Below the pieces are notes generated by a model. That model searched no databases and was not told where the DNA came from. It saw only the letters and a list, made by a program, of their open reading frames with translations. From assembly GCF_001005315.1 (NCBI RefSeq), contig NZ_LBMG01000028.1, forward strand, positions 1-64,000: DNA of 64,000 nt, given 5' to 3'. Each line of letters opens with the position of its first letter. Positions within the stretch are counted from its first letter, which is position 1. Positions 1 through 64,000 of the stretch are shown here, piece after piece. The DNA is from Kordia jejudonensis. GTDB taxonomy: Bacteria; Bacteroidota; Bacteroidia; Flavobacteriales; Flavobacteriaceae. The position numbers were made by a program, and so were the translations under genes.

Positions 1-30
1 CTTACCAAATATCTGGTAAGGGTTTTTTTA
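1..30 (+). terminator. Intrinsic terminator of an upstream gene
   Basis: Stem CTTACCA / TGGTAAG with a six-base loop, then GG and a run of seven T. It ends a plus-strand transcript that starts before the window. Positions 31-167 hold no gene and form the AT-rich upstream region of the next one. Confidence 0.8.
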
Positions 31-167
31 TGTATACACTAGATATTTCCCAAATTAGAAAAATCATTAAATCCAAGTGAGTTAAAGAAATCTTAAAGTA
101 TTCTTAAACTTTATTATTAATGTAATGTTATTAGTAATTTCACGGCTCAAACCAATTATTCATAACT

Positions 168-2663
168 ATGTTAAGAAAAATACCATTATTTCTACTTGGA
201 ATTTTGCTTATTTCTGTTACTTCATGTTCTACTGCTAAGAAAGCATCAGCTAGTAAGAAAGGAGCAGTAGCGTCAGCTAAACCAAAGAAAAAACCTAAAA
301 AAGGAGGAATTCAGCCTTATGATAAGGTAATTACCAAACAAGCTAAAAGTGATCCAGGATTGTTTACCGTTCATGAATTAGATGATAAGTTCTATTATGA
401 AATACCAGATTCTCTTTTTAATAGAGAAATGTTAATGGTAACCAGAATTGCTAAAACCGCTTCAGGACTTGGTTTCGGAGGAGGAAAGCAAAATACACAA
501 GTACTACGCTGGGAAAAAAATAGAAAACAAGTGTTACTACGAGTAGTTTCACACAATGTAGTAGCTGCAGATTCTTTACCAGTATACGAAGCCGTTGTAA
601 ATTCTAATTTTGAGCCAATATTATATTCGTTCCCAATTAAGGCCTTTAGTAAAGATTCATTAAACACCGTAATTGAAGTGACTCCTTTGTTTTCAAAAGA
701 TGTGAAAGCTTTAGGAATTCCAGCTTTTAGAAGAAGACAATATAAAATTTCAAGATTAGACGCTGCAAGGTCATATATAGATAAATTAAAGAGTTATCCT
801 TTAAATATTGAATCAAGACACGTTAAAACTTATAACGCGGCGGCACCACCATCAAATGGAAGTGTTGCTTCTATCTCTGTAGAGATGAGTAATTCTATGA
901 TTTTGTTACCAAAGGAGCCAATGAAAAGACGTTATTTTGATGAGCGTGTAGGTTGGTTTACTAGTAGCCAAGTTGATTATGGATTGAAAGCACAAAAAAG
1001 TAAACAAGTAACATTCTTAGATCGTTGGAGACTTGAGGTTAAAGATGAAGACATTGAAAAGTTTAAAAGAGGAGAACTTGTTGAGCCTAAGAAACAAATT
1101 GTTTATTATGTTGATAGAGCTACACCAGAAGAATGGAAGCCATATATTAAACAAGGAATTGAAGACTGGCAAGTAGCTTTTGAAGCGGCTGGTTTCAAAA
1201 ATGCAATTATAGCAAAAGATCCCCCATCAGTTGAGGAAGATCCAGATTGGAGTCCAGAAGATGTACGTTATTCAGTAGTACGTTACTTAGCTTCGCCAAT
1301 TCCAAACGCAAATGGACCTCACGTAAGTGACCCAAGAAGTGGAGAAATTTTAGAAAGTGATATCAACTGGTATCATAATGTAATGAGCCTATTAAGAAAC
1401 TGGTTCTTCATTCAAACAGCAGCCATTAATCCAGATGCACAAACTTTAGAGTTTAAAGATGAAGTTATGGGACGTTTAATTCGTTTTGTATCTGCTCACG
1501 AAGTTGGTCATACTTTAGGATTACCTCACAATATGGGAAGTAGTGTTGCTTATCCAGTTGAAAAGTTACGTGATCCAGCATTTACGAAGAAGTATGGAAC
1601 TGCACCATCTATTATGGATTACGCACGTTTTAACTATGTTGCACAGCCAGGAGATGAAGGAGTCGCTTTAATGCCAAACATCGGACCATATGATAAGTAT
1701 GCTATTAGTTGGGGATATCGTCCAATTTTAGAAGCTAAAAAAGGAGAAGATGAAAAGAAAACCTTAGATAAGTGGATTCTTGACAAAGCAGGAGATCCAA
1801 TGTATAGATTTGGACACCAGCAAGCAGGAGATGTAGTTGATCCAAGTTCGCAAACAGAGGATTTAGGAGATGATGCAATGAAAGCAAGTGCTTATGGAAT
1901 TAAAAACCTAAAAAGAATTGTTCCTAACTTAATCAAATGGACAGCCAAAGATGGTAAAACATACGATGATTTAGATACAATGTACGGACAAGTTTTAGGT
2001 CAGTACAACCGTTATATGGGACACGTTTCTTCAAATATTGGTGGAGTGTATGAGCACTATAAAACATACGACCAGGAAGGAGCTGTATACACACATGTTG
2101 ACAAGGATACACAAAAAAGAGCATTACAATTTATCAATGATAACTTATTCAAAACACAGGATTGGTTATTAGATCAAAATATCTTTAACAAAACTCAATA
2201 TTCTGGAACTACGGAAAGAATCAGAGGAACACAAGTTCGTACACTAAACAGAATTTTAAGTTTAGGACGATTAGCTCGTGTAATGGAAAACGAAACATTA
2301 AATGGAAATAACGCTTATTCTATCTTAGAAATGATGCGTGATTTGCGTAATGGAGTTTGGACAGAATTGCGTTCAGGAAGAAAAATTGATGCATACCGTC
2401 GTAACTTGCAAAGAGCATATGTTGACAGATTAGCATATTTAATGACAGCTAAAAGTCCAGCAAGACCAAGACGTAGCAGTGATTACGTGAAGTTTACACC
2501 AATAAGCACAAGTCAATCAGACTTACGTGCGGTAGTAAGAGCAGAATTAAATACCTTAAAAAGAAATGCTAGAAGCGCCGCTTCTCGAACAGGAGATCAA
2601 ATGAGTAAAATACATTTGAGAGATATTGTTGAGCGTATCGATATGGTATTAGACCCAAAATAA
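168..2663 (+). CDS. Zinc-dependent metalloprotease lipoprotein (met-zincin; DUF5117/DUF5118/DUF4953 type)
   Basis: An 831-residue surface or periplasmic protease. The N-terminus is a lipoprotein signal with the lipobox cysteine at residue 20 (SVTSC), followed by a Lys/Ala-rich linker. The catalytic site is HEVGHTLGLPH, with zinc ligands His444, His448 and His454 and catalytic Glu445; a downstream SIMDY supplies the Met-turn methionine. This matches the large Bacteroidota family with an N-terminal DUF5118/DUF5117 part and a C-terminal met-zincin part, and the length is usual for that family. The natural substrate is unknown. It stands alone, with terminators on both sides. Confidence 0.88.
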   Translation: MLRKIPLFLLGILLISVTSCSTAKKASASKKGAVASAKPKKKPKKGGIQPYDKVITKQAKSDPGLFTVHELDDKFYYEIPDSLFNREMLMVTRIAKTASGLGFGGGKQNTQVLRWEKNRKQVLLRVVSHNVVAADSLPVYEAVVNSNFEPILYSFPIKAFSKDSLNTVIEVTPLFSKDVKALGIPAFRRRQYKISRLDAARSYIDKLKSYPLNIESRHVKTYNAAAPPSNGSVASISVEMSNSMILLPKEPMKRRYFDERVGWFTSSQVDYGLKAQKSKQVTFLDRWRLEVKDEDIEKFKRGELVEPKKQIVYYVDRATPEEWKPYIKQGIEDWQVAFEAAGFKNAIIAKDPPSVEEDPDWSPEDVRYSVVRYLASPIPNANGPHVSDPRSGEILESDINWYHNVMSLLRNWFFIQTAAINPDAQTLEFKDEVMGRLIRFVSAHEVGHTLGLPHNMGSSVAYPVEKLRDPAFTKKYGTAPSIMDYARFNYVAQPGDEGVALMPNIGPYDKYAISWGYRPILEAKKGEDEKKTLDKWILDKAGDPMYRFGHQQAGDVVDPSSQTEDLGDDAMKASAYGIKNLKRIVPNLIKWTAKDGKTYDDLDTMYGQVLGQYNRYMGHVSSNIGGVYEHYKTYDQEGAVYTHVDKDTQKRALQFINDNLFKTQDWLLDQNIFNKTQYSGTTERIRGTQVRTLNRILSLGRLARVMENETLNGNNAYSILEMMRDLRNGVWTELRSGRKIDAYRRNLQRAYVDRLAYLMTAKSPARPRRSSDYVKFTPISTSQSDLRAVVRAELNTLKRNARSAASRTGDQMSKIHLRDIVERIDMVLDPK

Positions 2664-2685
2664 TACATTTCTCACATACTTTATA

Positions 2686-2712
2686 AAAAGCAGCTTTCGA
2701 GCTGCTTTTTTT
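2686..2712 (+). terminator. Intrinsic terminator with UUCG loop
   Basis: An 11-bp stem (AAAAAGCAGCT / AGCTGCTTTTT) closed by a TTCG tetraloop and ending in T. It terminates the metalloprotease gene. Confidence 0.93.
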
Positions 2713-2799
2713 ATACTGCAAAGACAGGAATAACTTTTTATACTACCATAAAAAACATCAAAAGCTGTTAATTTTACACATATATTTTCCCCTTAACAT

Positions 2800-4065
2800 A
2801 TGTATGCAATAATTGACTGTAATAGCTTTTACGCTTCGTGCGAAAGAGCTTTCGATCCTAAACTGATAAACAAACCGTTGGCAATTTTGTCCAACAACGA
2901 TGGTTGTGTAATTTCTCGAAATAAAGAAGCCAAAGCGTTAGGAATTCCCATGGGCGCACCGCTTTTTAAATACAAAGAAATCATTACACAAAAAAACATT
3001 CAAATACGATCGTCCAACTATTCTCTATATGGCGATATGAGCGAACGTGTTATGAAATTACTCGAAAACTTCTCTCCAGAAGTGGAAGTATACAGCATTG
3101 ATGAAGCGTTTATAAAATTGCCAGAATCTGAAGATTATCAACAAGTAGGATTGGACATTAAAAACTATATTTTTCAATGTACTGGAATTCCTGTAAGTGT
3201 CGGAATTGCTCCTACCAAAGCACTATCAAAGGCAGCAAACAATATCGTAAAGAAATTTCCAGATAAAACAAATGGTAGTTATGCAATTGATACTGAAGCA
3301 AAACGCATCAAATTACTCAAATGGCTTCCCATCAATGATATTTGGGGAATTGGCAAAGGAAATAAAGTACGTTTGCAAAACAAAGGAGCACAGACGGCTT
3401 ATGAATTTACACAACTAACAGATGATTGGGTAAAGCGAAACATGTCTATTGTAGGCTTGCGTTTAAAAAAAGATTTAGAAGGCGAACCGACCATTTTATT
3501 TGAAGATGAAGTACAAAACAAAAAAGTAATTGCAACGACTAGAAGTTTTGAATTTACATTCTCCGACAAGCAAAACATCAAAGAACGGATTGCGACTTTT
3601 GCTGCCCGTTGTGCAGAAAAACTACGAATGCAAACTTCTTCTTGTAATGTAGTCATGGTCTATTTAAAAAGTGATCGTAACAAAAAAAACGAATTACAGC
3701 ACCGAGCCAACAGAATACTAACGTTGCCTTATGCAACCAACTCTACACTGACCATCAATGAGTTTGCACAAAAAGCATTAGACGATATTTATAAACCTGG
3801 AATAAAATACAAAAGAGCCGGCGTTATCTTAACAGGTTTGGTACAAACTGACGCTTTACAACTCGATTTGTTTAAAAATGAAAATCCAAAACACAAGCAA
3901 TTGATGGCAACAATGGATACGTTGAATCAAAAATATGGTGGCAGAAAAATAAAAATGGCAAGTCAAGATTTGCAACGAACTTGGAAAATGCGACAAGCGT
4001 ATTTATCGCCAGAATACACTACAAAATTTAGTGATATTATTGTTTTAAATTGTCGTACAATCTAA
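2800..4065 (+). CDS. umuC: Y-family translesion DNA polymerase, UmuC-like (Pol V catalytic subunit)
   Basis: 421 residues, normal for UmuC. Bypasses DNA lesions during the SOS response as the catalytic subunit of Pol V together with processed UmuD. Palm residues are visible: Asp6 in the opening AIIDCNSFYASCE, and Asp101/Glu102 in YSIDEAF. PTKALSKAANNI and the helix-hairpin-helix region near DIWGIGKG follow, with the DUF4113-like UmuC tail at the C-terminus. The partner umuD begins nine bases after the stop. This order (umuC first) is the reverse of the umuDC order in E. coli. A possible -7 box (TAATTTTA) lies at 2769-2776. I could not identify an SOS box. Confidence 0.93.
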   Translation: MYAIIDCNSFYASCERAFDPKLINKPLAILSNNDGCVISRNKEAKALGIPMGAPLFKYKEIITQKNIQIRSSNYSLYGDMSERVMKLLENFSPEVEVYSIDEAFIKLPESEDYQQVGLDIKNYIFQCTGIPVSVGIAPTKALSKAANNIVKKFPDKTNGSYAIDTEAKRIKLLKWLPINDIWGIGKGNKVRLQNKGAQTAYEFTQLTDDWVKRNMSIVGLRLKKDLEGEPTILFEDEVQNKKVIATTRSFEFTFSDKQNIKERIATFAARCAEKLRMQTSSCNVVMVYLKSDRNKKNELQHRANRILTLPYATNSTLTINEFAQKALDDIYKPGIKYKRAGVILTGLVQTDALQLDLFKNENPKHKQLMATMDTLNQKYGGRKIKMASQDLQRTWKMRQAYLSPEYTTKFSDIIVLNCRTI

Positions 4066-4074
4066 CTTTGCAAC

Positions 4075-4518
4075 ATGATGAAAAAGCAAAAAAATGACAA
4101 TTTACTGACGTTTTACAAATCAATTCATGGAAACGTAGCACTTGAATATGTTTCAGAAGGTATTTCTGCGGGATTTCCTTCGCCAGCGGACGATTTTAAA
4201 AATGAACGGATCAATTTATCTGAAGAGCTCATCAACGATCCAAACACAACGTATTATGCACGTGTAAATGGAGAATCCATGATTGGAGCAGGATTAGATG
4301 ACAATGATTTATTGGTCATTGACAAAAGTATTCCTCCAAAAGATGGAAAAATTGCCGTATGTTGTGTTGATGGAGAATTTACGGTGAAACGACTCAAAAT
4401 TACAGATGAATGTGTGTATCTCATGCCTGCAAATGACAATTACAAACCCATAAAAGTTACGAAGGATAAACAATTGGTAATTTGGGGAATTGTAACATAT
4501 GTCATCAAAAAAGTGTAA
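4075..4518 (+). CDS. umuD: UmuD-like S24 autopeptidase (Pol V subunit)
   Basis: 147 residues. Self-cleaving LexA/UmuD-type serine peptidase whose trimmed form partners UmuC. The cleavage site is Ala32-Gly33 in ISAGFPSPADDF (E. coli uses Cys-Gly). The nucleophile is Ser68 in NGESM and the general base Lys105 in EFTVKRL; the 37-residue spacing matches E. coli Ser60/Lys97. There is no DNA-binding domain ahead of the cleavage site, so this is UmuD rather than LexA. It directly follows umuC, almost certainly on one transcript. Tandem Met codons open the frame, so the start may be one codon later. Confidence 0.92.
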   Translation: MMKKQKNDNLLTFYKSIHGNVALEYVSEGISAGFPSPADDFKNERINLSEELINDPNTTYYARVNGESMIGAGLDDNDLLVIDKSIPPKDGKIAVCCVDGEFTVKRLKITDECVYLMPANDNYKPIKVTKDKQLVIWGIVTYVIKKV

Positions 4519-4760
4519 GTTTTTAATGGAGTAATCTATCAATGTATCAATTTGAAAATGTACCAATGGAAAGAGATGCCCTTTTTTAATTATGTGTACG
4601 TTTCAAAAAAAATGTATTATAAATTAAGTAGTAGATTGCCGCGTATATCCCAAAATACTAGCAAAGACGTATCATACCTTTGGGTTTTCAAAATGATACC
4701 GAAGTCAGAAAAAGCCTTGAATCATTACATTTTTAAATCCTTGAATTGAGTGAAGCAAGA

Positions 4761-5189
4761 TCACGCTTTAATAAAATCTTCATATTCATAATAAAACGCT
4801 TCAAACTGTTGCATGGTTTCATTCAAGAACACCATTGTTTCTTGCCACGTATTTTTATTATGAATAGAAACCTTGTGTTTTTCGATGTAAATTCTAGAGA
4901 TTTCTTTGCCATTATCCAGCACATAATCTTCATCAAAAATGGCTTCTGGGAGAAATTCGTCGATCAAAATACTTTTCAATGAAATCATTTTATCCCAATA
5001 CCTAATACGATTCTCAATATTTTGATCTTCAATATCAAGCGAAACCATGGCTTTCTTTTTATCAAAATAAAACTTAAATGAAAAATCACGAATCTTCGTA
5101 TTGTACAAAATCCACTTTCGTGGAAATGACTTTCCAAACGAAATCCAAAAATCTTCTCGTAATTTTCTCGACTCAGCCTTACTAAACAT
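4761..5189 (-). CDS. DUF4268 domain protein
   Basis: 142 residues with no signal peptide or membrane segment. The aromatic- and Lys/Glu-rich composition, with FWISFGKSFPRKWILYNTKI near the N-terminus and ENRIRYWDKM mid-protein, resembles the DUF4268 family, which occurs alone and at the C-terminus of nuclease-like proteins. It is the size of the stand-alone form. No catalytic residues can be named. Its upstream region is a stack of palindromic 49-bp repeats that may carry or affect its promoter. It converges with umuD; the 242 bp between them hold nothing I recognise. Confidence 0.72.
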   Translation of the reverse strand: MFSKAESRKLREDFWISFGKSFPRKWILYNTKIRDFSFKFYFDKKKAMVSLDIEDQNIENRIRYWDKMISLKSILIDEFLPEAIFDEDYVLDNGKEISRIYIEKHKVSIHNKNTWQETMVFLNETMQQFEAFYYEYEDFIKA

Positions 5190-5201
5190 AAAAAAATGAA
5201 A

Positions 5202-5378
5202 TTTTTTTATTCCGTGCTCGACACGGAAACTCTGGTTAAAACAGCACTTATTTTTTTATTCCGTGCTTGACACGGAAACTTTTTCAAAAATAGTGCTTGT
5301 TTTTTTTACTCCGTATTCACACGGAAACTCTAATTAAAACAGTACTTATTTTTTTATTCCGTATCCTAAACGAAATCT
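5202..5378. repeat. Tandem ~49-bp repeat with a TTCCGTG palindrome, 3.5 copies
   Basis: Units begin near 5202, 5251, 5301 and 5350, with the TTCCGTG core at 5210, 5259, 5309 and 5357 (period 48-50 bp). Each unit is a T-tract, then ATTCCGTG, a five-base spacer, CACGGAAAC, then an A-rich stretch ending CAGCACTTA or similar. Copies 1 and 2 keep a perfect 7-bp inverted repeat, copy 3 has drifted, copy 4 is truncated. The T-tract precedes the hairpin on the plus strand and an A-tract follows it on the minus strand, so these are not ordinary terminators. Confidence 0.85.
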
Positions 5379-5473
5379 ATTCGCATACAAAAGTAATTTT
5401 CTTTTTGTAAATATTAGCAAGAAGCATGTTGGATTAAAAATGAAACACAAACTCGTTTATATCCGTTTATAAA

Positions 5474-5851
5474 TTACGAACAGCTTTCACATTCTCCTAT
5501 AAGCAATATTTGAGAAAAATTTATTTTCCGATTTGGAATCGATGGAATCTTCATATCAACCGATAAGCAATCTACCTTTCCGCAATGTTGACATTGAAAA
5601 TGCGGATGGATATCAATATGTTGTGCGGAAGAACAACCATGACATGTAGCATACCATTTTAGTCCATCTTTCCCCATAAACGAATGCACCAATCCATCAC
5701 TTTCCAAACGCTCTAAAACTCTATAAATAGTAGTCTTATTCATCTGGTCTTTTAAAAGATCAACCAACTGTACCGCAGAAACGGCATCTTTATTCTGTTC
5801 AAAAATAGCTAGTAATGTTTCTACTGATTTCGTTTTTCTAATAACTCCCAT
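5474..5851 (-). CDS. Fur-family metalloregulator, probably Zur (zinc)
   Basis: 125 residues: winged helix (residues 1-68, with DQMNKTTIYRVLERLESDGLV as the recognition region) and a metal-binding dimerisation domain. Structural zinc cysteines are Cys87/Cys90 (CQHC) and Cys121/Cys124 (CESC); histidines in HIDIHPHFQC supply regulatory sites. Such proteins repress metal uptake genes when metal is bound. It diverges from a MerC-like membrane protein gene, and two perfect 7-1-7 palindromes sit between them. Zur rather than Fur is inferred from the GCAAC-type operator and the MerC neighbour. The -7 box ends 4 nt before the ATG, so the mRNA is probably leaderless. Confidence 0.85.
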   Translation of the reverse strand: MGVIRKTKSVETLLAIFEQNKDAVSAVQLVDLLKDQMNKTTIYRVLERLESDGLVHSFMGKDGLKWYATCHGCSSAQHIDIHPHFQCQHCGKVDCLSVDMKIPSIPNRKINFSQILLIGECESCS

Positions 5852-5855
5852 ATTG

Positions 5856-5886
5856 CAAATTTACTGCAACTTAGTTGCATTCACAA
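5856..5886 (-). promoter_or_regulatory. Promoter of the Fur/Zur gene
   Basis: On the minus strand TAAATTTG (-7 box, plus positions 5856-5863) is preceded by TTG at 5884-5886 with 20 bp between. The ATG is at 5851, only four bases after the box. Operator 1 lies inside the spacer, which implies autorepression. Confidence 0.65.
5865..5879. promoter_or_regulatory. Fur/Zur-type operator 1 (15-bp perfect palindrome)
   Basis: TGCAACT-T-AGTTGCA is a perfect 7-1-7 inverted repeat, the geometry of Fur/Zur boxes. It sits between the -33 and -7 elements of the regulator's own promoter and also overlaps the -33 TTG of the divergent merC-like promoter. Confidence 0.82.
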
Positions 5887-5904
5887 AAAATAATGTTACT
5901 TTTG
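5875..5904 (+). promoter_or_regulatory. Promoter of the MerC-like gene
   Basis: TTG at 5875-5877, a 19-bp spacer, then TACTTTTG at 5897-5904: an exact match to the Bacteroidota consensus. Expected transcription start is near 5911, about 14 nt before the ATG. Confidence 0.78.
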
Positions 5905-5917
5905 CAACTAAGTTGCA
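5903..5917. promoter_or_regulatory. Fur/Zur-type operator 2 (15-bp perfect palindrome)
   Basis: TGCAACT-A-AGTTGCA differs from operator 1 only in the central base. It overlaps the last two bases of the merC-like -7 box and the expected transcription start, so binding should block that promoter. Centre-to-centre distance between the two operators is 38 bp. Confidence 0.82.
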
Positions 5918-5924
5918 GTAAGAA

Positions 5925-6329
5925 ATGATTTTAAATAAAAGTAATTCAGATTTCATAGGAGCGTTTACAAGTAGTCTTTGTTTGCTACATTGTATATGTA
6001 CACCGTTTCTATTTATGGTACAAACACACGCAATTAGCCATAGTGTTTCCGCACCTTTTTGGTGGAAAATTCTAGACTTTGTTTTTCTAATTATATCATT
6101 CATTGCCATTTATTGGTCTAGTAAAACAACTAGCAAACAATGGATGAAATTTTTAATGTGGATCACATGGTTGTGTTTGTGCTTGTTTATTCTAAATGAA
6201 AAACTAGCATGGTTTTCCATTCCTGAATATGCAATTTACCTGCCAGGCATTGGTTTGATAGTTCTTCATGTATACAACAAGAAATATTGTCAATGTAAAG
6301 ACGATCAGTGTTGTGCCTTACATGTATAA
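5925..6329 (+). CDS. MerC-like metal-transport membrane protein
   Basis: 134 residues with four predicted membrane segments. Metal-ligand cysteines lie in the first helix (Cys19, Cys23, Cys25 in LCLLHCICTP), with a further cysteine cluster at the C-terminus (CQCKDDQCC). This resembles MerC-domain proteins, which move mercury or other soft metals across the inner membrane. There is no mer operon here; the gene shares its control region with a Zur-like repressor, so a role in zinc import or handling is more likely than mercury resistance. That is inference from context. Confidence 0.78.
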   Translation: MILNKSNSDFIGAFTSSLCLLHCICTPFLFMVQTHAISHSVSAPFWWKILDFVFLIISFIAIYWSSKTTSKQWMKFLMWITWLCLCLFILNEKLAWFSIPEYAIYLPGIGLIVLHVYNKKYCQCKDDQCCALHV

Positions 6330-6520
6330 TTGTCAATTAAGTCCGTATATTTCAGTGTTATTTCATTTAAGATTTGATGAATATTCAATTTAAAAAAACA
6401 ACAACTATTGCCGAAATAATACCAATGATTTTGTAAAATTGAACGTATAATCTTCTAAAATTTCAAATACAAAAACCTAGGTATGCTTAAATACTATTCA
6501 ACTTAAAAAGAAAAAAAGGA

Positions 6521-7483
6521 ATGGACAGTATCACACAAGCCGTATTGGGTGCCGCTATAGGTGAAGTTGCACTTGGAAAAAAGATAGGGAATAAAGGTGC
6601 GATTGCAGGAGCAATTGTGGCGACCATTCCTGACCTTGATGTTATACTACATTTATTCTATACAAAATTCGAAATGTTAAGCATTCACAGAGGCTACAGT
6701 CATTCCATTGTATGTAGTATCATAGGCGCCTTATTGCTTACATTCATACTCAGTAAAATAAAATGGTTTGATCAAATTTCCTTCAAAAGATGCCTTCTTT
6801 TTGTATGGTTATGCCTCATTACACATATGTTACTTGATGCTTTTACGGCATATGGAACACAATTATTATTGCCGTTTAGCGACCGAAGAATAGGTTTTGA
6901 TAGTATCAATGTCGTTGATCCTTTATATACCATTCCCATGATAATTGGACTCATAGCAAGTTGTTGGTTATATCGTTCGCATAAAAATAGGTCAAAATTC
7001 ACTACGTATGGTTTATGGATAAGCTCCATATATTTACTGTGCACATTGTTACACAAAGAAATAGTAGCAACTACTATAGCTGCACGTTTTGCAAAAAACA
7101 ACATACACTATACGGAATTGTTAACAATGCCTGTGGGAATTGCTAATATCAATTGGTATGGTGTGGCAAAAACGAACGACAGTCTATATATGTGCAAATA
7201 CAATGGCTTTTCAAATACAGATGAAGCCATTACGGTTTTTCCCATAAACGATCAATACTTACAAGAAATCGATCAACACGTTGCGACAAAAATGCGTTGG
7301 TTTGCAAAAGGTTTTTATACGGTCACGAAGCAGCATGATACAATCAGAGTGTACAATCTGCAAGTAGATATGCGAGGCATTGTAATAGAAGGCAATCAAA
7401 AAGTACCAACTGTTGGTTACTTCAAAATAGTACGTCAAAATGGTACTTTTGTATTCTCATCGGGAAGCGTTCAGCAGCAGTAA
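6521..7483 (+). CDS. Membrane-bound metal-dependent hydrolase, YdjM/DUF457 family
   Basis: 320 residues. The opening MDSITQAVLGAAIGEV, the acidic IPDLDVILHLF, and the HRGYSHS signature are those of the YdjM/DUF457 family; about four to five membrane helices occupy residues 1-180, and a soluble C-terminal domain (about 180-320) follows. The family is predicted to bind metal through the conserved His/Asp residues; substrates are unknown. It converges with the ZIP transporter gene with a five-base gap. The 190 bp upstream (6330-6520) hold no recognisable feature. Confidence 0.85.
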   Translation: MDSITQAVLGAAIGEVALGKKIGNKGAIAGAIVATIPDLDVILHLFYTKFEMLSIHRGYSHSIVCSIIGALLLTFILSKIKWFDQISFKRCLLFVWLCLITHMLLDAFTAYGTQLLLPFSDRRIGFDSINVVDPLYTIPMIIGLIASCWLYRSHKNRSKFTTYGLWISSIYLLCTLLHKEIVATTIAARFAKNNIHYTELLTMPVGIANINWYGVAKTNDSLYMCKYNGFSNTDEAITVFPINDQYLQEIDQHVATKMRWFAKGFYTVTKQHDTIRVYNLQVDMRGIVIEGNQKVPTVGYFKIVRQNGTFVFSSGSVQQQ

Positions 7484-7488
7484 CTATA

Positions 7489-8160
7489 TTATATCAAATA
7501 TGCCATCGTCGTAGCGACAACGATCACTAACAATTTTGTCAAATTGAATTTATGACCTTCTGAACTCTCAAATAATATCGTGGTCGAAATATGTAAAAAG
7601 ATACCAATAACCAATGCTGAAATTTCATTCTGATACATTTCGAGCATCGGAATACTTTCAGACAAAAAACTTCCAAGTGGTGTCATAAGCGCAAACAAAA
7701 CTAAAAACAACATAATAGAAGCTTTTGGCATGTTAGTCTCATAAAAAAATGTTGTCAAAATAATAGCAATCGGAATCTTATGTACTACAATTCCATATAC
7801 CAAATGTTTATGATGATGCATTGGAAAACCTTCCAACACGGCGTGAATACTTAGACTCAAAAATAATAACCATGGAAAAGTAGTTCGCGTTTTGTGCAAA
7901 TGTACATGTCCGTGTTCGGCACCTTTTGAGAAAAACTCTAGAAAAATCTGCAACAAAATCCCAACCATGATAAAAATCCCATAACTACTCTTATACGAAG
8001 TAAAAACGGTTGGCAACAAATTAAAAATGGTAATTGCTAACAAAAATGCACCGCTAAAAGCGAGTAACAATTTCATGTACTTTTTATTGCGAAGCTTAAA
8101 AACGGTTACAAACAAAAAGCCGAGTACAACGGCTAAAATGGGTAAAAGATACTGTTTCAT
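7489..8160 (-). CDS. ZIP-family divalent metal transporter
   Basis: 223 residues with about eight membrane segments. ZIP signatures are present: HAVLEGFP in the fourth helix and HKIP in the fifth, where His and Glu form the binuclear metal site, plus a His-rich loop (HGHVHLH, HHHKH). It imports zinc or iron into the cytoplasm. The ATG overlaps the stop of the upstream methyltransferase by four bases (ATGA), so the two are translationally coupled. A ZIP gene close to a Zur-like regulator fits zinc homeostasis, but I see no copy of the operator upstream. Confidence 0.87.
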   Translation of the reverse strand: MKQYLLPILAVVLGFLFVTVFKLRNKKYMKLLLAFSGAFLLAITIFNLLPTVFTSYKSSYGIFIMVGILLQIFLEFFSKGAEHGHVHLHKTRTTFPWLLFLSLSIHAVLEGFPMHHHKHLVYGIVVHKIPIAIILTTFFYETNMPKASIMLFLVLFALMTPLGSFLSESIPMLEMYQNEISALVIGIFLHISTTILFESSEGHKFNLTKLLVIVVATTMAYLI

Positions 8161-8888
8161 TTAAAAATCATAATAAGTCTACTAGAAGTCTTTCTTTGAA
8201 ACTTCCCTAAACTATAATCTCCAAAAATAGCTAATAAATCTATACCAGCGGCAGAAAAGTACGATTCAAAATCTTCCAGTGTCAATGCCTTTACTTTTTC
8301 GGTATAATGGTGCGAATGTCCGTCAGCTTCAAAGCGAATATCCTTATAAATAAAACCGTCTTTCACATAGCGATGCAAGCGAAAAATAATGCCATCCACT
8401 TCTTTAATTTCATTCTCAACCAAGTTTGCAGTTACAAAATCGGCATTCAAAAAATCAATCACGCCAAAACCATGTGTGTTCAGTTCGGCTTTAATTGACT
8501 TTAGCGTGCGCAAATTGTCTTCTTCATGTTCAAAATAGCCAAAACTTGTAAACAAATTAAACACGGCATCAAACTGTTTCGGATACGGCTTGCACATATC
8601 ATGCACTTCAAAACGCAAGGTTTCATTGGCAAACTGTGAGGCAAATTCAATACTATTCGGCGACAAATCTACACCTGTAACATCGTAGCCCATTGTATTC
8701 AAAAACACGGAATGGCGCCCTTTTCCACAAGCGAGATCTAAAATTGTAGCATTCTCTGGCAAATTCAAAAACTCCACCAAATGTTTCATAAAAGCTTCCG
8801 CTTCATCGTAACCTCTATCTTTATATAAAATATGGTAGTATGGCGTATCAAACCACGACGCGTACCAAGTTGTTTCGTCTTTCTGCAT
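8157..8888 (-). CDS. Class I SAM-dependent methyltransferase
   Basis: 243 residues. Motif I is ILDLACGKGRHSVFL (near residue 45), followed by GYDVTGVDLSPNSIEFA, both typical of SAM-binding Rossmann folds; FDAVFNLFTSFGYF is the post-II region. Probably a small-molecule methyltransferase; substrate unknown. It is first in a two-gene operon with the ZIP transporter. A structured, terminator-like element lies in its upstream region. Confidence 0.85.
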   Translation of the reverse strand: MQKDETTWYASWFDTPYYHILYKDRGYDEAEAFMKHLVEFLNLPENATILDLACGKGRHSVFLNTMGYDVTGVDLSPNSIEFASQFANETLRFEVHDMCKPYPKQFDAVFNLFTSFGYFEHEEDNLRTLKSIKAELNTHGFGVIDFLNADFVTANLVENEIKEVDGIIFRLHRYVKDGFIYKDIRFEADGHSHHYTEKVKALTLEDFESYFSAAGIDLLAIFGDYSLGKFQRKTSSRLIMIFK

Positions 8889-8915
8889 ACGTATATTATG
8901 GGGTTTCCTCCATAT

Positions 8916-8980
8916 TCATTTCGGTCAGGCTATCTGCTATATCTTTTTTCAAAAAAGAAAAAAGGATGCCGCGGCTATCC
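8916..8980 (-). other. Structured leader-like element upstream of the methyltransferase
   Basis: Read on the minus strand: a GC-rich hairpin GGAT-A-GCCGCGGC-ATCC (plus 8964-8980), then an interrupted T-run (8951-8963), then GATATAGCAGATAGCC. This is unusually GC-rich for the locus and looks like an intrinsic terminator sitting between a promoter-like box (9021-9028) and the methyltransferase start at 8888. It could be a short attenuated leader or a dispersed repeat. Confidence 0.5.
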
Positions 8981-9020
8981 TTAACCCAGTTTTCTATTAA
9001 ACAATATGGTTAACAGACTG

Positions 9021-9028
9021 CAAAATTA
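9021..9028 (-). promoter_or_regulatory. Candidate -7 box upstream of the leader element
   Basis: TAATTTTG on the minus strand matches TAnnTTTG. No TTG lies at the expected spacing, so this is weak on its own. It is the only consensus-like box between the neighbouring terminator and the methyltransferase gene. Confidence 0.4.
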
Positions 9029-9102
9029 ACATATTTTGCGCTTTTGTAGTCGTGAGAACTAGGAAATAATTTCAAAAAGACACGTTGGAAAATTGCGGAT
9101 AC

Positions 9103-9128
9103 AAAAAAAGTCCAGAAAATTGCTGGAC
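9103..9128 (-). terminator. Intrinsic terminator (minus strand)
   Basis: GTCCAG / CTGGAC stem with a seven-base loop; on the minus strand it is followed by seven T. It ends the small gene at 9156-9410. Confidence 0.88.
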
Positions 9129-9155
9129 TCTTTATTAATATCTGTAGTGAAAATT

Positions 9156-9410
9156 TTAGCTTTCTTCTTCTCCTACCGTTTCTCCTTGCGTAGTTACTGA
9201 ACCTGTACTTGCGTTTCCGTACACAGGCGTTTCATTTCTTAAAATATCAATAACTCTTGCAAAATTTTCTGCGTTCATATATGGAGTTTCTTCTCGTTTC
9301 CCTTTAAAAGTGGTAAAATAAAACTTTCCGAGGTCAATTTTCGGATCCCAAATTGCTTGATACGCGTTTAACTTTGTCCAGCCTGTGGTTCCTTGTGCGT
9401 GATGTGGCAT
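9156..9410 (-). CDS. Conserved small protein of unknown function
   Basis: 84 residues, no signal peptide or membrane helix. Visible landmarks: GTTGWTKLNAYQAIWDPKID and KGKREETPYMNAENFARVIDILR, ending in a Thr/Glu-rich tail. I do not recognise a domain. The open frame extends upstream to a TTG at 9446, but that codon is inside the promoter box, so the ATG at 9410 is the start. Monocistronic, with its own promoter and terminator. Confidence 0.7.
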   Translation of the reverse strand: MPHHAQGTTGWTKLNAYQAIWDPKIDLGKFYFTTFKGKREETPYMNAENFARVIDILRNETPVYGNASTGSVTTQGETVGEEES

Positions 9411-9443
9411 AACTTTTTTCTTTAAATGGTTAATAATATGAAG

Positions 9444-9451
9444 CAAAAGTA
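9444..9451 (-). promoter_or_regulatory. -7 promoter box of the small gene
   Basis: TACTTTTG on the minus strand, an exact TAnnTTTG match, 33 bp before the ATG at 9410. Predicted leader about 27 nt. It decides the start codon, because the alternative TTG start lies within the box. Confidence 0.65.
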
Positions 9452-9574
9452 GCGTACGTAAGAAAAATAGGTAATAGGAAAAACCCTATATCGTATAAGT
9501 CATAAGACTATTTCTACAGGGGAAAAATATAAACACAGCTAAAAACACAGCGTTTGTAAAATAGTTGTTACTAG

Positions 9575-9606
9575 CGCTAGCGCTCGTTTGTAACGAGTGC
9601 TTAACA
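9575..9606. repeat. 32-bp direct repeat, left copy (islet boundary)
   Basis: CGCTAG-C-GCTCGTTTGTAACGAG-TGCTTAACA. It contains an imperfect inverted repeat (GCGCTCGTT / AACGAGTGC, three-base loop). An almost identical copy (31 of 32 bases) lies exactly 1800 bp away at 11375. The remainder of 9452-9741 is AT-rich and shows nothing else. Confidence 0.85.
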
Positions 9607-9741
9607 GTTAAAACAATGTTGAAGTTTCTTCTTTGATATATTCTTAAATCTTTTATTGAAAATATATTGGTTGATTGCGGTTTTCCGTAAGGATTTAATT
9701 AAAATCTAAAATATATTACTATATATAAAAATACTACTACC

Positions 9742-10614
9742 ATGAGTAAAAACTTTATTGAATTAAATAAATCATATTTTATTGTGAGCATGATCGCTTC
9801 TATTTTTATAGTTGGATCTATTATTTATAATACACTGGATTCTAAATTTGAAAGAGAAGTTAAATTAGATAATTATAAAAAGAGAATTTTACTTGATTTG
9901 ACTAAGAAATTTTATACTTATGGAAGAATAGGGTTTCATGATAGAATATTTGAAATATTTGCAGATTCAATTGAATATTACTCATATCCAAAAAAAGATA
10001 AAAAAAAATTAAACTTCAAAAAGGGAAATAAGTTTCAGAAAGCCGAATTCGATTTTCTAGTAATAGATGATTCATTTACTTTGACAAGTGATGGATTATC
10101 TTCTAATTACGATTTAGTGAAAACGCTAGATGGAGGAGCAGTTAAAATTGTTCATAGTGAATCAATGAACTATATTGAATCAGAAGAAGATTTTCTAATT
10201 TCAAAAATTCAAATAGTTCGTACTGATACTACTATAAGAAAAAATACTTACGGTGTTCCTAATAGATCTATTATACAATTAAGAAAATCGCCCTCTTTAG
10301 ATGCAGAATATGTTTTGGATTCAAAAAAAGATAGAATAAAAATAGATAAAAATAATTTTGTTAGAATAGAAAATACTATAGTCAGTAAAAAAATGAATGA
10401 AGCTTTTATTAAAGCTACTGGTAGTGGGGTTAAAGTTCTTGAGAATAAAAATAAAAAATATTTAGTTGAAAATATTTATAATAATGAGAAAATATTGGTT
10501 AACAAGGAAGAAGTTAACGTAATTAGTGGATGGTATTACATTAGGGATTTAAACGATAGTAATATTAGAGGTTATGTGTGTAAAGATTTCATTATTAAGT
10601 ATGCTGCTAATTAA
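9742..10614 (+). CDS. Membrane-anchored protein with C-terminal SH3-like domain
   Basis: 290 residues. One membrane helix near residues 12-31 anchors it, leaving about 255 residues outside the cytoplasm. From about residue 170 the pattern NRSIIQLRKSPSLDAEYVL, then GWYYIRDLNDSNIRGYVCKDFI near the end, looks like a bacterial SH3 repeat. The middle is very Lys-rich and has no recognisable fold. It is much more AT-rich than its neighbours and lies inside the repeat-bracketed islet, which suggests recent acquisition. Function unknown; an SH3 domain hints at peptidoglycan or ligand binding. Confidence 0.65.
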   Translation: MSKNFIELNKSYFIVSMIASIFIVGSIIYNTLDSKFEREVKLDNYKKRILLDLTKKFYTYGRIGFHDRIFEIFADSIEYYSYPKKDKKKLNFKKGNKFQKAEFDFLVIDDSFTLTSDGLSSNYDLVKTLDGGAVKIVHSESMNYIESEEDFLISKIQIVRTDTTIRKNTYGVPNRSIIQLRKSPSLDAEYVLDSKKDRIKIDKNNFVRIENTIVSKKMNEAFIKATGSGVKVLENKNKKYLVENIYNNEKILVNKEEVNVISGWYYIRDLNDSNIRGYVCKDFIIKYAAN

Positions 10615-10625
10615 GTTAAAATATT

Positions 10626-10787
10626 ATGATCGAAAATTATATTTGGATTTCTAATCATGAAATAAACAAAGAAGATAAAATTTCTATTGAAGAGTTTTTG
10701 AATAAAGTAAAGAATTTATACGGTCTACGGACTAGAACAGTTACGTTTATTACACTAAACCGATATACTCAATTAAAAAATGAATAG
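10626..10787 (+). CDS. Small 53-residue protein, overlaps the HEPN-like gene
   Basis: ATG at 10626; begins MIENYIWISNHEINKED and ends NRYTQLKNE. Starts 11 bases after the SH3-like gene and overlaps the next start by eight bases, a spacing that suggests coupled translation. No domain recognised. It could be a genuine small partner of the HEPN-like protein or the remnant of a larger gene. Confidence 0.45.
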   Translation: MIENYIWISNHEINKEDKISIEEFLNKVKNLYGLRTRTVTFITLNRYTQLKNE

Positions 10788-11361
10788 ATTTAAAAATGTA
10801 CAAGAAGATTTATTTAATATAGCTGAAATTGAATTTAATGAAGCTATTGATGAATCTGAACAAAATAAATTAGTTTATAGTTATTTTGGTTTAGCAATGT
10901 ATTGGGCACAATGTATTGAAAGTACTCTCGAATTAATGTTTATTTTGGATAGAATAGCAAATGGAGATGAAGTTTCTCAAGAAATAATTGATTCATTATT
11001 TGAAAAGATTAAAAAATCTAAAGAAACTATGGGAGTTCAAATTAAAAAGATCAAAAAGATTTATTCTTTATCAAGCGAAGAAGAATCAACTTTGGAGTGT
11101 GTACTAAAAAAGAGGAATCATATAGCTCACAAGTTTTTTAAAAATAATAGTTTTAAATTTTTTACCAAGGAAGGAAAATTAGAGATGATAAATGAGTGTA
11201 CTGATTTTATTAGTTTATGTAAGAGTCATGATAAAGAACTGACTATACACTATAAAGACTATCAAATGAAAATAGGATTAACAGATGAAATACTTGAAAA
11301 AGAAATGAAAAAGGTTCGAGAAGAAGAAAAAAATAGAATTCAAGATAAATACAATAGTTAA
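10780..11361 (+). CDS. HEPN-like all-alpha protein, candidate RNase
   Basis: 193 residues, all helical in appearance, with a charged Lys/Glu-rich C-terminus. Residues near 110 read KKRNHIAHKFF: RNHIAH fits the R-x4-H active-site motif of HEPN domains, with Asn after the Arg as is typical. HEPN proteins are frequent RNase toxins or effectors in toxin-antitoxin and defence loci. The assignment rests on one motif plus helical character, so it is tentative. It sits in the AT-rich islet just inside the right-hand direct repeat. Confidence 0.55.
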   Translation: MNRFKNVQEDLFNIAEIEFNEAIDESEQNKLVYSYFGLAMYWAQCIESTLELMFILDRIANGDEVSQEIIDSLFEKIKKSKETMGVQIKKIKKIYSLSSEEESTLECVLKKRNHIAHKFFKNNSFKFFTKEGKLEMINECTDFISLCKSHDKELTIHYKDYQMKIGLTDEILEKEMKKVREEEKNRIQDKYNS

Positions 11362-11374
11362 CAATGTGTCCCCA

Positions 11375-11406
11375 CGCTAGTGCTCGTTTGTAACGAGTGC
11401 TTAACA
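11375..11406. repeat. 32-bp direct repeat, right copy (islet boundary)
   Basis: CGCTAG-T-GCTCGTTTGTAACGAG-TGCTTAACA, one mismatch from the copy at 9575 and in the same orientation. A shorter, diverged copy occurs at 29504. The pair brackets three AT-rich genes. Confidence 0.85.
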
Positions 11407-11420
11407 AAAGAGTTCAAAAG

Positions 11421-11735
11421 TCAAATTGCTACTTCAAGTTGATTTTTAATTCGTTCCAGCTTTTTCTTTTGGTTTCTGTAGCCAATTGTTTTACTTTCTG
11501 CTTTACAAATGAGTTTGTAGTGTCTTACAATAATTCTGCGGAAAGGTTCGCCTAAGAATTCTTCAACTTGATATTGATCCGTAAAAATAATATGATTACT
11601 ACTTTTGATAATATCATTTACAACATTAGAAGCTAAATGAACTGAAGTAGTTTTTTCTTTAACCCAATTAAAAATATCTTGCAAGTCGGTTTTGGCTTGC
11701 GTTGACCAAACAACTTGGATTTTCTTTACAGTCAT
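11421..11735 (-). CDS. RelE/ParE-family toxin
   Basis: 104 residues. The pattern VVWSTQAKTDLQDIFNWVKEKTT, then PFRRIIVRHYKLICKAESKTI, is typical of the RelE/ParE fold: an N-terminal helical hairpin, then antiparallel strands ending in a basic R/HYKL core. Such toxins either cut mRNA at the ribosome or inhibit gyrase; the sequence alone does not decide. It starts four bases after the antitoxin stop, in the usual antitoxin-first order. Confidence 0.85.
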   Translation of the reverse strand: MTVKKIQVVWSTQAKTDLQDIFNWVKEKTTSVHLASNVVNDIIKSSNHIIFTDQYQVEEFLGEPFRRIIVRHYKLICKAESKTIGYRNQKKKLERIKNQLEVAI

Positions 11736-11739
11736 GCTT

Positions 11740-12000
11740 TTATTGCCAATTCCGAACTTCTTTTTCTAAGTCTTCAGCAGTAGTATATTCTCCAGCAGTT
11801 ATGGATGCATCAGCATCTTTAATCTGTTTAACATACATTTCTTTTGTAAGCGGTTTCCCTTTAATGGTATGAGCAACAACAGCATTTTCAGAAGAAGACT
11901 GTTTTTTCTTTTCGGCAAATTCAAAGATATCCTTTAAATACCCAACATTATCGGTATTTAAAAGTTGAATTATTTTATTTCTCAATTCTACTGCTTCCAT
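11740..12000 (-). CDS. Antitoxin of the RelE/ParE pair
   Basis: 86 residues from the ATG at 12000; the open frame continues to a TTG at 12024, but that lies in the -7 promoter box. It has an N-terminal helical region (AVELRNKIIQLLNTDNVGYLKDIFEFA) and a C-terminal acidic segment (DASITAGEYTTAEDLEKEVRNWQ) of the kind that wraps around a RelE/ParE toxin. No classic DNA-binding motif is obvious. Position directly before the toxin is the main evidence. Confidence 0.8.
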   Translation of the reverse strand: MEAVELRNKIIQLLNTDNVGYLKDIFEFAEKKKQSSSENAVVAHTIKGKPLTKEMYVKQIKDADASITAGEYTTAEDLEKEVRNWQ

Positions 12001-12021
12001 AATACTAAAGAATTCTTCAAA

Positions 12022-12029
12022 CAAATATA
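12022..12029 (-). promoter_or_regulatory. -7 promoter box of the toxin-antitoxin operon
   Basis: TATATTTG on the minus strand. The predicted start is about 15 nt before the ATG at 12000. No TTG lies at consensus distance. It rules out the upstream TTG as the antitoxin start. Confidence 0.55.
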
Positions 12030-12164
12030 CAAAAACTAAATCTTTCCTTTTATCCGTTTCAATTCATCATCTACTTTCAAACAATGAACTTGAAAGTATT
12101 TTTAAAAAAATAGCAGATAAAGAAAAATAACTAAAAATATTTTATCTTTACAAAAAGGACACAT

Positions 12165-12308
12165 ATGAAACGAAAAAATAGTTTTTCAGATCTTCTAGCA
12201 TCATTCACTTCTTTTGTGAGTGACTATACTCGTTTTCAGATTGTCATAGCTTTCATCTGTATCGTATTGGTATTTGTCATAGGAATCACGAAAAAACTAT
12301 TTTTCTAA
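12165..12308 (+). CDS. Small single-span membrane protein
   Basis: 47 residues: a polar N-terminus (MKRKNSFSDLLASFTSF), one hydrophobic helix (about residues 24-42, QIVIAFICIVLVFVIGI) and a KKLFF tail. A -7-like TATCTTTA precedes it by about 20 bases. No family recognised. The stop is directly followed by a CCCAAAA microsatellite. Confidence 0.55.
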   Translation: MKRKNSFSDLLASFTSFVSDYTRFQIVIAFICIVLVFVIGITKKLFF

Positions 12309-12360
12309 GACCCAAAACCCAAAACCCAAAACCCAAAACCAAAGACCAAAACCCAATCCA
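12309..12360. repeat. CCCAAAA heptamer microsatellite
   Basis: About five tandem copies of ACCCAAA or close variants, decaying to AAAGACC and ATCCAAG. Similar arrays occur near 34548, 34772, 39917 and 45646. Confidence 0.85.
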
Positions 12361-12523
12361 AGACTACCTAGTTTCCCCAAAGAATTACACATCAACTTAC
12401 AGGGCAAGCGCTCATTTTCAAATCAACATCATTACATAAATGCACGGAAAAAATATGCTTTACACATAACTTTAGCATACAAACTTGCAACATAAATAAA
12501 AAGCTTTCCGTATTTTTACATTT

Positions 12524-14035
12524 GTGAAAAAGAAGGAAAAAATCATCATTATTGGTTCGGGAATTGGCGGTTTGGGTGCAGCTGCCTTACTTTCAAAAAC
12601 TGGATATCAAGTTACCGTTATTGAAAAAAATGAAAAGCTTGGCGGAAGAGCCAATATCTTAAAAGCAAATGGCTATACATTTGATATGGGACCATCGTGG
12701 TACTTAATGCCAGATGTATTTGAGCATTATTTTAAATTGCTAGAAGAAGATATTTCCGATCATTTAGATTTAATAAAACTATCTCCTTCGTACCGTGTTT
12801 TCTTTTCCAACGACAAAGAAGTTCCTGTATTGGACATTCATTCTGACTTGGAAAAAGATTTACCACTTTTTGAACAATTAGAACCAGGCATCACACTAAA
12901 ACTCCGCGAATATTTAAAACGTTCAGGCGAACAATACGAAATGGCAAAGCATTACTTTATGTATCGTAACATTGGTATCTCTGCCGATTTCTTAAGTTTA
13001 AAATTGATCAAAAAAGGAATACAACTCAATCCGATTCAAACCATGCAATCGTATTTAAACAAATGGTTTGAAAGCGATCGGATTAAAAAAATACTAGAAT
13101 ATACCTTAGTATTCTTAGGTTCTGATCCTGCCAAAACACCTGCGCTTTACAATATTATGAATTTCATTGACTTTGACATGGGCGTCTATTTCCCCAAAGG
13201 CGGTATTTATGAAATTATAGAAACTTTAGTGAAGATTAATAAAAAACATGGCACACAATTTAGAACGGAAGCGCCTGTTAAAAAAATATTGGTAGAAAAT
13301 AAAAAAGCTGTCGGAGTTCAACTTGAAAATGGAGAAGAACTCAAAGCTGATATCGTAATTTCAAATGCTGATTTGTGGTTTACGGAAACGAAATTACTAG
13401 AAAAAAAGTATCAAACCTATCCAGAACGCTATTGGGAAAAAACGGTTTTGAGTCCAAGTGCGTTTATCATGTACCTTGGATTAGATCGAAAGTTGGATAT
13501 ATTAAGTCATCACAATTTGCGCTTTGGCGAAGATTGGAAACAAAACTTCAAAGAATTATTTGATGCGCCACAATTGCCAAATGATCCGAGTTATTACATC
13601 TGTAAACCAACAGAAACCGATCCGAGTTTAGCACCTGAAGGCAAAGATAATTTGTTTGTATTGGTACCGATTCCACCAGGATTAACGCTTTCGGAAGCAG
13701 AAATGGGATCGTATAGAGAAAGAATATACGGACTCATGAAAAAAGATTTGGATTTGCCCGATTTGGAAGATTATGTCGTATACGAACGTTCGTATTGGAG
13801 TGACGATTTTAAAAGAGATTACAACGCCTACAAAGGAACTGCTTTAGGTTTGGCACATACGTTAAAACAAACATTACTGCGACCTTCAAACAAAAGTAAA
13901 AAAGTAAAAAATCTATATTATGTTGGTGCAGGAACAAGTCCAGGTATCGGAATGCCTATTTGTTTAATTTCGGCACAATTGGTCTACAAACGAATTGCAG
14001 GAATCAAAAATCCACATCCATTGGAATCTTTGTAA
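12524..14035 (+). CDS. CrtI-family carotenoid desaturase (phytoene desaturase or CrtD-like)
   Basis: 503 residues. FAD-binding N-terminus IIIIGSGIGGLGAAALL (residues 7-23), GPSWYLMPDVFEHYF, and the C-terminal carotenoid dehydrogenase signature YYVGAGTSPGIGMPICLISAQ. It introduces double bases-conjugating desaturations in a C40 (or C50) carotenoid backbone. No crtB, crtY or crtZ is nearby; instead the gene faces a UbiA prenyltransferase. That pairing recalls lycopene elongase plus desaturase pairs of C50 carotenoid routes, so it may be a late-acting desaturase. The GTG start at 12524 overlaps a TACATTTG -7-like sequence (12517-12524); the true start or the promoter is therefore uncertain, with TAACTTTA at 12467-12474 an alternative box. 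Confidence 0.88.
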   Translation: MKKKEKIIIIGSGIGGLGAAALLSKTGYQVTVIEKNEKLGGRANILKANGYTFDMGPSWYLMPDVFEHYFKLLEEDISDHLDLIKLSPSYRVFFSNDKEVPVLDIHSDLEKDLPLFEQLEPGITLKLREYLKRSGEQYEMAKHYFMYRNIGISADFLSLKLIKKGIQLNPIQTMQSYLNKWFESDRIKKILEYTLVFLGSDPAKTPALYNIMNFIDFDMGVYFPKGGIYEIIETLVKINKKHGTQFRTEAPVKKILVENKKAVGVQLENGEELKADIVISNADLWFTETKLLEKKYQTYPERYWEKTVLSPSAFIMYLGLDRKLDILSHHNLRFGEDWKQNFKELFDAPQLPNDPSYYICKPTETDPSLAPEGKDNLFVLVPIPPGLTLSEAEMGSYRERIYGLMKKDLDLPDLEDYVVYERSYWSDDFKRDYNAYKGTALGLAHTLKQTLLRPSNKSKKVKNLYYVGAGTSPGIGMPICLISAQLVYKRIAGIKNPHPLESL

Positions 14036-14037
14036 AC

Positions 14038-14916
14038 TTACAATATAGCATTGAGAAATAGATAGAAAAATAGTGCCGCACCTGCCGCAATATTTATCAA
14101 AGGGAAATATGTATAGTATTTAAATACTTTTGAACTGTTAGCAAGGCTCAACAGTACAATAGCAACATAAACAATTCCAAAAATAATGGCAACAGTGCCT
14201 ACGTAGAAAAATCCGATAACGCCCGCACAAGCATATGCAAGCAAGCAAAACCAAAGTGCTTTATTTTCGCCTAATGCTGTTGCTAAAGTAGTGACACCAG
14301 AAGTTTCATCTGCTTCAATATCTGGTACAGCCGAATAGGTTTGCATCGCTGAAGCCCAAACAAGTCCGCCAATAACCGCAAGCCATTCTACTTGTGTGTT
14401 TCCAGTAATGAGATATCCAATTAATCCAGGAGAAATATAAATAATGGAGGAAAAAAGAATATCTAAAGGTGGTTTACTTTTCGCTCTAATTGGAGTTGCA
14501 GAATAAAAAATTCCAGTAAATAAAAATATGATAAGTATATAAAGTGTAGACGTATTTACCAAGAAAAAAAACGGAATAAAAGGCAGCATGCATGCGCCAA
14601 TAATAATCCATAAATTTCTATGTTTTAATGGATTGAGAATTTTTTCATACGAAGCTTTTTTCGTGTTTAAAATGTCCGTTTCATAATCATAAATGTCATT
14701 GACACCATAAATAAGTAAGTTTGCAGGAAGCGAAAAAAATATAGAAAATACAACAAGTAATAACGTTGTGTGCGTATCGTAAAAAAATGGATTTCCCGAA
14801 GCAATCATTCCTACCAAAAAAGTACCCAATACATACATCCAAAATCTCGGTCTAGAGATAAGTAATAACTCTTTAATTTTGAAACTCAAATGCTTATGAT
14901 TAATAGTGGTTCTCAA
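14038..14916 (-). CDS. UbiA-family prenyltransferase, possibly lycopene elongase-like
   Basis: 292 residues, eight to nine membrane helices. The two Asp-rich prenyl-diphosphate motifs are NDIYDYETD (near residue 75) and DIEADETSG (near residue 200). It attaches a prenyl chain to a membrane acceptor. The adjacent carotenoid desaturase suggests a carotenoid acceptor, as in lycopene elongases, but a quinone or chlorophyll-type acceptor cannot be excluded. Convergent with the desaturase, with two bases between the stops and no terminator. Confidence 0.8.
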   Translation of the reverse strand: MRTTINHKHLSFKIKELLLISRPRFWMYVLGTFLVGMIASGNPFFYDTHTTLLLVVFSIFFSLPANLLIYGVNDIYDYETDILNTKKASYEKILNPLKHRNLWIIIGACMLPFIPFFFLVNTSTLYILIIFLFTGIFYSATPIRAKSKPPLDILFSSIIYISPGLIGYLITGNTQVEWLAVIGGLVWASAMQTYSAVPDIEADETSGVTTLATALGENKALWFCLLAYACAGVIGFFYVGTVAIIFGIVYVAIVLLSLANSSKVFKYYTYFPLINIAAGAALFFYLFLNAIL

Positions 14917-15224
14917 CGGAATAATTAGTTTTGTTTATTTTTAATTTAAAAAAGTTAAACAAAAATAAGCATTTTCGTCAAAATATACATGTATAAAGTA
15001 AAATTAATAAAGATAAAAGAGTGCATCACAAATATTAAAGCGATCTAAAAGCAACTTTTTTAGAACGTAATACCAAATAAACTGTACCGTCAAATGAACG
15101 AGTTTATATGTTGTATCGTATAATTCATTTGGTATAATACTAGCAAATTGGTACGATCATTTTCAAATTGACTTATTTTTAAATTTTCAAATCAACAACA
15201 TTGTTACAATAGTACATTGAACAA
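14917..15224. other. AT-rich intergenic stretch with a long inverted repeat
   Basis: No gene. It contains ATACCAAAT at 15070-15078 and its complement ATTTGGTAT at 15127-15135, separated by 48 bp, with partial complementarity extending outwards. This could be a small decayed repeat element. The rest is the upstream region of the two flanking divergent genes. Confidence 0.5.
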
Positions 15225-15254
15225 TTGCTACATTGGTAAATTAACGTACTTTTG
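15225..15254 (+). promoter_or_regulatory. Promoter of the RlmL-like gene
   Basis: TTG at 15225-15227, 19 bp, then TACTTTTG at 15247-15254. Predicted start near 15260, leaving a leader of about 12 nt before the ATG at 15273. Confidence 0.75.
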
Positions 15255-15272
15255 CAATCAGATTACAAGATA

Positions 15273-16448
15273 ATGAGACAAGATAATTTTAAAATGGTTG
15301 CCAAAACTTTACATGGTTTTGAAGACTTATTGGAAGACGAGCTAAAAAGACTCGGCGCAATGGACATCCGAAAAGGAACGCGTAATGTTACTTTTAGAGG
15401 AGACAAAGGTTTTATGTACAAAGCAAATTTGTGCTTGCGTACGGCAATTAAAATCTTAAAGCCAATAAAGTATTTTAAAATTAAAAATGAGCAAGATTTA
15501 TACGATCAAGTGTATAATATGCATTGGGACAAGTATTTGACGCACGAACAAACGTTTGCCATTGATGCAACAGTGGCTTCGGAACAATTTACACATTCAC
15601 AGTTTATTGCCTTAAAAACAAAAGATGCTATTGCAGATAAGTTTCGTAATACACAAGGCAAAAGACCGAATGTAGATATTAAGTTTCCAACCTTGCGCAT
15701 TCATGTACACATTCAAAATAATGATTGTAGTATTTCGCTAGACAGTTCGGGCGGTTCATTGCACAAACGTGGTTATAAAACGGCGACGAATATTGCACCC
15801 ATTAATGAAGTATTGGCAGCAGGTTTGGTAATGCTTTCTGGTTGGGATGGACAAAGCGACTTGCTCGATCCGATGTGTGGAAGTGGTACTATTGCTATTG
15901 AAGCTGCAATGATTGCGTGTAACATTCCACCAAATATCAACAGAAAAGAATTTGGCTTTGAGAAATGGCAAGATTGGGATGTGGATTTGTTTGAAAAAAT
16001 AGAAGAATCGGCATTAAAGAAGATTCGTGAATTTCATCATGATATTTACGGATATGACAAAGCTCCTTCGGCAGTTCAGAAAGCAAAAGATAATGTTAGA
16101 AACGCAAATTTAGAAGATTATATCAAAATTCGTCGAGCAGATTTCTTTGAAACGAAGAAAGAAACTGAAGGAAAGTTGCATATTTTATTCAATCCGCCAT
16201 ACGGAGAACGTTTACATATCGATATGGAAAACTTTTATGCCGATATAGGAGATACGTTAAAACAAGGGTATTCAGCTACTGATGCTTGGTTTATTACCTC
16301 GAATTTAGAAGCGTTGAAATTTGTAGGTTTGCGTCCTTCGCGTAAAATAAAAGTATTCAACGGAAAGCTGGAATCACGTTTGGTAAAGTATGAAATGTAT
16401 GCAGGAAGCAAAAAAGCCAAGTTTCAAAAGAAAAATACAGACGATTAA
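15273..16448 (+). CDS. THUMP-domain rRNA N2-guanine methyltransferase, RlmL N-terminal type
   Basis: 391 residues from the ATG. THUMP RNA-binding domain (roughly residues 45-160), then a Rossmann methyltransferase domain: DPMCGSGTIAIEAAMIA is motif I and FNPPYGERL (about residue 305) is the N-P-P-Y catalytic motif of base-amino methyltransferases. It methylates guanine N2 in 23S rRNA (G2445 in E. coli). It matches the N-terminal half of E. coli RlmL and lacks the RlmK half, as is normal outside gamma-proteobacteria. An upstream TTG in frame at 15252 lies in the promoter box and is not the start. Confidence 0.9.
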   Translation: MRQDNFKMVAKTLHGFEDLLEDELKRLGAMDIRKGTRNVTFRGDKGFMYKANLCLRTAIKILKPIKYFKIKNEQDLYDQVYNMHWDKYLTHEQTFAIDATVASEQFTHSQFIALKTKDAIADKFRNTQGKRPNVDIKFPTLRIHVHIQNNDCSISLDSSGGSLHKRGYKTATNIAPINEVLAAGLVMLSGWDGQSDLLDPMCGSGTIAIEAAMIACNIPPNINRKEFGFEKWQDWDVDLFEKIEESALKKIREFHHDIYGYDKAPSAVQKAKDNVRNANLEDYIKIRRADFFETKKETEGKLHILFNPPYGERLHIDMENFYADIGDTLKQGYSATDAWFITSNLEALKFVGLRPSRKIKVFNGKLESRLVKYEMYAGSKKAKFQKKNTDD

Positions 16449-16460
16449 AATAGACAAGAG

Positions 16461-16688
16461 ATGAAACCAAAAACAAAAGCATTGCTATTTAATTTTGTAG
16501 CGTTTATGTCGCTCTTTTTACTATTTCGTTTTACACTAGGCTATCTAATTCCTGTAAGCGGATTGTGGTTGTCTTTAATTTGTGCCGTAATTACCAGTGT
16601 GATTGTGCCTAAATTTGGTGTTGTCAACGAAGGTGGCAAGGAGAAAATAGTCATGAAAACTTTTTTTGATAACGGGCGAGAGGTGTAA
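16461..16688 (+). CDS. Small two-span membrane protein
   Basis: 75 residues with two hydrophobic helices (about 8-28 and 32-50) joined by a short turn, then a polar tail containing NEGGKEKIVMKTFFDNG. Begins 12 bases after the RlmL-like gene and is probably co-transcribed. Function unknown. Confidence 0.7.
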   Translation: MKPKTKALLFNFVAFMSLFLLFRFTLGYLIPVSGLWLSLICAVITSVIVPKFGVVNEGGKEKIVMKTFFDNGREV

Positions 16689-16760
16689 AAATTATAAAAT
16701 TAAACTAGCATCACATCTGTATTGATAGAGAATTATTCTTTTTAAGATGATTCATGAAAA

Positions 16761-17735
16761 TTACTTCAACTTTTCTAAAAACTCAAACAGTTTGTTTTGA
16801 GCATCTTTTTTAGCTTTAGTGTCGCCTTCTGTAGTACCTCCAAATGCAAACGTATAGGTTTTCCCATTCACATTCATCTTTCCTGTTTTTATGTCTGAAT
16901 TGATATCAGGATGTGTAGAAATTAAATGACCCGCATTTTCATACTGTATATTTTGAAAGTCATAGTTGAAATCAGTTGCTTTTATTCTTTCGGCTAACAT
17001 ATTTGCCATTGTTGCAGCTGGCCAAACTTTATCATCCAGTCCAGAAAAGAGTAAGATAGGACCGTTAATTTTTTCAACTTTAATGATTGCATTATCAACT
17101 TCGGTTGTCTTGGCTAAGCCATTTTTCCAGTACGGTAACGTTTCAATTGTATCTGTAGTATTTCCTTGAATTTTTTCCATGGAAACATACGGAATCGCTA
17201 CTTCGTTGTATATCCAACTTGGTTTCACTTCATCAGCACTATAGGGAAGCACTGTGTTTGACCAACTTACCGAACTTGGTGCGTAGGCAACCACACCATA
17301 TATGTCATCTGGAAATACCGTGGCAAGTACCAAAGCCAATTCTGCATTTCTGGAAGCGCCCATAACAATGATGTTATCCGCATCAACTTCTGGTTGAGTT
17401 GAAAGCCAATTGAGTGCTTTTTCAAAATATTCAAGATGTACTTCTTCTGCTAAAATTGGCAAACCATCTCGTTGTGTATATGGTAATGATAAACTGGTAT
17501 ATCCTTTTTTTGCAATCTGTTCAGCCCAATAATCGCCCCATTGTCCGCCACCAATGAGTATAACGGTTGGTTGCGATTGCGTATCATTTTTAGCATAATA
17601 ATTTCCTTGGAAACCATCTTCCTGAATCGCTATTGGTTGAATTCCATCATACAATAAGTTATCTGCAATAAAATATCCAATAATTACTACGAGAATACTA
17701 CTTATGATTACAATGTATTTTTTGTTGTTTTTCAT
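16761..17735 (-). CDS. Alpha/beta hydrolase of the BAAT/acyl-CoA thioesterase C-terminal type
   Basis: 324 residues with a signal peptide or anchor in the first 25, so it acts outside the cytoplasm. Nucleophile Ser128 in VMGASRNAELAL (nucleophile elbow GxSxx, as in BAAT proteins), an Asp in FSGLDDKVWP, and a His in NAGHLIS complete the triad. Related proteins hydrolyse acyl thioesters or act on peptides; here the substrate is unknown. Transcribed alone. Confidence 0.8.
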   Translation of the reverse strand: MKNNKKYIVIISSILVVIIGYFIADNLLYDGIQPIAIQEDGFQGNYYAKNDTQSQPTVILIGGGQWGDYWAEQIAKKGYTSLSLPYTQRDGLPILAEEVHLEYFEKALNWLSTQPEVDADNIIVMGASRNAELALVLATVFPDDIYGVVAYAPSSVSWSNTVLPYSADEVKPSWIYNEVAIPYVSMEKIQGNTTDTIETLPYWKNGLAKTTEVDNAIIKVEKINGPILLFSGLDDKVWPAATMANMLAERIKATDFNYDFQNIQYENAGHLISTHPDINSDIKTGKMNVNGKTYTFAFGGTTEGDTKAKKDAQNKLFEFLEKLK

Positions 17736-17852
17736 CTTATGAATATTTTGGAAGGTTTCATTATACAGTATGTTGTTTAATGAGTGTATAGTAGAACGTA
17801 ATTGTTACAGTAAGAATTTAAAATACGTTTTAATAAAGAAAAGTTTATCCAT

Positions 17853-18209
17853 TTATTTCCGAATTCCCATTTCAGTAAACGCATGAAATGCACAAATCTT
17901 CATAGCAGATAAAGCTTCATTTTCACAATCTTTCCAGAGACATTGTTGCTTTGTAGTTCCACGAGATTGCTTTAGTAATTCTATTTTTAAACTTGTAGTA
18001 TCAACTTCTGTCCAATTTTCATTAGATTCAAGTTTTACGAAAAATTGTACTTGATTTTTATCCCATTTGTCAAGTCGCCAATACGATTGATCAACCTTGT
18101 ATTTATATAATATATACCAATTTTCAGAAGCTATCAACTCAAAATTAGCTTCAATAATGGTTCGTATAGACTGATCTACATAATATGCCTTATTTAATAG
18201 TGTCTTCAA
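17853..18209 (-). CDS. Hypothetical protein with a putative Cys3His zinc site
   Basis: 118 residues. The first 90 are hydrophilic with many aromatic residues (NWYILYKYKVDQSYWRLDKW). The C-terminus holds Cys-x4-Cys-x10-Cys-x2-His (CLWKDC through CAFH), a spacing that could bind zinc. It overlaps the 3' end of the SseB/TPR gene by 20 bases, so the two form an operon and may act together. No family recognised. Confidence 0.65.
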   Translation of the reverse strand: MKTLLNKAYYVDQSIRTIIEANFELIASENWYILYKYKVDQSYWRLDKWDKNQVQFFVKLESNENWTEVDTTSLKIELLKQSRGTTKQQCLWKDCENEALSAMKICAFHAFTEMGIRK

Positions 18210-19230
18210 AAGTGGGTCTTTTTTGTTTTCCAGCGTGTATGTTGCTTATGAGCGCTTTGATATTTTTTAAAACTGCATCATTTGGATCCAATGCCAATGC
18301 ATTGTTTATAATTGCAATTGCTTCGTTATCTTGTTCATGAATGAGTAAATTCATAGCGTGATTTCCAAGCAAAACGGGATCGTCAGGTTTTCTTTTGATG
18401 GCTTCTGCCGAATAGAACAATGCTTTTTCAGTTTTATGTATGTGCATCGCTTCAAATGCGGCTTCTACAGGAATCGTATGATCATCCAATTCAATATGAA
18501 ACGCTTTTTCCAACAATGCAAATGACAATTCATGATTTCGTAATCGTTGATGCACTTTTGCTAATAAAAGCATGCTTTGCCAATGATTTGGATAGATGTC
18601 TAAGCACTCATTAAAAGCAGTAATTGCAATTTCAAGTCTTTCTACTTCTTTTTTACCAATGCCTCTTCGACGAAATCCATCTGCATGAATTAAGCCTTCA
18701 ATATTCGTCATTGCCAGTTCATATTGTGTATTAAACAACTTCAATTGATTCGCGTCTAAACCACTATTTTCTCCTGCATAATTAAACGGTTCATCACTTA
18801 GCAATGTACCATCTAGTAGCATTTCTATTTCTTTAGCAACAAGTTCTTTTTGATATTCAGAATACGGATTCAAAATTAAATTGGCACCTTTGGTAAGCGC
18901 AAATAAATCTTTTCCTTTCATTGCTAAATACGGGACTTCTTCTTTCATTTTTCTGTTATCAAAAATTCTGTTAGGTGCCGTAAAAACTGGAATGTATCCA
19001 TTATCAAACGTTAATAAATTTACCAAGGTATCTTCTTTGAGTGTTTGATTTTCTTCTTCTACATAGTTTGATCCGTCGGTAATGACAAATAATTCATTCC
19101 ATAACAATTTTACATAAAACCGTTCTCTGGCTTCCATGTCTGTAGCAGCTTCTAAAAACGTTTTTTCCAATTCGTTTTCAGGAAATGTAGTTTGTTTTTT
19201 CTTGCGTTTAAAAAAATCAAAAAATCCCAT
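18190..19230 (-). CDS. SseB-domain protein with TPR-like repeats
   Basis: 346 residues. After a basic start (MGFFDFFKRKKKQ) residues 25-145 resemble the SseB N-terminal domain (VKLLWNELFVITDG, VNLLTFDNGYIPVFTA, LALTKGANLILNPYSEY). Residues 165-330 are helical repeats of the tetratricopeptide kind (ITAFNECLDIYPNHWQSMLLLAKVH, EAIAIINNALALDPND). SseB proteins bind partner proteins; no enzymatic role is implied. Cytoplasmic. Confidence 0.75.
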   Translation of the reverse strand: MGFFDFFKRKKKQTTFPENELEKTFLEAATDMEARERFYVKLLWNELFVITDGSNYVEEENQTLKEDTLVNLLTFDNGYIPVFTAPNRIFDNRKMKEEVPYLAMKGKDLFALTKGANLILNPYSEYQKELVAKEIEMLLDGTLLSDEPFNYAGENSGLDANQLKLFNTQYELAMTNIEGLIHADGFRRRGIGKKEVERLEIAITAFNECLDIYPNHWQSMLLLAKVHQRLRNHELSFALLEKAFHIELDDHTIPVEAAFEAMHIHKTEKALFYSAEAIKRKPDDPVLLGNHAMNLLIHEQDNEAIAIINNALALDPNDAVLKNIKALISNIHAGKQKRPTFEDTIK

Positions 19231-19239
19231 ATACTATTT

Positions 19240-20409
19240 TTATAAATAACTCAACCATTTCTTTTCAGGATGTTTTTTCTTGTATAGCATGTATTTTAAA
19301 CATGGATAATATAAGGCAGTAACAATAATAATCCAAGCTATATAAACTCCAAATAGGCCTGTTCCTTTAAATTCTACGGCCTCATTCATGTAATTTCTTA
19401 AACTGTAATACCCAATACTAGAGAGATGAATTACTGCAATATGTAAAAAGTAGAAGAATAGCGGTACTCTCCCGAATACAAGTAAAAAGTTGGTAAATTT
19501 ATTTTTTACTCTTTCAAGTAGACTTAACATAATTAAACAAACGCCAATTGTAACTAATGTATAATGTAATGATGGTGGATATTTTGTAATTCTCAGGAAT
19601 GAAACTAATGATTTGAAGAAAGGAAGTTGTCCGTTAAACCAAAAATCAGGATCTCCATATAGATTGAATGTTCTTAGTATAATAAAAAGTAATAACATTG
19701 ATGAACCTGTAGTGAGTAAGTATTTTTGACGTTTTTCGGGTGTAAATGTTTTTACATAGAAATTCCCTAAACAATACCCTAAAATCATGATACCAAGCCA
19801 AGGGAACATTGGATAGTCAACTCTAAGGAAATGATCATCTACACCAATTTGAATTCCTCCATTTTGATGAAATAAACACCATAAGAAGTCTGAGAGTGTG
19901 TCACTATAATAAGCATTAGTTTGAATGTCTAATTTGAATACATTAATTAAATTATGTCCAGCGACAATGAGAATTCCTAAGACAATCATTGCATATTTTC
20001 TTAAATGTATTAAAGCTGCCATGACTACCATGCAGGCTCCTATTGCCCATATAACTTGAAAAACGACTATGTAGTATGTTACGTCCATACGCCATAAAAA
20101 GTTATTTAAGGAAACTTCTAAGAAAATTAACCAAAGTCCTCTAGTTAATAGAAAGATGGAAAGCTCTTTTTTAGTTTTTCTTTTTGATTGTAAATAAATG
20201 GATAATCCAGAAAGAAATACAAAAATGGGTGCACAGAAATGTGTTATATATCGCGTAAAGAATAAACCAGGCGTTGTAGTATTTAAATCCATTGGCCAAC
20301 CTGCCGCTTGTATGTCTTGATAATAATCTCTTGTGTGATCTAAACACATGATTACCATAACGATTCCTCGTAATATATCTATGGATTCAATTCTTTTTGA
20401 TTTTAACAT
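19240..20409 (-). CDS. DUF1624 membrane acyltransferase (heparan-alpha-glucosaminide N-acetyltransferase-like)
   Basis: 389 residues, ten or so membrane helices. The start KRIESIDILRGIVMVIMCLDHTRDYYQ is the DUF1624 hallmark, with the His of CLDHTRD as candidate catalytic residue; ITHFCAPIFVFLSGLSIYLQ follows. The family is related to HGSNAT and to acyltransferase-3 proteins and probably modifies envelope glycans. It ends nine bases before the SseB-domain gene's start, suggesting co-transcription. Confidence 0.85.
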   Translation of the reverse strand: MLKSKRIESIDILRGIVMVIMCLDHTRDYYQDIQAAGWPMDLNTTTPGLFFTRYITHFCAPIFVFLSGLSIYLQSKRKTKKELSIFLLTRGLWLIFLEVSLNNFLWRMDVTYYIVVFQVIWAIGACMVVMAALIHLRKYAMIVLGILIVAGHNLINVFKLDIQTNAYYSDTLSDFLWCLFHQNGGIQIGVDDHFLRVDYPMFPWLGIMILGYCLGNFYVKTFTPEKRQKYLLTTGSSMLLLFIILRTFNLYGDPDFWFNGQLPFFKSLVSFLRITKYPPSLHYTLVTIGVCLIMLSLLERVKNKFTNFLLVFGRVPLFFYFLHIAVIHLSSIGYYSLRNYMNEAVEFKGTGLFGVYIAWIIIVTALYYPCLKYMLYKKKHPEKKWLSYL

Positions 20410-20449
20410 TGTAAAGTAGTCTAATGATGTTTTTTAAAATTTTATTTTG

Positions 20450-20752
20450 CTACGAGTTTGACTCAACTTTTTCTTTCTTCCCATAAAATTTAACCAAAAT
20501 CTTTCCGAAAATAAAGTAAAGAATTAGTACTGTAATTGTTCCAACTAAATAACCATTTTCCAACAATTCAGTATAGTGATAGTTGTAGCAAAATATACCA
20601 ATTGCTACCACAAATTGCACAACAGCATAGGTAATATTTCCTTTTGGAGAATAGCCAAACATACCCAAAAAGTGCGTTTTTGTAAGTCCAAAAATTAGAT
20701 GTGGAATGGCATTGGCTATCAATCCGCCAATAATGAAATCAATGAGATGCAT
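20450..20752 (-). CDS. Small multi-span membrane protein
   Basis: 100 residues with three predicted membrane helices (about 4-24, 37-57, 66-86) and a basic tail (KFYGKKEKVES). GLIANAIPHLIFGLTKTHFLGMFGYSP is an amphipathic opening conserved-looking in shape but not one I can assign. It lies between the tricorn protease and the DUF1624 gene on the same strand. Confidence 0.68.
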   Translation of the reverse strand: MHLIDFIIGGLIANAIPHLIFGLTKTHFLGMFGYSPKGNITYAVVQFVVAIGIFCYNYHYTELLENGYLVGTITVLILYFIFGKILVKFYGKKEKVESNS

Positions 20753-20797
20753 TGTTGTTCGTTTATGTTTGTTCTTTACATTTGATTCGGGAAAATA

Positions 20798-23700
20798 TTA
20801 CTTGAACTTATTCTGTTCTTTCCGAACTCTAATTGGATATTCTGGTCGCTTAGGATATACTTTTTGGTTTTCCTTTAACTGCTTTAGTGCAATTTCAATT
20901 GCTTTTTCTAACTGCGGATCACGTCCTTGAATAACTAATTTCGGCAATTGATCAACTTCAATATCTGGTGCTACACCTTCGTTTTCTACAGAGTATCCGT
21001 TTTCATCCCAAAAAGCAATATTTGGAGCAGTTACAGCGCCGCCATCTATAAATTCTGGATAGCCTAAGATTCCAACCAATCCGCCCCAAGTACGTTTTCC
21101 AACAATCGTTCCCATGTTTTGCTTCTTAAAAGCCCAAGGAAGATAATCGCCACCTGAACCTGCTGCTTCGTTGACTAACATTACTTTTGGTCCGTCTATA
21201 GAAGCACTCGGCGTTCGTATATCGTTTCCATATCTGAAATTCCAACCAGATAGTTTTGATCTTTTTAAAATGTCTAAGTAATAATCCGCTAGCAATCCAC
21301 CACCATTAAAACGTTCGTCAATAATGACTGCTTTTTTATTAGTTTGTGGAAAAAAGTAACGTTTGAAATATTCGTGTCCTTCTACGGAAGTATTTGGCAC
21401 ATATACATACGCAACTTGTCCATTGGTAGCTTCGTCTACTTTTTTGATATTACCTTCAACCCACGCACGATTTCGCAGCGAAATTTCACTAGACACAGGA
21501 ACTACCTTGACTGTTCTACTATTGGAGCCATCTGCATTATTGCTCACTTCTAGTGTTACTATTTTACCGCTGGTATTTTCAAAGAAAGTATACAAGTTGT
21601 CAGTTGCAGTCACATTTTTCCCATTTACAGAAAGGATATAATCGCCAACAGCGACATTTACACCTGGCTCCGTTAGTGGAGAACGCAAGGCTGGATTCCA
21701 GTTTAATCCGCCATAAATTTTTGCAAATCGATATCTATTATTAGCAGTTTCATAATCTGCGCCAAGCAAACCACCACCAACAAATGGAGGAGAATTTAGT
21801 TGATCACCAGAAGATGCAAATCGATGATGACCAACGCCAATTTCACTAAACATCCATTGCATTACTCTGTACAAATCGTTTCTGTTGGTCACATGTTTTA
21901 AGAACGGCTTGTATTTCTTTTTCATTGCTTTCCAATCGATTCCGTGCATGCCAGGATCGTAAAAGTAATCACGATTTACGCGCCACGCTTCTTCAAAAAT
22001 ATTGTTCCATTCTTTTACAGGATCAATTTTTACTTGAATCGTAGAAGTATTCACAGGATTTTCCGTTTTTGAACCAACGGCAGTTACACCATATGCTCCA
22101 TTTTTATAGTACAACATGTTCTTTCCATCACTTGAAAATTCAAAACTAGAAGCAGTTGTAACTTCGGTTGCTTTTTGGTCTTTTAAACTAAATTTATAGA
22201 CAGATTGTGGATTGAAAAATCTTGCATGCGGAGCTCTGGATAAATAATAAAGTTGTCCTTCTTTGGCAATTTGTAAGTTGGAATAGTTTCCTGTAGGAAT
22301 AGGAAGTGCTATGATTCTATTCTGAATGCCATCCCAATCAATACGCAAAGCTGTTTTTTCATCTTTTTTTGATGCTGTTTCACTTTTTTCAGCTTCTTCA
22401 ATCACTTCAGCATCATTCTTTTTTGCTAATGGCGAAATGAGGTCTTTTTGCAACGTAATGAGGTAAATGGTATTGGAAGCTTCCATGTCTTGCGAAGAAA
22501 GATCAAACCAATTGAGTACAGGTCCAGCATCCGTAGAAGCCGTTAAGTAGATGTATTTTCCGCTTGGATCAAAAACCACTTCTGAGATGTTAGACAATCC
22601 GTCAGAAATAGGAAAAGATTTGTTTTGTTCAACACTATACACAAATGCTTTTTGGTAGTATGTTTCGGTAATTCGTGTATAAGTTATCCATTTTGAATCG
22701 TGTGACCATGAACCAAAAATACCTCTAAAAGCGCCAATTCCATATAACACATCAGATGAAATTTTTGTGCTTTTTTTAGAAGCAACATCTACTATGTAAA
22801 AACTTTTACTGTTATCAGTATAGCATATTTTTTTATTGTCAGGAGACCAATGTATGTCTGCATAGAAACCGTTTCCTTTTATTGAAATCTTTTCAACACT
22901 GTTGTCTTTTATGTTTTTTATGTGCAATTCATATTCTCCAGAAGCATCTGAAAAATAGGCAATGTGCTTTCCGTTTGGCGACCATTTCGGATACTTTTCG
23001 TGTACACCAACCGTTTCAGAAATATTGTTAGCATCTCCTTTTTTTACGGGAACTGTTACAATTTCGCCTCTAAAATCCATTACTAATCTTTTTCCAGAAG
23101 GAGAAATAGCTACCGAACGAATGTATTGATCTCCTGAAACAAAACGAGGTCGGAGTTCTAATAAATCAGTTGCGATACCAATTGTAAGTTTTGTTTTTTT
23201 CTTTTCAACAGGATTATACGTGTGTACATAACCTGCTTGTTCGTAGATTAATTCAGTATTGTTTGATGAAATTGCCAATACAGGAAAATCGTCATAAAAT
23301 GTATGTTGTGTTACCTGTTTTGTGTTTTTATTGTATGAATAGATATTGAATTCTCCATTACGATCCGATCGAAAATATACCGTGTTTCCAATCCATTTTG
23401 GATCTGTATCATTACTTCCTGTTGCTGGTTTTGGAATTTCGTCTACTTCATGTGTTTTTACATCATAGATCCAAATTTTTCCTTGTCGTCCACCACGATA
23501 ATTTTTCCATTGTGTATGCGCACTTCCAAAAGGTGTATAGGCTATATATTTTGCATCTGGCGAATAGGAAGCACTGTGAGCCGTTGGAAGCGGTAATTTT
23601 TTAACAGGTCCGCCATTGATATTAATTGTATATAATTGTCTGTAATGATATACATGACTGTTTCTTCGGGAAGAGAAAAGAATGTTTTGTCCCGATTCGT

Positions 23701-24064
23701 CAAAACTTCTAACGATGTCCGTATATGGATGCCAAGTCAATCGTTTTGGAACGCCACCATTTACATCAATGATAAAAACGTCTATGTTTCCGTCATATTC
23801 AGCGCTGAAAGCAATTTTGGAACCATCAGGCGAAAAGACAGGATTTGATTCTATGCCTTCATCAATAGTAAGTCTAATAGGATTTGAGCCGTTTCTATTG
23901 GCAACCCATAAATCTTCTGCATAGATAAAAGCAATGTTGTTTTTACTAATGGCAGGATTTGTCATTAAGCGCGTATCTTTTACATCTTGTGCCGTAATTG
24001 TTCCTGTAAAGAATAGAAATAAAATAGCAATAAGGAAATTGGTGGTTGGTTGGTAAGATTTCAT
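20798..24064 (-). CDS. Tricorn-type S41 protease (periplasmic)
   Basis: 1088 residues from the ATG at 24064, chosen because a signal peptide (NFLIAILFLFFTGTITAQ) follows directly; the 37 codons upstream are not signal-like. Order: six- and seven-bladed beta-propeller repeats (NPVFSPDGSKIAFSAEYDGN, KWSPNGKHIAYFSDASG and similar) over residues 30-640, a C1 helical domain, a PDZ domain (about 780-870, VAVGDYILSVNGKNV), and the S41 domain with nucleophile Ser970 in AAGSGGDYLPW. Degrades peptides to short fragments in concert with aminopeptidases. Length and order match the family. Monocistronic. Confidence 0.92.
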   Translation of the reverse strand: MKSYQPTTNFLIAILFLFFTGTITAQDVKDTRLMTNPAISKNNIAFIYAEDLWVANRNGSNPIRLTIDEGIESNPVFSPDGSKIAFSAEYDGNIDVFIIDVNGGVPKRLTWHPYTDIVRSFDESGQNILFSSRRNSHVYHYRQLYTININGGPVKKLPLPTAHSASYSPDAKYIAYTPFGSAHTQWKNYRGGRQGKIWIYDVKTHEVDEIPKPATGSNDTDPKWIGNTVYFRSDRNGEFNIYSYNKNTKQVTQHTFYDDFPVLAISSNNTELIYEQAGYVHTYNPVEKKKTKLTIGIATDLLELRPRFVSGDQYIRSVAISPSGKRLVMDFRGEIVTVPVKKGDANNISETVGVHEKYPKWSPNGKHIAYFSDASGEYELHIKNIKDNSVEKISIKGNGFYADIHWSPDNKKICYTDNSKSFYIVDVASKKSTKISSDVLYGIGAFRGIFGSWSHDSKWITYTRITETYYQKAFVYSVEQNKSFPISDGLSNISEVVFDPSGKYIYLTASTDAGPVLNWFDLSSQDMEASNTIYLITLQKDLISPLAKKNDAEVIEEAEKSETASKKDEKTALRIDWDGIQNRIIALPIPTGNYSNLQIAKEGQLYYLSRAPHARFFNPQSVYKFSLKDQKATEVTTASSFEFSSDGKNMLYYKNGAYGVTAVGSKTENPVNTSTIQVKIDPVKEWNNIFEEAWRVNRDYFYDPGMHGIDWKAMKKKYKPFLKHVTNRNDLYRVMQWMFSEIGVGHHRFASSGDQLNSPPFVGGGLLGADYETANNRYRFAKIYGGLNWNPALRSPLTEPGVNVAVGDYILSVNGKNVTATDNLYTFFENTSGKIVTLEVSNNADGSNSRTVKVVPVSSEISLRNRAWVEGNIKKVDEATNGQVAYVYVPNTSVEGHEYFKRYFFPQTNKKAVIIDERFNGGGLLADYYLDILKRSKLSGWNFRYGNDIRTPSASIDGPKVMLVNEAAGSGGDYLPWAFKKQNMGTIVGKRTWGGLVGILGYPEFIDGGAVTAPNIAFWDENGYSVENEGVAPDIEVDQLPKLVIQGRDPQLEKAIEIALKQLKENQKVYPKRPEYPIRVRKEQNKFK

Positions 24065-24438
24065 TGGTAAGTAGTAATTATTTTTTGATTGAATTTTTTT
24101 ACGATAAGTGAAGATACTAAAAATACCATCGTAACAATGCGTTGGTATTGGTAGATATATGTTAAATAAACACAAAAAGTCACCTTTAGTAAGATGACTT
24201 TTGAATTTTTTGCGATAAATTATTTTTAAAATAGGTTAGTAGTAACCATCCAACATTTTGACAGTTTTTTGCAAATTTCGCCACTTTTCATAAGTGCGTT
24301 GCTCACTTCTGTCCAGCGATAAGTATTCGTAACAACCTTTTAAAAGTGGTTCTATACGATTACTGTTTTTTGACTCTAGCTTTGTTGTAAATAATTGTTT
24401 TGTCGTACAACTATAATTGAATTAAAAACGTAGTTTCC
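24065..24438. other. Intergenic stretch upstream of the tricorn protease
   Basis: Contains a terminator-like hairpin (24174-24202). A 58-codon stop-free stretch on the minus strand (about 24412-24239) reads like protein but has no start codon and is probably chance or a gene remnant. No promoter of good quality seen. Confidence 0.4.
24174..24202 (-). terminator. Intrinsic terminator-like hairpin
   Basis: AAAAGTCA / TGACTTTT with a twelve-base loop; T-rich flanks on both strands. It would end minus-strand transcription from the DUF6048 gene. Confidence 0.65.
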
Positions 24439-25236
24439 TTATTTTTCTTCTTCTTCGGTAGCTTCTTCTTTCTTCTTTTTCGCTTTTTTATAGATTGGAA
24501 TTGAATAAGTTATGGTGTAATTGAATCCTGCACCAACATTACTGTCTGTAGTAACTTTATTAAACCCTGGAATAAATAAATTTTGAAAATTATCAGGTTC
24601 TTTAGTGCTTATGAGTCTATTTAAGCGTACGCTAAATCCTAAATAGATATTGTTGTACAATTCTACTTTTATGCCAGCAACTGCTTCAATCCAGTGTGCA
24701 TTCAAACTTGAAAACTCAGTGCCTGACACAAATTCTAAATTATCAGGATTTTCCAAATGTGTATCATTTAAATAAATTCGATAACTATTCAAGGTTTGCT
24801 TGTGCGAACTGTATCCGTAACGCAAACCTGCAAAAATTGAATTTTGCATTCCAAACCAGTTTTCATACGCGTTAAAGTCAAAACCTACTTTTATGTAACT
24901 TCCTTCGGTAGTAAAGTTTAGCTGATCATCGTCAACCGTTTTTTTCTCATTACCCAATTCGGCAGCGAGATAAAACTTCTTCGTAATTCTAAAATCAGCG
25001 ACAACTTCGAGTCCTTGATAATCTTTTTCAAGCAGCATTCGTATCGGTTTGCTCAAATCTAGTCCAATGCGAAGTCCGTAACTGTCTTTGCTTGGTGCAA
25101 TGGTATCTTTGACAACTACTTCTGCTTCATCTTTAACAATTGTTAAATCTTCCGAACCTTCTTGCGCGTAACTCATGCTACATAGCAAAAATGCGAGTAT
25201 ACTAGTGATATATCTTAACATGCGCAATAGTTTCAT
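24439..25236 (-). CDS. DUF6048 family outer-membrane beta-barrel protein
   Basis: 265 residues with a signal peptide ending SMSYAQ. Alternating amphipathic strands (GLRIGLDLSKPI, GSYIKVGFDFNAY, NSIFAGLRYGYSS, IYLGFSVRLNRLIS, NYTITYSIPIY) indicate a small barrel, ending in a Lys/Glu-rich tail. In Flavobacteriaceae this family sits next to DUF6452 and rlmD, exactly as here. The start overlaps the DUF6452 gene by 35 bases; an internal Met six codons in would shorten the overlap. Confidence 0.8.
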   Translation of the reverse strand: MKLLRMLRYITSILAFLLCSMSYAQEGSEDLTIVKDEAEVVVKDTIAPSKDSYGLRIGLDLSKPIRMLLEKDYQGLEVVADFRITKKFYLAAELGNEKKTVDDDQLNFTTEGSYIKVGFDFNAYENWFGMQNSIFAGLRYGYSSHKQTLNSYRIYLNDTHLENPDNLEFVSGTEFSSLNAHWIEAVAGIKVELYNNIYLGFSVRLNRLISTKEPDNFQNLFIPGFNKVTTDSNVGAGFNYTITYSIPIYKKAKKKKEEATEEEEK

Positions 25237-25759
25237 CGTTAATAGTAAATTGTGTAATGGCGATTCCCGTTGTAGGATTGATCCAATTGTCTGTATCAGA
25301 AGTAACTACAACGCCAGTTCCTGCATCATCTAAGCGGTAATTGGTAGCATATCCACAAGCTCTCGAAAGAAAAACTTCCGAAGTTTCATAGTTAAAAGTA
25401 ATAAGATCAGAATTTCCAATATTGTCGTCCTCATATTCTGAGAAAAAACGATAGGTTGTATTATTTTCTTGAGTTCGTAAAGGAATAGAAATGGTACTTA
25501 CTGTCGCTGCACTGGTTTGAATCGGCGATAGCGAATTCGGATCTAAATTCGGAGTTAACGATTCTACAAATAGATTCGTCACATTTTTTGCCACATCTTC
25601 GCCTGTAGTAGTGCTAATTTCAGCATCAAAAAACTCTATTACTAATCTTGGAGTTGTTGGTGTTCCTTCTGCACAGATGTCATCTTTTTCGCATGAAAAC
25701 GACAACATGACTGCGATAAACATCAAACATGGTATTCCTATATAAGATATTTTCTTCAT
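25202..25759 (-). CDS. DUF6452 family lipoprotein
   Basis: 185 residues with lipobox cysteine at residue 23 (LSFSC). Recurrent beta-strand pattern and ACGYATNYRLDDAGTG near residue 135. A periplasmic lipoprotein of unknown role that partners the DUF6048 barrel; overlapping reading frames show they form one operon, with rlmD just upstream (seven-base gap). Confidence 0.8.
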   Translation of the reverse strand: MKKISYIGIPCLMFIAVMLSFSCEKDDICAEGTPTTPRLVIEFFDAEISTTTGEDVAKNVTNLFVESLTPNLDPNSLSPIQTSAATVSTISIPLRTQENNTTYRFFSEYEDDNIGNSDLITFNYETSEVFLSRACGYATNYRLDDAGTGVVVTSDTDNWINPTTGIAITQFTINDETIAHVKIYH

Positions 25760-25766
25760 ATATATT

Positions 25767-27179
25767 TTAATTTCTCTTTTCTAAAAGTACAACATTTTCA
25801 ATATGATGCGTTTGTGGAAACATATCAACGGCTTGTACTTTGGTTACTTTGTATGTAGCATCCATTAGTGCCAAATCGCGTGCTTGCGTTGCACTATTAC
25901 AACTTACATACACTACTTTTTTGGGTGCAATATTTAAAATTTGTTGTACCACATCCGCGTGCATTCCGTCACGTGGCGGATCTGTAATGATGACATCAGG
26001 CGTTCCGTGTGCTGCAATAAATTCTGCATTGAAAACCTTTTTCATATCGCCCACAAAGAATTCTGTATTGGTAATATTATTAAATGCAGCATTTTCTTTG
26101 GCAGCTTCAATTGCTTCTGGAACCGACTCGACACCGACAACTTTTTTCGCTTTTTTAGATACAAATTGTGCAATAGTTCCTGTTCCTGTATACAAATCGT
26201 ATACCAATTCATCGCCTGCTAAACCTGCAAAATCACGTGTAATTTTATACAATTCGTATGCTTGATCAGAATTTGTTTGATAAAAAGATTTGGCATTAAT
26301 CTTAAACTTCAAACCTTCCATTTCTTCAAAAATATGATCGCGTCCGTTGTAGCAAATCACTTCCTGATCGTAAATCGTATCGTTTCCTTTTCCGTTAATT
26401 ACATACAATAACGCGGTAATTTCAGGAAACGTTTCTTGAACGTAATTTAATAGTAATTCACGTTTTTCTTTGTCTTCTTTGTAAAATTGAATCAACACCA
26501 TTACTTCGCCAATAGAAGAAGTTCTAATCATCAACGTACGCAACAATCCAGTTTGATGGCGCGTATTAAAAAAAGCAATGTCATTTTTAGTGGCAAACTC
26601 CTTAATCGTATTTCTGATTGCGTTAGAAGGATCAGCTTGTAAGTGACATTTTTTTACATCTAAAATTTTGTCCCACATGCCAGGAATATGAAAACCGAGT
26701 GCATTTCTGTCACCTAAATCTTCATCAGAATCAACTTCTTCCTGCGTCAACCAACGACTATCTGAAAACGAGAATTCCATTTTATTACGGTAGAAATACT
26801 GTTCGGCACTTCCTAAAATTGGTGTCAATTCAGGCAATTCAACCTTTCCAATGCGTGTTAAGTTGTTGAGTACTTCTTTCTGCTTATAAAATAATTGATG
26901 TTCGTACGCCATATGTTGCCATTTGCAACCGCCACAAGTGCCAAAATGCTGACACACAGGTTCCGTACGTTTATCTGAATACGAGTGAAACTTTACAGCT
27001 TTCCCTTCGTAAAATGATTTTCGCTTCTTATACGTTTGAATATCTACCACATCGCCAGGTACGGCATTTGGTAAAAATATTACATTTCCATCTTCAGTTT
27101 TAGCGACTGTTTTTCCTTTCGTAGCCGTATCAACTACAGTTACGTTTTCAAACAATTTCTTACGATTCTTTCTTCCCAT
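25767..27179 (-). CDS. rlmD: 23S rRNA (uracil-1939-C5)-methyltransferase
   Basis: 470 residues from the ATG at 27179. N-terminal TRAM domain (to about residue 60), then the iron-sulfur cysteines CQHFGTCGGCKWQH, with a further Cys in DVKKCH, then the methyltransferase domain: YDLYTGTGTIAQFV (motif I), DPPRDGMH, and the catalytic Cys in VSCNSATQARDL. It makes 5-methyluridine in 23S rRNA. The frame stays open upstream for 42 codons, but a -7 promoter box ends four bases before this ATG, so the upstream codons are not transcribed from it. Confidence 0.93.
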   Translation of the reverse strand: MGRKNRKKLFENVTVVDTATKGKTVAKTEDGNVIFLPNAVPGDVVDIQTYKKRKSFYEGKAVKFHSYSDKRTEPVCQHFGTCGGCKWQHMAYEHQLFYKQKEVLNNLTRIGKVELPELTPILGSAEQYFYRNKMEFSFSDSRWLTQEEVDSDEDLGDRNALGFHIPGMWDKILDVKKCHLQADPSNAIRNTIKEFATKNDIAFFNTRHQTGLLRTLMIRTSSIGEVMVLIQFYKEDKEKRELLLNYVQETFPEITALLYVINGKGNDTIYDQEVICYNGRDHIFEEMEGLKFKINAKSFYQTNSDQAYELYKITRDFAGLAGDELVYDLYTGTGTIAQFVSKKAKKVVGVESVPEAIEAAKENAAFNNITNTEFFVGDMKKVFNAEFIAAHGTPDVIITDPPRDGMHADVVQQILNIAPKKVVYVSCNSATQARDLALMDATYKVTKVQAVDMFPQTHHIENVVLLEKRN

Positions 27180-27183
27180 GCGG

Positions 27184-27191
27184 CAAAAATA
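27184..27191 (-). promoter_or_regulatory. -7 promoter box of rlmD
   Basis: TATTTTTG on the minus strand, four bases before the rlmD ATG at 27179. This predicts a leaderless mRNA. No TTG at consensus spacing was found. Confidence 0.5.
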
Positions 27192-27295
27192 ACAATAGCG
27201 GTAAATATATATATAATTTATGGGGTCAATATTTAAAAAAGTGTGAAAAAATTCATCAATTCTATTTGCGCTAGTAAGAAAATATAATATTTTAT

Positions 27296-27325
27296 TTGAA
27301 TGCATTTTAATAAAATGTATATTTG
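27296..27325 (+). promoter_or_regulatory. padR promoter with embedded operator palindrome
   Basis: TTG at 27296-27298, 19-bp spacer, TATATTTG at 27318-27325. The spacer is almost filled by a 21-bp inverted repeat at 27300-27320 (ATGCATTTTA, central A, TAAAATGTAT; 9 of 10 positions pair). An ATG-type dyad between the two promoter elements fits PadR autorepression. Confidence 0.75.
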
Positions 27326-27329
27326 TTCT

Positions 27330-27668
27330 ATGTATAGCAAAGAATTAACAAAAGGAATCTTATTGCCTATCATTATGAAGTTGTTGTCAAATGGCGAAAA
27401 AATGTATGGTTATGAAATCTCTCAAAAAGTAAAAGAACTTACTTCAGGTAAAATTGACATTAGTGAAGGCGCATTGTATCCTATTCTACATAAGTTAGAG
27501 CATCAAGGTGTTCTGGAAACTGAAAAGGTGTACATCGGGAAACGTGTTCGAAAGTATTATGAAGTAACGAATTCAGGTAAAAAAGTTATTGCAGAAAAAA
27601 CAGCCGAAATCAATGACTTCATAGAAACATTGCGCTTAATTTTTAATCCTAAAACACTCACAACATGA
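27330..27668 (+). CDS. PadR-family transcriptional regulator
   Basis: 112 residues from the ATG at 27330. Winged helix: KGILLPIIMKLLSNGEKMYGYEISQKVKELT, then GALYPILHKLEHQGVLETEKVYIGKRVRKYYEVT, which is the PadR signature, with a short C-terminal dimerisation helix. PadR repressors of this small type usually control adjacent membrane genes. The stop overlaps the start of the next gene (ATGA). The -7 box lies four bases before the ATG, so translation is probably leaderless; the ten codons before it are promoter. Confidence 0.9.
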   Translation: MYSKELTKGILLPIIMKLLSNGEKMYGYEISQKVKELTSGKIDISEGALYPILHKLEHQGVLETEKVYIGKRVRKYYEVTNSGKKVIAEKTAEINDFIETLRLIFNPKTLTT

Positions 27669-28096
27669 ATTTGACAGCAGCACAGATTGAATTCATTTCT
27701 AACAGTTTGACGTTTCACGGTTTAGAAAATGAAGCTATCAAAGAAGATATAGTAGATCATATTTGTTCTACTATTGAAGCATCTCATCATATCAATTTTG
27801 AATTAGCTTATGAGGAAGCGATTCAAAAACTAGGCGGATATTACAATATTAAAGAATTACAGAAAGAGACAAAACAATTGTTACATTCCAAAACCATCAT
27901 ACGTATAAAAAGAGGAACGTTTCTAGCTGGATTCGGAATGATAGTATTTTTTGCAATCGGACTAATATTTAAAATGTTTCATTGGCCTTTTGCAAATATT
28001 GCTTTGCTACTAGGTTTGTCTGTTTTTCTTTTTGCCTATTGTCCACTGATAATTTATACAAAATACAAACAATCTATATTTAATTATCAATCTTAA
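27665..28096 (+). CDS. PadR-partner membrane protein (HAAS-like N-terminus, two helices)
   Basis: 143 residues. Residues 1-75 form a helical soluble region (ISNSLTFHGLENEAIKEDIVDHICSTIE) resembling the HAAS domain common in PadR-linked proteins. Two membrane helices follow (about 82-103 and 108-130). The first ends in FKMFHWPF, a motif repeated in the next small protein. Translationally coupled to padR by a four-base overlap. Confidence 0.78.
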   Translation: MNLTAAQIEFISNSLTFHGLENEAIKEDIVDHICSTIEASHHINFELAYEEAIQKLGGYYNIKELQKETKQLLHSKTIIRIKRGTFLAGFGMIVFFAIGLIFKMFHWPFANIALLLGLSVFLFAYCPLIIYTKYKQSIFNYQS

Positions 28097-28120
28097 TACG
28101 AACATTAAAAATCAAAAACA

Positions 28121-28303
28121 ATGAAAAACGCAGTGTATGTAATAGGTTTTTTAACCTTTTTTATTTTAGGAATAGGAATCATGTTTGAATTCTTTCAATG
28201 GCCATTTTCAGGAAGACTCATGATGTTAGGCTTTGTACTGTTAAACTTTGCTTTCTTACCTACATTTTTTTACAAATTGTACAAAATGCAAAAACTAGCA
28301 TAA
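28121..28303 (+). CDS. Small membrane protein with WPF motif
   Basis: 60 residues, two membrane helices. The segment GIGIMFEFFQWPFSGRLMMLG parallels GLIFKMFHWPFANIALLLG of the upstream gene, so both share a helix-WPF-helix unit. It lies 24 bases after the HAAS-like gene and before a strong terminator, closing the padR operon. Confidence 0.75.
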   Translation: MKNAVYVIGFLTFFILGIGIMFEFFQWPFSGRLMMLGFVLLNFAFLPTFFYKLYKMQKLA

Positions 28304-28330
28304 AACGCTTGAAATAGTATAGATAGATCA

Positions 28331-28359
28331 GACCACTTTACATTGTAAGGTGGTTTTTT
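28331..28359 (+). terminator. Intrinsic terminator of the padR operon
   Basis: ACCACTTTA / TAAGGTGGT stem (one G-U pair) with a five-base loop, then a run of six T. Confidence 0.9.
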
Positions 28360-28429
28360 GGTAAAACAACCTTTGGAATTGCATTCCAATAATCTTTCCT
28401 GTATTTTTAAAGAAATATGTAAAACGTAT

Positions 28430-28849
28430 ATGAATATACCTGACTTACCCGTAGAATATTTCAAAATTTTAGCAGAACAAGCAGTTTTTATAAGTGCTTT
28501 TTTAGGAGGTATTTCTGCAACAATCTTAGTGACATTTATCATTACAAACAATGACAAAAAAGTATTTAAATACATGATGCTGTTTGCCGCTATTGCAGCA
28601 GTTTCCTTTATTGTAGCCATTTTCGGAATGACCAAAATACAATTGCTACTTGCGCCAGATTCTCCATACGAACATATAAAAGCGCAGTTAGTATTCCCGC
28701 GAGTTGTTGGTGGATTGAGCTTTTATTCAGGAATCAATTCGTTATTGGTTGTCATAAGTCTATCAGGTTGGTTGCGATCAAAACGATTGGGAATCATTAC
28801 TACAATTTTAGGAGTTATAGCAATAGTTTTAACTTTTTCATTAACTTAA
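28430..28849 (+). CDS. Four-helix membrane protein of unknown function
   Basis: 139 residues from the ATG at 28430; the frame is open upstream, but that part overlaps the terminator. Four hydrophobic helices (about 18-38, 47-67, 88-108, 117-137). No family recognised. It has its own transcription unit, followed 18 bases later by another membrane protein. Confidence 0.65.
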   Translation: MNIPDLPVEYFKILAEQAVFISAFLGGISATILVTFIITNNDKKVFKYMMLFAAIAAVSFIVAIFGMTKIQLLLAPDSPYEHIKAQLVFPRVVGGLSFYSGINSLLVVISLSGWLRSKRLGIITTILGVIAIVLTFSLT

Positions 28850-28867
28850 TTTTTAGTACATAAAAGT

Positions 28868-29491
28868 ATGCAAACTATTGTAAACGATTTAAAACTAATC
28901 ATCATTGGAACGTTACTAATAATGTTCGATTTTTACTATTCTTCAACGACTAATGGAACGGGGTTTAAAATAGATATAATTAACGATGTTATTGGTGCCT
29001 TCATGATATATATCGCTACAACACGAATGTCAAAGATTGAAATGAAAAACTTTACGTATTATAGGCTGATGAGTTTTGTGAATATAGCAACTATGGTATT
29101 AATATTCGTATCTATATATGATTTTTTTATATTTAATGAACCTACATTTATGACACTTATCATACAATGTCTTGGTATAATTACAACTATTGGAGTTTTA
29201 TTTTTTTTTGCTGCAATGACCTATTTTACGGAAGAAAAACTATTAGAAAGTTCCTTTGAAAAAATGAAAATAGCTAGAAATTTAATTTTCTGGATATATG
29301 TATTACCAACATTTTTACTTGCGATACCAATTTTTGGAAATTTACTTTTTAAAAGTAGTGCATTCAGTTTTCACTATGATGGCGGATGGGGAATTTTAAT
29401 ATTGATACTTTTCATTTTTGTTCCAATATTTTATGGTTTGTACGCCATTCTAGTAACAAGAAGAGAACTTAGAAATAAATACAATCTTTAA
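28868..29491 (+). CDS. Multi-span membrane protein of unknown function
   Basis: 207 residues with six predicted helices and short loops; the longest loop holds TEEKLLESSFEKMKIARN. Highly AT-rich. No domain recognised. Probably co-transcribed with the preceding membrane protein. A diverged copy of the islet boundary repeat follows its stop. Confidence 0.65.
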   Translation: MQTIVNDLKLIIIGTLLIMFDFYYSSTTNGTGFKIDIINDVIGAFMIYIATTRMSKIEMKNFTYYRLMSFVNIATMVLIFVSIYDFFIFNEPTFMTLIIQCLGIITTIGVLFFFAAMTYFTEEKLLESSFEKMKIARNLIFWIYVLPTFLLAIPIFGNLLFKSSAFSFHYDGGWGILILILFIFVPIFYGLYAILVTRRELRNKYNL

Positions 29492-29503
29492 TTAATTCTA
29501 AGT

Positions 29504-29530
29504 CAGTGCTCGTTTATAACGAGTGCTAGC
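29504..29530. repeat. Diverged copy of the islet boundary repeat
   Basis: CAGTGCTCGTTTATAACGAG followed by TGCTAGC: the core GTGCTCGTT-nnn-AACGAGTGCT is the same as at 9581-9601 and 11381-11401, with loop TAT instead of TGT. It shows that the element is dispersed rather than specific to the islet. Confidence 0.8.
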
Positions 29531-31001
29531 TAAACTTTCTCATCAAATCTTCAACTACAGTTTCTGTATTTTTATAACGATTCTGCTTATCTAAAATAGT
29601 TGCAGACACTTTTCGTACGCTACAATCTGCAATCGGACAACGTTCACAAGTTACACCAACTTCTTTGGTTTCAATAGCTAGATCTTCCAAAAAAGAAATC
29701 TTTCGTTTCAACTGTTTATTAATGAGCAATCCAACGCTAATACTTCTGTAATGTCCTTCCTTAAACGGATCTTTTGTTGCCGATGAAAGTACCAAATAAC
29801 GCATATGATCGTCTGGATAATGTGAAATTTGCAGATCGAATACGTGTTCTTGATCGTTTTGTGCAATCGTTTCCAATACATGCAACGAAACCCAACGACG
29901 ACAATAATGTTCGTTTGTTTCATTGGCATGTGGCGAATGTTGATGTGATAAATGCAGCTCTTTTTTCAAGTGAAATCTATCAGAATTGGCTTTGTGTGTA
30001 AAGCGTAAAAAGAATAAATTCTGAATATTAAAATCTTTCGGAAGAATATTGGTCAAACGCTGATAAAACGATTCTGGCGATGCATTAAAACTGTCAATCA
30101 ACTGTAAATATGTTTCTATTTGAAACGTTTTTTGCTGAAACAACGCAGTTAATGTTGAGGTCAATGAAGCTCTCGGAATCATCAAAGCACCGGCAAAATA
30201 CGAAGCATAAAAATTGTGTAATACCTGATCAAAATTATCAAACTTAATCCATGAAAAAGTGTACAATCGATCTTCAATTTCTAAAAAATTATACGCCAAT
30301 TCCTTTGCATAAATAAACGTACGTTGCGCATCATCAATATGATTAGCGAGCAACAACGTTTTCGTTTTCGGAACAAAAATAGAGCGCAAATTTCCCAATT
30401 CATGATGTTTGGATAACTCGTCATCATTAATTGTATACTGAAACTCTTCAACCAAAATCTCTTTCAACTCTTCAGACGAAATTCGCTGAGTCAAATCAAC
30501 TTGATACGTTTTAGAAAATTCCAACACACGTTGCTCCAACTCGTCAAAATAATTATGATTTGCTTCTTGAAACGAACGTAAAGAAGCCAAATAAAAACTC
30601 TCTCTGCTAAAACTATAATGTTGTGCAATTTCAATAATCGTACTAATAAAAGCATTTACTTTTACAGGTGCGTTGGCAACAATGTCAATCAATGTACTTT
30701 CTTGAATACCAAACAATTCTAGTGGAATTTCCTTTAAAATTTTCGACTGTAAAATTTCGCCAACTGGTGCTAAATTCTTATCCAATTTCAACGAAACTAA
30801 CTGATCGTACGGAACATCTAACTTTTCAGAAAGCAAGACAATCTTATCCGTTTTTGGAAATTTTTTCCCCTTTTCAATTTCATTCAAATAGGATTTTGAC
30901 AAACCCGAAAGTTTCGACAAACCAAACAAGGATAATTTTCGTTCAGTCCGTAGTTGCTTGAGTTTTAAGCCAAAAATCAATTTGATGTATTCTTCTTCCA
31001 T
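29526..31001 (-). CDS. XRE/RamB-like regulator of the glyoxylate shunt
   Basis: 491 residues. HTH of the XRE type at residues 10-65 (LKQLRTERKLSLFGLSKLSG, KSYLNEIEKGKKFP), a central region similar to the IrrE/ImmA-like part, and a C-terminal short-chain fatty acyl regulator region with a cysteine cluster (CERCPIADC). This is the architecture of RamB, which controls acetate metabolism in corynebacteria. It is divergent from aceB-aceA, and repeated GCGAAC sites lie between. It probably senses an acyl-CoA or related metabolite and controls the shunt and itself. The -7 box lies five bases before the ATG. Confidence 0.85.
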   Translation of the reverse strand: MEEEYIKLIFGLKLKQLRTERKLSLFGLSKLSGLSKSYLNEIEKGKKFPKTDKIVLLSEKLDVPYDQLVSLKLDKNLAPVGEILQSKILKEIPLELFGIQESTLIDIVANAPVKVNAFISTIIEIAQHYSFSRESFYLASLRSFQEANHNYFDELEQRVLEFSKTYQVDLTQRISSEELKEILVEEFQYTINDDELSKHHELGNLRSIFVPKTKTLLLANHIDDAQRTFIYAKELAYNFLEIEDRLYTFSWIKFDNFDQVLHNFYASYFAGALMIPRASLTSTLTALFQQKTFQIETYLQLIDSFNASPESFYQRLTNILPKDFNIQNLFFLRFTHKANSDRFHLKKELHLSHQHSPHANETNEHYCRRWVSLHVLETIAQNDQEHVFDLQISHYPDDHMRYLVLSSATKDPFKEGHYRSISVGLLINKQLKRKISFLEDLAIETKEVGVTCERCPIADCSVRKVSATILDKQNRYKNTETVVEDLMRKFS

Positions 31002-31006
31002 AACAG

Positions 31007-31014
31007 CAAATATA
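31007..31014 (-). promoter_or_regulatory. -7 promoter box of the RamB-like gene
   Basis: TATATTTG on the minus strand, five bases before the ATG at 31001, again predicting a leaderless mRNA. No TTG at consensus spacing. Confidence 0.55.
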
Positions 31015-31023
31015 GTATAATTT

Positions 31024-31077
31024 GCGAACTTCTAATTTTAAGCGAACAAAAATAATTTAGCGAACGTTCGCTAAATT
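31024..31077. promoter_or_regulatory. Multi-site operator between ramB-like gene and aceB
   Basis: GCGAAC occurs at 31024-31029, 31042-31047 and 31060-31065, exactly 18 bp apart. The third copy is joined to an inverted GTTCGC (31066-31071), making a perfect 24-bp palindrome at 31054-31077 (half-site AATTTAGCGAAC). Phased half-sites plus a full dyad in a divergent control region point to the operator of the adjacent regulator. Confidence 0.85.
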
Positions 31078-31119
31078 CAAAAAAAAGTTTTAATATTGTT
31101 ACATCAAAAATTATGAGTC

Positions 31120-32718
31120 ATGCAAGAAACCGTTTTACAACAATCAAAAATTCAGTTCGCTAACGAAGTGAAGAATTACTATCCAGAAATTTTAACTGAC
31201 GAAGCACTAGCTTTTATAACAGTATTACATGAAAAGTTCAATGCCAAACGAATTGAATTATTAAAAAGGCGGGAAATGCAACAAACTATTTTTGACAAAG
31301 GCAAGTTTCCTGAATTTCCAAGAGAAACAAAAGAACTTAGAGAAAGTGAATGGAAAGCCAATAGCATTCCACACGATTTGCAAGACAGACGCGTTGAAAT
31401 TACAGGTCCAGTAGATCGTAAAATGATCATAAACGCACTCAATTCTGGCGCAAAAACTTTTATGGCAGATTTAGAAGATAGCAATTCGCCAAGTTGGGAA
31501 AATACCATTGAAGGGCAACAAAACTTGTTAGATGCCAATAAAAAGACGATTGCTCTTCATGATGCAAAACGCAACAAATCGTACAAATTAAAAGATAAAA
31601 CAGCCGTTTTGTTAGTGCGTCCAAGAGGTTTGCATCTAAACGAACGTCATATTTTAATCAACGACGAAGAAACATCTGGAAGTTTGGTCGATTTTGGATT
31701 GTATGTATTTCACAATACAAAAATAATGTTGGAACACAGCACCGCACCTTATTTCTATCTGCCAAAATTAGAACACTATTTAGAAGCACGTTGGTGGAAT
31801 GAAGTTTTTACGTTTGCACAAACGTACTTAAAAGTTCCAAACGGAACGTTTAAAGCCACGGTTTTAGTAGAAACTATCACGGCAAGTTTTCAATTGGATG
31901 AAATTATTTTTGAACTCAAAAATCATATTGTTGGTTTAAATTGTGGTCGTTGGGATTACATTTTTTCATACATCAAAAAGTTTAGAAACCATCCAAATTT
32001 TGTGGTGCCCAACAGAGATCAAGTAACGATGACAACACCGTTTATGGATGCGTATTCCAAATTGGTCATTCAGCGTTGTCACAAACGCGGAATCTTGGCA
32101 ATTGGTGGAATGGCGGCACAAATTCCTATTAAAAATGACGCGTTCGCGAATGCACAAGCGCTGGAAAAAGTGAGAAAAGACAAAGAACGCGAAGTCAAAA
32201 ATGGACACGATGGTACGTGGGTTGCTCATCCTGCATTGGTGGAAGTTGCGCTGAATGAATTCAACAAACACATGCCAACTGCCAATCAATTACATGTCAC
32301 TAGAAATGATATCAATATCACTGAAAAAGACTTGGTAGAAGTTCCCAAAGGAACGGTTACAGAAAGCGGAATTCGTAAAAATATAAACGTTGGAATTCTA
32401 TACATTGAAGCGTGGTTGCGTGGTTTTGGCGCGGTGGCTTTATACAATTTAATGGAAGATGCCGCTACTGCAGAAATATCTCGGACACAAGTATGGCAAT
32501 GGCTGAAAAATGAAGTCATTTTGGAAGATGGACGCCAATTTAATGAAACGCTTTTCAGAGATATTTTTGATGATGAAATTGAAAAAATCATCACAGAAGT
32601 AGGAGAAGACAAACTGCCAGAAACAAAATTCAAACTGGCAATATCACTATTTGAAAAGCTCGTCACAGCAAGTGAATTTGAAGAATTTTTAACGCTTCCT
32701 GCGTATTTACATATATAA
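31120..32718 (+). CDS. aceB: Malate synthase A
   Basis: 532 residues, the length of malate synthase A. Condenses glyoxylate with acetyl-CoA to malate in the glyoxylate shunt. Landmarks: EITGPVDRKMIINALNSGAKTFM near residue 93, VLLVRPRGLHLNERH, the signature NCGRWDYIFSYIKKF, and the Mg-binding/catalytic region RNINVGILYIEAWLRGFG-type segment near the C-terminus. First gene of an operon with aceA and divergent from the RamB-like regulator. Confidence 0.95.
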   Translation: MQETVLQQSKIQFANEVKNYYPEILTDEALAFITVLHEKFNAKRIELLKRREMQQTIFDKGKFPEFPRETKELRESEWKANSIPHDLQDRRVEITGPVDRKMIINALNSGAKTFMADLEDSNSPSWENTIEGQQNLLDANKKTIALHDAKRNKSYKLKDKTAVLLVRPRGLHLNERHILINDEETSGSLVDFGLYVFHNTKIMLEHSTAPYFYLPKLEHYLEARWWNEVFTFAQTYLKVPNGTFKATVLVETITASFQLDEIIFELKNHIVGLNCGRWDYIFSYIKKFRNHPNFVVPNRDQVTMTTPFMDAYSKLVIQRCHKRGILAIGGMAAQIPIKNDAFANAQALEKVRKDKEREVKNGHDGTWVAHPALVEVALNEFNKHMPTANQLHVTRNDINITEKDLVEVPKGTVTESGIRKNINVGILYIEAWLRGFGAVALYNLMEDAATAEISRTQVWQWLKNEVILEDGRQFNETLFRDIFDDEIEKIITEVGEDKLPETKFKLAISLFEKLVTASEFEEFLTLPAYLHI

Positions 32719-32726
32719 AAAAAACA

Positions 32727-32757
32727 ATCCTGCGATTGCGGCAACAATCAACAGGAT
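32727..32757 (+). other. Hairpin between aceB and aceA
   Basis: Nested complementary segments ATCCTG / CAGGAT and GATTG / CAATC. With no T-run it is unlikely to be a terminator; it may stabilise or process the aceBA transcript. Confidence 0.5.
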
Positions 32758-32791
32758 CTAATTATTAATAAAAATAACGTATCACAAAATT

Positions 32792-34069
32792 ATGAAAACT
32801 CAAGACAGAATTCAAGCATTAGTTACAGATTGGACAACAAATCCTCGTTGGAAAGGAATTGAACGACCATATACAGCTGCCGAAGTTGTAAAATTACAAG
32901 GTTCGTATCAACTCGATCATAGCATTGCACGCTTAGGCGCAGAAAAACTATGGCAAAAACTAAACAATCAAGATTTTGTTGCTGGTTTAGGTGCTTTAAC
33001 GGGAAACCAAGCTGTGCAAGAAGTGGAAGCTGGTTTGGAAGCCATTTACTTAAGCGGTTGGCAAGTGGCAGCAGATGCAAACTTAGCTGGCGAAATGTAT
33101 CCTGATCAATCTTTATATCCTGCGAATAGTGTACCGCAAGTGGTAAAACGAATCAACAATGCTTTGTTGCGTCGCGATCAAATTCAATGTGTCAATGAAG
33201 CTGAAAACAAACTGGATTATTTAGTGCCAATTGTTGCAGATGCAGAAGCTGGTTTTGGAGGAAATTTAAATGCTTTTGAATTAATGAAAGCCATGATTGA
33301 AGCTGGCGCGTCAGGAGTACACTTTGAAGATCAATTAAGCTCTGCAAAAAAATGTGGTCACTTAGGTGGAAAAGTATTAGTGCCAACGCAAGAAGCGATT
33401 AACAAATTGGTAGCGGCGCGTTTGGCAACGGATGTTATGGGCGTTCCAACGTTAATTATTGCACGAACAGATGCGGATGCTGCAAACTTATTGACCAGTG
33501 ATATTGATGGAAGAGATACAAAATTCATTACAGGCGAACGTACTAATGAAGGATTTTTCCATGTAAACAATGGAATCAAACAAGGAATTGCACGCGGATT
33601 AAGTTACGCACCATTTGCAGATTTAATTTGGATGGAAACATCAAATCCTGATTTGGACTATGCACGTGAATTTGCAGCAGCGATTCATGCGCAATTTCCA
33701 GGAAAAATGTTAGCATACAACTGTTCGCCATCATTTAATTGGGCAGCGAAATTGAGTGTTGCCGAAATGGAAACCTTCCGAGAAGAACTTGCCGCAATGG
33801 GATACAAATTTCAATTTATAACCTTAGCTGGATTCCATGCCTTAAACACAAGTATGTTTGAATTGTCAAAAGCATACAAAGAACGTGGAATGGCAGGATA
33901 TTCTGAATTGCAAGAACGCGAATTTGCTTTGCAAAAAGATGGTTTCAATGCTGTAAAACACCAAGGTTTTGTAGGAACAACCTATTTCGATGCGGTACAA
34001 AATACTGTAACGGCTGGCGCTTCAAGCACTGTTGCTATGAAAGACAGTACGGAAGTCGCTCAGTTTTAA
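32792..34069 (+). CDS. aceA: Isocitrate lyase
   Basis: 425 residues. Splits isocitrate to glyoxylate and succinate, the first shunt step. Active-site signature KKCGHLGGK with catalytic Cys188; substrate and Mg contacts in [10 protein letters not shown] and [20 protein letters not shown] near residue 310. Co-transcribed with aceB (73-base gap). Followed by a structured repeat and a terminator. Confidence 0.96.
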
Positions 34070-34070
34070 T

Positions 34071-34146
34071 GAAACTCAACTTTGTGAAGTTCTACGAACT
34101 CACACAAAGTTGTTAGTTGAATTAAATCCCGTGGTATCACAGGATC
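34071..34146. repeat. Two-hairpin structured repeat, copy 1
   Basis: Outer stem CAACTTTGTG (34077-34086) / CACAAAGTTG (34103-34112); inside it AGTTC-TAC-GAACT; then the unpaired TTAGTTGAA (34113-34121); then a second hairpin ATCCCGTG / CACAGGAT (34126-34145). Three further copies at 50.8-51.1 kb share the layout but differ in stem sequence, with compensating changes. Confidence 0.8.
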
Positions 34147-34167
34147 TTGATTATTTAATTTTTTCGA

Positions 34168-34212
34168 TAAAAACCGTTTCATCTGCCATAATGAAGCGGT
34201 TTTGTGTTTTTT
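34168..34212 (+). terminator. Intrinsic terminator after aceA
   Basis: AAAACCG-TTTCAT / ATGAAG-CGGTTTT imperfect stem with an eight-base loop, then TTTTTT at 34207-34212 after a short GTG. Confidence 0.7.
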
Positions 34213-34280
34213 ATAAATTGAAAGATTGAAGGATTCTAAAGCTAGCGAAAGTTTACAACTCAACAAACAAGCTCAAATAA

Positions 34281-34862
34281 TTCGTGTATTCGTGACAAAA
34301 ACCAATTTTAAATGTAAAAATGTTTTTGAATAACAAATAAGGAATAACGAATAACGAACAGAAAAAACCTGTATTGAGATATGAGAATTGAGTATTGAGA
34401 AATATTCCGAACAATCAACGAATTACTTAACCTTTACAACTTCGAGTGAAATTTCCCGAGAAATTTTGTATCGAGAAGTACCAAAAAAAGTTGATATTTT
34501 AAATGCTAAATGTTGAACGCTGAATGTTAAATTAAAAAGTACAATTTAACCCAAGACCCAAGACCCAAGACCCAAGACCCAAAGACCCAAAGACCAAAAA
34601 TAAATATTCGTGTATTCGTGACAAAAACCAATTTTAAATGCCAAATTAAAAACGGTACAATTTAAGTTAAGCAACTCAACAACTTAACAACTCCACAACT
34701 TCACAACTTCACAAGAACAAAGAGTAAAATTATAAATGTTGAATGCTGAATTTTAAATTAAAAAGTACAATTTAACCTAAAACCTAAAACCTAAAACCTA
34801 AAACCCAAAACCCAAAATCCAAGATCCAAGATCCAAGACCCAATAACAAAGACCCAAAATCC
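34281..34862. repeat. Imperfect tandem duplication ending in CCCAAGA / CCTAAAA microsatellites
   Basis: The 34070-34947 spacer has no gene. A 34-base stretch beginning TTCGTGTATTCGTGACAAAA occurs at 34281-34314 and 34607-34640. A second shared stretch (GTTGAA-GCTGAA, then TTAAATTAAAAAGTACAATT) occurs at 34511-34549 and 34738-34773. Each half ends in an octamer/heptamer array: CCCAAGA at 34548-34598 and CCTAAAA passing into CCCAAAA and TCCAAGA at 34772-34862. Confidence 0.8.
34439..34480. repeat. CTTCTCGATACAA palindromic repeat, copy 1 (inverted)
   Basis: Opens ACTTCGAGTG and closes TATCGAGAAGT, with inner arms AAATTTC / GAAATTT. It is the reverse-oriented relative of copies at 45580 and 61960, whose inner arms are ATTTTC / GAAAAT. 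Confidence 0.75.
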
Positions 34863-34947
34863 ATTCTCGTATCTTTAAAAATAAATTTTTCTATTAAAAT
34901 GAACCTTTTCCACTTTTTCACGTCTCTATTATAGGCGGAAGTTTTTT

Positions 34948-35487
34948 ATGCATAAAAAAAATCACATATCAGATGCAACTCTTGTAACACAATACAAAGC
35001 TGGCGACAAAAAAGCATTAGCACTTTTGGTAAAGCGTTTTCATAAAACATTTTGCAAGCATGCGTATTGGACTGTAAAAGATACCGAAGTTGCCAAAGAT
35101 ATTGCACAAGACAGTTGGAAATTGATTATAGATAAAGTGACTACTTTACAAGATGCTGAACGTTTTAAAAGTTGGGCATTGCGCATTGTGCATCGAAAAG
35201 CAATCGATTACACACGTACAATTGCTAAACAACAGCAACAACAAAGTGATTACACGGTAACCAAATCGATTCGTGATATTCCGTCTACAGATACAACGCT
35301 GGCAAAGCAACAATTGAAGCAAGCAATTACAAAGTTGTCTGTAAGTCAACAACAAATAATTCGGCTGTTTTATGTAGATGCATATTCTTTAAAAGAAATT
35401 TCAAACACTTTACGAATATCTGTCGGAACAGTAAAATCACGTTTGTATCACGCACGAGAACAATTAAAAAAACAATTAAAAAAATAG
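34948..35487 (+). CDS. RNA polymerase sigma factor, ECF-like sigma-70 family
   Basis: 179 residues. Region 2 (LVKRFHKTFCKHAYWTVKD, then EVAKDIAQDSWKLIIDKV) and region 4 (AITKLSVSQQQIIRLFYVDAYSLKEISNTL, RISVGTVKSRLYHAREQLKKQL) are both clear; no region 1.1 or 3. An alternative sigma factor, probably held by the membrane protein encoded six bases downstream. Confidence 0.9.
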   Translation: MHKKNHISDATLVTQYKAGDKKALALLVKRFHKTFCKHAYWTVKDTEVAKDIAQDSWKLIIDKVTTLQDAERFKSWALRIVHRKAIDYTRTIAKQQQQQSDYTVTKSIRDIPSTDTTLAKQQLKQAITKLSVSQQQIIRLFYVDAYSLKEISNTLRISVGTVKSRLYHAREQLKKQLKK

Positions 35488-35492
35488 AAATT

Positions 35493-35879
35493 ATGAGCAC
35501 ATTAGAAGATATTGATACGTTAATTAAAGAAACATTAACCGAAGAAGAATCAAAATTTTATGACGAATTAGACGAGCAAGGTCTTTTTGGATCTATCGGA
35601 AGTATTTTTAAAGGAAAATTAGGATGGTTAGCCGTCATTATGAATATCGTAAATCTAGGCGTTTTTGGATTCATGATTTATTGCTTCATTCAATTTTTTA
35701 ACGTGACCGAAACAAACGAACTGATACAATGGGGATTGGGAATTGTCATAAGTGCCATGTTTATGTCCATGATAAAATTATACGCTTGGATGCAAATGGA
35801 CAAACGTGCCATTTTACGAGAAATGAAACGATTAGAGTTACAAGTATCGTCATTAGCGGCTAAAATATCAGAGCAGTGA
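35493..35879 (+). CDS. DUF6768-like two-helix membrane protein, likely sigma-factor partner
   Basis: 128 residues: an acidic cytoplasmic N-terminus (LIKETLTEEESKFYDELDEQG), two membrane helices (about 46-68 and 78-98), and a C-terminal coiled-coil segment (LREMKRLELQVSSLAAKISEQ). Genes of this type follow ECF sigma genes in Flavobacteriaceae. An anti-sigma role is inferred from position, not shown by a known domain. Confidence 0.75.
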   Translation: MSTLEDIDTLIKETLTEEESKFYDELDEQGLFGSIGSIFKGKLGWLAVIMNIVNLGVFGFMIYCFIQFFNVTETNELIQWGLGIVISAMFMSMIKLYAWMQMDKRAILREMKRLELQVSSLAAKISEQ

Positions 35880-36128
35880 TAATTGGTAAGTGAGTTGTGA
35901 GTTCTTTTCTGAATCATCAAATACAAAATAATGAAGTTAGAAAATAGAATAGAGCGACAAGATATTGAGGTTGAATCTTTAGTTAAAAGTTAATAAACAA
36001 AGTAACAGATTAACAACTCACAATTGACAAATCCACAAAAGTTGTATTAAGAAATGCTATAAATAAGGTTGTTATCTAAAATCAAATACAATTAATTTTA
36101 ATTCGAATTGAATATTTAGTATTTTGCA
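35880..36128. other. Intergenic stretch upstream of the rocD leader
   Basis: AT-rich, no gene or clear repeat. A sequence close to a -7 box (GTATTTTG) ends near 36126, just before a foldable leader. Confidence 0.4.
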
Positions 36129-36193
36129 ACTCTCTAGGGATGATTTCTCTCCCACGCTGAATTTTCGATTCCTCGAAAGGATAAAGGTAGAGT
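36129..36193 (+). other. Candidate structured leader of rocD (three-way junction)
   Basis: Closing stem CTCTA (36132-36136) / TAGAG (36188-36192); helix 1 GGGA / TCCC (36137-36153); helix 2 TTTCGA-TTCC-TCGAAA (36163-36178). Single-stranded joiners include CACGCTGAA and GGATAAAGG. It sits in the roughly 100-nt leader of the ornithine transaminase gene. I cannot match it to a known riboswitch class. Confidence 0.45.
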
Positions 36194-36233
36194 AGGAATG
36201 GTTATTTTATGTATCATTTAAAACTTTATTAAA

Positions 36234-37511
36234 ATGGCTGTTTTAGAACAATTAACATCTCAGCAAGCAATTGAATTAGAAGACAAGTATGGAGCGCACA
36301 ACTATCATCCACTTCCAGTGGTTTTGAGTAGAGGAGAAGGCGTTTATGTTTGGGACGTAGAAGGAAAAAAGTATTACGACTTTCTTTCTGCTTACTCTGC
36401 AGTAAATCAAGGACATTGTCATCCGAAAATTGTAAATGCGATGGTGTCTCAAGCACAAACATTAACCTTGACGTCTCGTGCATTTTACAATGATATGTTA
36501 GGACGTTATGAAAAATTTGCTTCGGAATATTTTAATTTCGATAAGCTTTTACCAATGAATACAGGAGCTGAAGCGGTAGAAACTGCTTTAAAAATCTGTA
36601 GAAAATGGGCATATGAGAAAAAAGGAATCGCGGAAAACGAAGCGGAAATCATCGTTTGCGAAAACAACTTCCACGGACGAACTACGACAATTATTTCATT
36701 TTCAAATGATCCTGTAGCGCGTAAAAATTTCGGACCGTATACGGACGGATTTATCAAAATTGCCTATGACAATATTGAAGCGTTAGAAGAAGCATTAGAA
36801 AACAATCCTAATGTTGGTGGATTCATGGTAGAGCCAATTCAGGGGGAAGCTGGAGTATATGTTCCATCTGAGGGATATCTCGCAAAAGCGAAAGCATTAT
36901 GCGAAAAACACAATGTATTATTCATTGCAGACGAAGTACAAACAGGAATTGCACGTACAGGACGTTTGTTGGCTACTTGCGGAAACTGCTCGTGTGAGAA
37001 GAAAAACTGTAGCGGAACTCCAGAGGTAAAACCAGATGTATTAATCTTAGGAAAAGCATTGTCTGGCGGCGCATATCCAGTATCAGCTGTATTAGCAGAT
37101 GATCATATCATGAGCGTTATTCGTCCAGGAAATCACGGATCAACTTTTGGAGGAAATCCTGTTGCAGCCGCAGTTGCCATGGCAGCTTTAGAAGTTGTAG
37201 AAGAGGAAGCGTTGGCAGAAAATGCCTTCCAATTGGGAGAATTATTCAGAAGCGAATTAGACAAATATATTCAAACAAGTAACATTGTAAACTTAGTACG
37301 TGGAAAAGGATTGTTGAATGCAATCGTGATTAACGATACAGAAGATAGTGATACGGCTTGGAACATTTGTATGGCGTTAAAAAACAATGGATTGTTAGCA
37401 AAACCAACACATGGAAACATTATTCGTTTTGCACCACCATTAGTAATGACGCAAGATGAATTGCTCGATTGTGTAGCAATTATTACAAAAACACTTAAAG
37501 AATTTGAATAG
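36234..37511 (+). CDS. rocD: Ornithine-oxo-acid transaminase
   Basis: 425 residues, class III PLP aminotransferase. Converts ornithine plus 2-oxoglutarate to glutamate semialdehyde. PLP lysine is Lys274 in [23 protein letters not shown] and EPIQGEAGV, then [12 protein letters not shown], are class-specific. A cysteine-rich insertion after GRLLAT reads Cys249-x2-Cys252-x-Cys254-x4-Cys259, which could bind a metal; typical enzymes lack it. The next gene begins on the last base of the stop codon. Confidence 0.93.
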
Positions 37512-37981
37512 TGCCTTTAAAAAAACAAGAAGATAGTTCCGTATTTGATAATTTTGAGTTGCGACTCAATGAACAGTCAAAGAAGTTTCTGCGTGAAACC
37601 GCAAGATGGGCATTTATCCTATCTATCATAGGATTTATAGTCATCGGACTATTTGTATTTGTGGCTGTATTTTTTGGCGTTATGTTTTCTGCATTCAATT
37701 CAAATGCAAATCCTTTTCAACAACAAGGATTGTCTGGCGGATTTATCGGAATTGTATATTTTGTATTAGCAATTTTGTATTTCTTTCCTGTAATGTATTT
37801 GTATCGCTTTTCGCGAAGAATGAAAGCTGCATTGGCAGAAAAAAGTACGGACGGATTAACGAGAGCTTTTTCAAGTTTAAAATCGCATTATAAATTCCTA
37901 GGAATTGTAATATTATCAATTGTTGGAATTTACGCTTTAGTTTTTGTATTCGCTATTATAGCTGGCATAGCAGGAATATAA
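37511..37981 (+). CDS. DUF5362-like membrane protein
   Basis: 156 residues from a GTG that overlaps the rocD stop by one base. Three membrane helices (about 33-57, 78-98, 130-154) separated by a basic loop (YRFSRRMKAALAEK). Resembles DUF5362 proteins of Bacteroidota. Co-transcribed with rocD and ended by the hairpin at 38007. Confidence 0.75.
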   Translation: MPLKKQEDSSVFDNFELRLNEQSKKFLRETARWAFILSIIGFIVIGLFVFVAVFFGVMFSAFNSNANPFQQQGLSGGFIGIVYFVLAILYFFPVMYLYRFSRRMKAALAEKSTDGLTRAFSSLKSHYKFLGIVILSIVGIYALVFVFAIIAGIAGI

Positions 37982-38006
37982 GCACTGTAAAACAAGAAGA
38001 TATAGA

Positions 38007-38037
38007 AAAGCGGATGTACATGGTACATCCGCTTTTT
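38007..38037. terminator. Bidirectional intrinsic terminator
   Basis: Perfect stem AAAAGCGGATGTAC / GTACATCCGCTTTT with a three-base centre; T-rich on the plus-strand side. Separates the rocD operon from convergent minus-strand genes. Confidence 0.92.
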
Positions 38038-38060
38038 ATGTATTAAGTACATTGTACTAT

Positions 38061-38381
38061 TTACTGATTGTTGATTTGTTCCATCATATCTCTCCATTGT
38101 TGTTGCGATTCTTCCCATCCGCCAGTTGCGATAGAGTAGATAGCCCATAAAAAGTTAAGAACGTTAATAATTGTAACAATCAAAGCTACAATCTTTGCGG
38201 TATTCATTGCATTGATATTTCCATCATATTCATCAGGATTTGCAGTAGCATCTTTTATCTTTTTGTCAGCAATAAAATATGCGGGTCCAGAAAGTAAGAA
38301 TCCTAAACCTGCAAAGCAGCAGCAAAGAAATCCGATGACCGATAAGACATATACTAAAGTTGGATTGAGTTGTTTTTTCAT
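38061..38381 (-). CDS. CCC-motif membrane protein
   Basis: 106 residues with two to three membrane helices. The first contains GFLCCCFAGLGFLLSGPAYF, the triple-Cys motif that names a small Bacteroidota family. A polar loop (KKIKDATANPDEYDGNINAM) is followed by a second helix and a Gln-rich tail. Often encoded next to DUF2752 proteins, as here. Confidence 0.8.
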   Translation of the reverse strand: MKKQLNPTLVYVLSVIGFLCCCFAGLGFLLSGPAYFIADKKIKDATANPDEYDGNINAMNTAKIVALIVTIINVLNFLWAIYSIATGGWEESQQQWRDMMEQINNQ

Positions 38382-38401
38382 GTGTGTTAAGGTTTGATTA
38401 T

Positions 38402-38713
38402 TTAAATGTATGATAATTTTTTGACAATAAAACTGATAATGATGATGACCACATTTGCAATACCTAAAATATTTACCAGTTTTTGCGAACCTTTAAATTT
38501 AAAAAAGATATTGATACCAACGAAGATAAAAAATAAAATTAGTGTATAAATGGCTGGATACATTTTAAACGCTTCTATAAATTCTCCTCGTGAAATTAAT
38601 GCTAATGAGCGCTGAATTCCGCACCCAAAACAGTCAACTCCTAAATATTGTTTAGAAAAACACGGAAGCATATATTCTTCAACTTGTACTAAAAATATAA
38701 GCGCACTGTGCAT
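38402..38713 (-). CDS. DUF2752 family membrane protein
   Basis: 103 residues, two membrane helices after a cysteine-rich segment: CFSKQYLGVDCFGCGIQRSLALISRGEF carries the DUF2752 CPGCG-like core. 20 bases separate it from the CCC-motif gene downstream, so they form one operon. Function unknown. Confidence 0.82.
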   Translation of the reverse strand: MHSALIFLVQVEEYMLPCFSKQYLGVDCFGCGIQRSLALISRGEFIEAFKMYPAIYTLILFFIFVGINIFFKFKGSQKLVNILGIANVVIIIISFIVKKLSYI

Positions 38714-39052
38714 TTCTGTAATTATTTTAACAAATATAAAGGATTCTATTCTCTCTATTTTACTGTAACATCAGTAGTTTTTTAAAACAAAACGTTACAT
38801 AAAATATTAATTTTTTAAAAATATGTAAAATGCATTGGTATTTCAAACATCTTTGATAAAGAACTCGTTTAAATTTTTTTAATTTGCTAAAAAATTACTC
38901 TTTTCAGGCCTGTTTTTATCTTTTTTTCGTTCCGTAGCGCTGCTATGAAACTCAAAAAAGCTGTCAACAGAACTTAAAACTGCTAATTTTCGCCTAAATC
39001 CGAAAAGTTTAAATGAGTTCAAAATAAAAATACCAATTGCCAAAGAAAATAT
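38714..39052. other. Intergenic stretch, no feature found
   Basis: AT-rich spacer between divergent genes. No repeat, hairpin or plausible gene was seen; an open frame at 38879-39091 lacks coding character. Confidence 0.4.
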
Positions 39053-39060
39053 TATTTTTG
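39053..39060 (+). promoter_or_regulatory. -7 promoter box of the Smr operon
   Basis: TATTTTTG, 20 bases before the GTG at 39081. TTG at 39037-39039 is too close (13 bp) to be the -33 element. Confidence 0.5.
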
Positions 39061-39080
39061 AAGAATTAAAAAAATACACA

Positions 39081-39320
39081 GTGAAGTTCAAACACGCAAC
39101 AAAAGTTTATTTTCTCATGGTATTCCTTGGTGCAGGAACCTTGCTTTTTAGAGATAACATTCAAGGAGAAGGACAAATTTTAGTAACTATAATTGCGTTG
39201 GTTTTAATGATGTTTGGGTTGTATAAAGTAACTTCGAAGCAATTATCAAACAAACCAAAGAACTATGATACTGAAGAGTATTTTAATAGAGAAAAATACG
39301 AGCAACAAGAAGAAGAATGA
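39081..39320 (+). CDS. Small two-helix membrane protein upstream of the Smr gene
   Basis: 79 residues from a GTG start. Two membrane helices (about 10-24 and 33-52) and an acidic tail (YDTEEYFNREKYEQQEEE). The stop overlaps the Smr gene's ATG by four bases, so translation is coupled. No family name. Confidence 0.7.
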   Translation: MKFKHATKVYFLMVFLGAGTLLFRDNIQGEGQILVTIIALVLMMFGLYKVTSKQLSNKPKNYDTEEYFNREKYEQQEEE

Positions 39321-39874
39321 ATTTTAAAGTAGGCGATACGGTAGAAGCAATTGATGATGTTATCCGTGGAATTGTTCAATCCATTGATGGAAACGTTATT
39401 ACAGTAGAAACAGATGAAGGGTTTCCTCTTACATTTGAAGCATCTGAATTGGTAATAGTAAATTCGGATGAAATTGCATTGAATTTATCTTATCAAAAAA
39501 TTCATAATGCGATTCAAGAAAAAGAAGCCGCAAAGAAGCCCAAACGTGTTTTAGAAAAGTCAAAAAAAGACCGTGTAGAAACGATTATGGAAGTCGATTT
39601 ACACATTCATCAGCTTACAAATTCATACAAAGGCATGAACAATTATGACATGCTTACACTACAAACCGATACGGCAAAACGTCAGTTAGAATTTGCCATA
39701 CGCAAACGAATTCCGAAAGTTGTTTTTATTCACGGAGTTGGCGCGGGCGTTCTCAAAGAAGAATTATACTATTTATTTCGTCAATACGACAATGTAAAAT
39801 ACTACGACGCTAACTATCAAAAATATGGTTTAGGAGCTACAGAAGTGTACATTTATCAAAATCCTAAAGTATAA
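39317..39874 (+). CDS. DUF2027/Smr-domain protein
   Basis: 185 residues. N-terminal small beta domain (FKVGDTVEAIDDVIRGIVQSIDGN), basic linker, then a C-terminal Smr domain: EVDLHIHQL (the DLH motif) and VFIHGVGAGVLKEEL (the HGxG motif). Smr domains bind and can nick DNA or RNA, and newer work links them to collided ribosomes. This short version lacks a MutS ATPase. Cytoplasmic. Confidence 0.87.
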   Translation: MNFKVGDTVEAIDDVIRGIVQSIDGNVITVETDEGFPLTFEASELVIVNSDEIALNLSYQKIHNAIQEKEAAKKPKRVLEKSKKDRVETIMEVDLHIHQLTNSYKGMNNYDMLTLQTDTAKRQLEFAIRKRIPKVVFIHGVGAGVLKEELYYLFRQYDNVKYYDANYQKYGLGATEVYIYQNPKV

Positions 39875-39916
39875 TTAGCGCAATGTACGATTTCAGCTAT
39901 CGATTATAAATATTTC

Positions 39917-39967
39917 TAAAACCTAAAACCTAAAACCTAAAACCTAGAAAACCAAAACCCATCACCC
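39917..39967. repeat. CCTAAAA heptamer microsatellite
   Basis: Four tandem ACCTAAA units followed by decayed ACCAAAACCC units. Same family as the arrays at 12309, 34772 and 45646. Confidence 0.85.
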
Positions 39968-39973
39968 AAAAAA

Positions 39974-40507
39974 CTATTCCGCAGGAGTTACAATAAAGCC
40001 GTAATCAAAAATACCTTCATAGGTTATACTTTCTCCGGCATCGTTAGAAAATACAATGTTTTCAAACGTAATTTCATGTCTGTAATCAGTCACAATTGTA
40101 GGATCAACAGCATCAAATGCGGCGGCAGTAGTAACTACTTTTACAATTCCGTTATTAGCTGTATATTCTAAATTTACCTCTACATCTACAGGTGGCAATT
40201 GATCACAAAAATAACTGCTAGTTACTGTCGTGTTAAAACCTCTATAATAAGCGTTTACGCTAGTATTTGTCAAGTTGCCTTCTCTTGGTTCTTCATCTTC
40301 CGTAATTGTATTTACAATTAAAGTACTTGGAATTTCCAAAATCAACGCTTCGGTATCATCAATCTTAAAAAGCAAGGTTACTCCAGCTTCCAAATCACAA
40401 GCAGACACGGCTGCATCACTTGTAAAATCAATTTCCTCCAAAGCTAAATCTCCATCATCACAACCAAAAGCAAATACCAAGATAAAAAGTAACCATAATT
40501 TTTTCAT
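39974..40507 (-). CDS. Lipoprotein of unknown function
   Basis: 177 residues from the ATG at 40507. Lipobox in LVFAFGCDDGD (Cys at residue 16). Acidic and rich in predicted strands (DVEVNLEYTANNGIVKVVTTAA). It resembles small periplasmic or surface lipoproteins of Flavobacteriaceae but I cannot assign a family. Stands alone. Confidence 0.7.
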   Translation of the reverse strand: MKKLWLLFILVFAFGCDDGDLALEEIDFTSDAAVSACDLEAGVTLLFKIDDTEALILEIPSTLIVNTITEDEEPREGNLTNTSVNAYYRGFNTTVTSSYFCDQLPPVDVEVNLEYTANNGIVKVVTTAAAFDAVDPTIVTDYRHEITFENIVFSNDAGESITYEGIFDYGFIVTPAE

Positions 40508-40649
40508 AGAAAGTACCAATTAAGAAATTCGTATATACAGGCAAAAGTATAAGAAAACTCTATTTATAACGAAACTTATTGTAAATAATTTTATTTAAAC
40601 TATTTTTGCTCATCTTTATTTCAATCAACTGTATTTATAAAAGAAACGA

Positions 40650-41798
40650 ATGAGGAATGTATATTTTGATAGTGCAGCTACAACGCAAATTCGACCAGAA
40701 GTTGTAGATCGCATTAAAATCGCTTTAGAAGAAAATTACGGAAATCCGTCGTCTACGCATAGTTTTGGTCGTTCTTCAAAAACACTCATCGAAACTGCTC
40801 GTAAAACCATCGCTAAATATCTAAATGCTTCGCCACAGGAAATTATTTTCACTTCGGGTGGAACAGAAGCTGATAACATGGCATTGCGTTGCTCTGTTCG
40901 TGATTTGGGCGTAACTACCATCATTACATCGCCTATAGAACACCATGCGGTTTTGCATACAGTAGAACAATTGCGTGTAGAAAGTGATATTAAAGTTACG
41001 TACGTAAAACTACAATCATGTGGAACGCCTGATTATGACGATTTAGAAGCTTTGTTAAAAGCAGATAATTCTAAAAAATTAGTCAGTTTAATGCACGTCA
41101 ATAACGAAATTGGAAACATTCTTGATGCTGATCGTGTTGGAAATCTGTGTAAAGAATACGGCGCTTTATTTCATTCAGATACGGTACAATCTATTGGACA
41201 TTTTGAATGGGACGTACAAAAAACACATGTCGATTTCCTAGCAGCGGCGGCACATAAATTTCACGGACCAAAAGGAATTGGTTTTGCTTTTATTCGAAAA
41301 GATTCTGGTTTAAAACCGTTAATCTTTGGAGGATCGCAAGAACGTGGATTTCGTGCAGGAACCGAAGCTGTTCATAATGTAGTTGGGTTAGAAGAAGCAT
41401 TCAAACTGGCATATGATAATCTAGAAGAAGAAAAAACATATGTTGAAGGTTTAAAAACCTATTTCATGGCAGAATTAAAGAAAGTAATGCCAAATGCAAA
41501 ATTTAATGGAAACTGTCACGAAACAACAAAAAGCACCTATACATTAGTCAATGTTTGTTTGCCTTTTGATCAGCAAAAAGCACTGATGTTACTTTTTCAT
41601 ATGGATTTAAAAGGAATTGCTTGTTCCAAAGGAAGTGCTTGCCAATCGGGAAGTAGCAAAGGTTCACACGTATTACGAGCAATTTTAAGTAGCGAAGATT
41701 TAGAAAAACCATCGTTGCGTTTCTCTTTCTCAAAATTCAATACCAAAGAAGAAATTGATTACATCATAACAGTATTACACGAATATGCAAATTCGTAA
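40650..41798 (+). CDS. Cysteine desulfurase, NifS/IscS family
   Basis: 382 residues, PLP enzyme that removes sulfur from cysteine for Fe-S clusters or tRNA thiolation. NPSSTHSFGR, ITSPIEHHAV, the PLP lysine Lys203 in AAHKFHGPKG, and Cys325 and Cys331 in CSKGSACQSG, one of which is the persulfide cysteine. Short active loop resembles group II-like or NifS-type enzymes. No scaffold gene is adjacent. Own terminator. Confidence 0.9.
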   Translation: MRNVYFDSAATTQIRPEVVDRIKIALEENYGNPSSTHSFGRSSKTLIETARKTIAKYLNASPQEIIFTSGGTEADNMALRCSVRDLGVTTIITSPIEHHAVLHTVEQLRVESDIKVTYVKLQSCGTPDYDDLEALLKADNSKKLVSLMHVNNEIGNILDADRVGNLCKEYGALFHSDTVQSIGHFEWDVQKTHVDFLAAAAHKFHGPKGIGFAFIRKDSGLKPLIFGGSQERGFRAGTEAVHNVVGLEEAFKLAYDNLEEEKTYVEGLKTYFMAELKKVMPNAKFNGNCHETTKSTYTLVNVCLPFDQQKALMLLFHMDLKGIACSKGSACQSGSSKGSHVLRAILSSEDLEKPSLRFSFSKFNTKEEIDYIITVLHEYANS

Positions 41799-41821
41799 TT
41801 TACATTGAAAATAATATATAC

Positions 41822-41856
41822 AAAAGCGAGTTCACGATACGAACTCGCTTTTTTTA
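41822..41856 (+). terminator. Intrinsic terminator
   Basis: AAAAGCGAGTTC / GAACTCGCTTTT stem, seven-base loop, then further T. Confidence 0.93.
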
Positions 41857-41943
41857 TATCAAAACATTGTGTCGTTATCTTTCAAATTATCTTTATATTG
41901 AAAGCGATTTAAAATGTGACCATTTTGAAACTATAAAACCCGC

Positions 41944-43776
41944 ATGATCAAAACTTTTGCATCAAACCCTAAACTTGTTAGAATTATATATTTGTTAATT
42001 CTAACGATTTCTTTTTTAAGTATATACAGTAGTATTTTTGACGAAAAAGTAAGTTTGGGTGGCGATAATGCACATTATTACATTCTAGGAACTGCAATTG
42101 CCGATGGTGCAGGATATACCAACATTCAACATCTTGAAAAAGAAGCACATTATCACTATCCACCAGGGTATCCGTTACTGATAGCAGGAGTTTCTAAACT
42201 ATTTTCAAATGATATTAGTACAATTAAAATAGCTAATGGATTTTTCTTTTTTGGCGCAATTTTATTGCTATTTTTCATCATAAAACGACTCACACAAAAT
42301 GATCATATTGCCTTTGCAATCTGTTTTATTACCTTGTTAAACTTTCATCTTTTGGGTTATGCAACTATTATGATGAGCGAAATTCCTTTTCTGTTTTTCT
42401 CTTTATTATCTGTGTTGATTTTCTTAAAAATAGACTTTTCAACACCTATTTTTAAAAATTGGCTATTCTTTTTGTTGCTTATCTGTGTGTCATTTTCATT
42501 TTATATTCGTTCGGTAGCTGTAGCGTTGTTTGTAAGTTTGGTAGTATTCTTATTTATAAAAAAACATTGGCGTTATGTAGCTGCCTTCGTAGGCGGTTTT
42601 ATAGTGTTGTATATACCTTGGATCATTCGTGGAAGCAATGCAACAGGAAACACGTACGTTTCACAATTACTTTCAAAAAACCCATACAAACCAGAACTTG
42701 GAAGTGTCGGAATTTTAGATATTTGGGAAAGAATTACGGTAAACTTAGAACGATATATTACCAAAGAAATATCTTCAGGAATAGTATCTTCAAAGGAATT
42801 TCAATATACGGATGCTACCGCTTCATTTGCAGAATGGTTGTTAGGTTTTCTAGTGATTGCTGTTGTCATATTTGGTGTCATACGACTTAAGAAGTTCAAA
42901 ACGTTCATAGCATTATATCTAGTAGCATTTTTCGGATTGTTGCTCATCTGGCCACATGTATGGTATGGAACACGTTTTGTATTACCATTGATTCCATTGC
43001 TAATTTTTCTATTTATTTTCGGATTGACAGAACTATGCAAGATATTTAGCCTCAAAGTATTTCCTGCATATGTAGAGAAAGTTGTTCCTGTGATGATGAC
43101 GGTTCTATTGATTTTTTGGGCATTTGTATACGGATACGGATCAATTTCGAAATTGCAACGTACAGCGCAAAAACCATATGCTGACAACTATAAAAATTAC
43201 TTTGCTTTGGCAGATTGGGTTCAGAAAAACACGCCTGAAAATGCTGTTACTTCTGTTCGTAAAGAAGGATTATTTCATCTATTTTCCAAGAAATATGTAA
43301 CAGGATATTATAAATCGCAAGACAGAGAAGCGCAAATAGCGTACTTAAAAAGTAAACAAGTAAGTTACGTAGTGGTGGCAGAACTTGGATATTCTTCAAC
43401 GTCTAGATATTTAGTTCCCGCAATAGATCGTTATCCAAATAAATTTAAAATCATCAAACAACTCAATAATCCAAATACATATTTAATGCAGTTTTTGCCT
43501 GAACTTGGATATACAGGAACATGGAAAGATGAAAAAAGAAATGGTTTCGGAACGTACGTTTGGGAAGATGGACAAAAATATATTGGCAACTGGAAAAATG
43601 ATGTACGTGATGGACAAGGAACTGTATTTTTTAAAAATGGGGAACAACTTTCTGGTGTTTGGCAACAAGGAAAACTATACGGAGAAGTCATAAAAAAAGA
43701 TGCCAATGGTCAAATTATAGAGAAAAGTATCTATGAAAATAATGTGAAAATAAAAGTTATCAATGAAGTTAACTAA
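41944..43776 (+). CDS. GT39-like membrane glycosyltransferase fused to MORN repeats
   Basis: 610 residues. Residues 1-400 hold about eleven membrane helices; GGDNAHYYILGTAIADG in the first periplasmic loop carries the acidic residues expected of ArnT/PMT-type lipid-linked sugar transferases. A short soluble part follows (400-520), then at 523-585 three MORN repeats (YTGTWKDEKRNGFGTYVW, YIGNWKNDVRDGQGTVFF, LSGVWQQGKLYGE). The MORN tail is unusual on this family. Its last 14 bases overlap a GT2 gene, which likely supplies the lipid-linked sugar. Confidence 0.82.
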   Translation: MIKTFASNPKLVRIIYLLILTISFLSIYSSIFDEKVSLGGDNAHYYILGTAIADGAGYTNIQHLEKEAHYHYPPGYPLLIAGVSKLFSNDISTIKIANGFFFFGAILLLFFIIKRLTQNDHIAFAICFITLLNFHLLGYATIMMSEIPFLFFSLLSVLIFLKIDFSTPIFKNWLFFLLLICVSFSFYIRSVAVALFVSLVVFLFIKKHWRYVAAFVGGFIVLYIPWIIRGSNATGNTYVSQLLSKNPYKPELGSVGILDIWERITVNLERYITKEISSGIVSSKEFQYTDATASFAEWLLGFLVIAVVIFGVIRLKKFKTFIALYLVAFFGLLLIWPHVWYGTRFVLPLIPLLIFLFIFGLTELCKIFSLKVFPAYVEKVVPVMMTVLLIFWAFVYGYGSISKLQRTAQKPYADNYKNYFALADWVQKNTPENAVTSVRKEGLFHLFSKKYVTGYYKSQDREAQIAYLKSKQVSYVVVAELGYSSTSRYLVPAIDRYPNKFKIIKQLNNPNTYLMQFLPELGYTGTWKDEKRNGFGTYVWEDGQKYIGNWKNDVRDGQGTVFFKNGEQLSGVWQQGKLYGEVIKKDANGQIIEKSIYENNVKIKVINEVN

Positions 43777-44488
43777 ACTCTCCATCATCATTCCTGTTTA
43801 CAATGAAGCGGCTACAGTGCGGTTGATTTTAGATAAGATAAACGCTGTTCAACTGATACATGATATTAAAAAAGAATTGATCATTGTGGACGATGGCTCG
43901 AAGGATGATTCCAAACAAATTGTACGAGCGTTTATGGAAGCACATCCTACGTTAGACATACAATACCATGAACATACAAAGAATCAGGGAAAAGGTGCTT
44001 CTATTCAAACAGGAATTTCGTTGGCTACGGGCGAATATTTAATCATTCAAGATGCAGATTTAGAATACGATCCGGAAGAATACAATATATTGTTAGCACC
44101 TATATTGGAAGACGTTGCAGACATTGTATACGGTTCACGATTTTTGGACAGACAGAGAAAACGGAACTCATATTTTTGGCACTACATGGCGAATAAGTTT
44201 CTAACTTTTCTATCGAACATCTTCTCAAATTTGAAGCTGACAGATATGGAAACTTGTTACAAACTATTCAACACAAAAATCATTCAATCGATCAAATTGA
44301 CAGAAAAACGTTTTGGTTTTGAACCTGAAATCACGGCGAAAATTTCAAGAATAAAAGACATTCGTATACACGAAGTTGCCATTTCCTATTACAGTAGACC
44401 TTATGATGAAGGAAAAAAAATTGGTTGGAAAGATGGAGTTAGAGCTATCTATTGTATTCTAAAATACGGATTGTTCAAATTGAATTAA
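43763..44488 (+). CDS. GT2-family glycosyltransferase, dolichol-phosphate mannosyltransferase-like
   Basis: 241 residues, no membrane helix. GT-A fold: SIIIPVYNEAATV, LIIVDDGSKDDS, and the metal-binding QDADLEYDPEEY; YGSRFLDRQRKRNSYFWHYMAN is typical of DPM1-like enzymes. It likely makes polyprenyl-phosphate sugar used by the membrane transferase whose gene it overlaps. Confidence 0.9.
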   Translation: MKLTKLSIIIPVYNEAATVRLILDKINAVQLIHDIKKELIIVDDGSKDDSKQIVRAFMEAHPTLDIQYHEHTKNQGKGASIQTGISLATGEYLIIQDADLEYDPEEYNILLAPILEDVADIVYGSRFLDRQRKRNSYFWHYMANKFLTFLSNIFSNLKLTDMETCYKLFNTKIIQSIKLTEKRFGFEPEITAKISRIKDIRIHEVAISYYSRPYDEGKKIGWKDGVRAIYCILKYGLFKLN

Positions 44489-44499
44489 TGTTAAAAAAT

Positions 44500-44530
44500 A
44501 AAAGCGAATTCATTACAAATTCGCTTTTTT
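44500..44530. terminator. Bidirectional intrinsic terminator
   Basis: AAAGCGAATT / AATTCGCTTT stem with a seven-base loop; T-run on the plus strand, AT-rich on the minus. Serves the GT operon and the convergent RiPP gene. Confidence 0.88.
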
Positions 44531-44548
44531 GCTTTCTTCAAGTAGGAA

Positions 44549-44713
44549 TTAACAAAACCACCACCAACCTGTAAAACAAGCGCACGATGGCGGATCAAAA
44601 ATTCCTGTAACACAATGATTTGCTGCTGATCCACCTTTTGAACTACTGACTTTGAAATCAGAAATCACTTTTTTGTTCAATGTAAGATCTTTCAATAACT
44701 TCTTTTTTTTCAT
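44549..44713 (-). CDS. RiPP precursor, class I lanthipeptide-like
   Basis: 54 residues: basic start and leader MKKKKLLKDLTLNKKVISDF, then SSSKGG as probable processing site, then a core with four Cys, Ser/Thr and the end CFTGWWWFC. The leader LNKKxIS is the shared signature of Bacteroidota class I lanthipeptide and GG-type precursors. No lanthionine synthetase, protease or exporter is nearby. It is the first of five precursors with this leader in the window and is transcribed alone. Too short for a standard gene finder. Confidence 0.75.
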   Translation of the reverse strand: MKKKKLLKDLTLNKKVISDFKVSSSKGGSAANHCVTGIFDPPSCACFTGWWWFC

Positions 44714-44911
44714 GACCTAAAGTTTTGGTTAATTACGGTAATTTACTTTAAATCAGAATATTGTGAAATGATGAATGCGTAAAGTCTACGTTTCAGTGCG
44801 TAAATGAAGCAAACAAATGAGTGAAGTGTATTTTGTATATGTATGAAAAGTAACGTCTGTTCGATATAATATCAATAACACGTTTCTTCTTTTCCGCAAT
44901 GTTGCAGTTGC

Positions 44912-45559
44912 CTAATTTTTTTCCTCATACGGAAACTTTCTACTGGCTTGTCGCATCATTTTAGCAATAATGGCAGATGTATTTTTACCCGATTTACGAT
45001 TGATGATTTTTTCGTAGCGCCACAGCAATTTCCCTGTACTCTTATCACTTAATTTAATGATAATTTTTCCATAATCAGATTTTCCTTTGAGGAAGGTAAT
45101 CAAATCAAAAGAAGTATCAACCTCTTTAGATAAAAGCATGCGTGAAGTTAATGAACCGCTAATAATCGCATCAACTTTTAATAACTTACACAATTCTTGC
45201 GGTGTGTAAATATCGATATTTTCATCTGTGATTCCTTCTTTTTTTAAGATACGATTCGTCGTATTGATATCTTGAAAGTTAATTTTAAGCTTCTTTTTGC
45301 GTTTTCTGTTTAAGAAATAACTCTCCAACGCTTCTTGTACCGCAATACCTTCTTGTTGTTCAAATTTTTCCAACTGCGCATCACTATACTTTTCTTGTGC
45401 CGCTTTTAAATTGAGTTTTGCTTGAAACGGTAGAATCGCAATAATTTGATGATCTTCTGAAAGTTCTTCAAACGTATCGCTTACATATATCTTTTTTTGC
45501 GCATTACTTTGTTGTATACCAACAAATAACAATAGTAAAATAACAACTAACTTCTTCAT
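44912..45559 (-). CDS. Secreted protein with a CsgG-like pattern
   Basis: 215 residues with a signal peptide ending QSNAQ. IAILPFQAKLN, a mid segment LCKLLKVDAIISGSLTS, then IIIKLSDKSTGKLLWRYEK recall the CsgG/GNA1162-type periplasmic fold (sensing 'kvDAIISG', then strand-turn with SGKLLW). No lipobox, so it is a soluble periplasmic or surface protein. Function unknown. Same strand as, and 104 bp after, the TonB receptor gene. Confidence 0.6.
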   Translation of the reverse strand: MKKLVVILLLLFVGIQQSNAQKKIYVSDTFEELSEDHQIIAILPFQAKLNLKAAQEKYSDAQLEKFEQQEGIAVQEALESYFLNRKRKKKLKINFQDINTTNRILKKEGITDENIDIYTPQELCKLLKVDAIISGSLTSRMLLSKEVDTSFDLITFLKGKSDYGKIIIKLSDKSTGKLLWRYEKIINRKSGKNTSAIIAKMMRQASRKFPYEEKN

Positions 45560-45579
45560 TATAATCTTTATTCTAAAAT

Positions 45580-45622
45580 ACTTCTCGATACAATTTTCTC
45601 TAGAAAATCATTCGAAGTGACG
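45580..45622. repeat. CTTCTCGATACAA palindromic repeat, copy 2
   Basis: ACTTCTCGATACAATTTTCT, two bases, then AGAAAATCATTCGAAGTGAC. Outer arms ACTTC / GAAGT and inner arms ATTTTCT / AGAAAAT pair. Confidence 0.8.
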
Positions 45623-45645
45623 TTTAAGTTTTTAATTTTCATCTA

Positions 45646-45663
45646 ACACCCAACACCCAACAC
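45646..45663. repeat. AACACCC short tandem repeat
   Basis: Two to three AACACCC units immediately before the end of the TonB receptor gene. Same family as the other heptamer arrays. Confidence 0.7.
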
Positions 45664-48135
45664 CTAAAAACGCATTCCCAACTTCACATTAAACACACGA
45701 CCTGTTAAGAAATTTGGGATTCCAAACTGACGTTTTGTATACACATCACGAACCCATGTATTGGTAATTGAATTTTGAACATCAAACACATTAAAAATCT
45801 CAAAACCAACATTTAAATCTTTAAATACAGATTTCCAGCCTGTATCAAATTGTCTGTCTTTGTCCACTAAAACATACGAAAACCCTACGTCAGCACGTTT
45901 ATAATCAGGTAATTGACTCTGAAATTGGTATGGATCAGAATAACTCGGCGAACCACCTGGCAATCCTGTATTGTATGTTAAGTTGAGGTATAATTTTAAG
46001 TTTGGAATCTTTCGCATATAATCTTGAAATAAAACTGCAAACTTCAAACGCTGATCGGTTGGTCTGCTAATATATCCGCGATTATTGATGTTTTCTTCCG
46101 TTTTTAAATAACCAAAACTTACCCAACTTTCTGTTCCTGGAACAAATTCTCCATTCAAACGCATGTCTAAACCATACGCATACGCATCGGCAACATTATC
46201 AGCTCGGTAACGAATACGAACGTTTTCAATGGTATAGGCATTGACATCAGATAAACTTTTATAATACGCTTCGGTTGTCAACTTAAACGGACGATCCCAA
46301 AGTTTGAAACTGTAATCATTTCCTAACACTACATGAATCGATTGTTGTGCTTTAACATTTGGATTTACAACACCATCTGGACCACGTAATTCTCTGTAAA
46401 ATGGTGGCTGATGGTAAAATCCGCCAGACAAACGGAACAACATGTCTTTTTCCCAGTTTGGTTTGATAGCTACTTGCGCTCTTGGACTCACAACAGCTTG
46501 TGTATTGCTTTCAATTCCATCGCCATTAATTGTCCAACTGTGCGCACGAACACCAACATTTGTCCAAACTTCATGTTCGCCAATCATAGATCGTTTGCTC
46601 CATTGAGCGAATCCTGAAACACGATCAATTTGAGTATTATTTCGAGCACGAACTGTTTGAAAAGGTTCTATTGGACCTTCATACGGCGTATATGGCTGAT
46701 TGTTTGAAAATTGTGGCAATGGCGGACGAATTGAAAATCCAGCAGAATCAATCACTTCCCATTCAATCAATCGATCACGAATGTCTTCATGTGTGTATTT
46801 AACTCCCCAATCGATTTGGTTTTCTTCATCATTAATTTTGTAACTTCCTTTGTGTTCTGCATTAAAAATGAGCGCATCTAAGTCGTTTCGCCCATGATTT
46901 AATTGCGAACCAATTCCTTCCGTAAATTCTACATTTCCTAAATCTTCATCGCCAATATTTGTATTAACTTCTCCCAAACGGTATTCTGCCAAAATATCAA
47001 AATGCTCTTGTTCTGTAGTGTGATATGCTGACGCGATAAATTTTAATGTTACATCATCATTGAGGTAATAATTAGCTTTCAAAGCTCCAAAATACGTTCG
47101 GTAACGATCTTCTTCACGACCTTGGTAAAACACCAATAACGCAATTGGATCTTGAAGTGTTCCAAAATTGGTTTGGCGTGTTAGCGGTTCGTAATCATAA
47201 TCGTTAAATGAAATATTTCCTAAGAAATTCAAATCGAACTTATCTGAAAATTTATACGTTACATAGGTTTGAAAATCTGTAAAACGCGGTCTAAAGTTCG
47301 TTTCTGTTTGTTTGCTATTTACCAACAAGCTGTTATCTCTAAAACGTACACCAGAAATCGTTGAGAACTTACTATCATTGCTAACTGTCTGAATAGAAGC
47401 GCTTCCGCCAAGTAAACTCAAATTTAAACTTCCACCAAAACGAGAAGGTCTTTTATACGTAATGTCCAATACGGAAGATAGTTTGTCGCCATATTTTGCT
47501 TGAAATCCTCCCGCAGAGAAATCTACATTTTGTACCATATCGGTATTTACAAAACTCAATCCTTCTTGCTGTCCTGAACGAATTAAAAACGGACGATATA
47601 CTTCAATTTCGTTTACATATACCAAGTTTTCATCATAATTTCCACCTCGAACAGAATATTGTGTACTCAATTCGTTGTTGTTATTTACACCTGGAAAAGA
47701 CATAATGATATTCTCCACTCCAGGATTGGCACTTGGAATCAGGCGGACAGTTTCTGCCGAAATTGTTTCAATACCTTGTACAGCTTTCCGCTTTCGCGAA
47801 TCGATAATTACGGTACCAATTTGTTCCGTACTTTCACTCATTACAGGATTAAACTCGTAATCTTCTCCATTTTTTAACTGAATGGTCACTGTAATTGTTT
47901 TATGTGAAATGTGTGAAAACGTAAGGGTAATTTTCTCATCGGCAGGAATTACAATTTTGAAAAAACCGTTCTTATTTGTTTTCGTTCCCGAATCTACAGA
48001 AGTGCTAATATTTACATTTTCAATTGGTGCATTATTCTTATCTAAAATAACTCCTCTAATGGTTGCTGTTTGCGCTATAATGAAGTTCGCAGCAAAGAGA
48101 AAGCTTAAGAAAAGGATGGATCGTATAGGTTTCAA
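45664..48135 (-). CDS. TonB-dependent outer-membrane receptor
   Basis: 823 residues. Signal peptide to about residue 21 (ANFIIAQ), CarboxypepD-regulatory domain (TIRGVILDKNNAPIENVNIS, residues 24-105), plug domain (SANPGVENIIMSFPGVNNNNELSTQYSVRGGNYDENLVYVNEI split over 135-180), then a 22-strand barrel ending VFNVKLGMRF. Imports an unknown ligand. No SusD-type partner is adjacent, so it is not an obvious polysaccharide locus. The M23 peptidase gene precedes it by eleven bases on the same strand. Confidence 0.92.
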   Translation of the reverse strand: MKPIRSILFLSFLFAANFIIAQTATIRGVILDKNNAPIENVNISTSVDSGTKTNKNGFFKIVIPADEKITLTFSHISHKTITVTIQLKNGEDYEFNPVMSESTEQIGTVIIDSRKRKAVQGIETISAETVRLIPSANPGVENIIMSFPGVNNNNELSTQYSVRGGNYDENLVYVNEIEVYRPFLIRSGQQEGLSFVNTDMVQNVDFSAGGFQAKYGDKLSSVLDITYKRPSRFGGSLNLSLLGGSASIQTVSNDSKFSTISGVRFRDNSLLVNSKQTETNFRPRFTDFQTYVTYKFSDKFDLNFLGNISFNDYDYEPLTRQTNFGTLQDPIALLVFYQGREEDRYRTYFGALKANYYLNDDVTLKFIASAYHTTEQEHFDILAEYRLGEVNTNIGDEDLGNVEFTEGIGSQLNHGRNDLDALIFNAEHKGSYKINDEENQIDWGVKYTHEDIRDRLIEWEVIDSAGFSIRPPLPQFSNNQPYTPYEGPIEPFQTVRARNNTQIDRVSGFAQWSKRSMIGEHEVWTNVGVRAHSWTINGDGIESNTQAVVSPRAQVAIKPNWEKDMLFRLSGGFYHQPPFYRELRGPDGVVNPNVKAQQSIHVVLGNDYSFKLWDRPFKLTTEAYYKSLSDVNAYTIENVRIRYRADNVADAYAYGLDMRLNGEFVPGTESWVSFGYLKTEENINNRGYISRPTDQRLKFAVLFQDYMRKIPNLKLYLNLTYNTGLPGGSPSYSDPYQFQSQLPDYKRADVGFSYVLVDKDRQFDTGWKSVFKDLNVGFEIFNVFDVQNSITNTWVRDVYTKRQFGIPNFLTGRVFNVKLGMRF

Positions 48136-48146
48136 TATCGTGAGTT

Positions 48147-49841
48147 TTAATTTTTTCTATAAAAAGTGCTCGTAAAAGTAGTATTATTTCCAACATTATC
48201 AGTAACGATCAACTTTAAATTATGTTTTGCTTCGGTAAAAGTAATATCGTTAAAATCGTATGTCAGCATGCCTTTTTTGGCATCATATTCAAATAAAACC
48301 CATGTTCCGTTAATTGTTCCACGATAACTGCGTACGGAAGAAAGATCATCTGTAACTTTTATTTTTAAATACTTTTTATTCGAAATCCACTTGTCTTTAG
48401 CAAAATTTACGGGTTTCACTTTGGGTGGAATGGTGTCTTTGGCTAAAAAATATGTTCCTAAATTCTTCGTACTTGTCGTAAATTTTGTGCCTTTCTTTTT
48501 TGTGCTGCTGTAGGATGGTTTCTTTTTACTATTTAAACTAGCAATGAACATTTTTTTACGTTCAGCTTCCGTATATTTTGAAACATCAAAGGTAATGACG
48601 AAGTTTTTGTGCGCAGCTACTTTATCATTATGAATTTTATAACGTCCTTTTTTATCTTTCGACAAATCGAAATAAAAATCTTCATAAAAGGTCTGTTTCG
48701 GAATGTATACACTAACATCGTCTTTTCTCAACGTATGTTCTGAATTTCGTGTAATTAAATTTTCGGTCACAATTTCTTTCTTCTTTTGTGTCACTTTTTG
48801 CTTCTTACCAACAACGGGAATAGTAATCGTAGTTGTATTGTCTTTAAAATCTTTGACTTTGAGCACAATAGTATATTCCTTTCCTTCTTCAATAGAAACT
48901 TTTCCCCTATTAATAACATCTTTATAAATGCTCAACTTATTTGCCGCTGTAACAAAGCAACGTTGCACGCGTTGTTTCATATTTTTAAAGCGCGAATAAT
49001 CGATTAATGTATTGATGTATCTCGATTCGCCAAAGGAGAACTTTTTAAAATCGTAACTAAAGTTTTTAATACCGTTCACAAAACTTTCCAATTGGTAAAT
49101 TCCGTTTTTATTAAAAGCCAAATCTTGTCGATCGTATGAATTGATGCCCAAGCCAATTTCGCCAGAAGCGAAAACTTTTGCCGCGACATAACTATTTTTT
49201 TCTTTTCCCTTTTTCAATTGTAATTGTACAACTTTATTGGAAGAATTAATTTGTGCAGAATCTGACAATGCATAAGCAAATACACCATTTACCGTTGGAT
49301 GATGCGAATCTTTCACGTCAATCCCAAACAACATTGGATTCATCGGTTTAGAAGCGGCATCGCGAATTTCGAAGTGTAAATGTGGTCCGCCAGAAGAGCC
49401 ACTATTTCCTGAATAGGCAATAACTTCTCCTTTTTTGACAACCAATTCTCCTGCTTTTGGATACAGTTGAATTTCGTAACGTTCTTTCGCGTATTGTTGT
49501 TTCTTTAAATAGGCTTCTAACTTTGGAGCCAACTTTTTCAAATGCGCATATACTGAAGTATAACCGTTTGTATGTGTAATGTATAGCGCTTTTCCAAATC
49601 CCCAATGTTGAATTTTTATACGCGACACATGTCCATCGCCAATCGCAAACACTTCAAAACCTTCTTTCTGTTTCGTTTTAATATCAATTCCTGAATGAAA
49701 ATGATTGCTTCGCAACTCTCCAAATGTTCCAGATAATATAATAGGAATATCTAACGGCGATCTAAAATCGTTTTTAGGAATGGTATTTTGAGAAAGGGCA
49801 ATTGAAAAGAAAAATAAAAAAATAAAAAACAGTCTGTACAT
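48147..49841 (-). CDS. M23-family peptidase (LytM domain), periplasmic
   Basis: 564 residues with a signal peptide ending IALSQ. LytM domain at residues 25-170: zinc ligands in NHFHSGIDI (HxxxD) and HLHFEIRD (HxH), plus GNSGSSGGPHLHF. The remainder is strand-rich with Ig-like segments. It cleaves or binds peptidoglycan cross-links. Located directly upstream of a TonB-dependent receptor, probably one operon. Confidence 0.9.
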   Translation of the reverse strand: MYRLFFIFLFFFSIALSQNTIPKNDFRSPLDIPIILSGTFGELRSNHFHSGIDIKTKQKEGFEVFAIGDGHVSRIKIQHWGFGKALYITHTNGYTSVYAHLKKLAPKLEAYLKKQQYAKERYEIQLYPKAGELVVKKGEVIAYSGNSGSSGGPHLHFEIRDAASKPMNPMLFGIDVKDSHHPTVNGVFAYALSDSAQINSSNKVVQLQLKKGKEKNSYVAAKVFASGEIGLGINSYDRQDLAFNKNGIYQLESFVNGIKNFSYDFKKFSFGESRYINTLIDYSRFKNMKQRVQRCFVTAANKLSIYKDVINRGKVSIEEGKEYTIVLKVKDFKDNTTTITIPVVGKKQKVTQKKKEIVTENLITRNSEHTLRKDDVSVYIPKQTFYEDFYFDLSKDKKGRYKIHNDKVAAHKNFVITFDVSKYTEAERKKMFIASLNSKKKPSYSSTKKKGTKFTTSTKNLGTYFLAKDTIPPKVKPVNFAKDKWISNKKYLKIKVTDDLSSVRSYRGTINGTWVLFEYDAKKGMLTYDFNDITFTEAKHNLKLIVTDNVGNNTTFTSTFYRKN

Positions 49842-50025
49842 AAATCAAAAATGCGTTTGAAAAGCTAAAATAGCTAATACTTAGTTAATTCGGAATCTTT
49901 AAATTCAAAAACTGCACCAAAAAATATGTAAAACTTAAAGTAATACTTTAAATAATAGTCAAAACCCTTGCGAACTAATTTTATGAATGCTAAATTTGTA
50001 AACATATGCATTGAATATAAATGTA

Positions 50026-50316
50026 ATGAGTAGTACTTTGAAAATCGTTGATTCTCTTGAGAATAGAGTGAGCAAATTGCTTCATAAGTTAGAAGTTTTG
50101 GAGCAAAAAAATCAGAAACTTCATCAAGAATTAACATCAGCAACTCAAAATGCACAGCGTTTACAACAAGAAATCTCAGGATGGGAAGAAAAGTATCAAA
50201 CGTTAAAAATTGCAAATTCGATGCTTGGCAGTGATAACAATAAAAAAGAAGCTAAGCTTAAAATAAATACACTAATTCGGGAAATTGATCATTGTATTGC
50301 ACAATTAGCCGAATAA
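50026..50316 (+). CDS. Small coiled-coil protein upstream of zapA
   Basis: 96 residues from the ATG at 50026 (an upstream in-frame TTG is not needed). Almost entirely heptad repeats (VDSLENRVSKLLHKLEVLEQ, ELTSATQNAQRLQQEI), so a parallel coiled coil. It precedes zapA by 18 bases; position and shape suggest a cell-division accessory protein similar in role to ZapB, but that is inference. Confidence 0.75.
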   Translation: MSSTLKIVDSLENRVSKLLHKLEVLEQKNQKLHQELTSATQNAQRLQQEISGWEEKYQTLKIANSMLGSDNNKKEAKLKINTLIREIDHCIAQLAE

Positions 50317-50334
50317 AAGATAGTTCTTTACACT

Positions 50335-50628
50335 ATGGAAAATAAGCTCAAAATAAAGCTTTCTATTGCGGATAGAGTATATCCTTTAACCATTCCAGCA
50401 AGCCAAGAAGAAGGTTTGCGAAAAGCGGCTAAGAAAATAGAAGCTATGATAAAACAATTTGAGCAAAGCTATGCCGTTAGAGATAAGCAGGATGTTTTGG
50501 CAATGTGTGCCTTGCAATTTGCAGCTCAGGTAGAGCAAAAAGCTATAGATAAAGACAGCAATCAAACCGCATTAGAAGAAAGATTGAAAGCGCTGGACGA
50601 ATTGCTAAAAGCGCAGCTTAGTTCATAA
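50335..50628 (+). CDS. zapA: Cell division protein ZapA
   Basis: 97 residues. N-terminal LKIKLSIADRVYPLTIPASQEEGLRKAAKKIE-type ZapA globular domain (split here over residues 4-38) and a C-terminal helix (VLAMCALQFAAQVEQKAID). Bundles FtsZ filaments at the division ring. Followed by 6S RNA, as in many bacteria. Confidence 0.9.
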   Translation: MENKLKIKLSIADRVYPLTIPASQEEGLRKAAKKIEAMIKQFEQSYAVRDKQDVLAMCALQFAAQVEQKAIDKDSNQTALEERLKALDELLKAQLSS

Positions 50629-50654
50629 GTTCTGTAAAATATAAATAGGTTACT

Positions 50655-50843
50655 GCCTACATTGGTTTTTATTTTTGATAAACTCAACGTTAATATAATT
50701 AAAAAGAGTGAGTCATGGTTGTAAGAGCATGCTGTTAATATTGAATTTATTCTTTATTTGGACAGATCCTTGATCAATCTGTTAGCTCTAAACTTGTTTT
50801 TTTGGAGTTTATACAAAACTCTAATCAATGTAGGCTTTTTTTT
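50655..50843 (+). ncRNA. ssrS: 6S RNA, flavobacterial type
   Basis: The ends pair perfectly: GCCTACATTG (50655-50664) with CAATGTAGGC (50826-50835), followed by eight T as terminator. The enclosed 160 nt contain further long-range complementary segments such as AACTTG-TTTT and CTCTAAACTTG / GAGTTTATAC, consistent with a rod with a central bubble. It lies between zapA and rny, the usual location for Bacteroidota 6S RNA (Rfam has a 6S-Flavo family). It binds the housekeeping RNA polymerase. Confidence 0.78.
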
Positions 50844-50844
50844 G

Positions 50845-51087
50845 TGAAACTCAGTTTTGAAAAGCTCGTAGAGCGCATACAAAACTGTTAGTTGAACAAA
50901 TCCCGTTGCAGAACGGGATCTCACAACTTACTACTAATAGTTTTTTAGCTTCGAAAGAAATTACAAAACTGCTAGTTGAACAAATCCCGTTGCAGAACGG
51001 GATCTAAAAACAGTTTGACTCAAATTTTGAAAAGCTGTAAGCGAATTCAAAACTGTTAGTTAAACAAATCCCGTTGCAAAACGGACT
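50845..51087. repeat. Two-hairpin structured repeat, copies 2-4 in tandem
   Basis: Copy 2 (50845-50921): TGAAACTCA, stem CAGTTTTG / CAAAACTG (50852-50887) enclosing GCTC-GTA-GAGC, TTAGTTGAA, hairpin ATCCCGTT-GCAG-AACGGGAT (50900-50919). Copy 3 (50939-51004): weaker first stem, same TAGTTGAA and the identical second hairpin (50984-51003). Copy 4 (51012-51087): inner GCT-GTA-AGC, CAAAACTG, TTAGTTAAA, ATCCCGTT-GCAA-AACGGA. The array ends 46 bases before rny, so it may be in its leader. Confidence 0.82.
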
Positions 51088-51132
51088 TTAAGGTTTTTAC
51101 CTTACTAACTAATACATAATTAAGATCGATAG

Positions 51133-52707
51133 ATGATGGATAGTACAACAATCATAATTGCAGTCGCCGTTGGCGTCATTAGCGTACTTATAGGCTTTCT
51201 TATAGCCAAGAGTTTGGAGAAAAAACAAGCGTCAAAAATTATTCAAGATGCTAAAAAAGATGCTGCTAGCGCTTTAAAATCAGCGAAAATTGAAGCAGAA
51301 AGTGTGAAGAAAGATAAAATTCTTCAAGCCAAAGAAAAATTTTTAGAACTCAAAGCAGAACACGAAAAATTTATTCTGTCGAAAGACAAAAAAATGGCAG
51401 AAGCTGAAAAGCGAACGCGCGATAAAGAATCTCAAGTTTCTAGCGAATTGTCAAAGAACAAAAAGTTGAATCAAGAACTTGATGCGAAAGTTAAAGATTA
51501 CAACTATCGTTTGGATATTATCGACAAGAAGAAATCGGAAGTTGAGCGTTTACACAAAAGTCAAGTAGAACAACTAGAAGTAATTTCAGGATTGTCTGCT
51601 GACGAAGCAAAAGAACAATTGGTGGAGTCTTTAAAAGAAGAAGCCAAAACGGATGCGATGAGCTACATTCAAGCCAAACTTGAAGAAGCAAAATTAACAG
51701 CGCAACAAGAAGCTAAAAAGGTAATCATCAATACTATTCAACGTATTGGAACGGAAGAAGCGGTTGAAAACTGTGTTTCTGTGTTTAATATCGAATCGGA
51801 CGATGTAAAAGGACGTATCATTGGTAGAGAAGGACGAAACATTAGAGCATTAGAAGCGGCTACAGGTGTTGAAATCATTGTAGATGACACACCAGAAGCA
51901 ATTATTTTATCTTGTTTTGATTCGGTTCGAAGAGAAGTAGCTCGTTTATCTTTACACCGATTGGTAACTGATGGACGAATTCATCCAGCACGAATAGAAG
52001 AAGTTGTAAAGAAAACTCGTAAACAAATTGATGAAGAAATCATTGAAGTTGGAAAGCGTACTGTAATCGATTTAGGAATTCATGGATTGCATCCAGAATT
52101 GATTAAAACGGTTGGTAGAATGAAATATCGTTCTTCTTACGGACAAAACTTATTACAGCATTCACGAGAAGTCGCAAAACTTTGTGGCGTCATGGCTGCC
52201 GAATTAGGATTGAATCCAAAACTTGCCAAAAGAGCAGGATTACTGCACGATATTGGTAAAGTACCAGATACAGAAACAGAAGTGCCACACGCAATTTTAG
52301 GAATGCAATGGGCAGAAAAATACGGTGAGAAACCAGAAGTTTGTAATGCTATTGGAGCCCATCATGATGAAATAGAAATGGTTTCATTACTATCTCCAAT
52401 TGTACAAGTATGTGATGCCATTTCAGGCGCACGTCCTGGCGCACGACGTCAAGTATTAGACAGTTACATACAACGATTAAAAGACTTGGAAGACATCGCT
52501 TTTGGATTCAATGGTGTAAAGAAAGCTTATGCTATTCAAGCTGGTCGTGAATTACGTGTCATTGTTGAAAGTGAAAAAGTAGACGATGCAAAAGCAGCAG
52601 AATTATCATTCAATATTTCACAAAAAATACAAACGGATATGACCTATCCTGGACAAGTGAAAATTACCGTGATTAGAGAAACAAGAGCGGTAAATATTGC
52701 GAAATAA
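51133..52707 (+). CDS. rny: Ribonuclease Y
   Basis: 524 residues. N-terminal membrane helix ([18 protein letters not shown]), a long coiled coil (residues 30-190), KH domain ([26 protein letters not shown] split around residues 222-250) and HD domain with His372-Asp373 in LLHDIGK. Endoribonuclease that starts mRNA decay at the membrane. Upstream lie 6S RNA and the tandem structured repeats. Length is normal. Confidence 0.95.
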
Positions 52708-52735
52708 GTATCTTAATACTTACATAAACTCACTG

Positions 52736-52777
52736 AACGTGAATATCTTAGTTGTAGACTACGGTATTCACGTTTTT
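52736..52777 (+). terminator. Intrinsic terminator of rny
   Basis: AACGTGAATA / TATTCACGTT stem (19-base loop with a partial inner pair), then TTT. Confidence 0.8.
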
Positions 52778-52850
52778 AGTTTATGGCAAAACAGTGACAC
52801 ATAGCTGTTATTTATAAATATCTTTAAGGTATAACCTAAATATATCTGTT

Positions 52851-53024
52851 ATGCTAAAGAAAATTTTAAATCTCGCAGGAGTAGATACGCTTTCCAAGAC
52901 AGAACAAATTGAAAATCAAGGAGGCAAAAAAGTTCCTACGTTAGCGGCTTCATTTATGTGTTATTGTAACAACATATATGTTGGCGAAAAAAAATCTGTT
53001 CAAGATTGTTGGCATACTTGCTAA
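52851..53024 (+). CDS. Double-glycine peptide precursor (RiPP-like)
   Basis: 57 residues: leader MLKKILNLAGVDTLSKTEQI then ENQGG, the arrangement of bacteriocin-type double-glycine leaders, and a core with four Cys (FMCYCNNIYV, DCWHTC). The leader differs from the LNKKxIS type of the other precursors, so it probably uses another export or processing route. It has its own terminator at 53050. No modifying enzyme is nearby. A TATCTTTA box lies upstream (about 52820). Confidence 0.65.
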   Translation: MLKKILNLAGVDTLSKTEQIENQGGKKVPTLAASFMCYCNNIYVGEKKSVQDCWHTC

Positions 53025-53049
53025 CTAACAGCATACCGAAAAGAAAGAA

Positions 53050-53082
53050 AAACAGAAATCAGTTGATGGTTTCTGTTTTTTT
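53050..53082 (+). terminator. Intrinsic terminator of the peptide precursor
   Basis: AACAGAAATCA / TGGTTTCTGTT stem, with a mismatch, then seven T; overlaps the 3' end of convergent xerD by two bases. Confidence 0.88.
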
Positions 53083-53977
53083 ATGTTCTAGGGTGATATT
53101 TTTCCATAACCATTGCCAAATGACTACGATCTACATGCATGTAAATTTCTGTTGTCGTAATACTTTCATGACCAAGCATTAATTGAATTGCGCGCAAATC
53201 GGCACCATTCTCCAATAAATGTGTTGCAAACGAATGACGAAATGTATGAGGCGATATTTTCTTTTTCAAGCCCGATTTTTCTGTTAATCGTTTGATAATA
53301 GTAAAAATCATAACGCGTGTTAACTGCTTTCCACGTCTATTCAAAAAAACAGTATCACTAAACTCAGGAATATGTTTGGTATGATTTCGTTGTCCATGTA
53401 CATACAAATTAATATGTTTTTGTGTAAAACTACTTATGGGTACAAAACGTTGTTTATCGCCTTTTCCTGTAACTCTGATAAATCCTTCATCAAAAAATAA
53501 ATCGGAAAACTTTAAACCTACCAACTCACTTACTCGCAGTCCGCAACCATACAATGTTTCGATAATGGCTCTATTTCTATGTCCTTCGTCTTTACTCAAA
53601 TCGATTGCCTTAATCAAACGTTCAATATCTTCTATGGCAAGCGTATCAGGTAGTTTACGTCCTATTTTTGGAGCTTCAATAAGTTCCATAGGATTGTCTT
53701 TTCGATAATCTTCAAAAATCAAATAATTAAAAAAACTTTTCAAACCAGAAATAATCCGCGTTTGCGAACGAGCGTTTAAAATCTTAGCAATCTCATAAAT
53801 AAATTGTTGCACCGTTTCTTCATCCACAGTAAGTGGAGAATGATCAATAGCATTATCAGTAAGATATTGAATTAACTTCTCAATATCATGTGTATAATTT
53901 ACGATCGTATTATCGGATAAACCGCGCTCTATTTTCAAAAAATGCTGGAAGTCTTTCAGCGTATGCGCCCATTTCAT
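53081..53977 (-). CDS. xerD: Tyrosine recombinase XerD-like
   Basis: 298 residues. Core-binding domain (1-95) and catalytic domain with all six active-site residues: Arg148 (GCGLRVSEL), Lys172 (GKGDKQR), His244 and Arg247 (PHTFRHSF), His270 (LGHESI) and Tyr279 (IYMH). Resolves chromosome dimers at dif with a partner recombinase. Standard length. No dif-like site was identified here. Confidence 0.9.
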   Translation of the reverse strand: MKWAHTLKDFQHFLKIERGLSDNTIVNYTHDIEKLIQYLTDNAIDHSPLTVDEETVQQFIYEIAKILNARSQTRIISGLKSFFNYLIFEDYRKDNPMELIEAPKIGRKLPDTLAIEDIERLIKAIDLSKDEGHRNRAIIETLYGCGLRVSELVGLKFSDLFFDEGFIRVTGKGDKQRFVPISSFTQKHINLYVHGQRNHTKHIPEFSDTVFLNRRGKQLTRVMIFTIIKRLTEKSGLKKKISPHTFRHSFATHLLENGADLRAIQLMLGHESITTTEIYMHVDRSHLAMVMEKYHPRT

Positions 53978-54484
53978 AGAAAAATCGTATAAATATTATA
54001 TAACTCTAAAAAGTATGCAATTGCTATTCAGATGGTACGTATAGATATTCATAAGTACTTAACAAATGCTTGTCAAATTACAAAAAGTAATTCTTTTGTA
54101 CTGAATTTATTAAAAACTATTTACGATCAATTTGTAAGACTTTCACACAGACGCTAATGTCGCTGTATTAATCCGAATTGCAGATACTTTTTTAAATTAT
54201 ACGTTGTCATAAATTAATGTAAATCTTGGTTTGAAAGTATTTATGACATTCAACAGCGATTCCTTTATCAACTTCTAAAGGGTTAGATAAGCAGTTGGTA
54301 GTCTCTATTAAAAAACTCAAAAGTTGGTAACAATCTGTCAATTTTTTCAAAGAAATAGATGCTTTACTGAAATTTCAGACTTGATTTTGTTTCAAAATCG
54401 ATCGAGTCAATATTTATATTTTTTGAATTAAAAAGGTAGCTATGGTTTTTTGAATTTTGTACAACAATAAAAAAAACATTAGAA
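53978..54484. other. 507-bp intergenic stretch, no gene found
   Basis: AT-rich. I saw no convincing open frame, terminator, repeat shared with the rest of the window, or clear -7 box; imperfect boxes near 54408-54425 may serve the downstream barrel gene. Confidence 0.4.
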
Positions 54485-55015
54485 ATGAAAAAAATTATTT
54501 TATCAATTGTCGCATTAGTTGGCTTTGCATTTGCAGGAAATGCACAAGATGATGACACAACTATGATGCAAACAGCAAAAGGGAAGTGGCTGATAGAAGC
54601 CAATACTGGAAATGCTTTGTTGGGTAATACGGGTATATATTTCTCAAGTCAAGATGGAGAATATATATACAACATAGGACTTGACGGAGGTTATTTTGTA
54701 GCAGACGATTTTGCAATCAAATTTGGTCTCGGTTATGGTGGAGATTCGGAAACAGATTTAAACGGATTTTCGTATCGTGTAGGTGGTAAATACTACATTG
54801 CGAGCAAATTTCCTATTTCATTAGATGTAACAGGATCAAAAATTGACAATGTTGATGAAAATCCATTTTGGTTAGGAATTGGTGGTGGATACGCTTGGTT
54901 TATTGGAAATAGTGTAGCTATTGAGCCAGGATTACGTTACAATGTTTCTTTAAATGAAGATTTTTCGGATAAAGATATATTCCAAATCAATATTGGATTC
55001 ACAGTATTCTTATAA
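54485..55015 (+). CDS. Outer-membrane beta-barrel protein (OmpA/opacity-like)
   Basis: 176 residues with a signal peptide ending AFAGNAQ. Eight amphipathic strands (LLGNTGIYFSSQDG, NIGLDGGYFVADDFAIKFGL, YRVGGKYYIASKFPISLDV, VAIEPGLRYNVSL) end with INIGFTVFL, the C-terminal aromatic pattern for outer-membrane insertion. Monocistronic. Function unknown. Confidence 0.85.
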   Translation: MKKIILSIVALVGFAFAGNAQDDDTTMMQTAKGKWLIEANTGNALLGNTGIYFSSQDGEYIYNIGLDGGYFVADDFAIKFGLGYGGDSETDLNGFSYRVGGKYYIASKFPISLDVTGSKIDNVDENPFWLGIGGGYAWFIGNSVAIEPGLRYNVSLNEDFSDKDIFQINIGFTVFL

Positions 55016-55041
55016 AAAAAAACATACAGACAAATGTAAGT

Positions 55042-55075
55042 AAAAGTGGAAATTAAGGACTTCCACTTTTTTTTT
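55042..55075 (+). terminator. Intrinsic terminator
   Basis: AAAAGTGGAA / TTCCACTTTT stem with nine-base loop and a run of nine T. Confidence 0.93.
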
Positions 55076-55167
55076 GGAAAATTTTAAACGCAACTAAAAT
55101 TGCGAATGGATGGTTTAAACACCATTATATGTACATGGAAATTTGTATTTTTATCAAAACAATTCCC

Positions 55168-55584
55168 ATGAAAATAATCATCATCAACGGACCAAATCTA
55201 AATTTACTTGGAAAGCGTGAACCTGAAATTTATGGAAGCGCTACATTTGAAGATTACTTTAACGATTTGCAAAAACAATTTCCAGACATCCAATTGACGT
55301 ATTATCAGTCAAATGTAGAAGGCGAATTGATTACGAAACTTCAAGAAGTTGGTTTTGAATTTGATGGAATCATCTTAAATGCAGGTGCATATACGCACAC
55401 ATCTATTGGAATTGGCGATGCGATTAAAGCCATACAAACGCCAGTTGTGGAAGTTCATATCTCAAATACATTTGGCAGAGAAGCATTCAGGCACCAATCG
55501 TATATTTCTGCACACGCAAAAGGTGTCATCTTAGGTTTTGGAATGCAAAGTTATCAGTTGGCAATTCAGAGTTTTTTAGTGTAA
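55168..55584 (+). CDS. aroQ: Type II 3-dehydroquinate dehydratase
   Basis: 138 residues from the ATG at 55168, which starts directly with the family's KIIIINGPNLNLLGKREPEIYG-type core; the 13 codons before are not conserved-looking. Dehydrates 3-dehydroquinate in the shikimate pathway. Catalytic Tyr is in EIYG and catalytic His in EVHISN. Dodecameric cytoplasmic enzyme. Five bases separate it from the next gene. Confidence 0.94.
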   Translation: MKIIIINGPNLNLLGKREPEIYGSATFEDYFNDLQKQFPDIQLTYYQSNVEGELITKLQEVGFEFDGIILNAGAYTHTSIGIGDAIKAIQTPVVEVHISNTFGREAFRHQSYISAHAKGVILGFGMQSYQLAIQSFLV

Positions 55585-55589
55585 AAATT

Positions 55590-56312
55590 ATGAAGAAAGC
55601 CTATTTTAATTGGAGTACCGGAAAAGATTCTTCACTAGCTTTGTATTATATGTTGCAAGAGAAAGAATTCAACATTGCTAAACTTGTTACAACAGTTAAT
55701 AAAGATTATGAACGTGTTTCCATGCACGGATTGCGAGAAGCACTTTTAGATGCACAAGTTGAACGTTTGCAACTGCCATTACAAAAAATATACTTTCCAG
55801 CAGAAGTTTCGATGTCGAGTTATGATGCCACGATGAAAAATGCCACGCAAAAACTAGTCGCAGAAAATTTTACACATGGAATCTTTGGCGATATTTTTTT
55901 AGAAGATTTACGAAGCTATCGTGAAAAAAAACTACAAGAAGTTGGTATAACAGGTGTTTTTCCATTGTGGAAAAAAGACACGAAAACCTTGCTTAAAGAA
56001 TTTATTCACTTAGGATTTAAAGCCATCACTGTTTGTGTAAATGCCAACTTGTTAGACAAATCTTTTGTGGGAAGAATTATAGATGAAGATTTTATCAACG
56101 ATTTGCCAGATACTGTTGATCCGTGTGGAGAAAATGGAGAATTTCACACCTTTGTATTTGACGGACCATTATTTTCTTCGCCAATTGAATTTGCCATTGG
56201 AGAAAAAGTGTTAAAAACCTATACATCCTCTGAAAAAGATGAAGATACCTGTGGTACAGACGATTCTGCTTGGGATACTGCGTTTTGGTACTGCGATTTA
56301 CTTCCGAAATAG
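55590..56312 (+). CDS. Dph6-like ATP-pyrophosphatase (diphthine-ammonia ligase family)
   Basis: 240 residues. PP-loop STGKDSSLAL at residues 9-18; GIFGDIFLEDLRSYREKKL and DPCGENGEFHTFVFDGPLF are the Dph6 hallmarks. Bacteria lack diphthamide, so the real substrate is something else. C-terminal tail with several Cys/Asp residues (DEDTCGTDDSAWDTAFWYC). Co-transcribed with aroQ. Confidence 0.88.
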   Translation: MKKAYFNWSTGKDSSLALYYMLQEKEFNIAKLVTTVNKDYERVSMHGLREALLDAQVERLQLPLQKIYFPAEVSMSSYDATMKNATQKLVAENFTHGIFGDIFLEDLRSYREKKLQEVGITGVFPLWKKDTKTLLKEFIHLGFKAITVCVNANLLDKSFVGRIIDEDFINDLPDTVDPCGENGEFHTFVFDGPLFSSPIEFAIGEKVLKTYTSSEKDEDTCGTDDSAWDTAFWYCDLLPK

Positions 56313-56401
56313 TAAAAAACTCTTAAAAATTAACGTTTCTCTTTGAAAACTTTAGTCAAGTTTTAGGAATCGTTTAAGAACAAATTAAGATAAACCTGCC
56401 C

Positions 56402-56521
56402 TATATTTGATTCAGAAATCAGACAATGATTTCACACAATTTTTTCATAGCTGAAGGTGGGATATCAGTTATTAGGTTGGTTGAGGAAAAAGTCATTCAA
56501 GAAATTGAATGACTTTTTATT
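56402..56521 (+). ncRNA. Candidate small RNA or leader-peptide transcript
   Basis: TATATTTG (56402-56409) resembles a -7 box; 77 bp later a perfect 14-bp stem with a GAAA loop (AAAAAGTCATTCAA / TTGAATGACTTTTT, 56487-56518) followed by T-rich sequence ends the unit. The transcript would be about 100 nt with no gene. It contains a 28-codon frame from 56426 that runs into the terminator. The rest of 56313-56671 holds nothing else I can name. Confidence 0.5.
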
Positions 56522-56671
56522 TTATACTCGGTTTAATACTTCAATATCCGTCTCATTTATATATGATTAAAACTTGAAAACGTATTACTTCGTGGAAATT
56601 TGTTTTTATGATGGTTTTTTGCATTTATAATAATAGTATAATGCTCAACATTTCATATAACAAGCTTTTAC

Positions 56672-57400
56672 TTATAAAGGAATAAAGAAAGCTACCGAAT
56701 ATGCAGATCTACTTTTTGTCTTTACTCTCATTTTAAATTGCCAAACTCCCGCTTGTGCTTGGTGATAAGTTTCATTTCTTGAAAGTGACTTCCATTCGCT
56801 TACTTTTGTATACCAAGTATTACTGTAGACAGAAGTTCTGTATTTCAATCCAAAATATACTCTTTTTAAAGTATTCCCTCTTATTATTCTAGCACTATAA
56901 TGTATACCAGTTGATGAGCTATAATGCGTATAATAATTCCATCCTGATTTTGCTAAATTACCTTTTGATTTAGGATGATTAAAGGTTACTGATAATCCTG
57001 TCGAAGAACCATTCTTTTTGACATTCATTAACTCAAAAGCTAATGGACTTTCCTCATCTTCAAGAGTATCAACATCATTGTTTTCTCCTATTTCGTCTTT
57101 ATTATTTGATAATATTTCATCGTAGTTAGTTTCGGATAAAGTGAAATTATCTTCAGAGTAAAGATTTAACAGTTCAAGATCATTTGCGTAAACTCTTATA
57201 GTTGCAGTATCTCCATGTAATGAAGATAATTCAAAATCTTTACTAAATTCGTAATCAGTTTTTGCTGAAATAAAATCGTTTTCTTCTGGGATTTCTCCTT
57301 TATCACAGCTTGTTAAAAAGGCTGTGATTAATAAAAAAATCGTGAATACACTGAAGGTGTTTTTTTTTAGTTTAATTAGGTTAAAAGTTAATGTTTTCAT
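56672..57400 (-). CDS. Lipoprotein of unknown function
   Basis: 242 residues; lipobox in TAFLTSCDKGE (Cys about residue 32). N-terminal acidic half (ENDFISAKTDYEF, NNDVDTLEDEESP) and a C-terminal half rich in Tyr, Ser and Arg with strand pattern (GWNYYTHYSSSTGIHYSARIIRGN). No family recognised. It sits beside the RiPP precursor run on the same strand; a link is possible but unsupported. Confidence 0.7.
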   Translation of the reverse strand: MKTLTFNLIKLKKNTFSVFTIFLLITAFLTSCDKGEIPEENDFISAKTDYEFSKDFELSSLHGDTATIRVYANDLELLNLYSEDNFTLSETNYDEILSNNKDEIGENNDVDTLEDEESPLAFELMNVKKNGSSTGLSVTFNHPKSKGNLAKSGWNYYTHYSSSTGIHYSARIIRGNTLKRVYFGLKYRTSVYSNTWYTKVSEWKSLSRNETYHQAQAGVWQFKMRVKTKSRSAYSVAFFIPL

Positions 57401-57604
57401 GGTTATTAGAATTTTATTTTCCTTACTCTATTTAAAAATTGGCTTTTCAGGATTCCGCCATGGTTAGGTGTAATCTAATTTTTATTTTTAATGAATGAAA
57501 TTACTTGTAAATAACAATAAAAAGCAAGAATCTAAAAGGAAAGTAAATGACATTTTATAAAACATCAGTATAAAAAAAGTAGTGTAAAATATGAGCAAAA
57601 GAAA

Positions 57605-57622
57605 AGCGAACCGAAGTTCGCT
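57605..57622 (-). terminator. Terminator of RiPP precursor 57682-57852
   Basis: AGCGAAC-CGAA-GTTCGCT; on the minus strand a TTCG loop then a T-rich tail. The same hairpin recurs at 58249 and 58520. Confidence 0.85.
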
Positions 57623-57681
57623 TAATTAGTAATTTTTTGCAATAATTGAGACTATTCATAACTATAGTAGTTAGTAAATTA

Positions 57682-57852
57682 TTAATGATGATCGCAACCA
57701 GGCGTTAGTTGCTTTTCTTTGTCACAAGTTCCATAAGATTGTTCTTGACAACAGCCTGAATCTGCACTTCCGCCGCCTGTAATCATATTTTGATTCATTG
57801 CTGAAATACGTTTTTTATTCAATTGTAATGTTTTAAATTTTCTTTTTTTCAT
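57682..57852 (-). CDS. RiPP precursor, class I lanthipeptide-like
   Basis: 56 residues from the ATG at 57852; the open frame extends upstream, but this ATG opens the conserved leader MKKRKFKTLQLNKKRIS. MITGGG is the likely processing site. The core has four Cys (SGCCQEQ, GTCDK, PGCDHH) and a His-His end. Monocistronic, with its own terminator. No synthetase in the window. Confidence 0.78.
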   Translation of the reverse strand: MKKRKFKTLQLNKKRISAMNQNMITGGGSADSGCCQEQSYGTCDKEKQLTPGCDHH

Positions 57853-58248
57853 GGTAAATATATTTGATTTAATAATACTGAATATAACCTGTGTTCGACG
57901 TAAAAAATTTAGTTCGATACTTTTCTTTTCCGAAGTATAGCAGGGATTTTCCGTTAAAAATTTTTGAAGCCTTGGAAAAAATTTAGGGAAATTCATGCGG
58001 TTTTGGTTTTTTTCAGAAAGAAAAACTAAAAATACCTCTGGAAAAGTTCCCTTTCTTTTGTTTCTTTTCTTTGGGAAAGCAAAGAAAATGAAAATAAAAC
58101 ACTGAAAATATGATATTTAGTAAGGAGTTTCTATGCTCAATTATAAATATGAATTGATTCACTGATATCGAACTGACGTTAATATAGCTATCTAAATTGA
58201 TATCGCTCTACGGGATTGCCCTACTTAACAATTGGTAGTCATAAAAAA
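57853..58248. other. Intergenic stretch between RiPP genes
   Basis: About 400 bp with no gene. Upstream portion is the promoter region of the 57852 gene; the rest is low-complexity (TTTCTTTT / AAAGAAAA tracts) and shows no repeat copy or conserved box. Confidence 0.4.
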
Positions 58249-58266
58249 AGCGAACCGAAGTTCGCT
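58249..58266 (-). terminator. Terminator of RiPP precursor 58273-58422
   Basis: AGCGAAC-CGAA-GTTCGCT, identical to 57605-57622, with seven A on the plus strand that become the T-run on the minus strand. Confidence 0.9.
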
Positions 58267-58272
58267 CTAGTT

Positions 58273-58422
58273 TTAAAAAGTAGTGTCACATATCGGTCCA
58301 CCAGGACAAGATGCTTGATACAAAGTGTCAATCTGTTTTTTTCCTCCTTTTACATTGTTGAATTTCAAACTAGAAATTGCTCTTTTGTTTAGTGCTAATG
58401 ATTTTAAATGTTGTTTTTTCAT
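58273..58422 (-). CDS. RiPP precursor, class I lanthipeptide-like
   Basis: 49 residues: leader MKKQHLKSLALNKRAISSL, then NNVKGG as processing site, and a short core with two Cys (ASCPGGPICDTTF). A TAGTTTTA -7-like box lies about 35 bases upstream on the minus strand. Too short for a standard gene finder; the leader match to its neighbours is the evidence. Confidence 0.75.
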   Translation of the reverse strand: MKKQHLKSLALNKRAISSLKFNNVKGGKKQIDTLYQASCPGGPICDTTF

Positions 58423-58519
58423 AATAAAAAGTTTTAAATATTAATTATGGTAAAACTATAGCAAAACAAATTGCAACTATTCGTACAAAATGTACGATTT
58501 CAGCATAAAGCATAAAAAA

Positions 58520-58537
58520 AGCGAACCGAAGCTCGCT
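58520..58537 (-). terminator. Terminator of RiPP precursor 58556-58777
   Basis: AGCGAAC-CGAA-GCTCGCT, one base different from the two neighbouring terminators, with seven A (T on the minus strand). Confidence 0.88.
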
Positions 58538-58555
58538 ATTGTATGTTATAATTAT

Positions 58556-58777
58556 CTATACATAGATACAATCATCTGTAAGTACATAGCAGTCATACGT
58601 TGCCCAAGGACCAGCACAAGGACTTAAGCATGAGCCTGCTGCTGTAGAAATTGGTACTTCATAACGAATAACTGTAAGAACAATGTCTGATGCTTGACCA
58701 GCTTTTGTGTTCATTGATTCTAAATTCGAAATAGATTTCTTGTTTAAATTTAGTAAACTACGTTTCTTTTTTTTCAT
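58556..58777 (-). CDS. RiPP precursor, class I lanthipeptide-like
   Basis: 73 residues: leader MKKKKRSLLNLNKKSISNL, a KAG instead of GG junction, and the longest core of the set with four Cys (GSCLSPCAGP, YDCYVLTDDCIYV) and many Ser/Thr. The core differs entirely from its neighbours while the leader is kept, the usual sign of a shared enzyme with diversified substrates. Confidence 0.78.
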   Translation of the reverse strand: MKKKKRSLLNLNKKSISNLESMNTKAGQASDIVLTVIRYEVPISTAAGSCLSPCAGPWATYDCYVLTDDCIYV

Positions 58778-58898
58778 GATATTAAATTTTAACGTTATAA
58801 TATCAATTTAAAAAAAATGAAAATATATTATTTACGGTATCACCGTATTTGACAAACGTTTATAAACTTCTCAGTCAAAATTTAGTACAATAAGTAGT

Positions 58899-59069
58899 TT
58901 ACAAAGGTTGGCAAAGTTGACAATTTCCTATTGTTAGATTATTTGCAGCAGCGGTTTTACAAAAACAAGAAGGACCACAAGAAAAACCTGCTCCTTTTAC
59001 TTTTTCATACGTTAATGAAGAAATAGATTTTTTATTCAAATTAAACGCTGTCAGATTCTTTCTTTTCAT
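58899..59069 (-). CDS. RiPP precursor, class I lanthipeptide-like
   Basis: 56 residues: leader MKRKNLTAFNLNKKSISSL, junction VKGAG, and a core with five Cys (FSCGPSCFCK, GNCQLCQPL). Unlike the three downstream copies no AGCGAAC terminator follows. First of the run in transcription order. Confidence 0.76.
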   Translation of the reverse strand: MKRKNLTAFNLNKKSISSLTYEKVKGAGFSCGPSCFCKTAAANNLTIGNCQLCQPL

Positions 59070-59177
59070 GATTTTAAATTTTTGATTAAATCAAAAGGTA
59101 TAAAAATAAAAGAAGAGTCAGTTACGGAAAAGCCGTAATTAATACACTAATACTAATATTAAACGCAAATAGTACTG

Positions 59178-59480
59178 TTAATTAGCTCTCAAATACTTTC
59201 GTTCAATATAAAAAGTAGCAAACGGAATCAAAGAAGCGACAAAGAATATCACAAATCGTTTGAAGCTCCACTTTTGCTCACGAACCACCAAAAAGGCAAG
59301 TAATACATACAGCATAAATAAAATTCCATGTGCCATACCAACAAATTTATTTGGCATTGGTGTTTCGTACATGTATTTTAAAGGCATGGTAATAAAAAAT
59401 GCGATATAGGAGATTCCTTCTAAAATGGCAATTAAGCGAAAAGATCGTACTAATTGTGTTTCTCTCAATGTAGTGTCCAT
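59178..59480 (-). CDS. DUF3817 membrane protein
   Basis: 100 residues, three membrane helices. Opening LVRSFRLIAILEGISYIAFFITMPLKY and the middle GMAHGILFMLYVLLAF are typical of DUF3817. Function unknown; inner membrane. The gene upstream (59483) ends two bases before its start. Confidence 0.88.
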   Translation of the reverse strand: MDTTLRETQLVRSFRLIAILEGISYIAFFITMPLKYMYETPMPNKFVGMAHGILFMLYVLLAFLVVREQKWSFKRFVIFFVASLIPFATFYIERKYLRAN

Positions 59481-59482
59481 AA

Positions 59483-60112
59483 TTAATTAATCTTATTTTT
59501 TAGTTTGGTTAAACCATACTCTAATACTTTTGTAAACATAATTTCATCACGCAAATCACATTCGTAACTAACAGAATCAAAATACAATAATTTTTTCCTT
59601 TCTATATCAAATACATATATATTGACATAATTTGAAAATTGATTATTTTTTAGGTAAGTTCTCACTTCTATAAATAGCTGTTCAGAATAATTAGAATCTG
59701 GAATAATCAGTTTTATGACTGCTCGTGTATCACTATTGTGTTTTTTAACATCTGTCATCGCAAACATTACATCTTTATATGTTCTTTTCAAAAAAGAAGT
59801 ATCGTCTAGAATTGCAATCTTTGGAAATATTTTACGAACTACTTTTTGAGCAGTTTTGCCATTCGCATAGCGTATAGCATCTTTTTCAAGTGAATCTGTT
59901 TGTGTAAAAACTAATGTATAAGTTGTGGAATAAGATAACTTTGATACACTATTCAAATTATTCTTATCAAATACACCATCAGTATCGTAAACAACTTGTG
60001 TATCTGCACAGATTTTTACAGGAGGTAGTTTCTTTCTTCCTGCGGTATTAGTTGTTGCACATGCATAAATTATTAGAATAGTGCATAATATAAAAACGCT
60101 TTTATATGACAT
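59483..60112 (-). CDS. Lipoprotein of unknown function
   Basis: 209 residues; lipobox in LIIYACATT (Cys about residue 18). Strand-rich with TTYTLVFTQTDSLE and YVNIYVFDIERKKLLYFDSVSYEC. Operon with the DUF3817 gene. No family assigned. Confidence 0.68.
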   Translation of the reverse strand: MSYKSVFILCTILIIYACATTNTAGRKKLPPVKICADTQVVYDTDGVFDKNNLNSVSKLSYSTTYTLVFTQTDSLEKDAIRYANGKTAQKVVRKIFPKIAILDDTSFLKRTYKDVMFAMTDVKKHNSDTRAVIKLIIPDSNYSEQLFIEVRTYLKNNQFSNYVNIYVFDIERKKLLYFDSVSYECDLRDEIMFTKVLEYGLTKLKNKIN

Positions 60113-60128
60113 GCTGAAAAATAGTTTT

Positions 60129-60156
60129 AAAAAAAGCTGCTCAATGAGCAGCTTTT
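60129..60156 (-). terminator. Intrinsic terminator of lpd
   Basis: AAAAGCTGCTCA / TGAGCAGCTTTT nearly continuous stem; A-run on the plus strand gives the T-run on the minus. Confidence 0.9.
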
Positions 60157-60165
60157 CAATATATA

Positions 60166-61557
60166 TTATAAATGAATGACTTCGTCATAAGCGGCGGCAA
60201 CAGCTTCCATTACAGCTTCACTCATCGTTGGATGCGGGTGAACCGCTTTCAACACTTCATGACCTGTAGTTTCTAACTTTCTACCCAAAACGGCTTCGGC
60301 AATCATGTCCGTAACGCCAGCACCAATCATATGGCAACCTAACCATTCTCCGTATTTTGCATCAAAAATTACTTTTACAAAACCTTCTTTCGTTCCACCA
60401 GCACTTGCTTTTCCAGATGCTGAGAATGGGAAGTTTCCAACTTTGATGTCATAACCTTGTTCTTTTGCCTGTGCTTCCGTTAAACCAACAGATGCAATCT
60501 CAGGAGAACAATACGTACAACCTGGAATATTTCCATAGTCTAACGCTTCAACATGCATTCCTGCAATTTTCTCTACACATAAAATTCCTTCCGCAGAAGC
60601 AACGTGTGCTAACGCTTGTCCAGGCGTAACATCACCAATAGCGTAATATCCAGGAATATTTGTTTGGTAATAATCGTTTACTAAGATTTTATCTCTGTCT
60701 GTAGCAATTCCGACAGCTTCTAAACCTATATTTTCAATGTTGGTTTTAATTCCAACAGCCGAAAGAACAATGTCAGCTTCTAGTACTTGCTCGCCTTTTT
60801 TCGTTTTAACCGTAGCTTTTACGCCATCGCCAGAAGTATCAACTGAAGTCACTTCCGCAGACGTCATAATTTTAATACCACTTTTCTTAAACGAACGTTC
60901 TAACTGTTTCGACACATCTGCATCTTCCACAGGAACAATTTTAGGTAAATATTCCACAATCGTAACTTCCGTTCCCATTGAGTTATAAAAATATGCAAAC
61001 TCCACACCTATAGCTCCCGATCCTACTACGATCATTTTCTTTGGTTGTGTTGGCAACGTCATTGCTTCTCTATAACCAATTACTTTCTTACCATCTTGTG
61101 GCAAACTTGGTAACTCACGTGAGCGAGCTCCTGTAGCAATTACAATATGTTGTGCGCTATATTCGGTAACTTTTCCGTCTTTATCTTTAACATCAATCTT
61201 CTTTCCAGCTTTTAAAGTTCCAAAACCGTTCAATACATCAATCTTATTCTTTTTCATTAAGAACTGAACACCTTTGCTCATTCCATCAGCTACACCACGA
61301 CTACGTTGTACTACCGCATCAAAATCCTTATCAAATTCTTTTACTGATAATCCGTAATCTCCAGCATGTTTCAAATACTCAAAAACTTGTGCTGATTTCA
61401 ATAAGGCTTTCGTTGGAATACATCCCCAATTTAAGCAAACGCCACCTAAACTTTCTTTCTCAACTACTGCAGTTTTAAACCCTAATTGAGAAGCTCTAAT
61501 GGCAGTTACATATCCACCAGGACCACTTCCTAAAACGATGATATCGTATGTATTCAT
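60166..61557 (-). CDS. lpdA: Dihydrolipoyl dehydrogenase (E3)
   Basis: 463 residues. FAD motif VLGSGPGGYVTAIRA, redox-active Cys41/Cys46 in GGVCLNWGCIPTKAL, NAD motif VVGSGAIGVEFAYFY, and the C-terminal HPHPTMSE whose His is the partner-subunit base. Reoxidises lipoamide for pyruvate and 2-oxoglutarate dehydrogenases and the glycine cleavage system. No E1/E2 genes are adjacent. Normal length. Confidence 0.96.
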   Translation of the reverse strand: MNTYDIIVLGSGPGGYVTAIRASQLGFKTAVVEKESLGGVCLNWGCIPTKALLKSAQVFEYLKHAGDYGLSVKEFDKDFDAVVQRSRGVADGMSKGVQFLMKKNKIDVLNGFGTLKAGKKIDVKDKDGKVTEYSAQHIVIATGARSRELPSLPQDGKKVIGYREAMTLPTQPKKMIVVGSGAIGVEFAYFYNSMGTEVTIVEYLPKIVPVEDADVSKQLERSFKKSGIKIMTSAEVTSVDTSGDGVKATVKTKKGEQVLEADIVLSAVGIKTNIENIGLEAVGIATDRDKILVNDYYQTNIPGYYAIGDVTPGQALAHVASAEGILCVEKIAGMHVEALDYGNIPGCTYCSPEIASVGLTEAQAKEQGYDIKVGNFPFSASGKASAGGTKEGFVKVIFDAKYGEWLGCHMIGAGVTDMIAEAVLGRKLETTGHEVLKAVHPHPTMSEAVMEAVAAAYDEVIHL

Positions 61558-61590
61558 ATCTTAAAATTTTGTTGTCTGATTTTCAAGATG

Positions 61591-61598
61591 CAAATTTA
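61591..61598 (-). promoter_or_regulatory. -7 promoter box of lpd
   Basis: TAAATTTG on the minus strand, 33 bp before the ATG at 61557. No TTG at consensus spacing. Confidence 0.5.
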
Positions 61599-61959
61599 CG
61601 GAATTCTGCTTTAAGAATAAACTATATGTACTTGTTTTTGTTCTTTGAATCGCTAACGCTCTTGGATTGTTTGTATCGCTCTGCTCTTGGTATGTTGGTA
61701 GTTTAGTTTTTGAGTATGAATTTTCACATTGACACATTATTTTTTGGGAGTTTCCTTTCGTTATCACTACAGGTCGCGCTATTCGTTGCAAGTCCGCGCT
61801 CGAAACTCGCTGTGGGCTTTTCACTGCTATCGCTAACTCGGTTTTTTTGTTGATTTGTCAATTCGTTAATTTGTTTGTTTGTCAATTCGAGCGCAGTCGA
61901 GAATACTTTGCATTGCATTTGTGATTTGGTGTATTGAGAACAGTTTAGAACTTCAAAGT
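61599..61959. other. Intergenic stretch without a gene
   Basis: Mixed-composition DNA with short words such as CGCTAACG and TCGCTATCG but no repeat copy I can align. Open frames at 61561-61824 and 61724-61918 have no coding character. Repeat elements follow at 61960 and 62026. Confidence 0.4.
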
Positions 61960-62002
61960 ACTTCTCGATACAATTTTCTATCGAAAATCACTCGAAGTGA
62001 CG
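61960..62002. repeat. CTTCTCGATACAA palindromic repeat, copy 3
   Basis: ACTTCTCGATACAATTTTCT, ATC, GAAAATCACTCGAAGTGACG. Inner arms ATTTTC / GAAAAT pair. It shares 37-39 of 43 positions with the copy at 45580. Confidence 0.85.
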
Positions 62003-62025
62003 CTTGGTGTTGCTTTTGAAACGTA

Positions 62026-62118
62026 TTGTCATTCCGCACCTGTTGCGGAATCCACTCATATTCTCGATGGATTCCTGTCTTACTGAATCAAGTTCAGCAT
62101 AGGTCTTAGGAATGACAA
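62026..62118. repeat. GTCATTCC-ended hairpin element (93 bp)
   Basis: Terminal inverted repeats TTGTCATTCC (62026-62035) / GGAATGACAA (62109-62118). Inside are ATTCCGCA / TGCGGAAT, an alternative GGAATCCA / TGGATTCC, and CTGAA-TCAAG-TTCAG. It resembles small non-coding mobile or REP-like elements. Confidence 0.78.
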
Positions 62119-62203
62119 ATAATAACTGGGAAACTAATTTTGTAGGAAATGTAACATTTGAGTACATTGTAGCAACTAACGTATTGTAATTAATAGTTAA
62201 GAT

Positions 62204-63283
62204 ATGGAAAAACCGAATTTGGTAATTGATGAAGAGCAAAAGAAAGTTTTTTTAGATGGAGAAATTATTGGAGAATTGAATAGCTCCAATTTTAGTGATG
62301 CAGGGAAATATCAAATTGCAATAAGGTCTAAACATATTGATAAATTATCAACCTTTAAAATATTTGATATTTATAATGATGATGTAGGTTTTTTTGAGAT
62401 TAAAATAGATAAACGAGATTCATCATTTCATTATAATTGGTTAAGTATTGAGTCATCTCTATCTTTTATTAAAGGAGAAACTAATTATTTGTATTTAGAC
62501 ATTGACTTGACGAATTGGAATATGCCATTTAGTTTCAAATCTTTTTTAGCTTTATTAATAGATGAGATAAAAGACGATGAATTGATTTCTATTTTTAAAG
62601 ATGATATAAAAGATATTCTTGAAGAAGGACTTTGCTTAGATGTTTATATTAATGAAGAATCAAATGATCTTGAAACCTTATATTATGAAGTTTTGGAAAT
62701 GTTTAAATTAAAATTTGATACGATATTTTTAGAGTTAGAAAATGTAAATGCTTCAAACCTTAAAAACACCTTCACTTTTCCACCAGAAATTCAAAGTTCC
62801 TGCGAACAATATCTAATCTACTTTGCAACGTTTTTAAAAGACATTGGTATCAACGCAGAAACAAATATCGAATCCAAAGCACATGAAACTTTATTTACCG
62901 TAATTCCCAAAGATGAAGAAGAAGCATTGGACAAAATAAAAGAAGCGTTACAAATGTATTTGTCGCTTCCTGAAAGTCCAGAGTTTGAAAGTGTCGCTTC
63001 TGAATTTCAAGATGTTGGTGTGCAACAATTAGCTTCACAGGTTTTATTTTTAAAGTCACAACTGATGCTAGCAAATTCTGCAATTCAAATGAAAGATGCA
63101 ACCATTAAAAGTTTAAATATGACTAATTACCAACAAAATGTTGTTATTGAGTCACATCAAACTAAAAAAGAAAACGAAGAAGAACTTGTTGGCGATTTCA
63201 TAAAGACAAATGAAATAAAAGTGCCAGGATTTACATTTAATTTACCAGAATTATTAAGGCAAATCAAACGAAAATTCAAATAA
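62204..63283 (+). CDS. Uncharacterised protein with a possible chimeric structure
   Basis: 359 residues, cytoplasmic. The first ~190 residues (to about 62770) are acidic and strand/helix mixed (LVIDEEQKKVFLDGEIIGEL, SFKSFLALLIDEIKDDELI) and use very AT-rich codons. From about 62770 the base composition shifts to the window's normal codon use and the protein reads CEQYLIYFATFLKDIGINAE, FTVIPKDEEEALDKIKEALQ, then a coiled-coil segment and PGFTFNLPELLRQIKRKFK. No family known to me. The composition break suggests domain exchange. Confidence 0.6.
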   Translation: MEKPNLVIDEEQKKVFLDGEIIGELNSSNFSDAGKYQIAIRSKHIDKLSTFKIFDIYNDDVGFFEIKIDKRDSSFHYNWLSIESSLSFIKGETNYLYLDIDLTNWNMPFSFKSFLALLIDEIKDDELISIFKDDIKDILEEGLCLDVYINEESNDLETLYYEVLEMFKLKFDTIFLELENVNASNLKNTFTFPPEIQSSCEQYLIYFATFLKDIGINAETNIESKAHETLFTVIPKDEEEALDKIKEALQMYLSLPESPEFESVASEFQDVGVQQLASQVLFLKSQLMLANSAIQMKDATIKSLNMTNYQQNVVIESHQTKKENEEELVGDFIKTNEIKVPGFTFNLPELLRQIKRKFK

Positions 63284-63345
63284 CAAATAACAAATAACAA
63301 ATAACAAATTAACGAATAACGAATATCGAATAAACAAATAACGAA
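63280..63345. repeat. ATAACAA tandem repeat
   Basis: Begins in the stop codon of the preceding gene: several ATAACAA units that decay into TAACGAA. A further low-complexity spacer of the type seen in this genome. Confidence 0.8.
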
Positions 63346-63413
63346 TGTTAAATACAAGCGATTCACGTATCTTAGCTATCATTAATTTTTAAAATTAGTT
63401 AATTCACATTTGT

Positions 63414-64000
63414 ATGGGCTGGAAAACATCAATGGTTTTAATAGAAAATCGATATGGTTTTAAAGACGAAATCGCATTATTAAAAGCTTTAGGAAAAGCA
63501 AATTATGAGTTTGATAGCGAAGTTTCGTTCGAAGCATGTCTGTATCCAGCAGATGAATCTATCAATATTGGTTTTTATAACAATACGATTATCATTTGCG
63601 ACGATTACCAAATTACAGAACAAACCTTAGCAACAGAAAGTCTCAATTTGAGTCCAGCAGAAAATGCATTAGTAGCATTATTTCCACAAGCAGAAATTTT
63701 GTCTGTATCTTGCCATAGTGTTTCAAATTTCCATGCGTATGCGCTTATCCAACGTGGATTAAAAACACGTATAAAGATTGCAGGCGATGGAGAAGTAGCG
63801 GTTTCACTTGGCGAACCTTTTGCTGAAGAAAAAGAAATCTATGCGCGTTCATATGAAGTAGATGGAATTCACTATTGGAAAGATGAAAATCATCCTGATG
63901 ATCCGTATACGGAAGATAGTTTGCTAGAAGATTTTACCTTTGGAGTTGCCAAACGATTGCTTGGTGTAAATTTGGACACAGATGAAGGTTTTGAACTCAC
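63414..64000 (+). CDS. Uncharacterised protein, 3' end beyond the window
   Basis: ATG at 63414; 195 codons stay open to the window edge. Begins MGWKTSMVLIENRYGFKDE; includes LSPAENALVALFPQAEILSVSCHSVSNFHAYAL and ends inside the gene at NLDTDEGFEL. Soluble, acidic, no signal or helix. I do not recognise a domain. Confidence 0.7.
   Translation, partial: MGWKTSMVLIENRYGFKDEIALLKALGKANYEFDSEVSFEACLYPADESINIGFYNNTIIICDDYQITEQTLATESLNLSPAENALVALFPQAEILSVSCHSVSNFHAYALIQRGLKTRIKIAGDGEVAVSLGEPFAEEKEIYARSYEVDGIHYWKDENHPDDPYTEDSLLEDFTFGVAKRLLGVNLDTDEGFEL

Follow-up and report, generated by a model that had tools for sequence, protein, structure and literature searches.

Copies of a two-hairpin element near aceA and rny

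The window analysed here, a stretch of 64,000 nucleotides from Kordia jejudonensis, contains copies of an element of which one strand can fold into a long hairpin 1, followed at once by hairpin 2. As stated in a preliminary description of this DNA, one copy is located directly 3' of aceA and three lie before rny. All four copies counted there are present, but just two of them are intact: copy 3 retains the 3' arm and hairpin 2 but little of its 5' arm, and copy 4 is degraded. The copies and the features around them are as follows.

34066..34149, + strand: element copy 1 (covariance model match, 86.2 bits, E 9.4e-16)
34067..34124, + strand: hairpin 1 of copy 1, with outer stem, GA/GA internal loop, TT bulge and inner hairpin (extent given by columns 2-59 of the 16-copy alignment)
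34126..34145, + strand: hairpin 2 of copy 1 (ATCCCGTG..CACAGGAT)
50682..50810, + strand: 6S-Flavo RNA (RF01685), upstream of the array (94 bits against a gathering score of 85)
50805..50844, + strand: 3' arm of a long inverted repeat and T-run, terminator-like, preceding the array
50841..50923, + strand: element copy 2, intact (covariance model match, 95.7 bits, E 5.8e-18)
50842..50899, + strand: hairpin 1 of copy 2
50900..50919, + strand: hairpin 2 of copy 2 (ATCCCGTTGCAGAACGGGAT)
50960..51007, + strand: element copy 3, a direct repeat (covariance model match, 34.8 bits, E 7.8e-4)
51010..51091, + strand: element copy 4, degraded (covariance model match, 43.8 bits, E 6.4e-6)

Copy 1 begins with TTAA, which overlaps the aceA stop codon, and the T-run after the 6S RNA directly precedes copy 2. 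The stems and their differences between the window copies agree with the preliminary description. However, TGAAACTC and TTAGTTGAA, which it took to be unpaired, actually form the outer extension of hairpin 1, where TTAGT-GA-AACT pairs with AGTT-GA-ACTAA. This overlooked outer stem covaries down to the stop codon, and at pair 4-57 A-T replaces G-C in 5 of 16 copies. While the stems are not conserved between copies within the genome, internal features of hairpin 1 are, namely the GA/GA loop, the AA/GCA loop and a two-base bulge.

Covariation within the genome was assessed on an alignment of 16 hand-picked copies. Both sides had changed with pairing kept in 20 of 30 pairs, and 93.9% of the cells could pair; shuffles averaged 81.5%, and sliding the partners left 32-42%. 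For four of the five measures, 0/500 shuffles attained the observed value; for the last, the number of further pair types, 80/500 did. The covariation of the stems proposed earlier stands. As copies from the same genome share ancestry, for which the shuffles do not correct, the comparison of orthologs is the better test.

Spread, inheritance and movement

Searches yielded many further copies. With the covariance model, this Kordia genome gave at least 67 matches at E<0.01; of 99 genomes, this one included, 20 contained matches, and at least 115 stretches were found in other Bacteroidota. These copy numbers are lower bounds, with 150 candidates scored in the genome searches, or 46 in the 99-genome search; 150 of 159 matches were retained in one family alignment. 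The window copies are members of a dispersed repeat family across marine Bacteroidota, which the original observation had understated, and copies have spread in several genera. No match was found in phages with copy 2 of the window as query, in plasmids with one Arenibacter copy, or in viral contigs with one strict exact pattern. The string GTTGAACTAATCC was not found in the literature text searched, nor was the family met in titles and abstract beginnings of papers on Flavobacteriaceae REPs, REPIN/RAYT, MITEs, Kordia repeats and IS605 derivatives.

The Kordia copies are old and mostly inherited in place. Across 46 members, the mean identity was 0.817 to orthologs and 0.734 to paralogs; the best paralog was closer than the best ortholog in 16/46, so that some replacement is possible. 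The identities, like the curated ortholog counts below, were derived from 16 hand-curated groups, which exclude decayed and array-internal members as well as duplicate loci. An intrinsic terminator directly precedes 40 of 72 Kordia copies on their 5' side, compared to 78 of 1438 control T-rich sites, and 60/71 copies are on the strand of the upstream gene. Some abut stop codons, and copies follow the 6S RNA and also RNase P RNA (RF00010; loci L005 and L089). In a set of 76 copies mostly from other genera, no orientation preference relative to genes was apparent (24 divergent, 20 convergent, 16 + 11 co-directional, 5 at an edge). Because the element at the 6S site has decayed in seven of eleven Kordia genomes (G002, G007 and G010 among them), it is not kept everywhere. 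The four genomes richest in matches are those that keep it intact, and the seven in which it has decayed have fewer matches, a hint that a factor acting in trans is needed.

The family is mobile, as identical Gelidibacter copies with unlike upstream flanks indicate. In Gelidibacter salicanalis, an 85-nt unit occurs identically at five places (L177, L184, L250:6053, L255 and L256) and with one base changed at a sixth, and the upstream flanks differ. Four of the five copies followed downstream, including the one-base variant, share sequence up to the right end GAGGTTGTTCATT; at L255 this right end is present and the stretch before it is interrupted by N.

For Arenibacter, 56 right ends were found, of which 30 were fetched and read; these copies span 102-247 bp, and no autonomous copy occurred among them. 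TTTA precedes 29 of the 30 and CTTA the remaining one, while the left flank in Kordia is merely T-rich (27 TTTT and 10 TATT among 72). A terminal inverted repeat was sought in the 30 copies and not found, with at most 8 of 15 end bases matching; a short right-end hairpin, GGT-TTAAT-ACC, was recognised by eye. Taking the G-rich strand as leading-strand sense, 32 of the 40 right ends located on the six contigs sampled agreed with the third-codon GC skew (two-sided binomial p 0.0002; the other 16 are on unsampled contigs), and the eight that opposed it all came from contigs C3 and C6. The replication-strand skew is noisy in Kordia, and its sign looks opposite in genome G004.

How the stems change

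We used the 6S-Flavo RNA upstream of the array as RNA control for stem evolution. In 28 better-preserved ortholog rows, with decayed ones such as L151, L156 and L164 left out, we counted 164 double against 10 wobble cells, and 29 of 840 cells were broken or gapped. The neighbouring 6S RNA, a control with few variable pairs, gave 7 double, 16 wobble and 6 broken cells. The curated ortholog comparisons (n = 51) comprised 209 Watson-Crick-to-Watson-Crick changes, 34 wobble, 66 broken and 1168 unchanged cells. The uncurated count gave 327 double, 93 wobble, 256 broken and 1750 unchanged cells, in groups of which at least one (with L102:1623 and L416) mixes non-orthologs and further ones include the same locus twice. 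Double changes were adjacent in 44 cases compared to 28.6 in shuffles (0/2000), in a test that ignores the greater divergence of some ortholog pairs.

Stem evolution through G-U pairs is a trend of RNA genes rather than a strict rule, and the preserved stems did not follow it (164:10 against 7:16 for the 6S RNA). As these stems change nearly always from Watson-Crick to Watson-Crick, unlike the 6S RNA, the near-absence of wobble changes favours a structure read as DNA.

Interpretation and comparison with known systems

We consider it probable that the members of the family are small non-autonomous elements mobilised in the form of single-stranded DNA, in an IS200/IS605- or REP-like manner. An HUH/Y1-type enzyme supplied in trans would recognise the hairpins and, like the IS200/IS605 transposases, integrate the strand into the lagging-strand template. 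The Kordia copies are old residents, inherited mostly in place and over half of them behind intrinsic terminators, whose preserved stems keep pairing by coupled Watson-Crick changes. The likely cause of this pairing would be selection on the DNA hairpin together with template-switch repair copying one arm from the other. More tentatively, the host may have co-opted a formerly mobile single-strand hairpin in some Kordia species, as a folded DNA element inherited in place behind terminators, with stems maintained by template switching and asymmetric loops kept by selection. Its reader would be a DNA-binding or HUH-type protein beyond the detection of the Y1 profile.

The preliminary description had left the choice between a structured RNA and a REP-like mobile element. 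Dispersal, identical copies with unlike flanks and the fixed target in Arenibacter speak for the mobile element, and an RNA is disfavoured. An RNA selected at each site, as a 3' end or read-through element whose two hairpins protect, process or terminate the transcript, is unlikely in our estimation. It would fit the strand and terminator bias of the Kordia copies, their position behind 6S RNA and RNase P RNA, and the mismatches on the element strand, where G-T outnumbers A-C (140 vs 68). However, the stems skip G-U pairs, orientation shows no preference in the set mostly from other genera, and Rfam gave no match at gathering score on the window copies and nothing convincing below; the only families reaching that score in the window, 6S-Flavo and Flavo-1, both lie outside the copies. 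We regard it as improbable that the copies are inert relics, paired solely through template-switch repair at replication and without selection. Such repair has a precedent in RNA genes (PMC8794818), and double changes without wobble intermediates, often adjacent, are consistent with it. Yet the GA/GA and AA/GCA loops, the TT bulge and AGTT are constant, though arm-to-arm copying would erase asymmetry, and decay in some species implies that preservation is not automatic.

Mobilisation by a RAYT (TnpA_REP), as for REPs in Proteobacteria, appears unlikely, although the element shares short hairpins in tens of copies with REPs and Quentin et al. (PMC6006769) describe atypical structures beside Bacteroidetes subclass 2.6 genes. 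PF01797 was searched in the own genome, 19 relatives, five genomes reached through loci and the 99 genomes. The Kordia genome carries two PF01797 genes, but these are flanked by other repeats instead of the two-hairpin element. Y1 genes are commoner in element-bearing genomes (15/20 vs 25/79, relatedness ignored); however, PF01797 gave no hit in three genomes with at least 27 to 46 matches each; element-bearing genomes without such a hit are G002, G004, G008, G009 and G059. Around 58 Y1-transposase loci (about 1.5 kb on each side, some overlapping), we detected one clear copy and one weak match (E 0.0097). Given this lack of linkage and the missing GTAG/CGTC tag, the earlier suggestion of a RAYT with matching hairpins was abandoned. 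The degenerate IS200-like genes of Arenibacter (L325, L329 and L333) were likewise rejected, being without such element ends. It seems highly improbable that the element is an attC-like recombination site, folded on one strand and read by a tyrosine recombinase. Constant unpaired bases framed by variable paired arms, the match of GTTGAAC to the GTTRRRY box and the copies abutting stop codons agree with such a site, but the 5' partner GTGAAAC mismatches RYYYAAC. Moreover, the largest neighbour family occurred in 5 of 80 loci (2.4-8 kb), and inspection by eye of the 25 largest families listed showed none that looked like a recombinase.

While short bacterial hairpin repeats are common, among the literature searched we met no other family that is traceable site by site through a genus with comparable coupled stem change. 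Strong covariation alone is no proof of a working RNA. With paired arms changing in step and unpaired parts constant, the family lends itself to studying the movement and upkeep of DNA hairpins in nature: whether selection or template switching preserves their pairing, and by what means hairpin repeats are mobilised where a genome has no recognisable Y1 transposase.

The element resembles Rfam families in its covarying two-stem structure. Integron attC sites are defined by RYYYAAC ... GTTRRRY boxes; the element shares their variable complementary arms and constant unpaired bases, but one box fails and no cassettes were noticed. REP/REPIN sequences with RAYT are likewise short hairpins between genes that occur many times, both singly and in clusters. 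Unlike these, the element has two dissimilar tandem hairpins with stems that vary between Kordia copies, no RAYT is flanked by copies as a rule (one clear and one weak case in 58), and its consensus has a paired TTAG where REPs carry an unpaired tag, GTAG or CGTC, at the foot of the hairpin (PMC3733652). Compared to IS200/IS605 elements, by the rules set out in PMC6006769, hairpin 1 is a long stem broken by several internal loops, no TnpA lies in or beside the copies read, and the left TTAG is not fixed but covaries, being paired to the 3' side of hairpin 1. The two are alike in hairpins near the ends without terminal inverted repeats, in a fixed short target left of the element (TTTA in Arenibacter) and possibly in an orientation that follows the replication-strand skew, with which 32/40 Arenibacter right ends agree.

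Structure and spread of the element

The four element copies sit where the preliminary description had placed them, one behind aceA and three before rny. When 16 element copies of the window's genome were aligned (A1), TGAAACTC and TTAGTTGAA, which had been called unpaired, proved to form a stem that extends hairpin 1 outwards. The element thus consists of a long interrupted hairpin with a second hairpin directly after it. From the outside inwards, hairpin 1 consists of the outer stem (TTAGT-GA-AACT pairing with AGTT-GA-ACTAA), a GA/GA loop, a TT bulge on the 3' side, the main stem, an AA/GCA loop and a small inner hairpin. Hairpin 2 has 8 pairs, lies immediately 3' of hairpin 1 and is usually followed by CT. 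The compensatory stem changes held up in a covariation test on the 16 copies: 20 of 30 pairs vary on both sides with pairing retained, and the observed covariation score was met by none of 500 shuffles. Where a copy abuts a gene, the outer stem takes in the stop codon. The aceA stop is TAA and the 3' side of the outer stem is TTA; at another gene, two orthologous copies combine TAA with AATTA (L059) and TAG with AACTA (L100, from another species). At three loci (L068, L151 and L164), the apex of the element's inner hairpin holds other inserted repeats, enlarging it to 103-108 nt. Shortened versions (L029, 1493-1545; L155; L038) combine a simple first hairpin (e.g. TTAGTAAAACTCAATACTAAAAATTGAGTTTTACTAA) with a second hairpin of the same kind.

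Alignments A2 and A3 were fitted to the covariance model, and all element copy numbers are lower bounds. The suggested search with such a model (R1) matched 67 places at E<0.01 in the window's genome, where arrays comprise up to 15 units with a period of 77 to about 117 bp. R1 matches occurred in 20 of 99 genomes (the window's own counted), 11 of 74 genera and 10 of the 11 Kordia genomes examined. Searching named genomes with a strict DNA pattern yielded at least 115 stretches, and the matches listed include Arenibacter, Gelidibacter, Aquimarina, Polaribacter, Salegentibacter, Psychroflexus, Draconibacterium, a Salinivirgaceae MAG, a Chlorobiota MAG and others; the same pattern gave no element match in the viral contigs searched. 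In the Kordia arrays L024 (C57:11288-12437) and L006 (C145:1965-2299), the last unit lacks hairpin 2 and the full 5' arm is kept by the first unit only; in the Arenibacter array L196, 5 of 5 units have full left ends.

Setting and age of the Kordia copies

An intrinsic terminator lies directly upstream of 40 of 72 lead copies, compared to 78 of 1438 T-rich control positions. The upstream gene's strand is shared by 60 of 71 Kordia copies, 8 lead copies abut a stop codon, and RNase P RNA immediately precedes two orthologous copies. In a set drawn mainly from other genera, element orientation relative to neighbours appears random. The window also contains the following RNA:

8919-8991, minus strand, Flavo-1 RNA (RF01705), 49.7 bits

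The Kordia copies are old. Orthologous sites were identified through their flanks, and behind 6S RNA an element, remnant or plausible remnant is present in 11 of 11 Kordia genomes (remnants judged by eye; G005 least clear). This copy is intact in G000, G004, G006 and G009 and decayed or interrupted in G001, G002, G003, G005, G007, G008 and G010. As the genomes with the intact copy also have the highest genome-wide match numbers (37 to 46 vs 0 to 27), this hints, from one site and with kinship uncorrected, that a trans-acting factor is needed for preservation. In G007, which has no model match genome-wide, no copy could be recognised at loci a, e and f. Among seven genomes read at the aceA site, the full element occurs only in G000 and G008; G002, G003 and G010 have a shorter hairpin pair or fragments. 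For 46 curated members, identity was 0.817 between orthologous copies and 0.734 between copies within a genome, with the best ortholog closer than the best paralog in 29, farther in 16 and tied in 1. Since orthologs are more alike than copies of the same genome, most Kordia copies look inherited in place; the 16 members with a closer paralog leave room for some replacement.

Single-stranded DNA or RNA

The preliminary description had proposed a folded RNA or single-stranded DNA. In preserved orthologs, stems change as matched Watson-Crick pairs with little wobble (164 double vs 10 wobble cells, 28 rows), which favors the DNA part of this proposal. The 6S RNA adjoining the window array, used as RNA control, gave 7 double vs 16 wobble cells (11 Kordia genomes, predicted structure, few variable pairs). 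From these substitution patterns, we read the structure as one probably formed by single-stranded DNA. Across 51 curated ortholog comparisons, there were 209 Watson-Crick double changes, 50 of them of a type unable to pass through G-U, together with 34 changes with wobble and 66 broken pairs; the uncurated count was 327, 93 and 256, respectively. The orthologous pair L060/L102 differs in 13 of 29 pairs, none broken and none wobble. G-T mismatches exceed A-C mismatches among all matches (140 vs 68 in Kordia, 63 vs 23 in the named-genome set), and this excess, which model scoring favors somewhat, points to the described strand as the one that folds. According to PMC8794818, coupled changes without intermediates are a product of template switching. 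Although this fits the coupled changes, the asymmetric loops stay constant, which suggests that something reads them.

Movement and insertion

The element family moves. In Gelidibacter salicanalis, five places share an identical 85-nt unit and a sixth has it with one base different; upstream flanks are unlike, and the right end is common to the copies followed downstream. The suggested linkage to a RAYT transposase was not borne out: among 58 fetched loci with Y1 genes (PF01797, RAYT-like), a nearby copy was clear at one and a weak match present at one, and five element-bearing genomes gave no PF01797 match. Genomes with the element have Y1 genes more often than those lacking it (15 of 20 vs 25 of 79, relatedness not being taken into account). 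The window's genome has two PF01797 genes of about 190-200 aa (L031 and L032, on C146 and C207), flanked by repeats (GCTAGCGCGAGTT.. and ..CACGATTATATCGTG..) that differ from the element. At L133 and L336, in two genera that also have the element, Y1 genes adjoin the same putative neighbour, which we take to be hemF; at L133, a single open frame covers both genes. No autonomous element was found among the copies read.

One Arenibacter genome contains 56 element right ends; 30 were fetched, and all 30 copies had a left end, with a whole length of 102 to 247 bp. TTTA lies directly left of 29 of these copies and CTTA of one, at a background TTTA frequency of about 1% of positions in the Arenibacter loci read. 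TTTTAT also occurs at the right end, but since the search pattern included it, this is no independent evidence. No terminal inverted repeat was seen in the Arenibacter copies. One copy (L308, 1338-1519) lies between two near-identical stretches of ~33 bp, which exceed the usual TTTAT in length. Compared to third-codon GC skew on six sampled contigs, 32 of 40 right ends fit one rule, the element strand being the G-rich strand; the 8 against it are all on two contigs. These target and end features, and probably the orientation as well, resemble the marks described for IS200/IS605, which inserts at replication forks into DNA that is single-stranded (PMC6006769).
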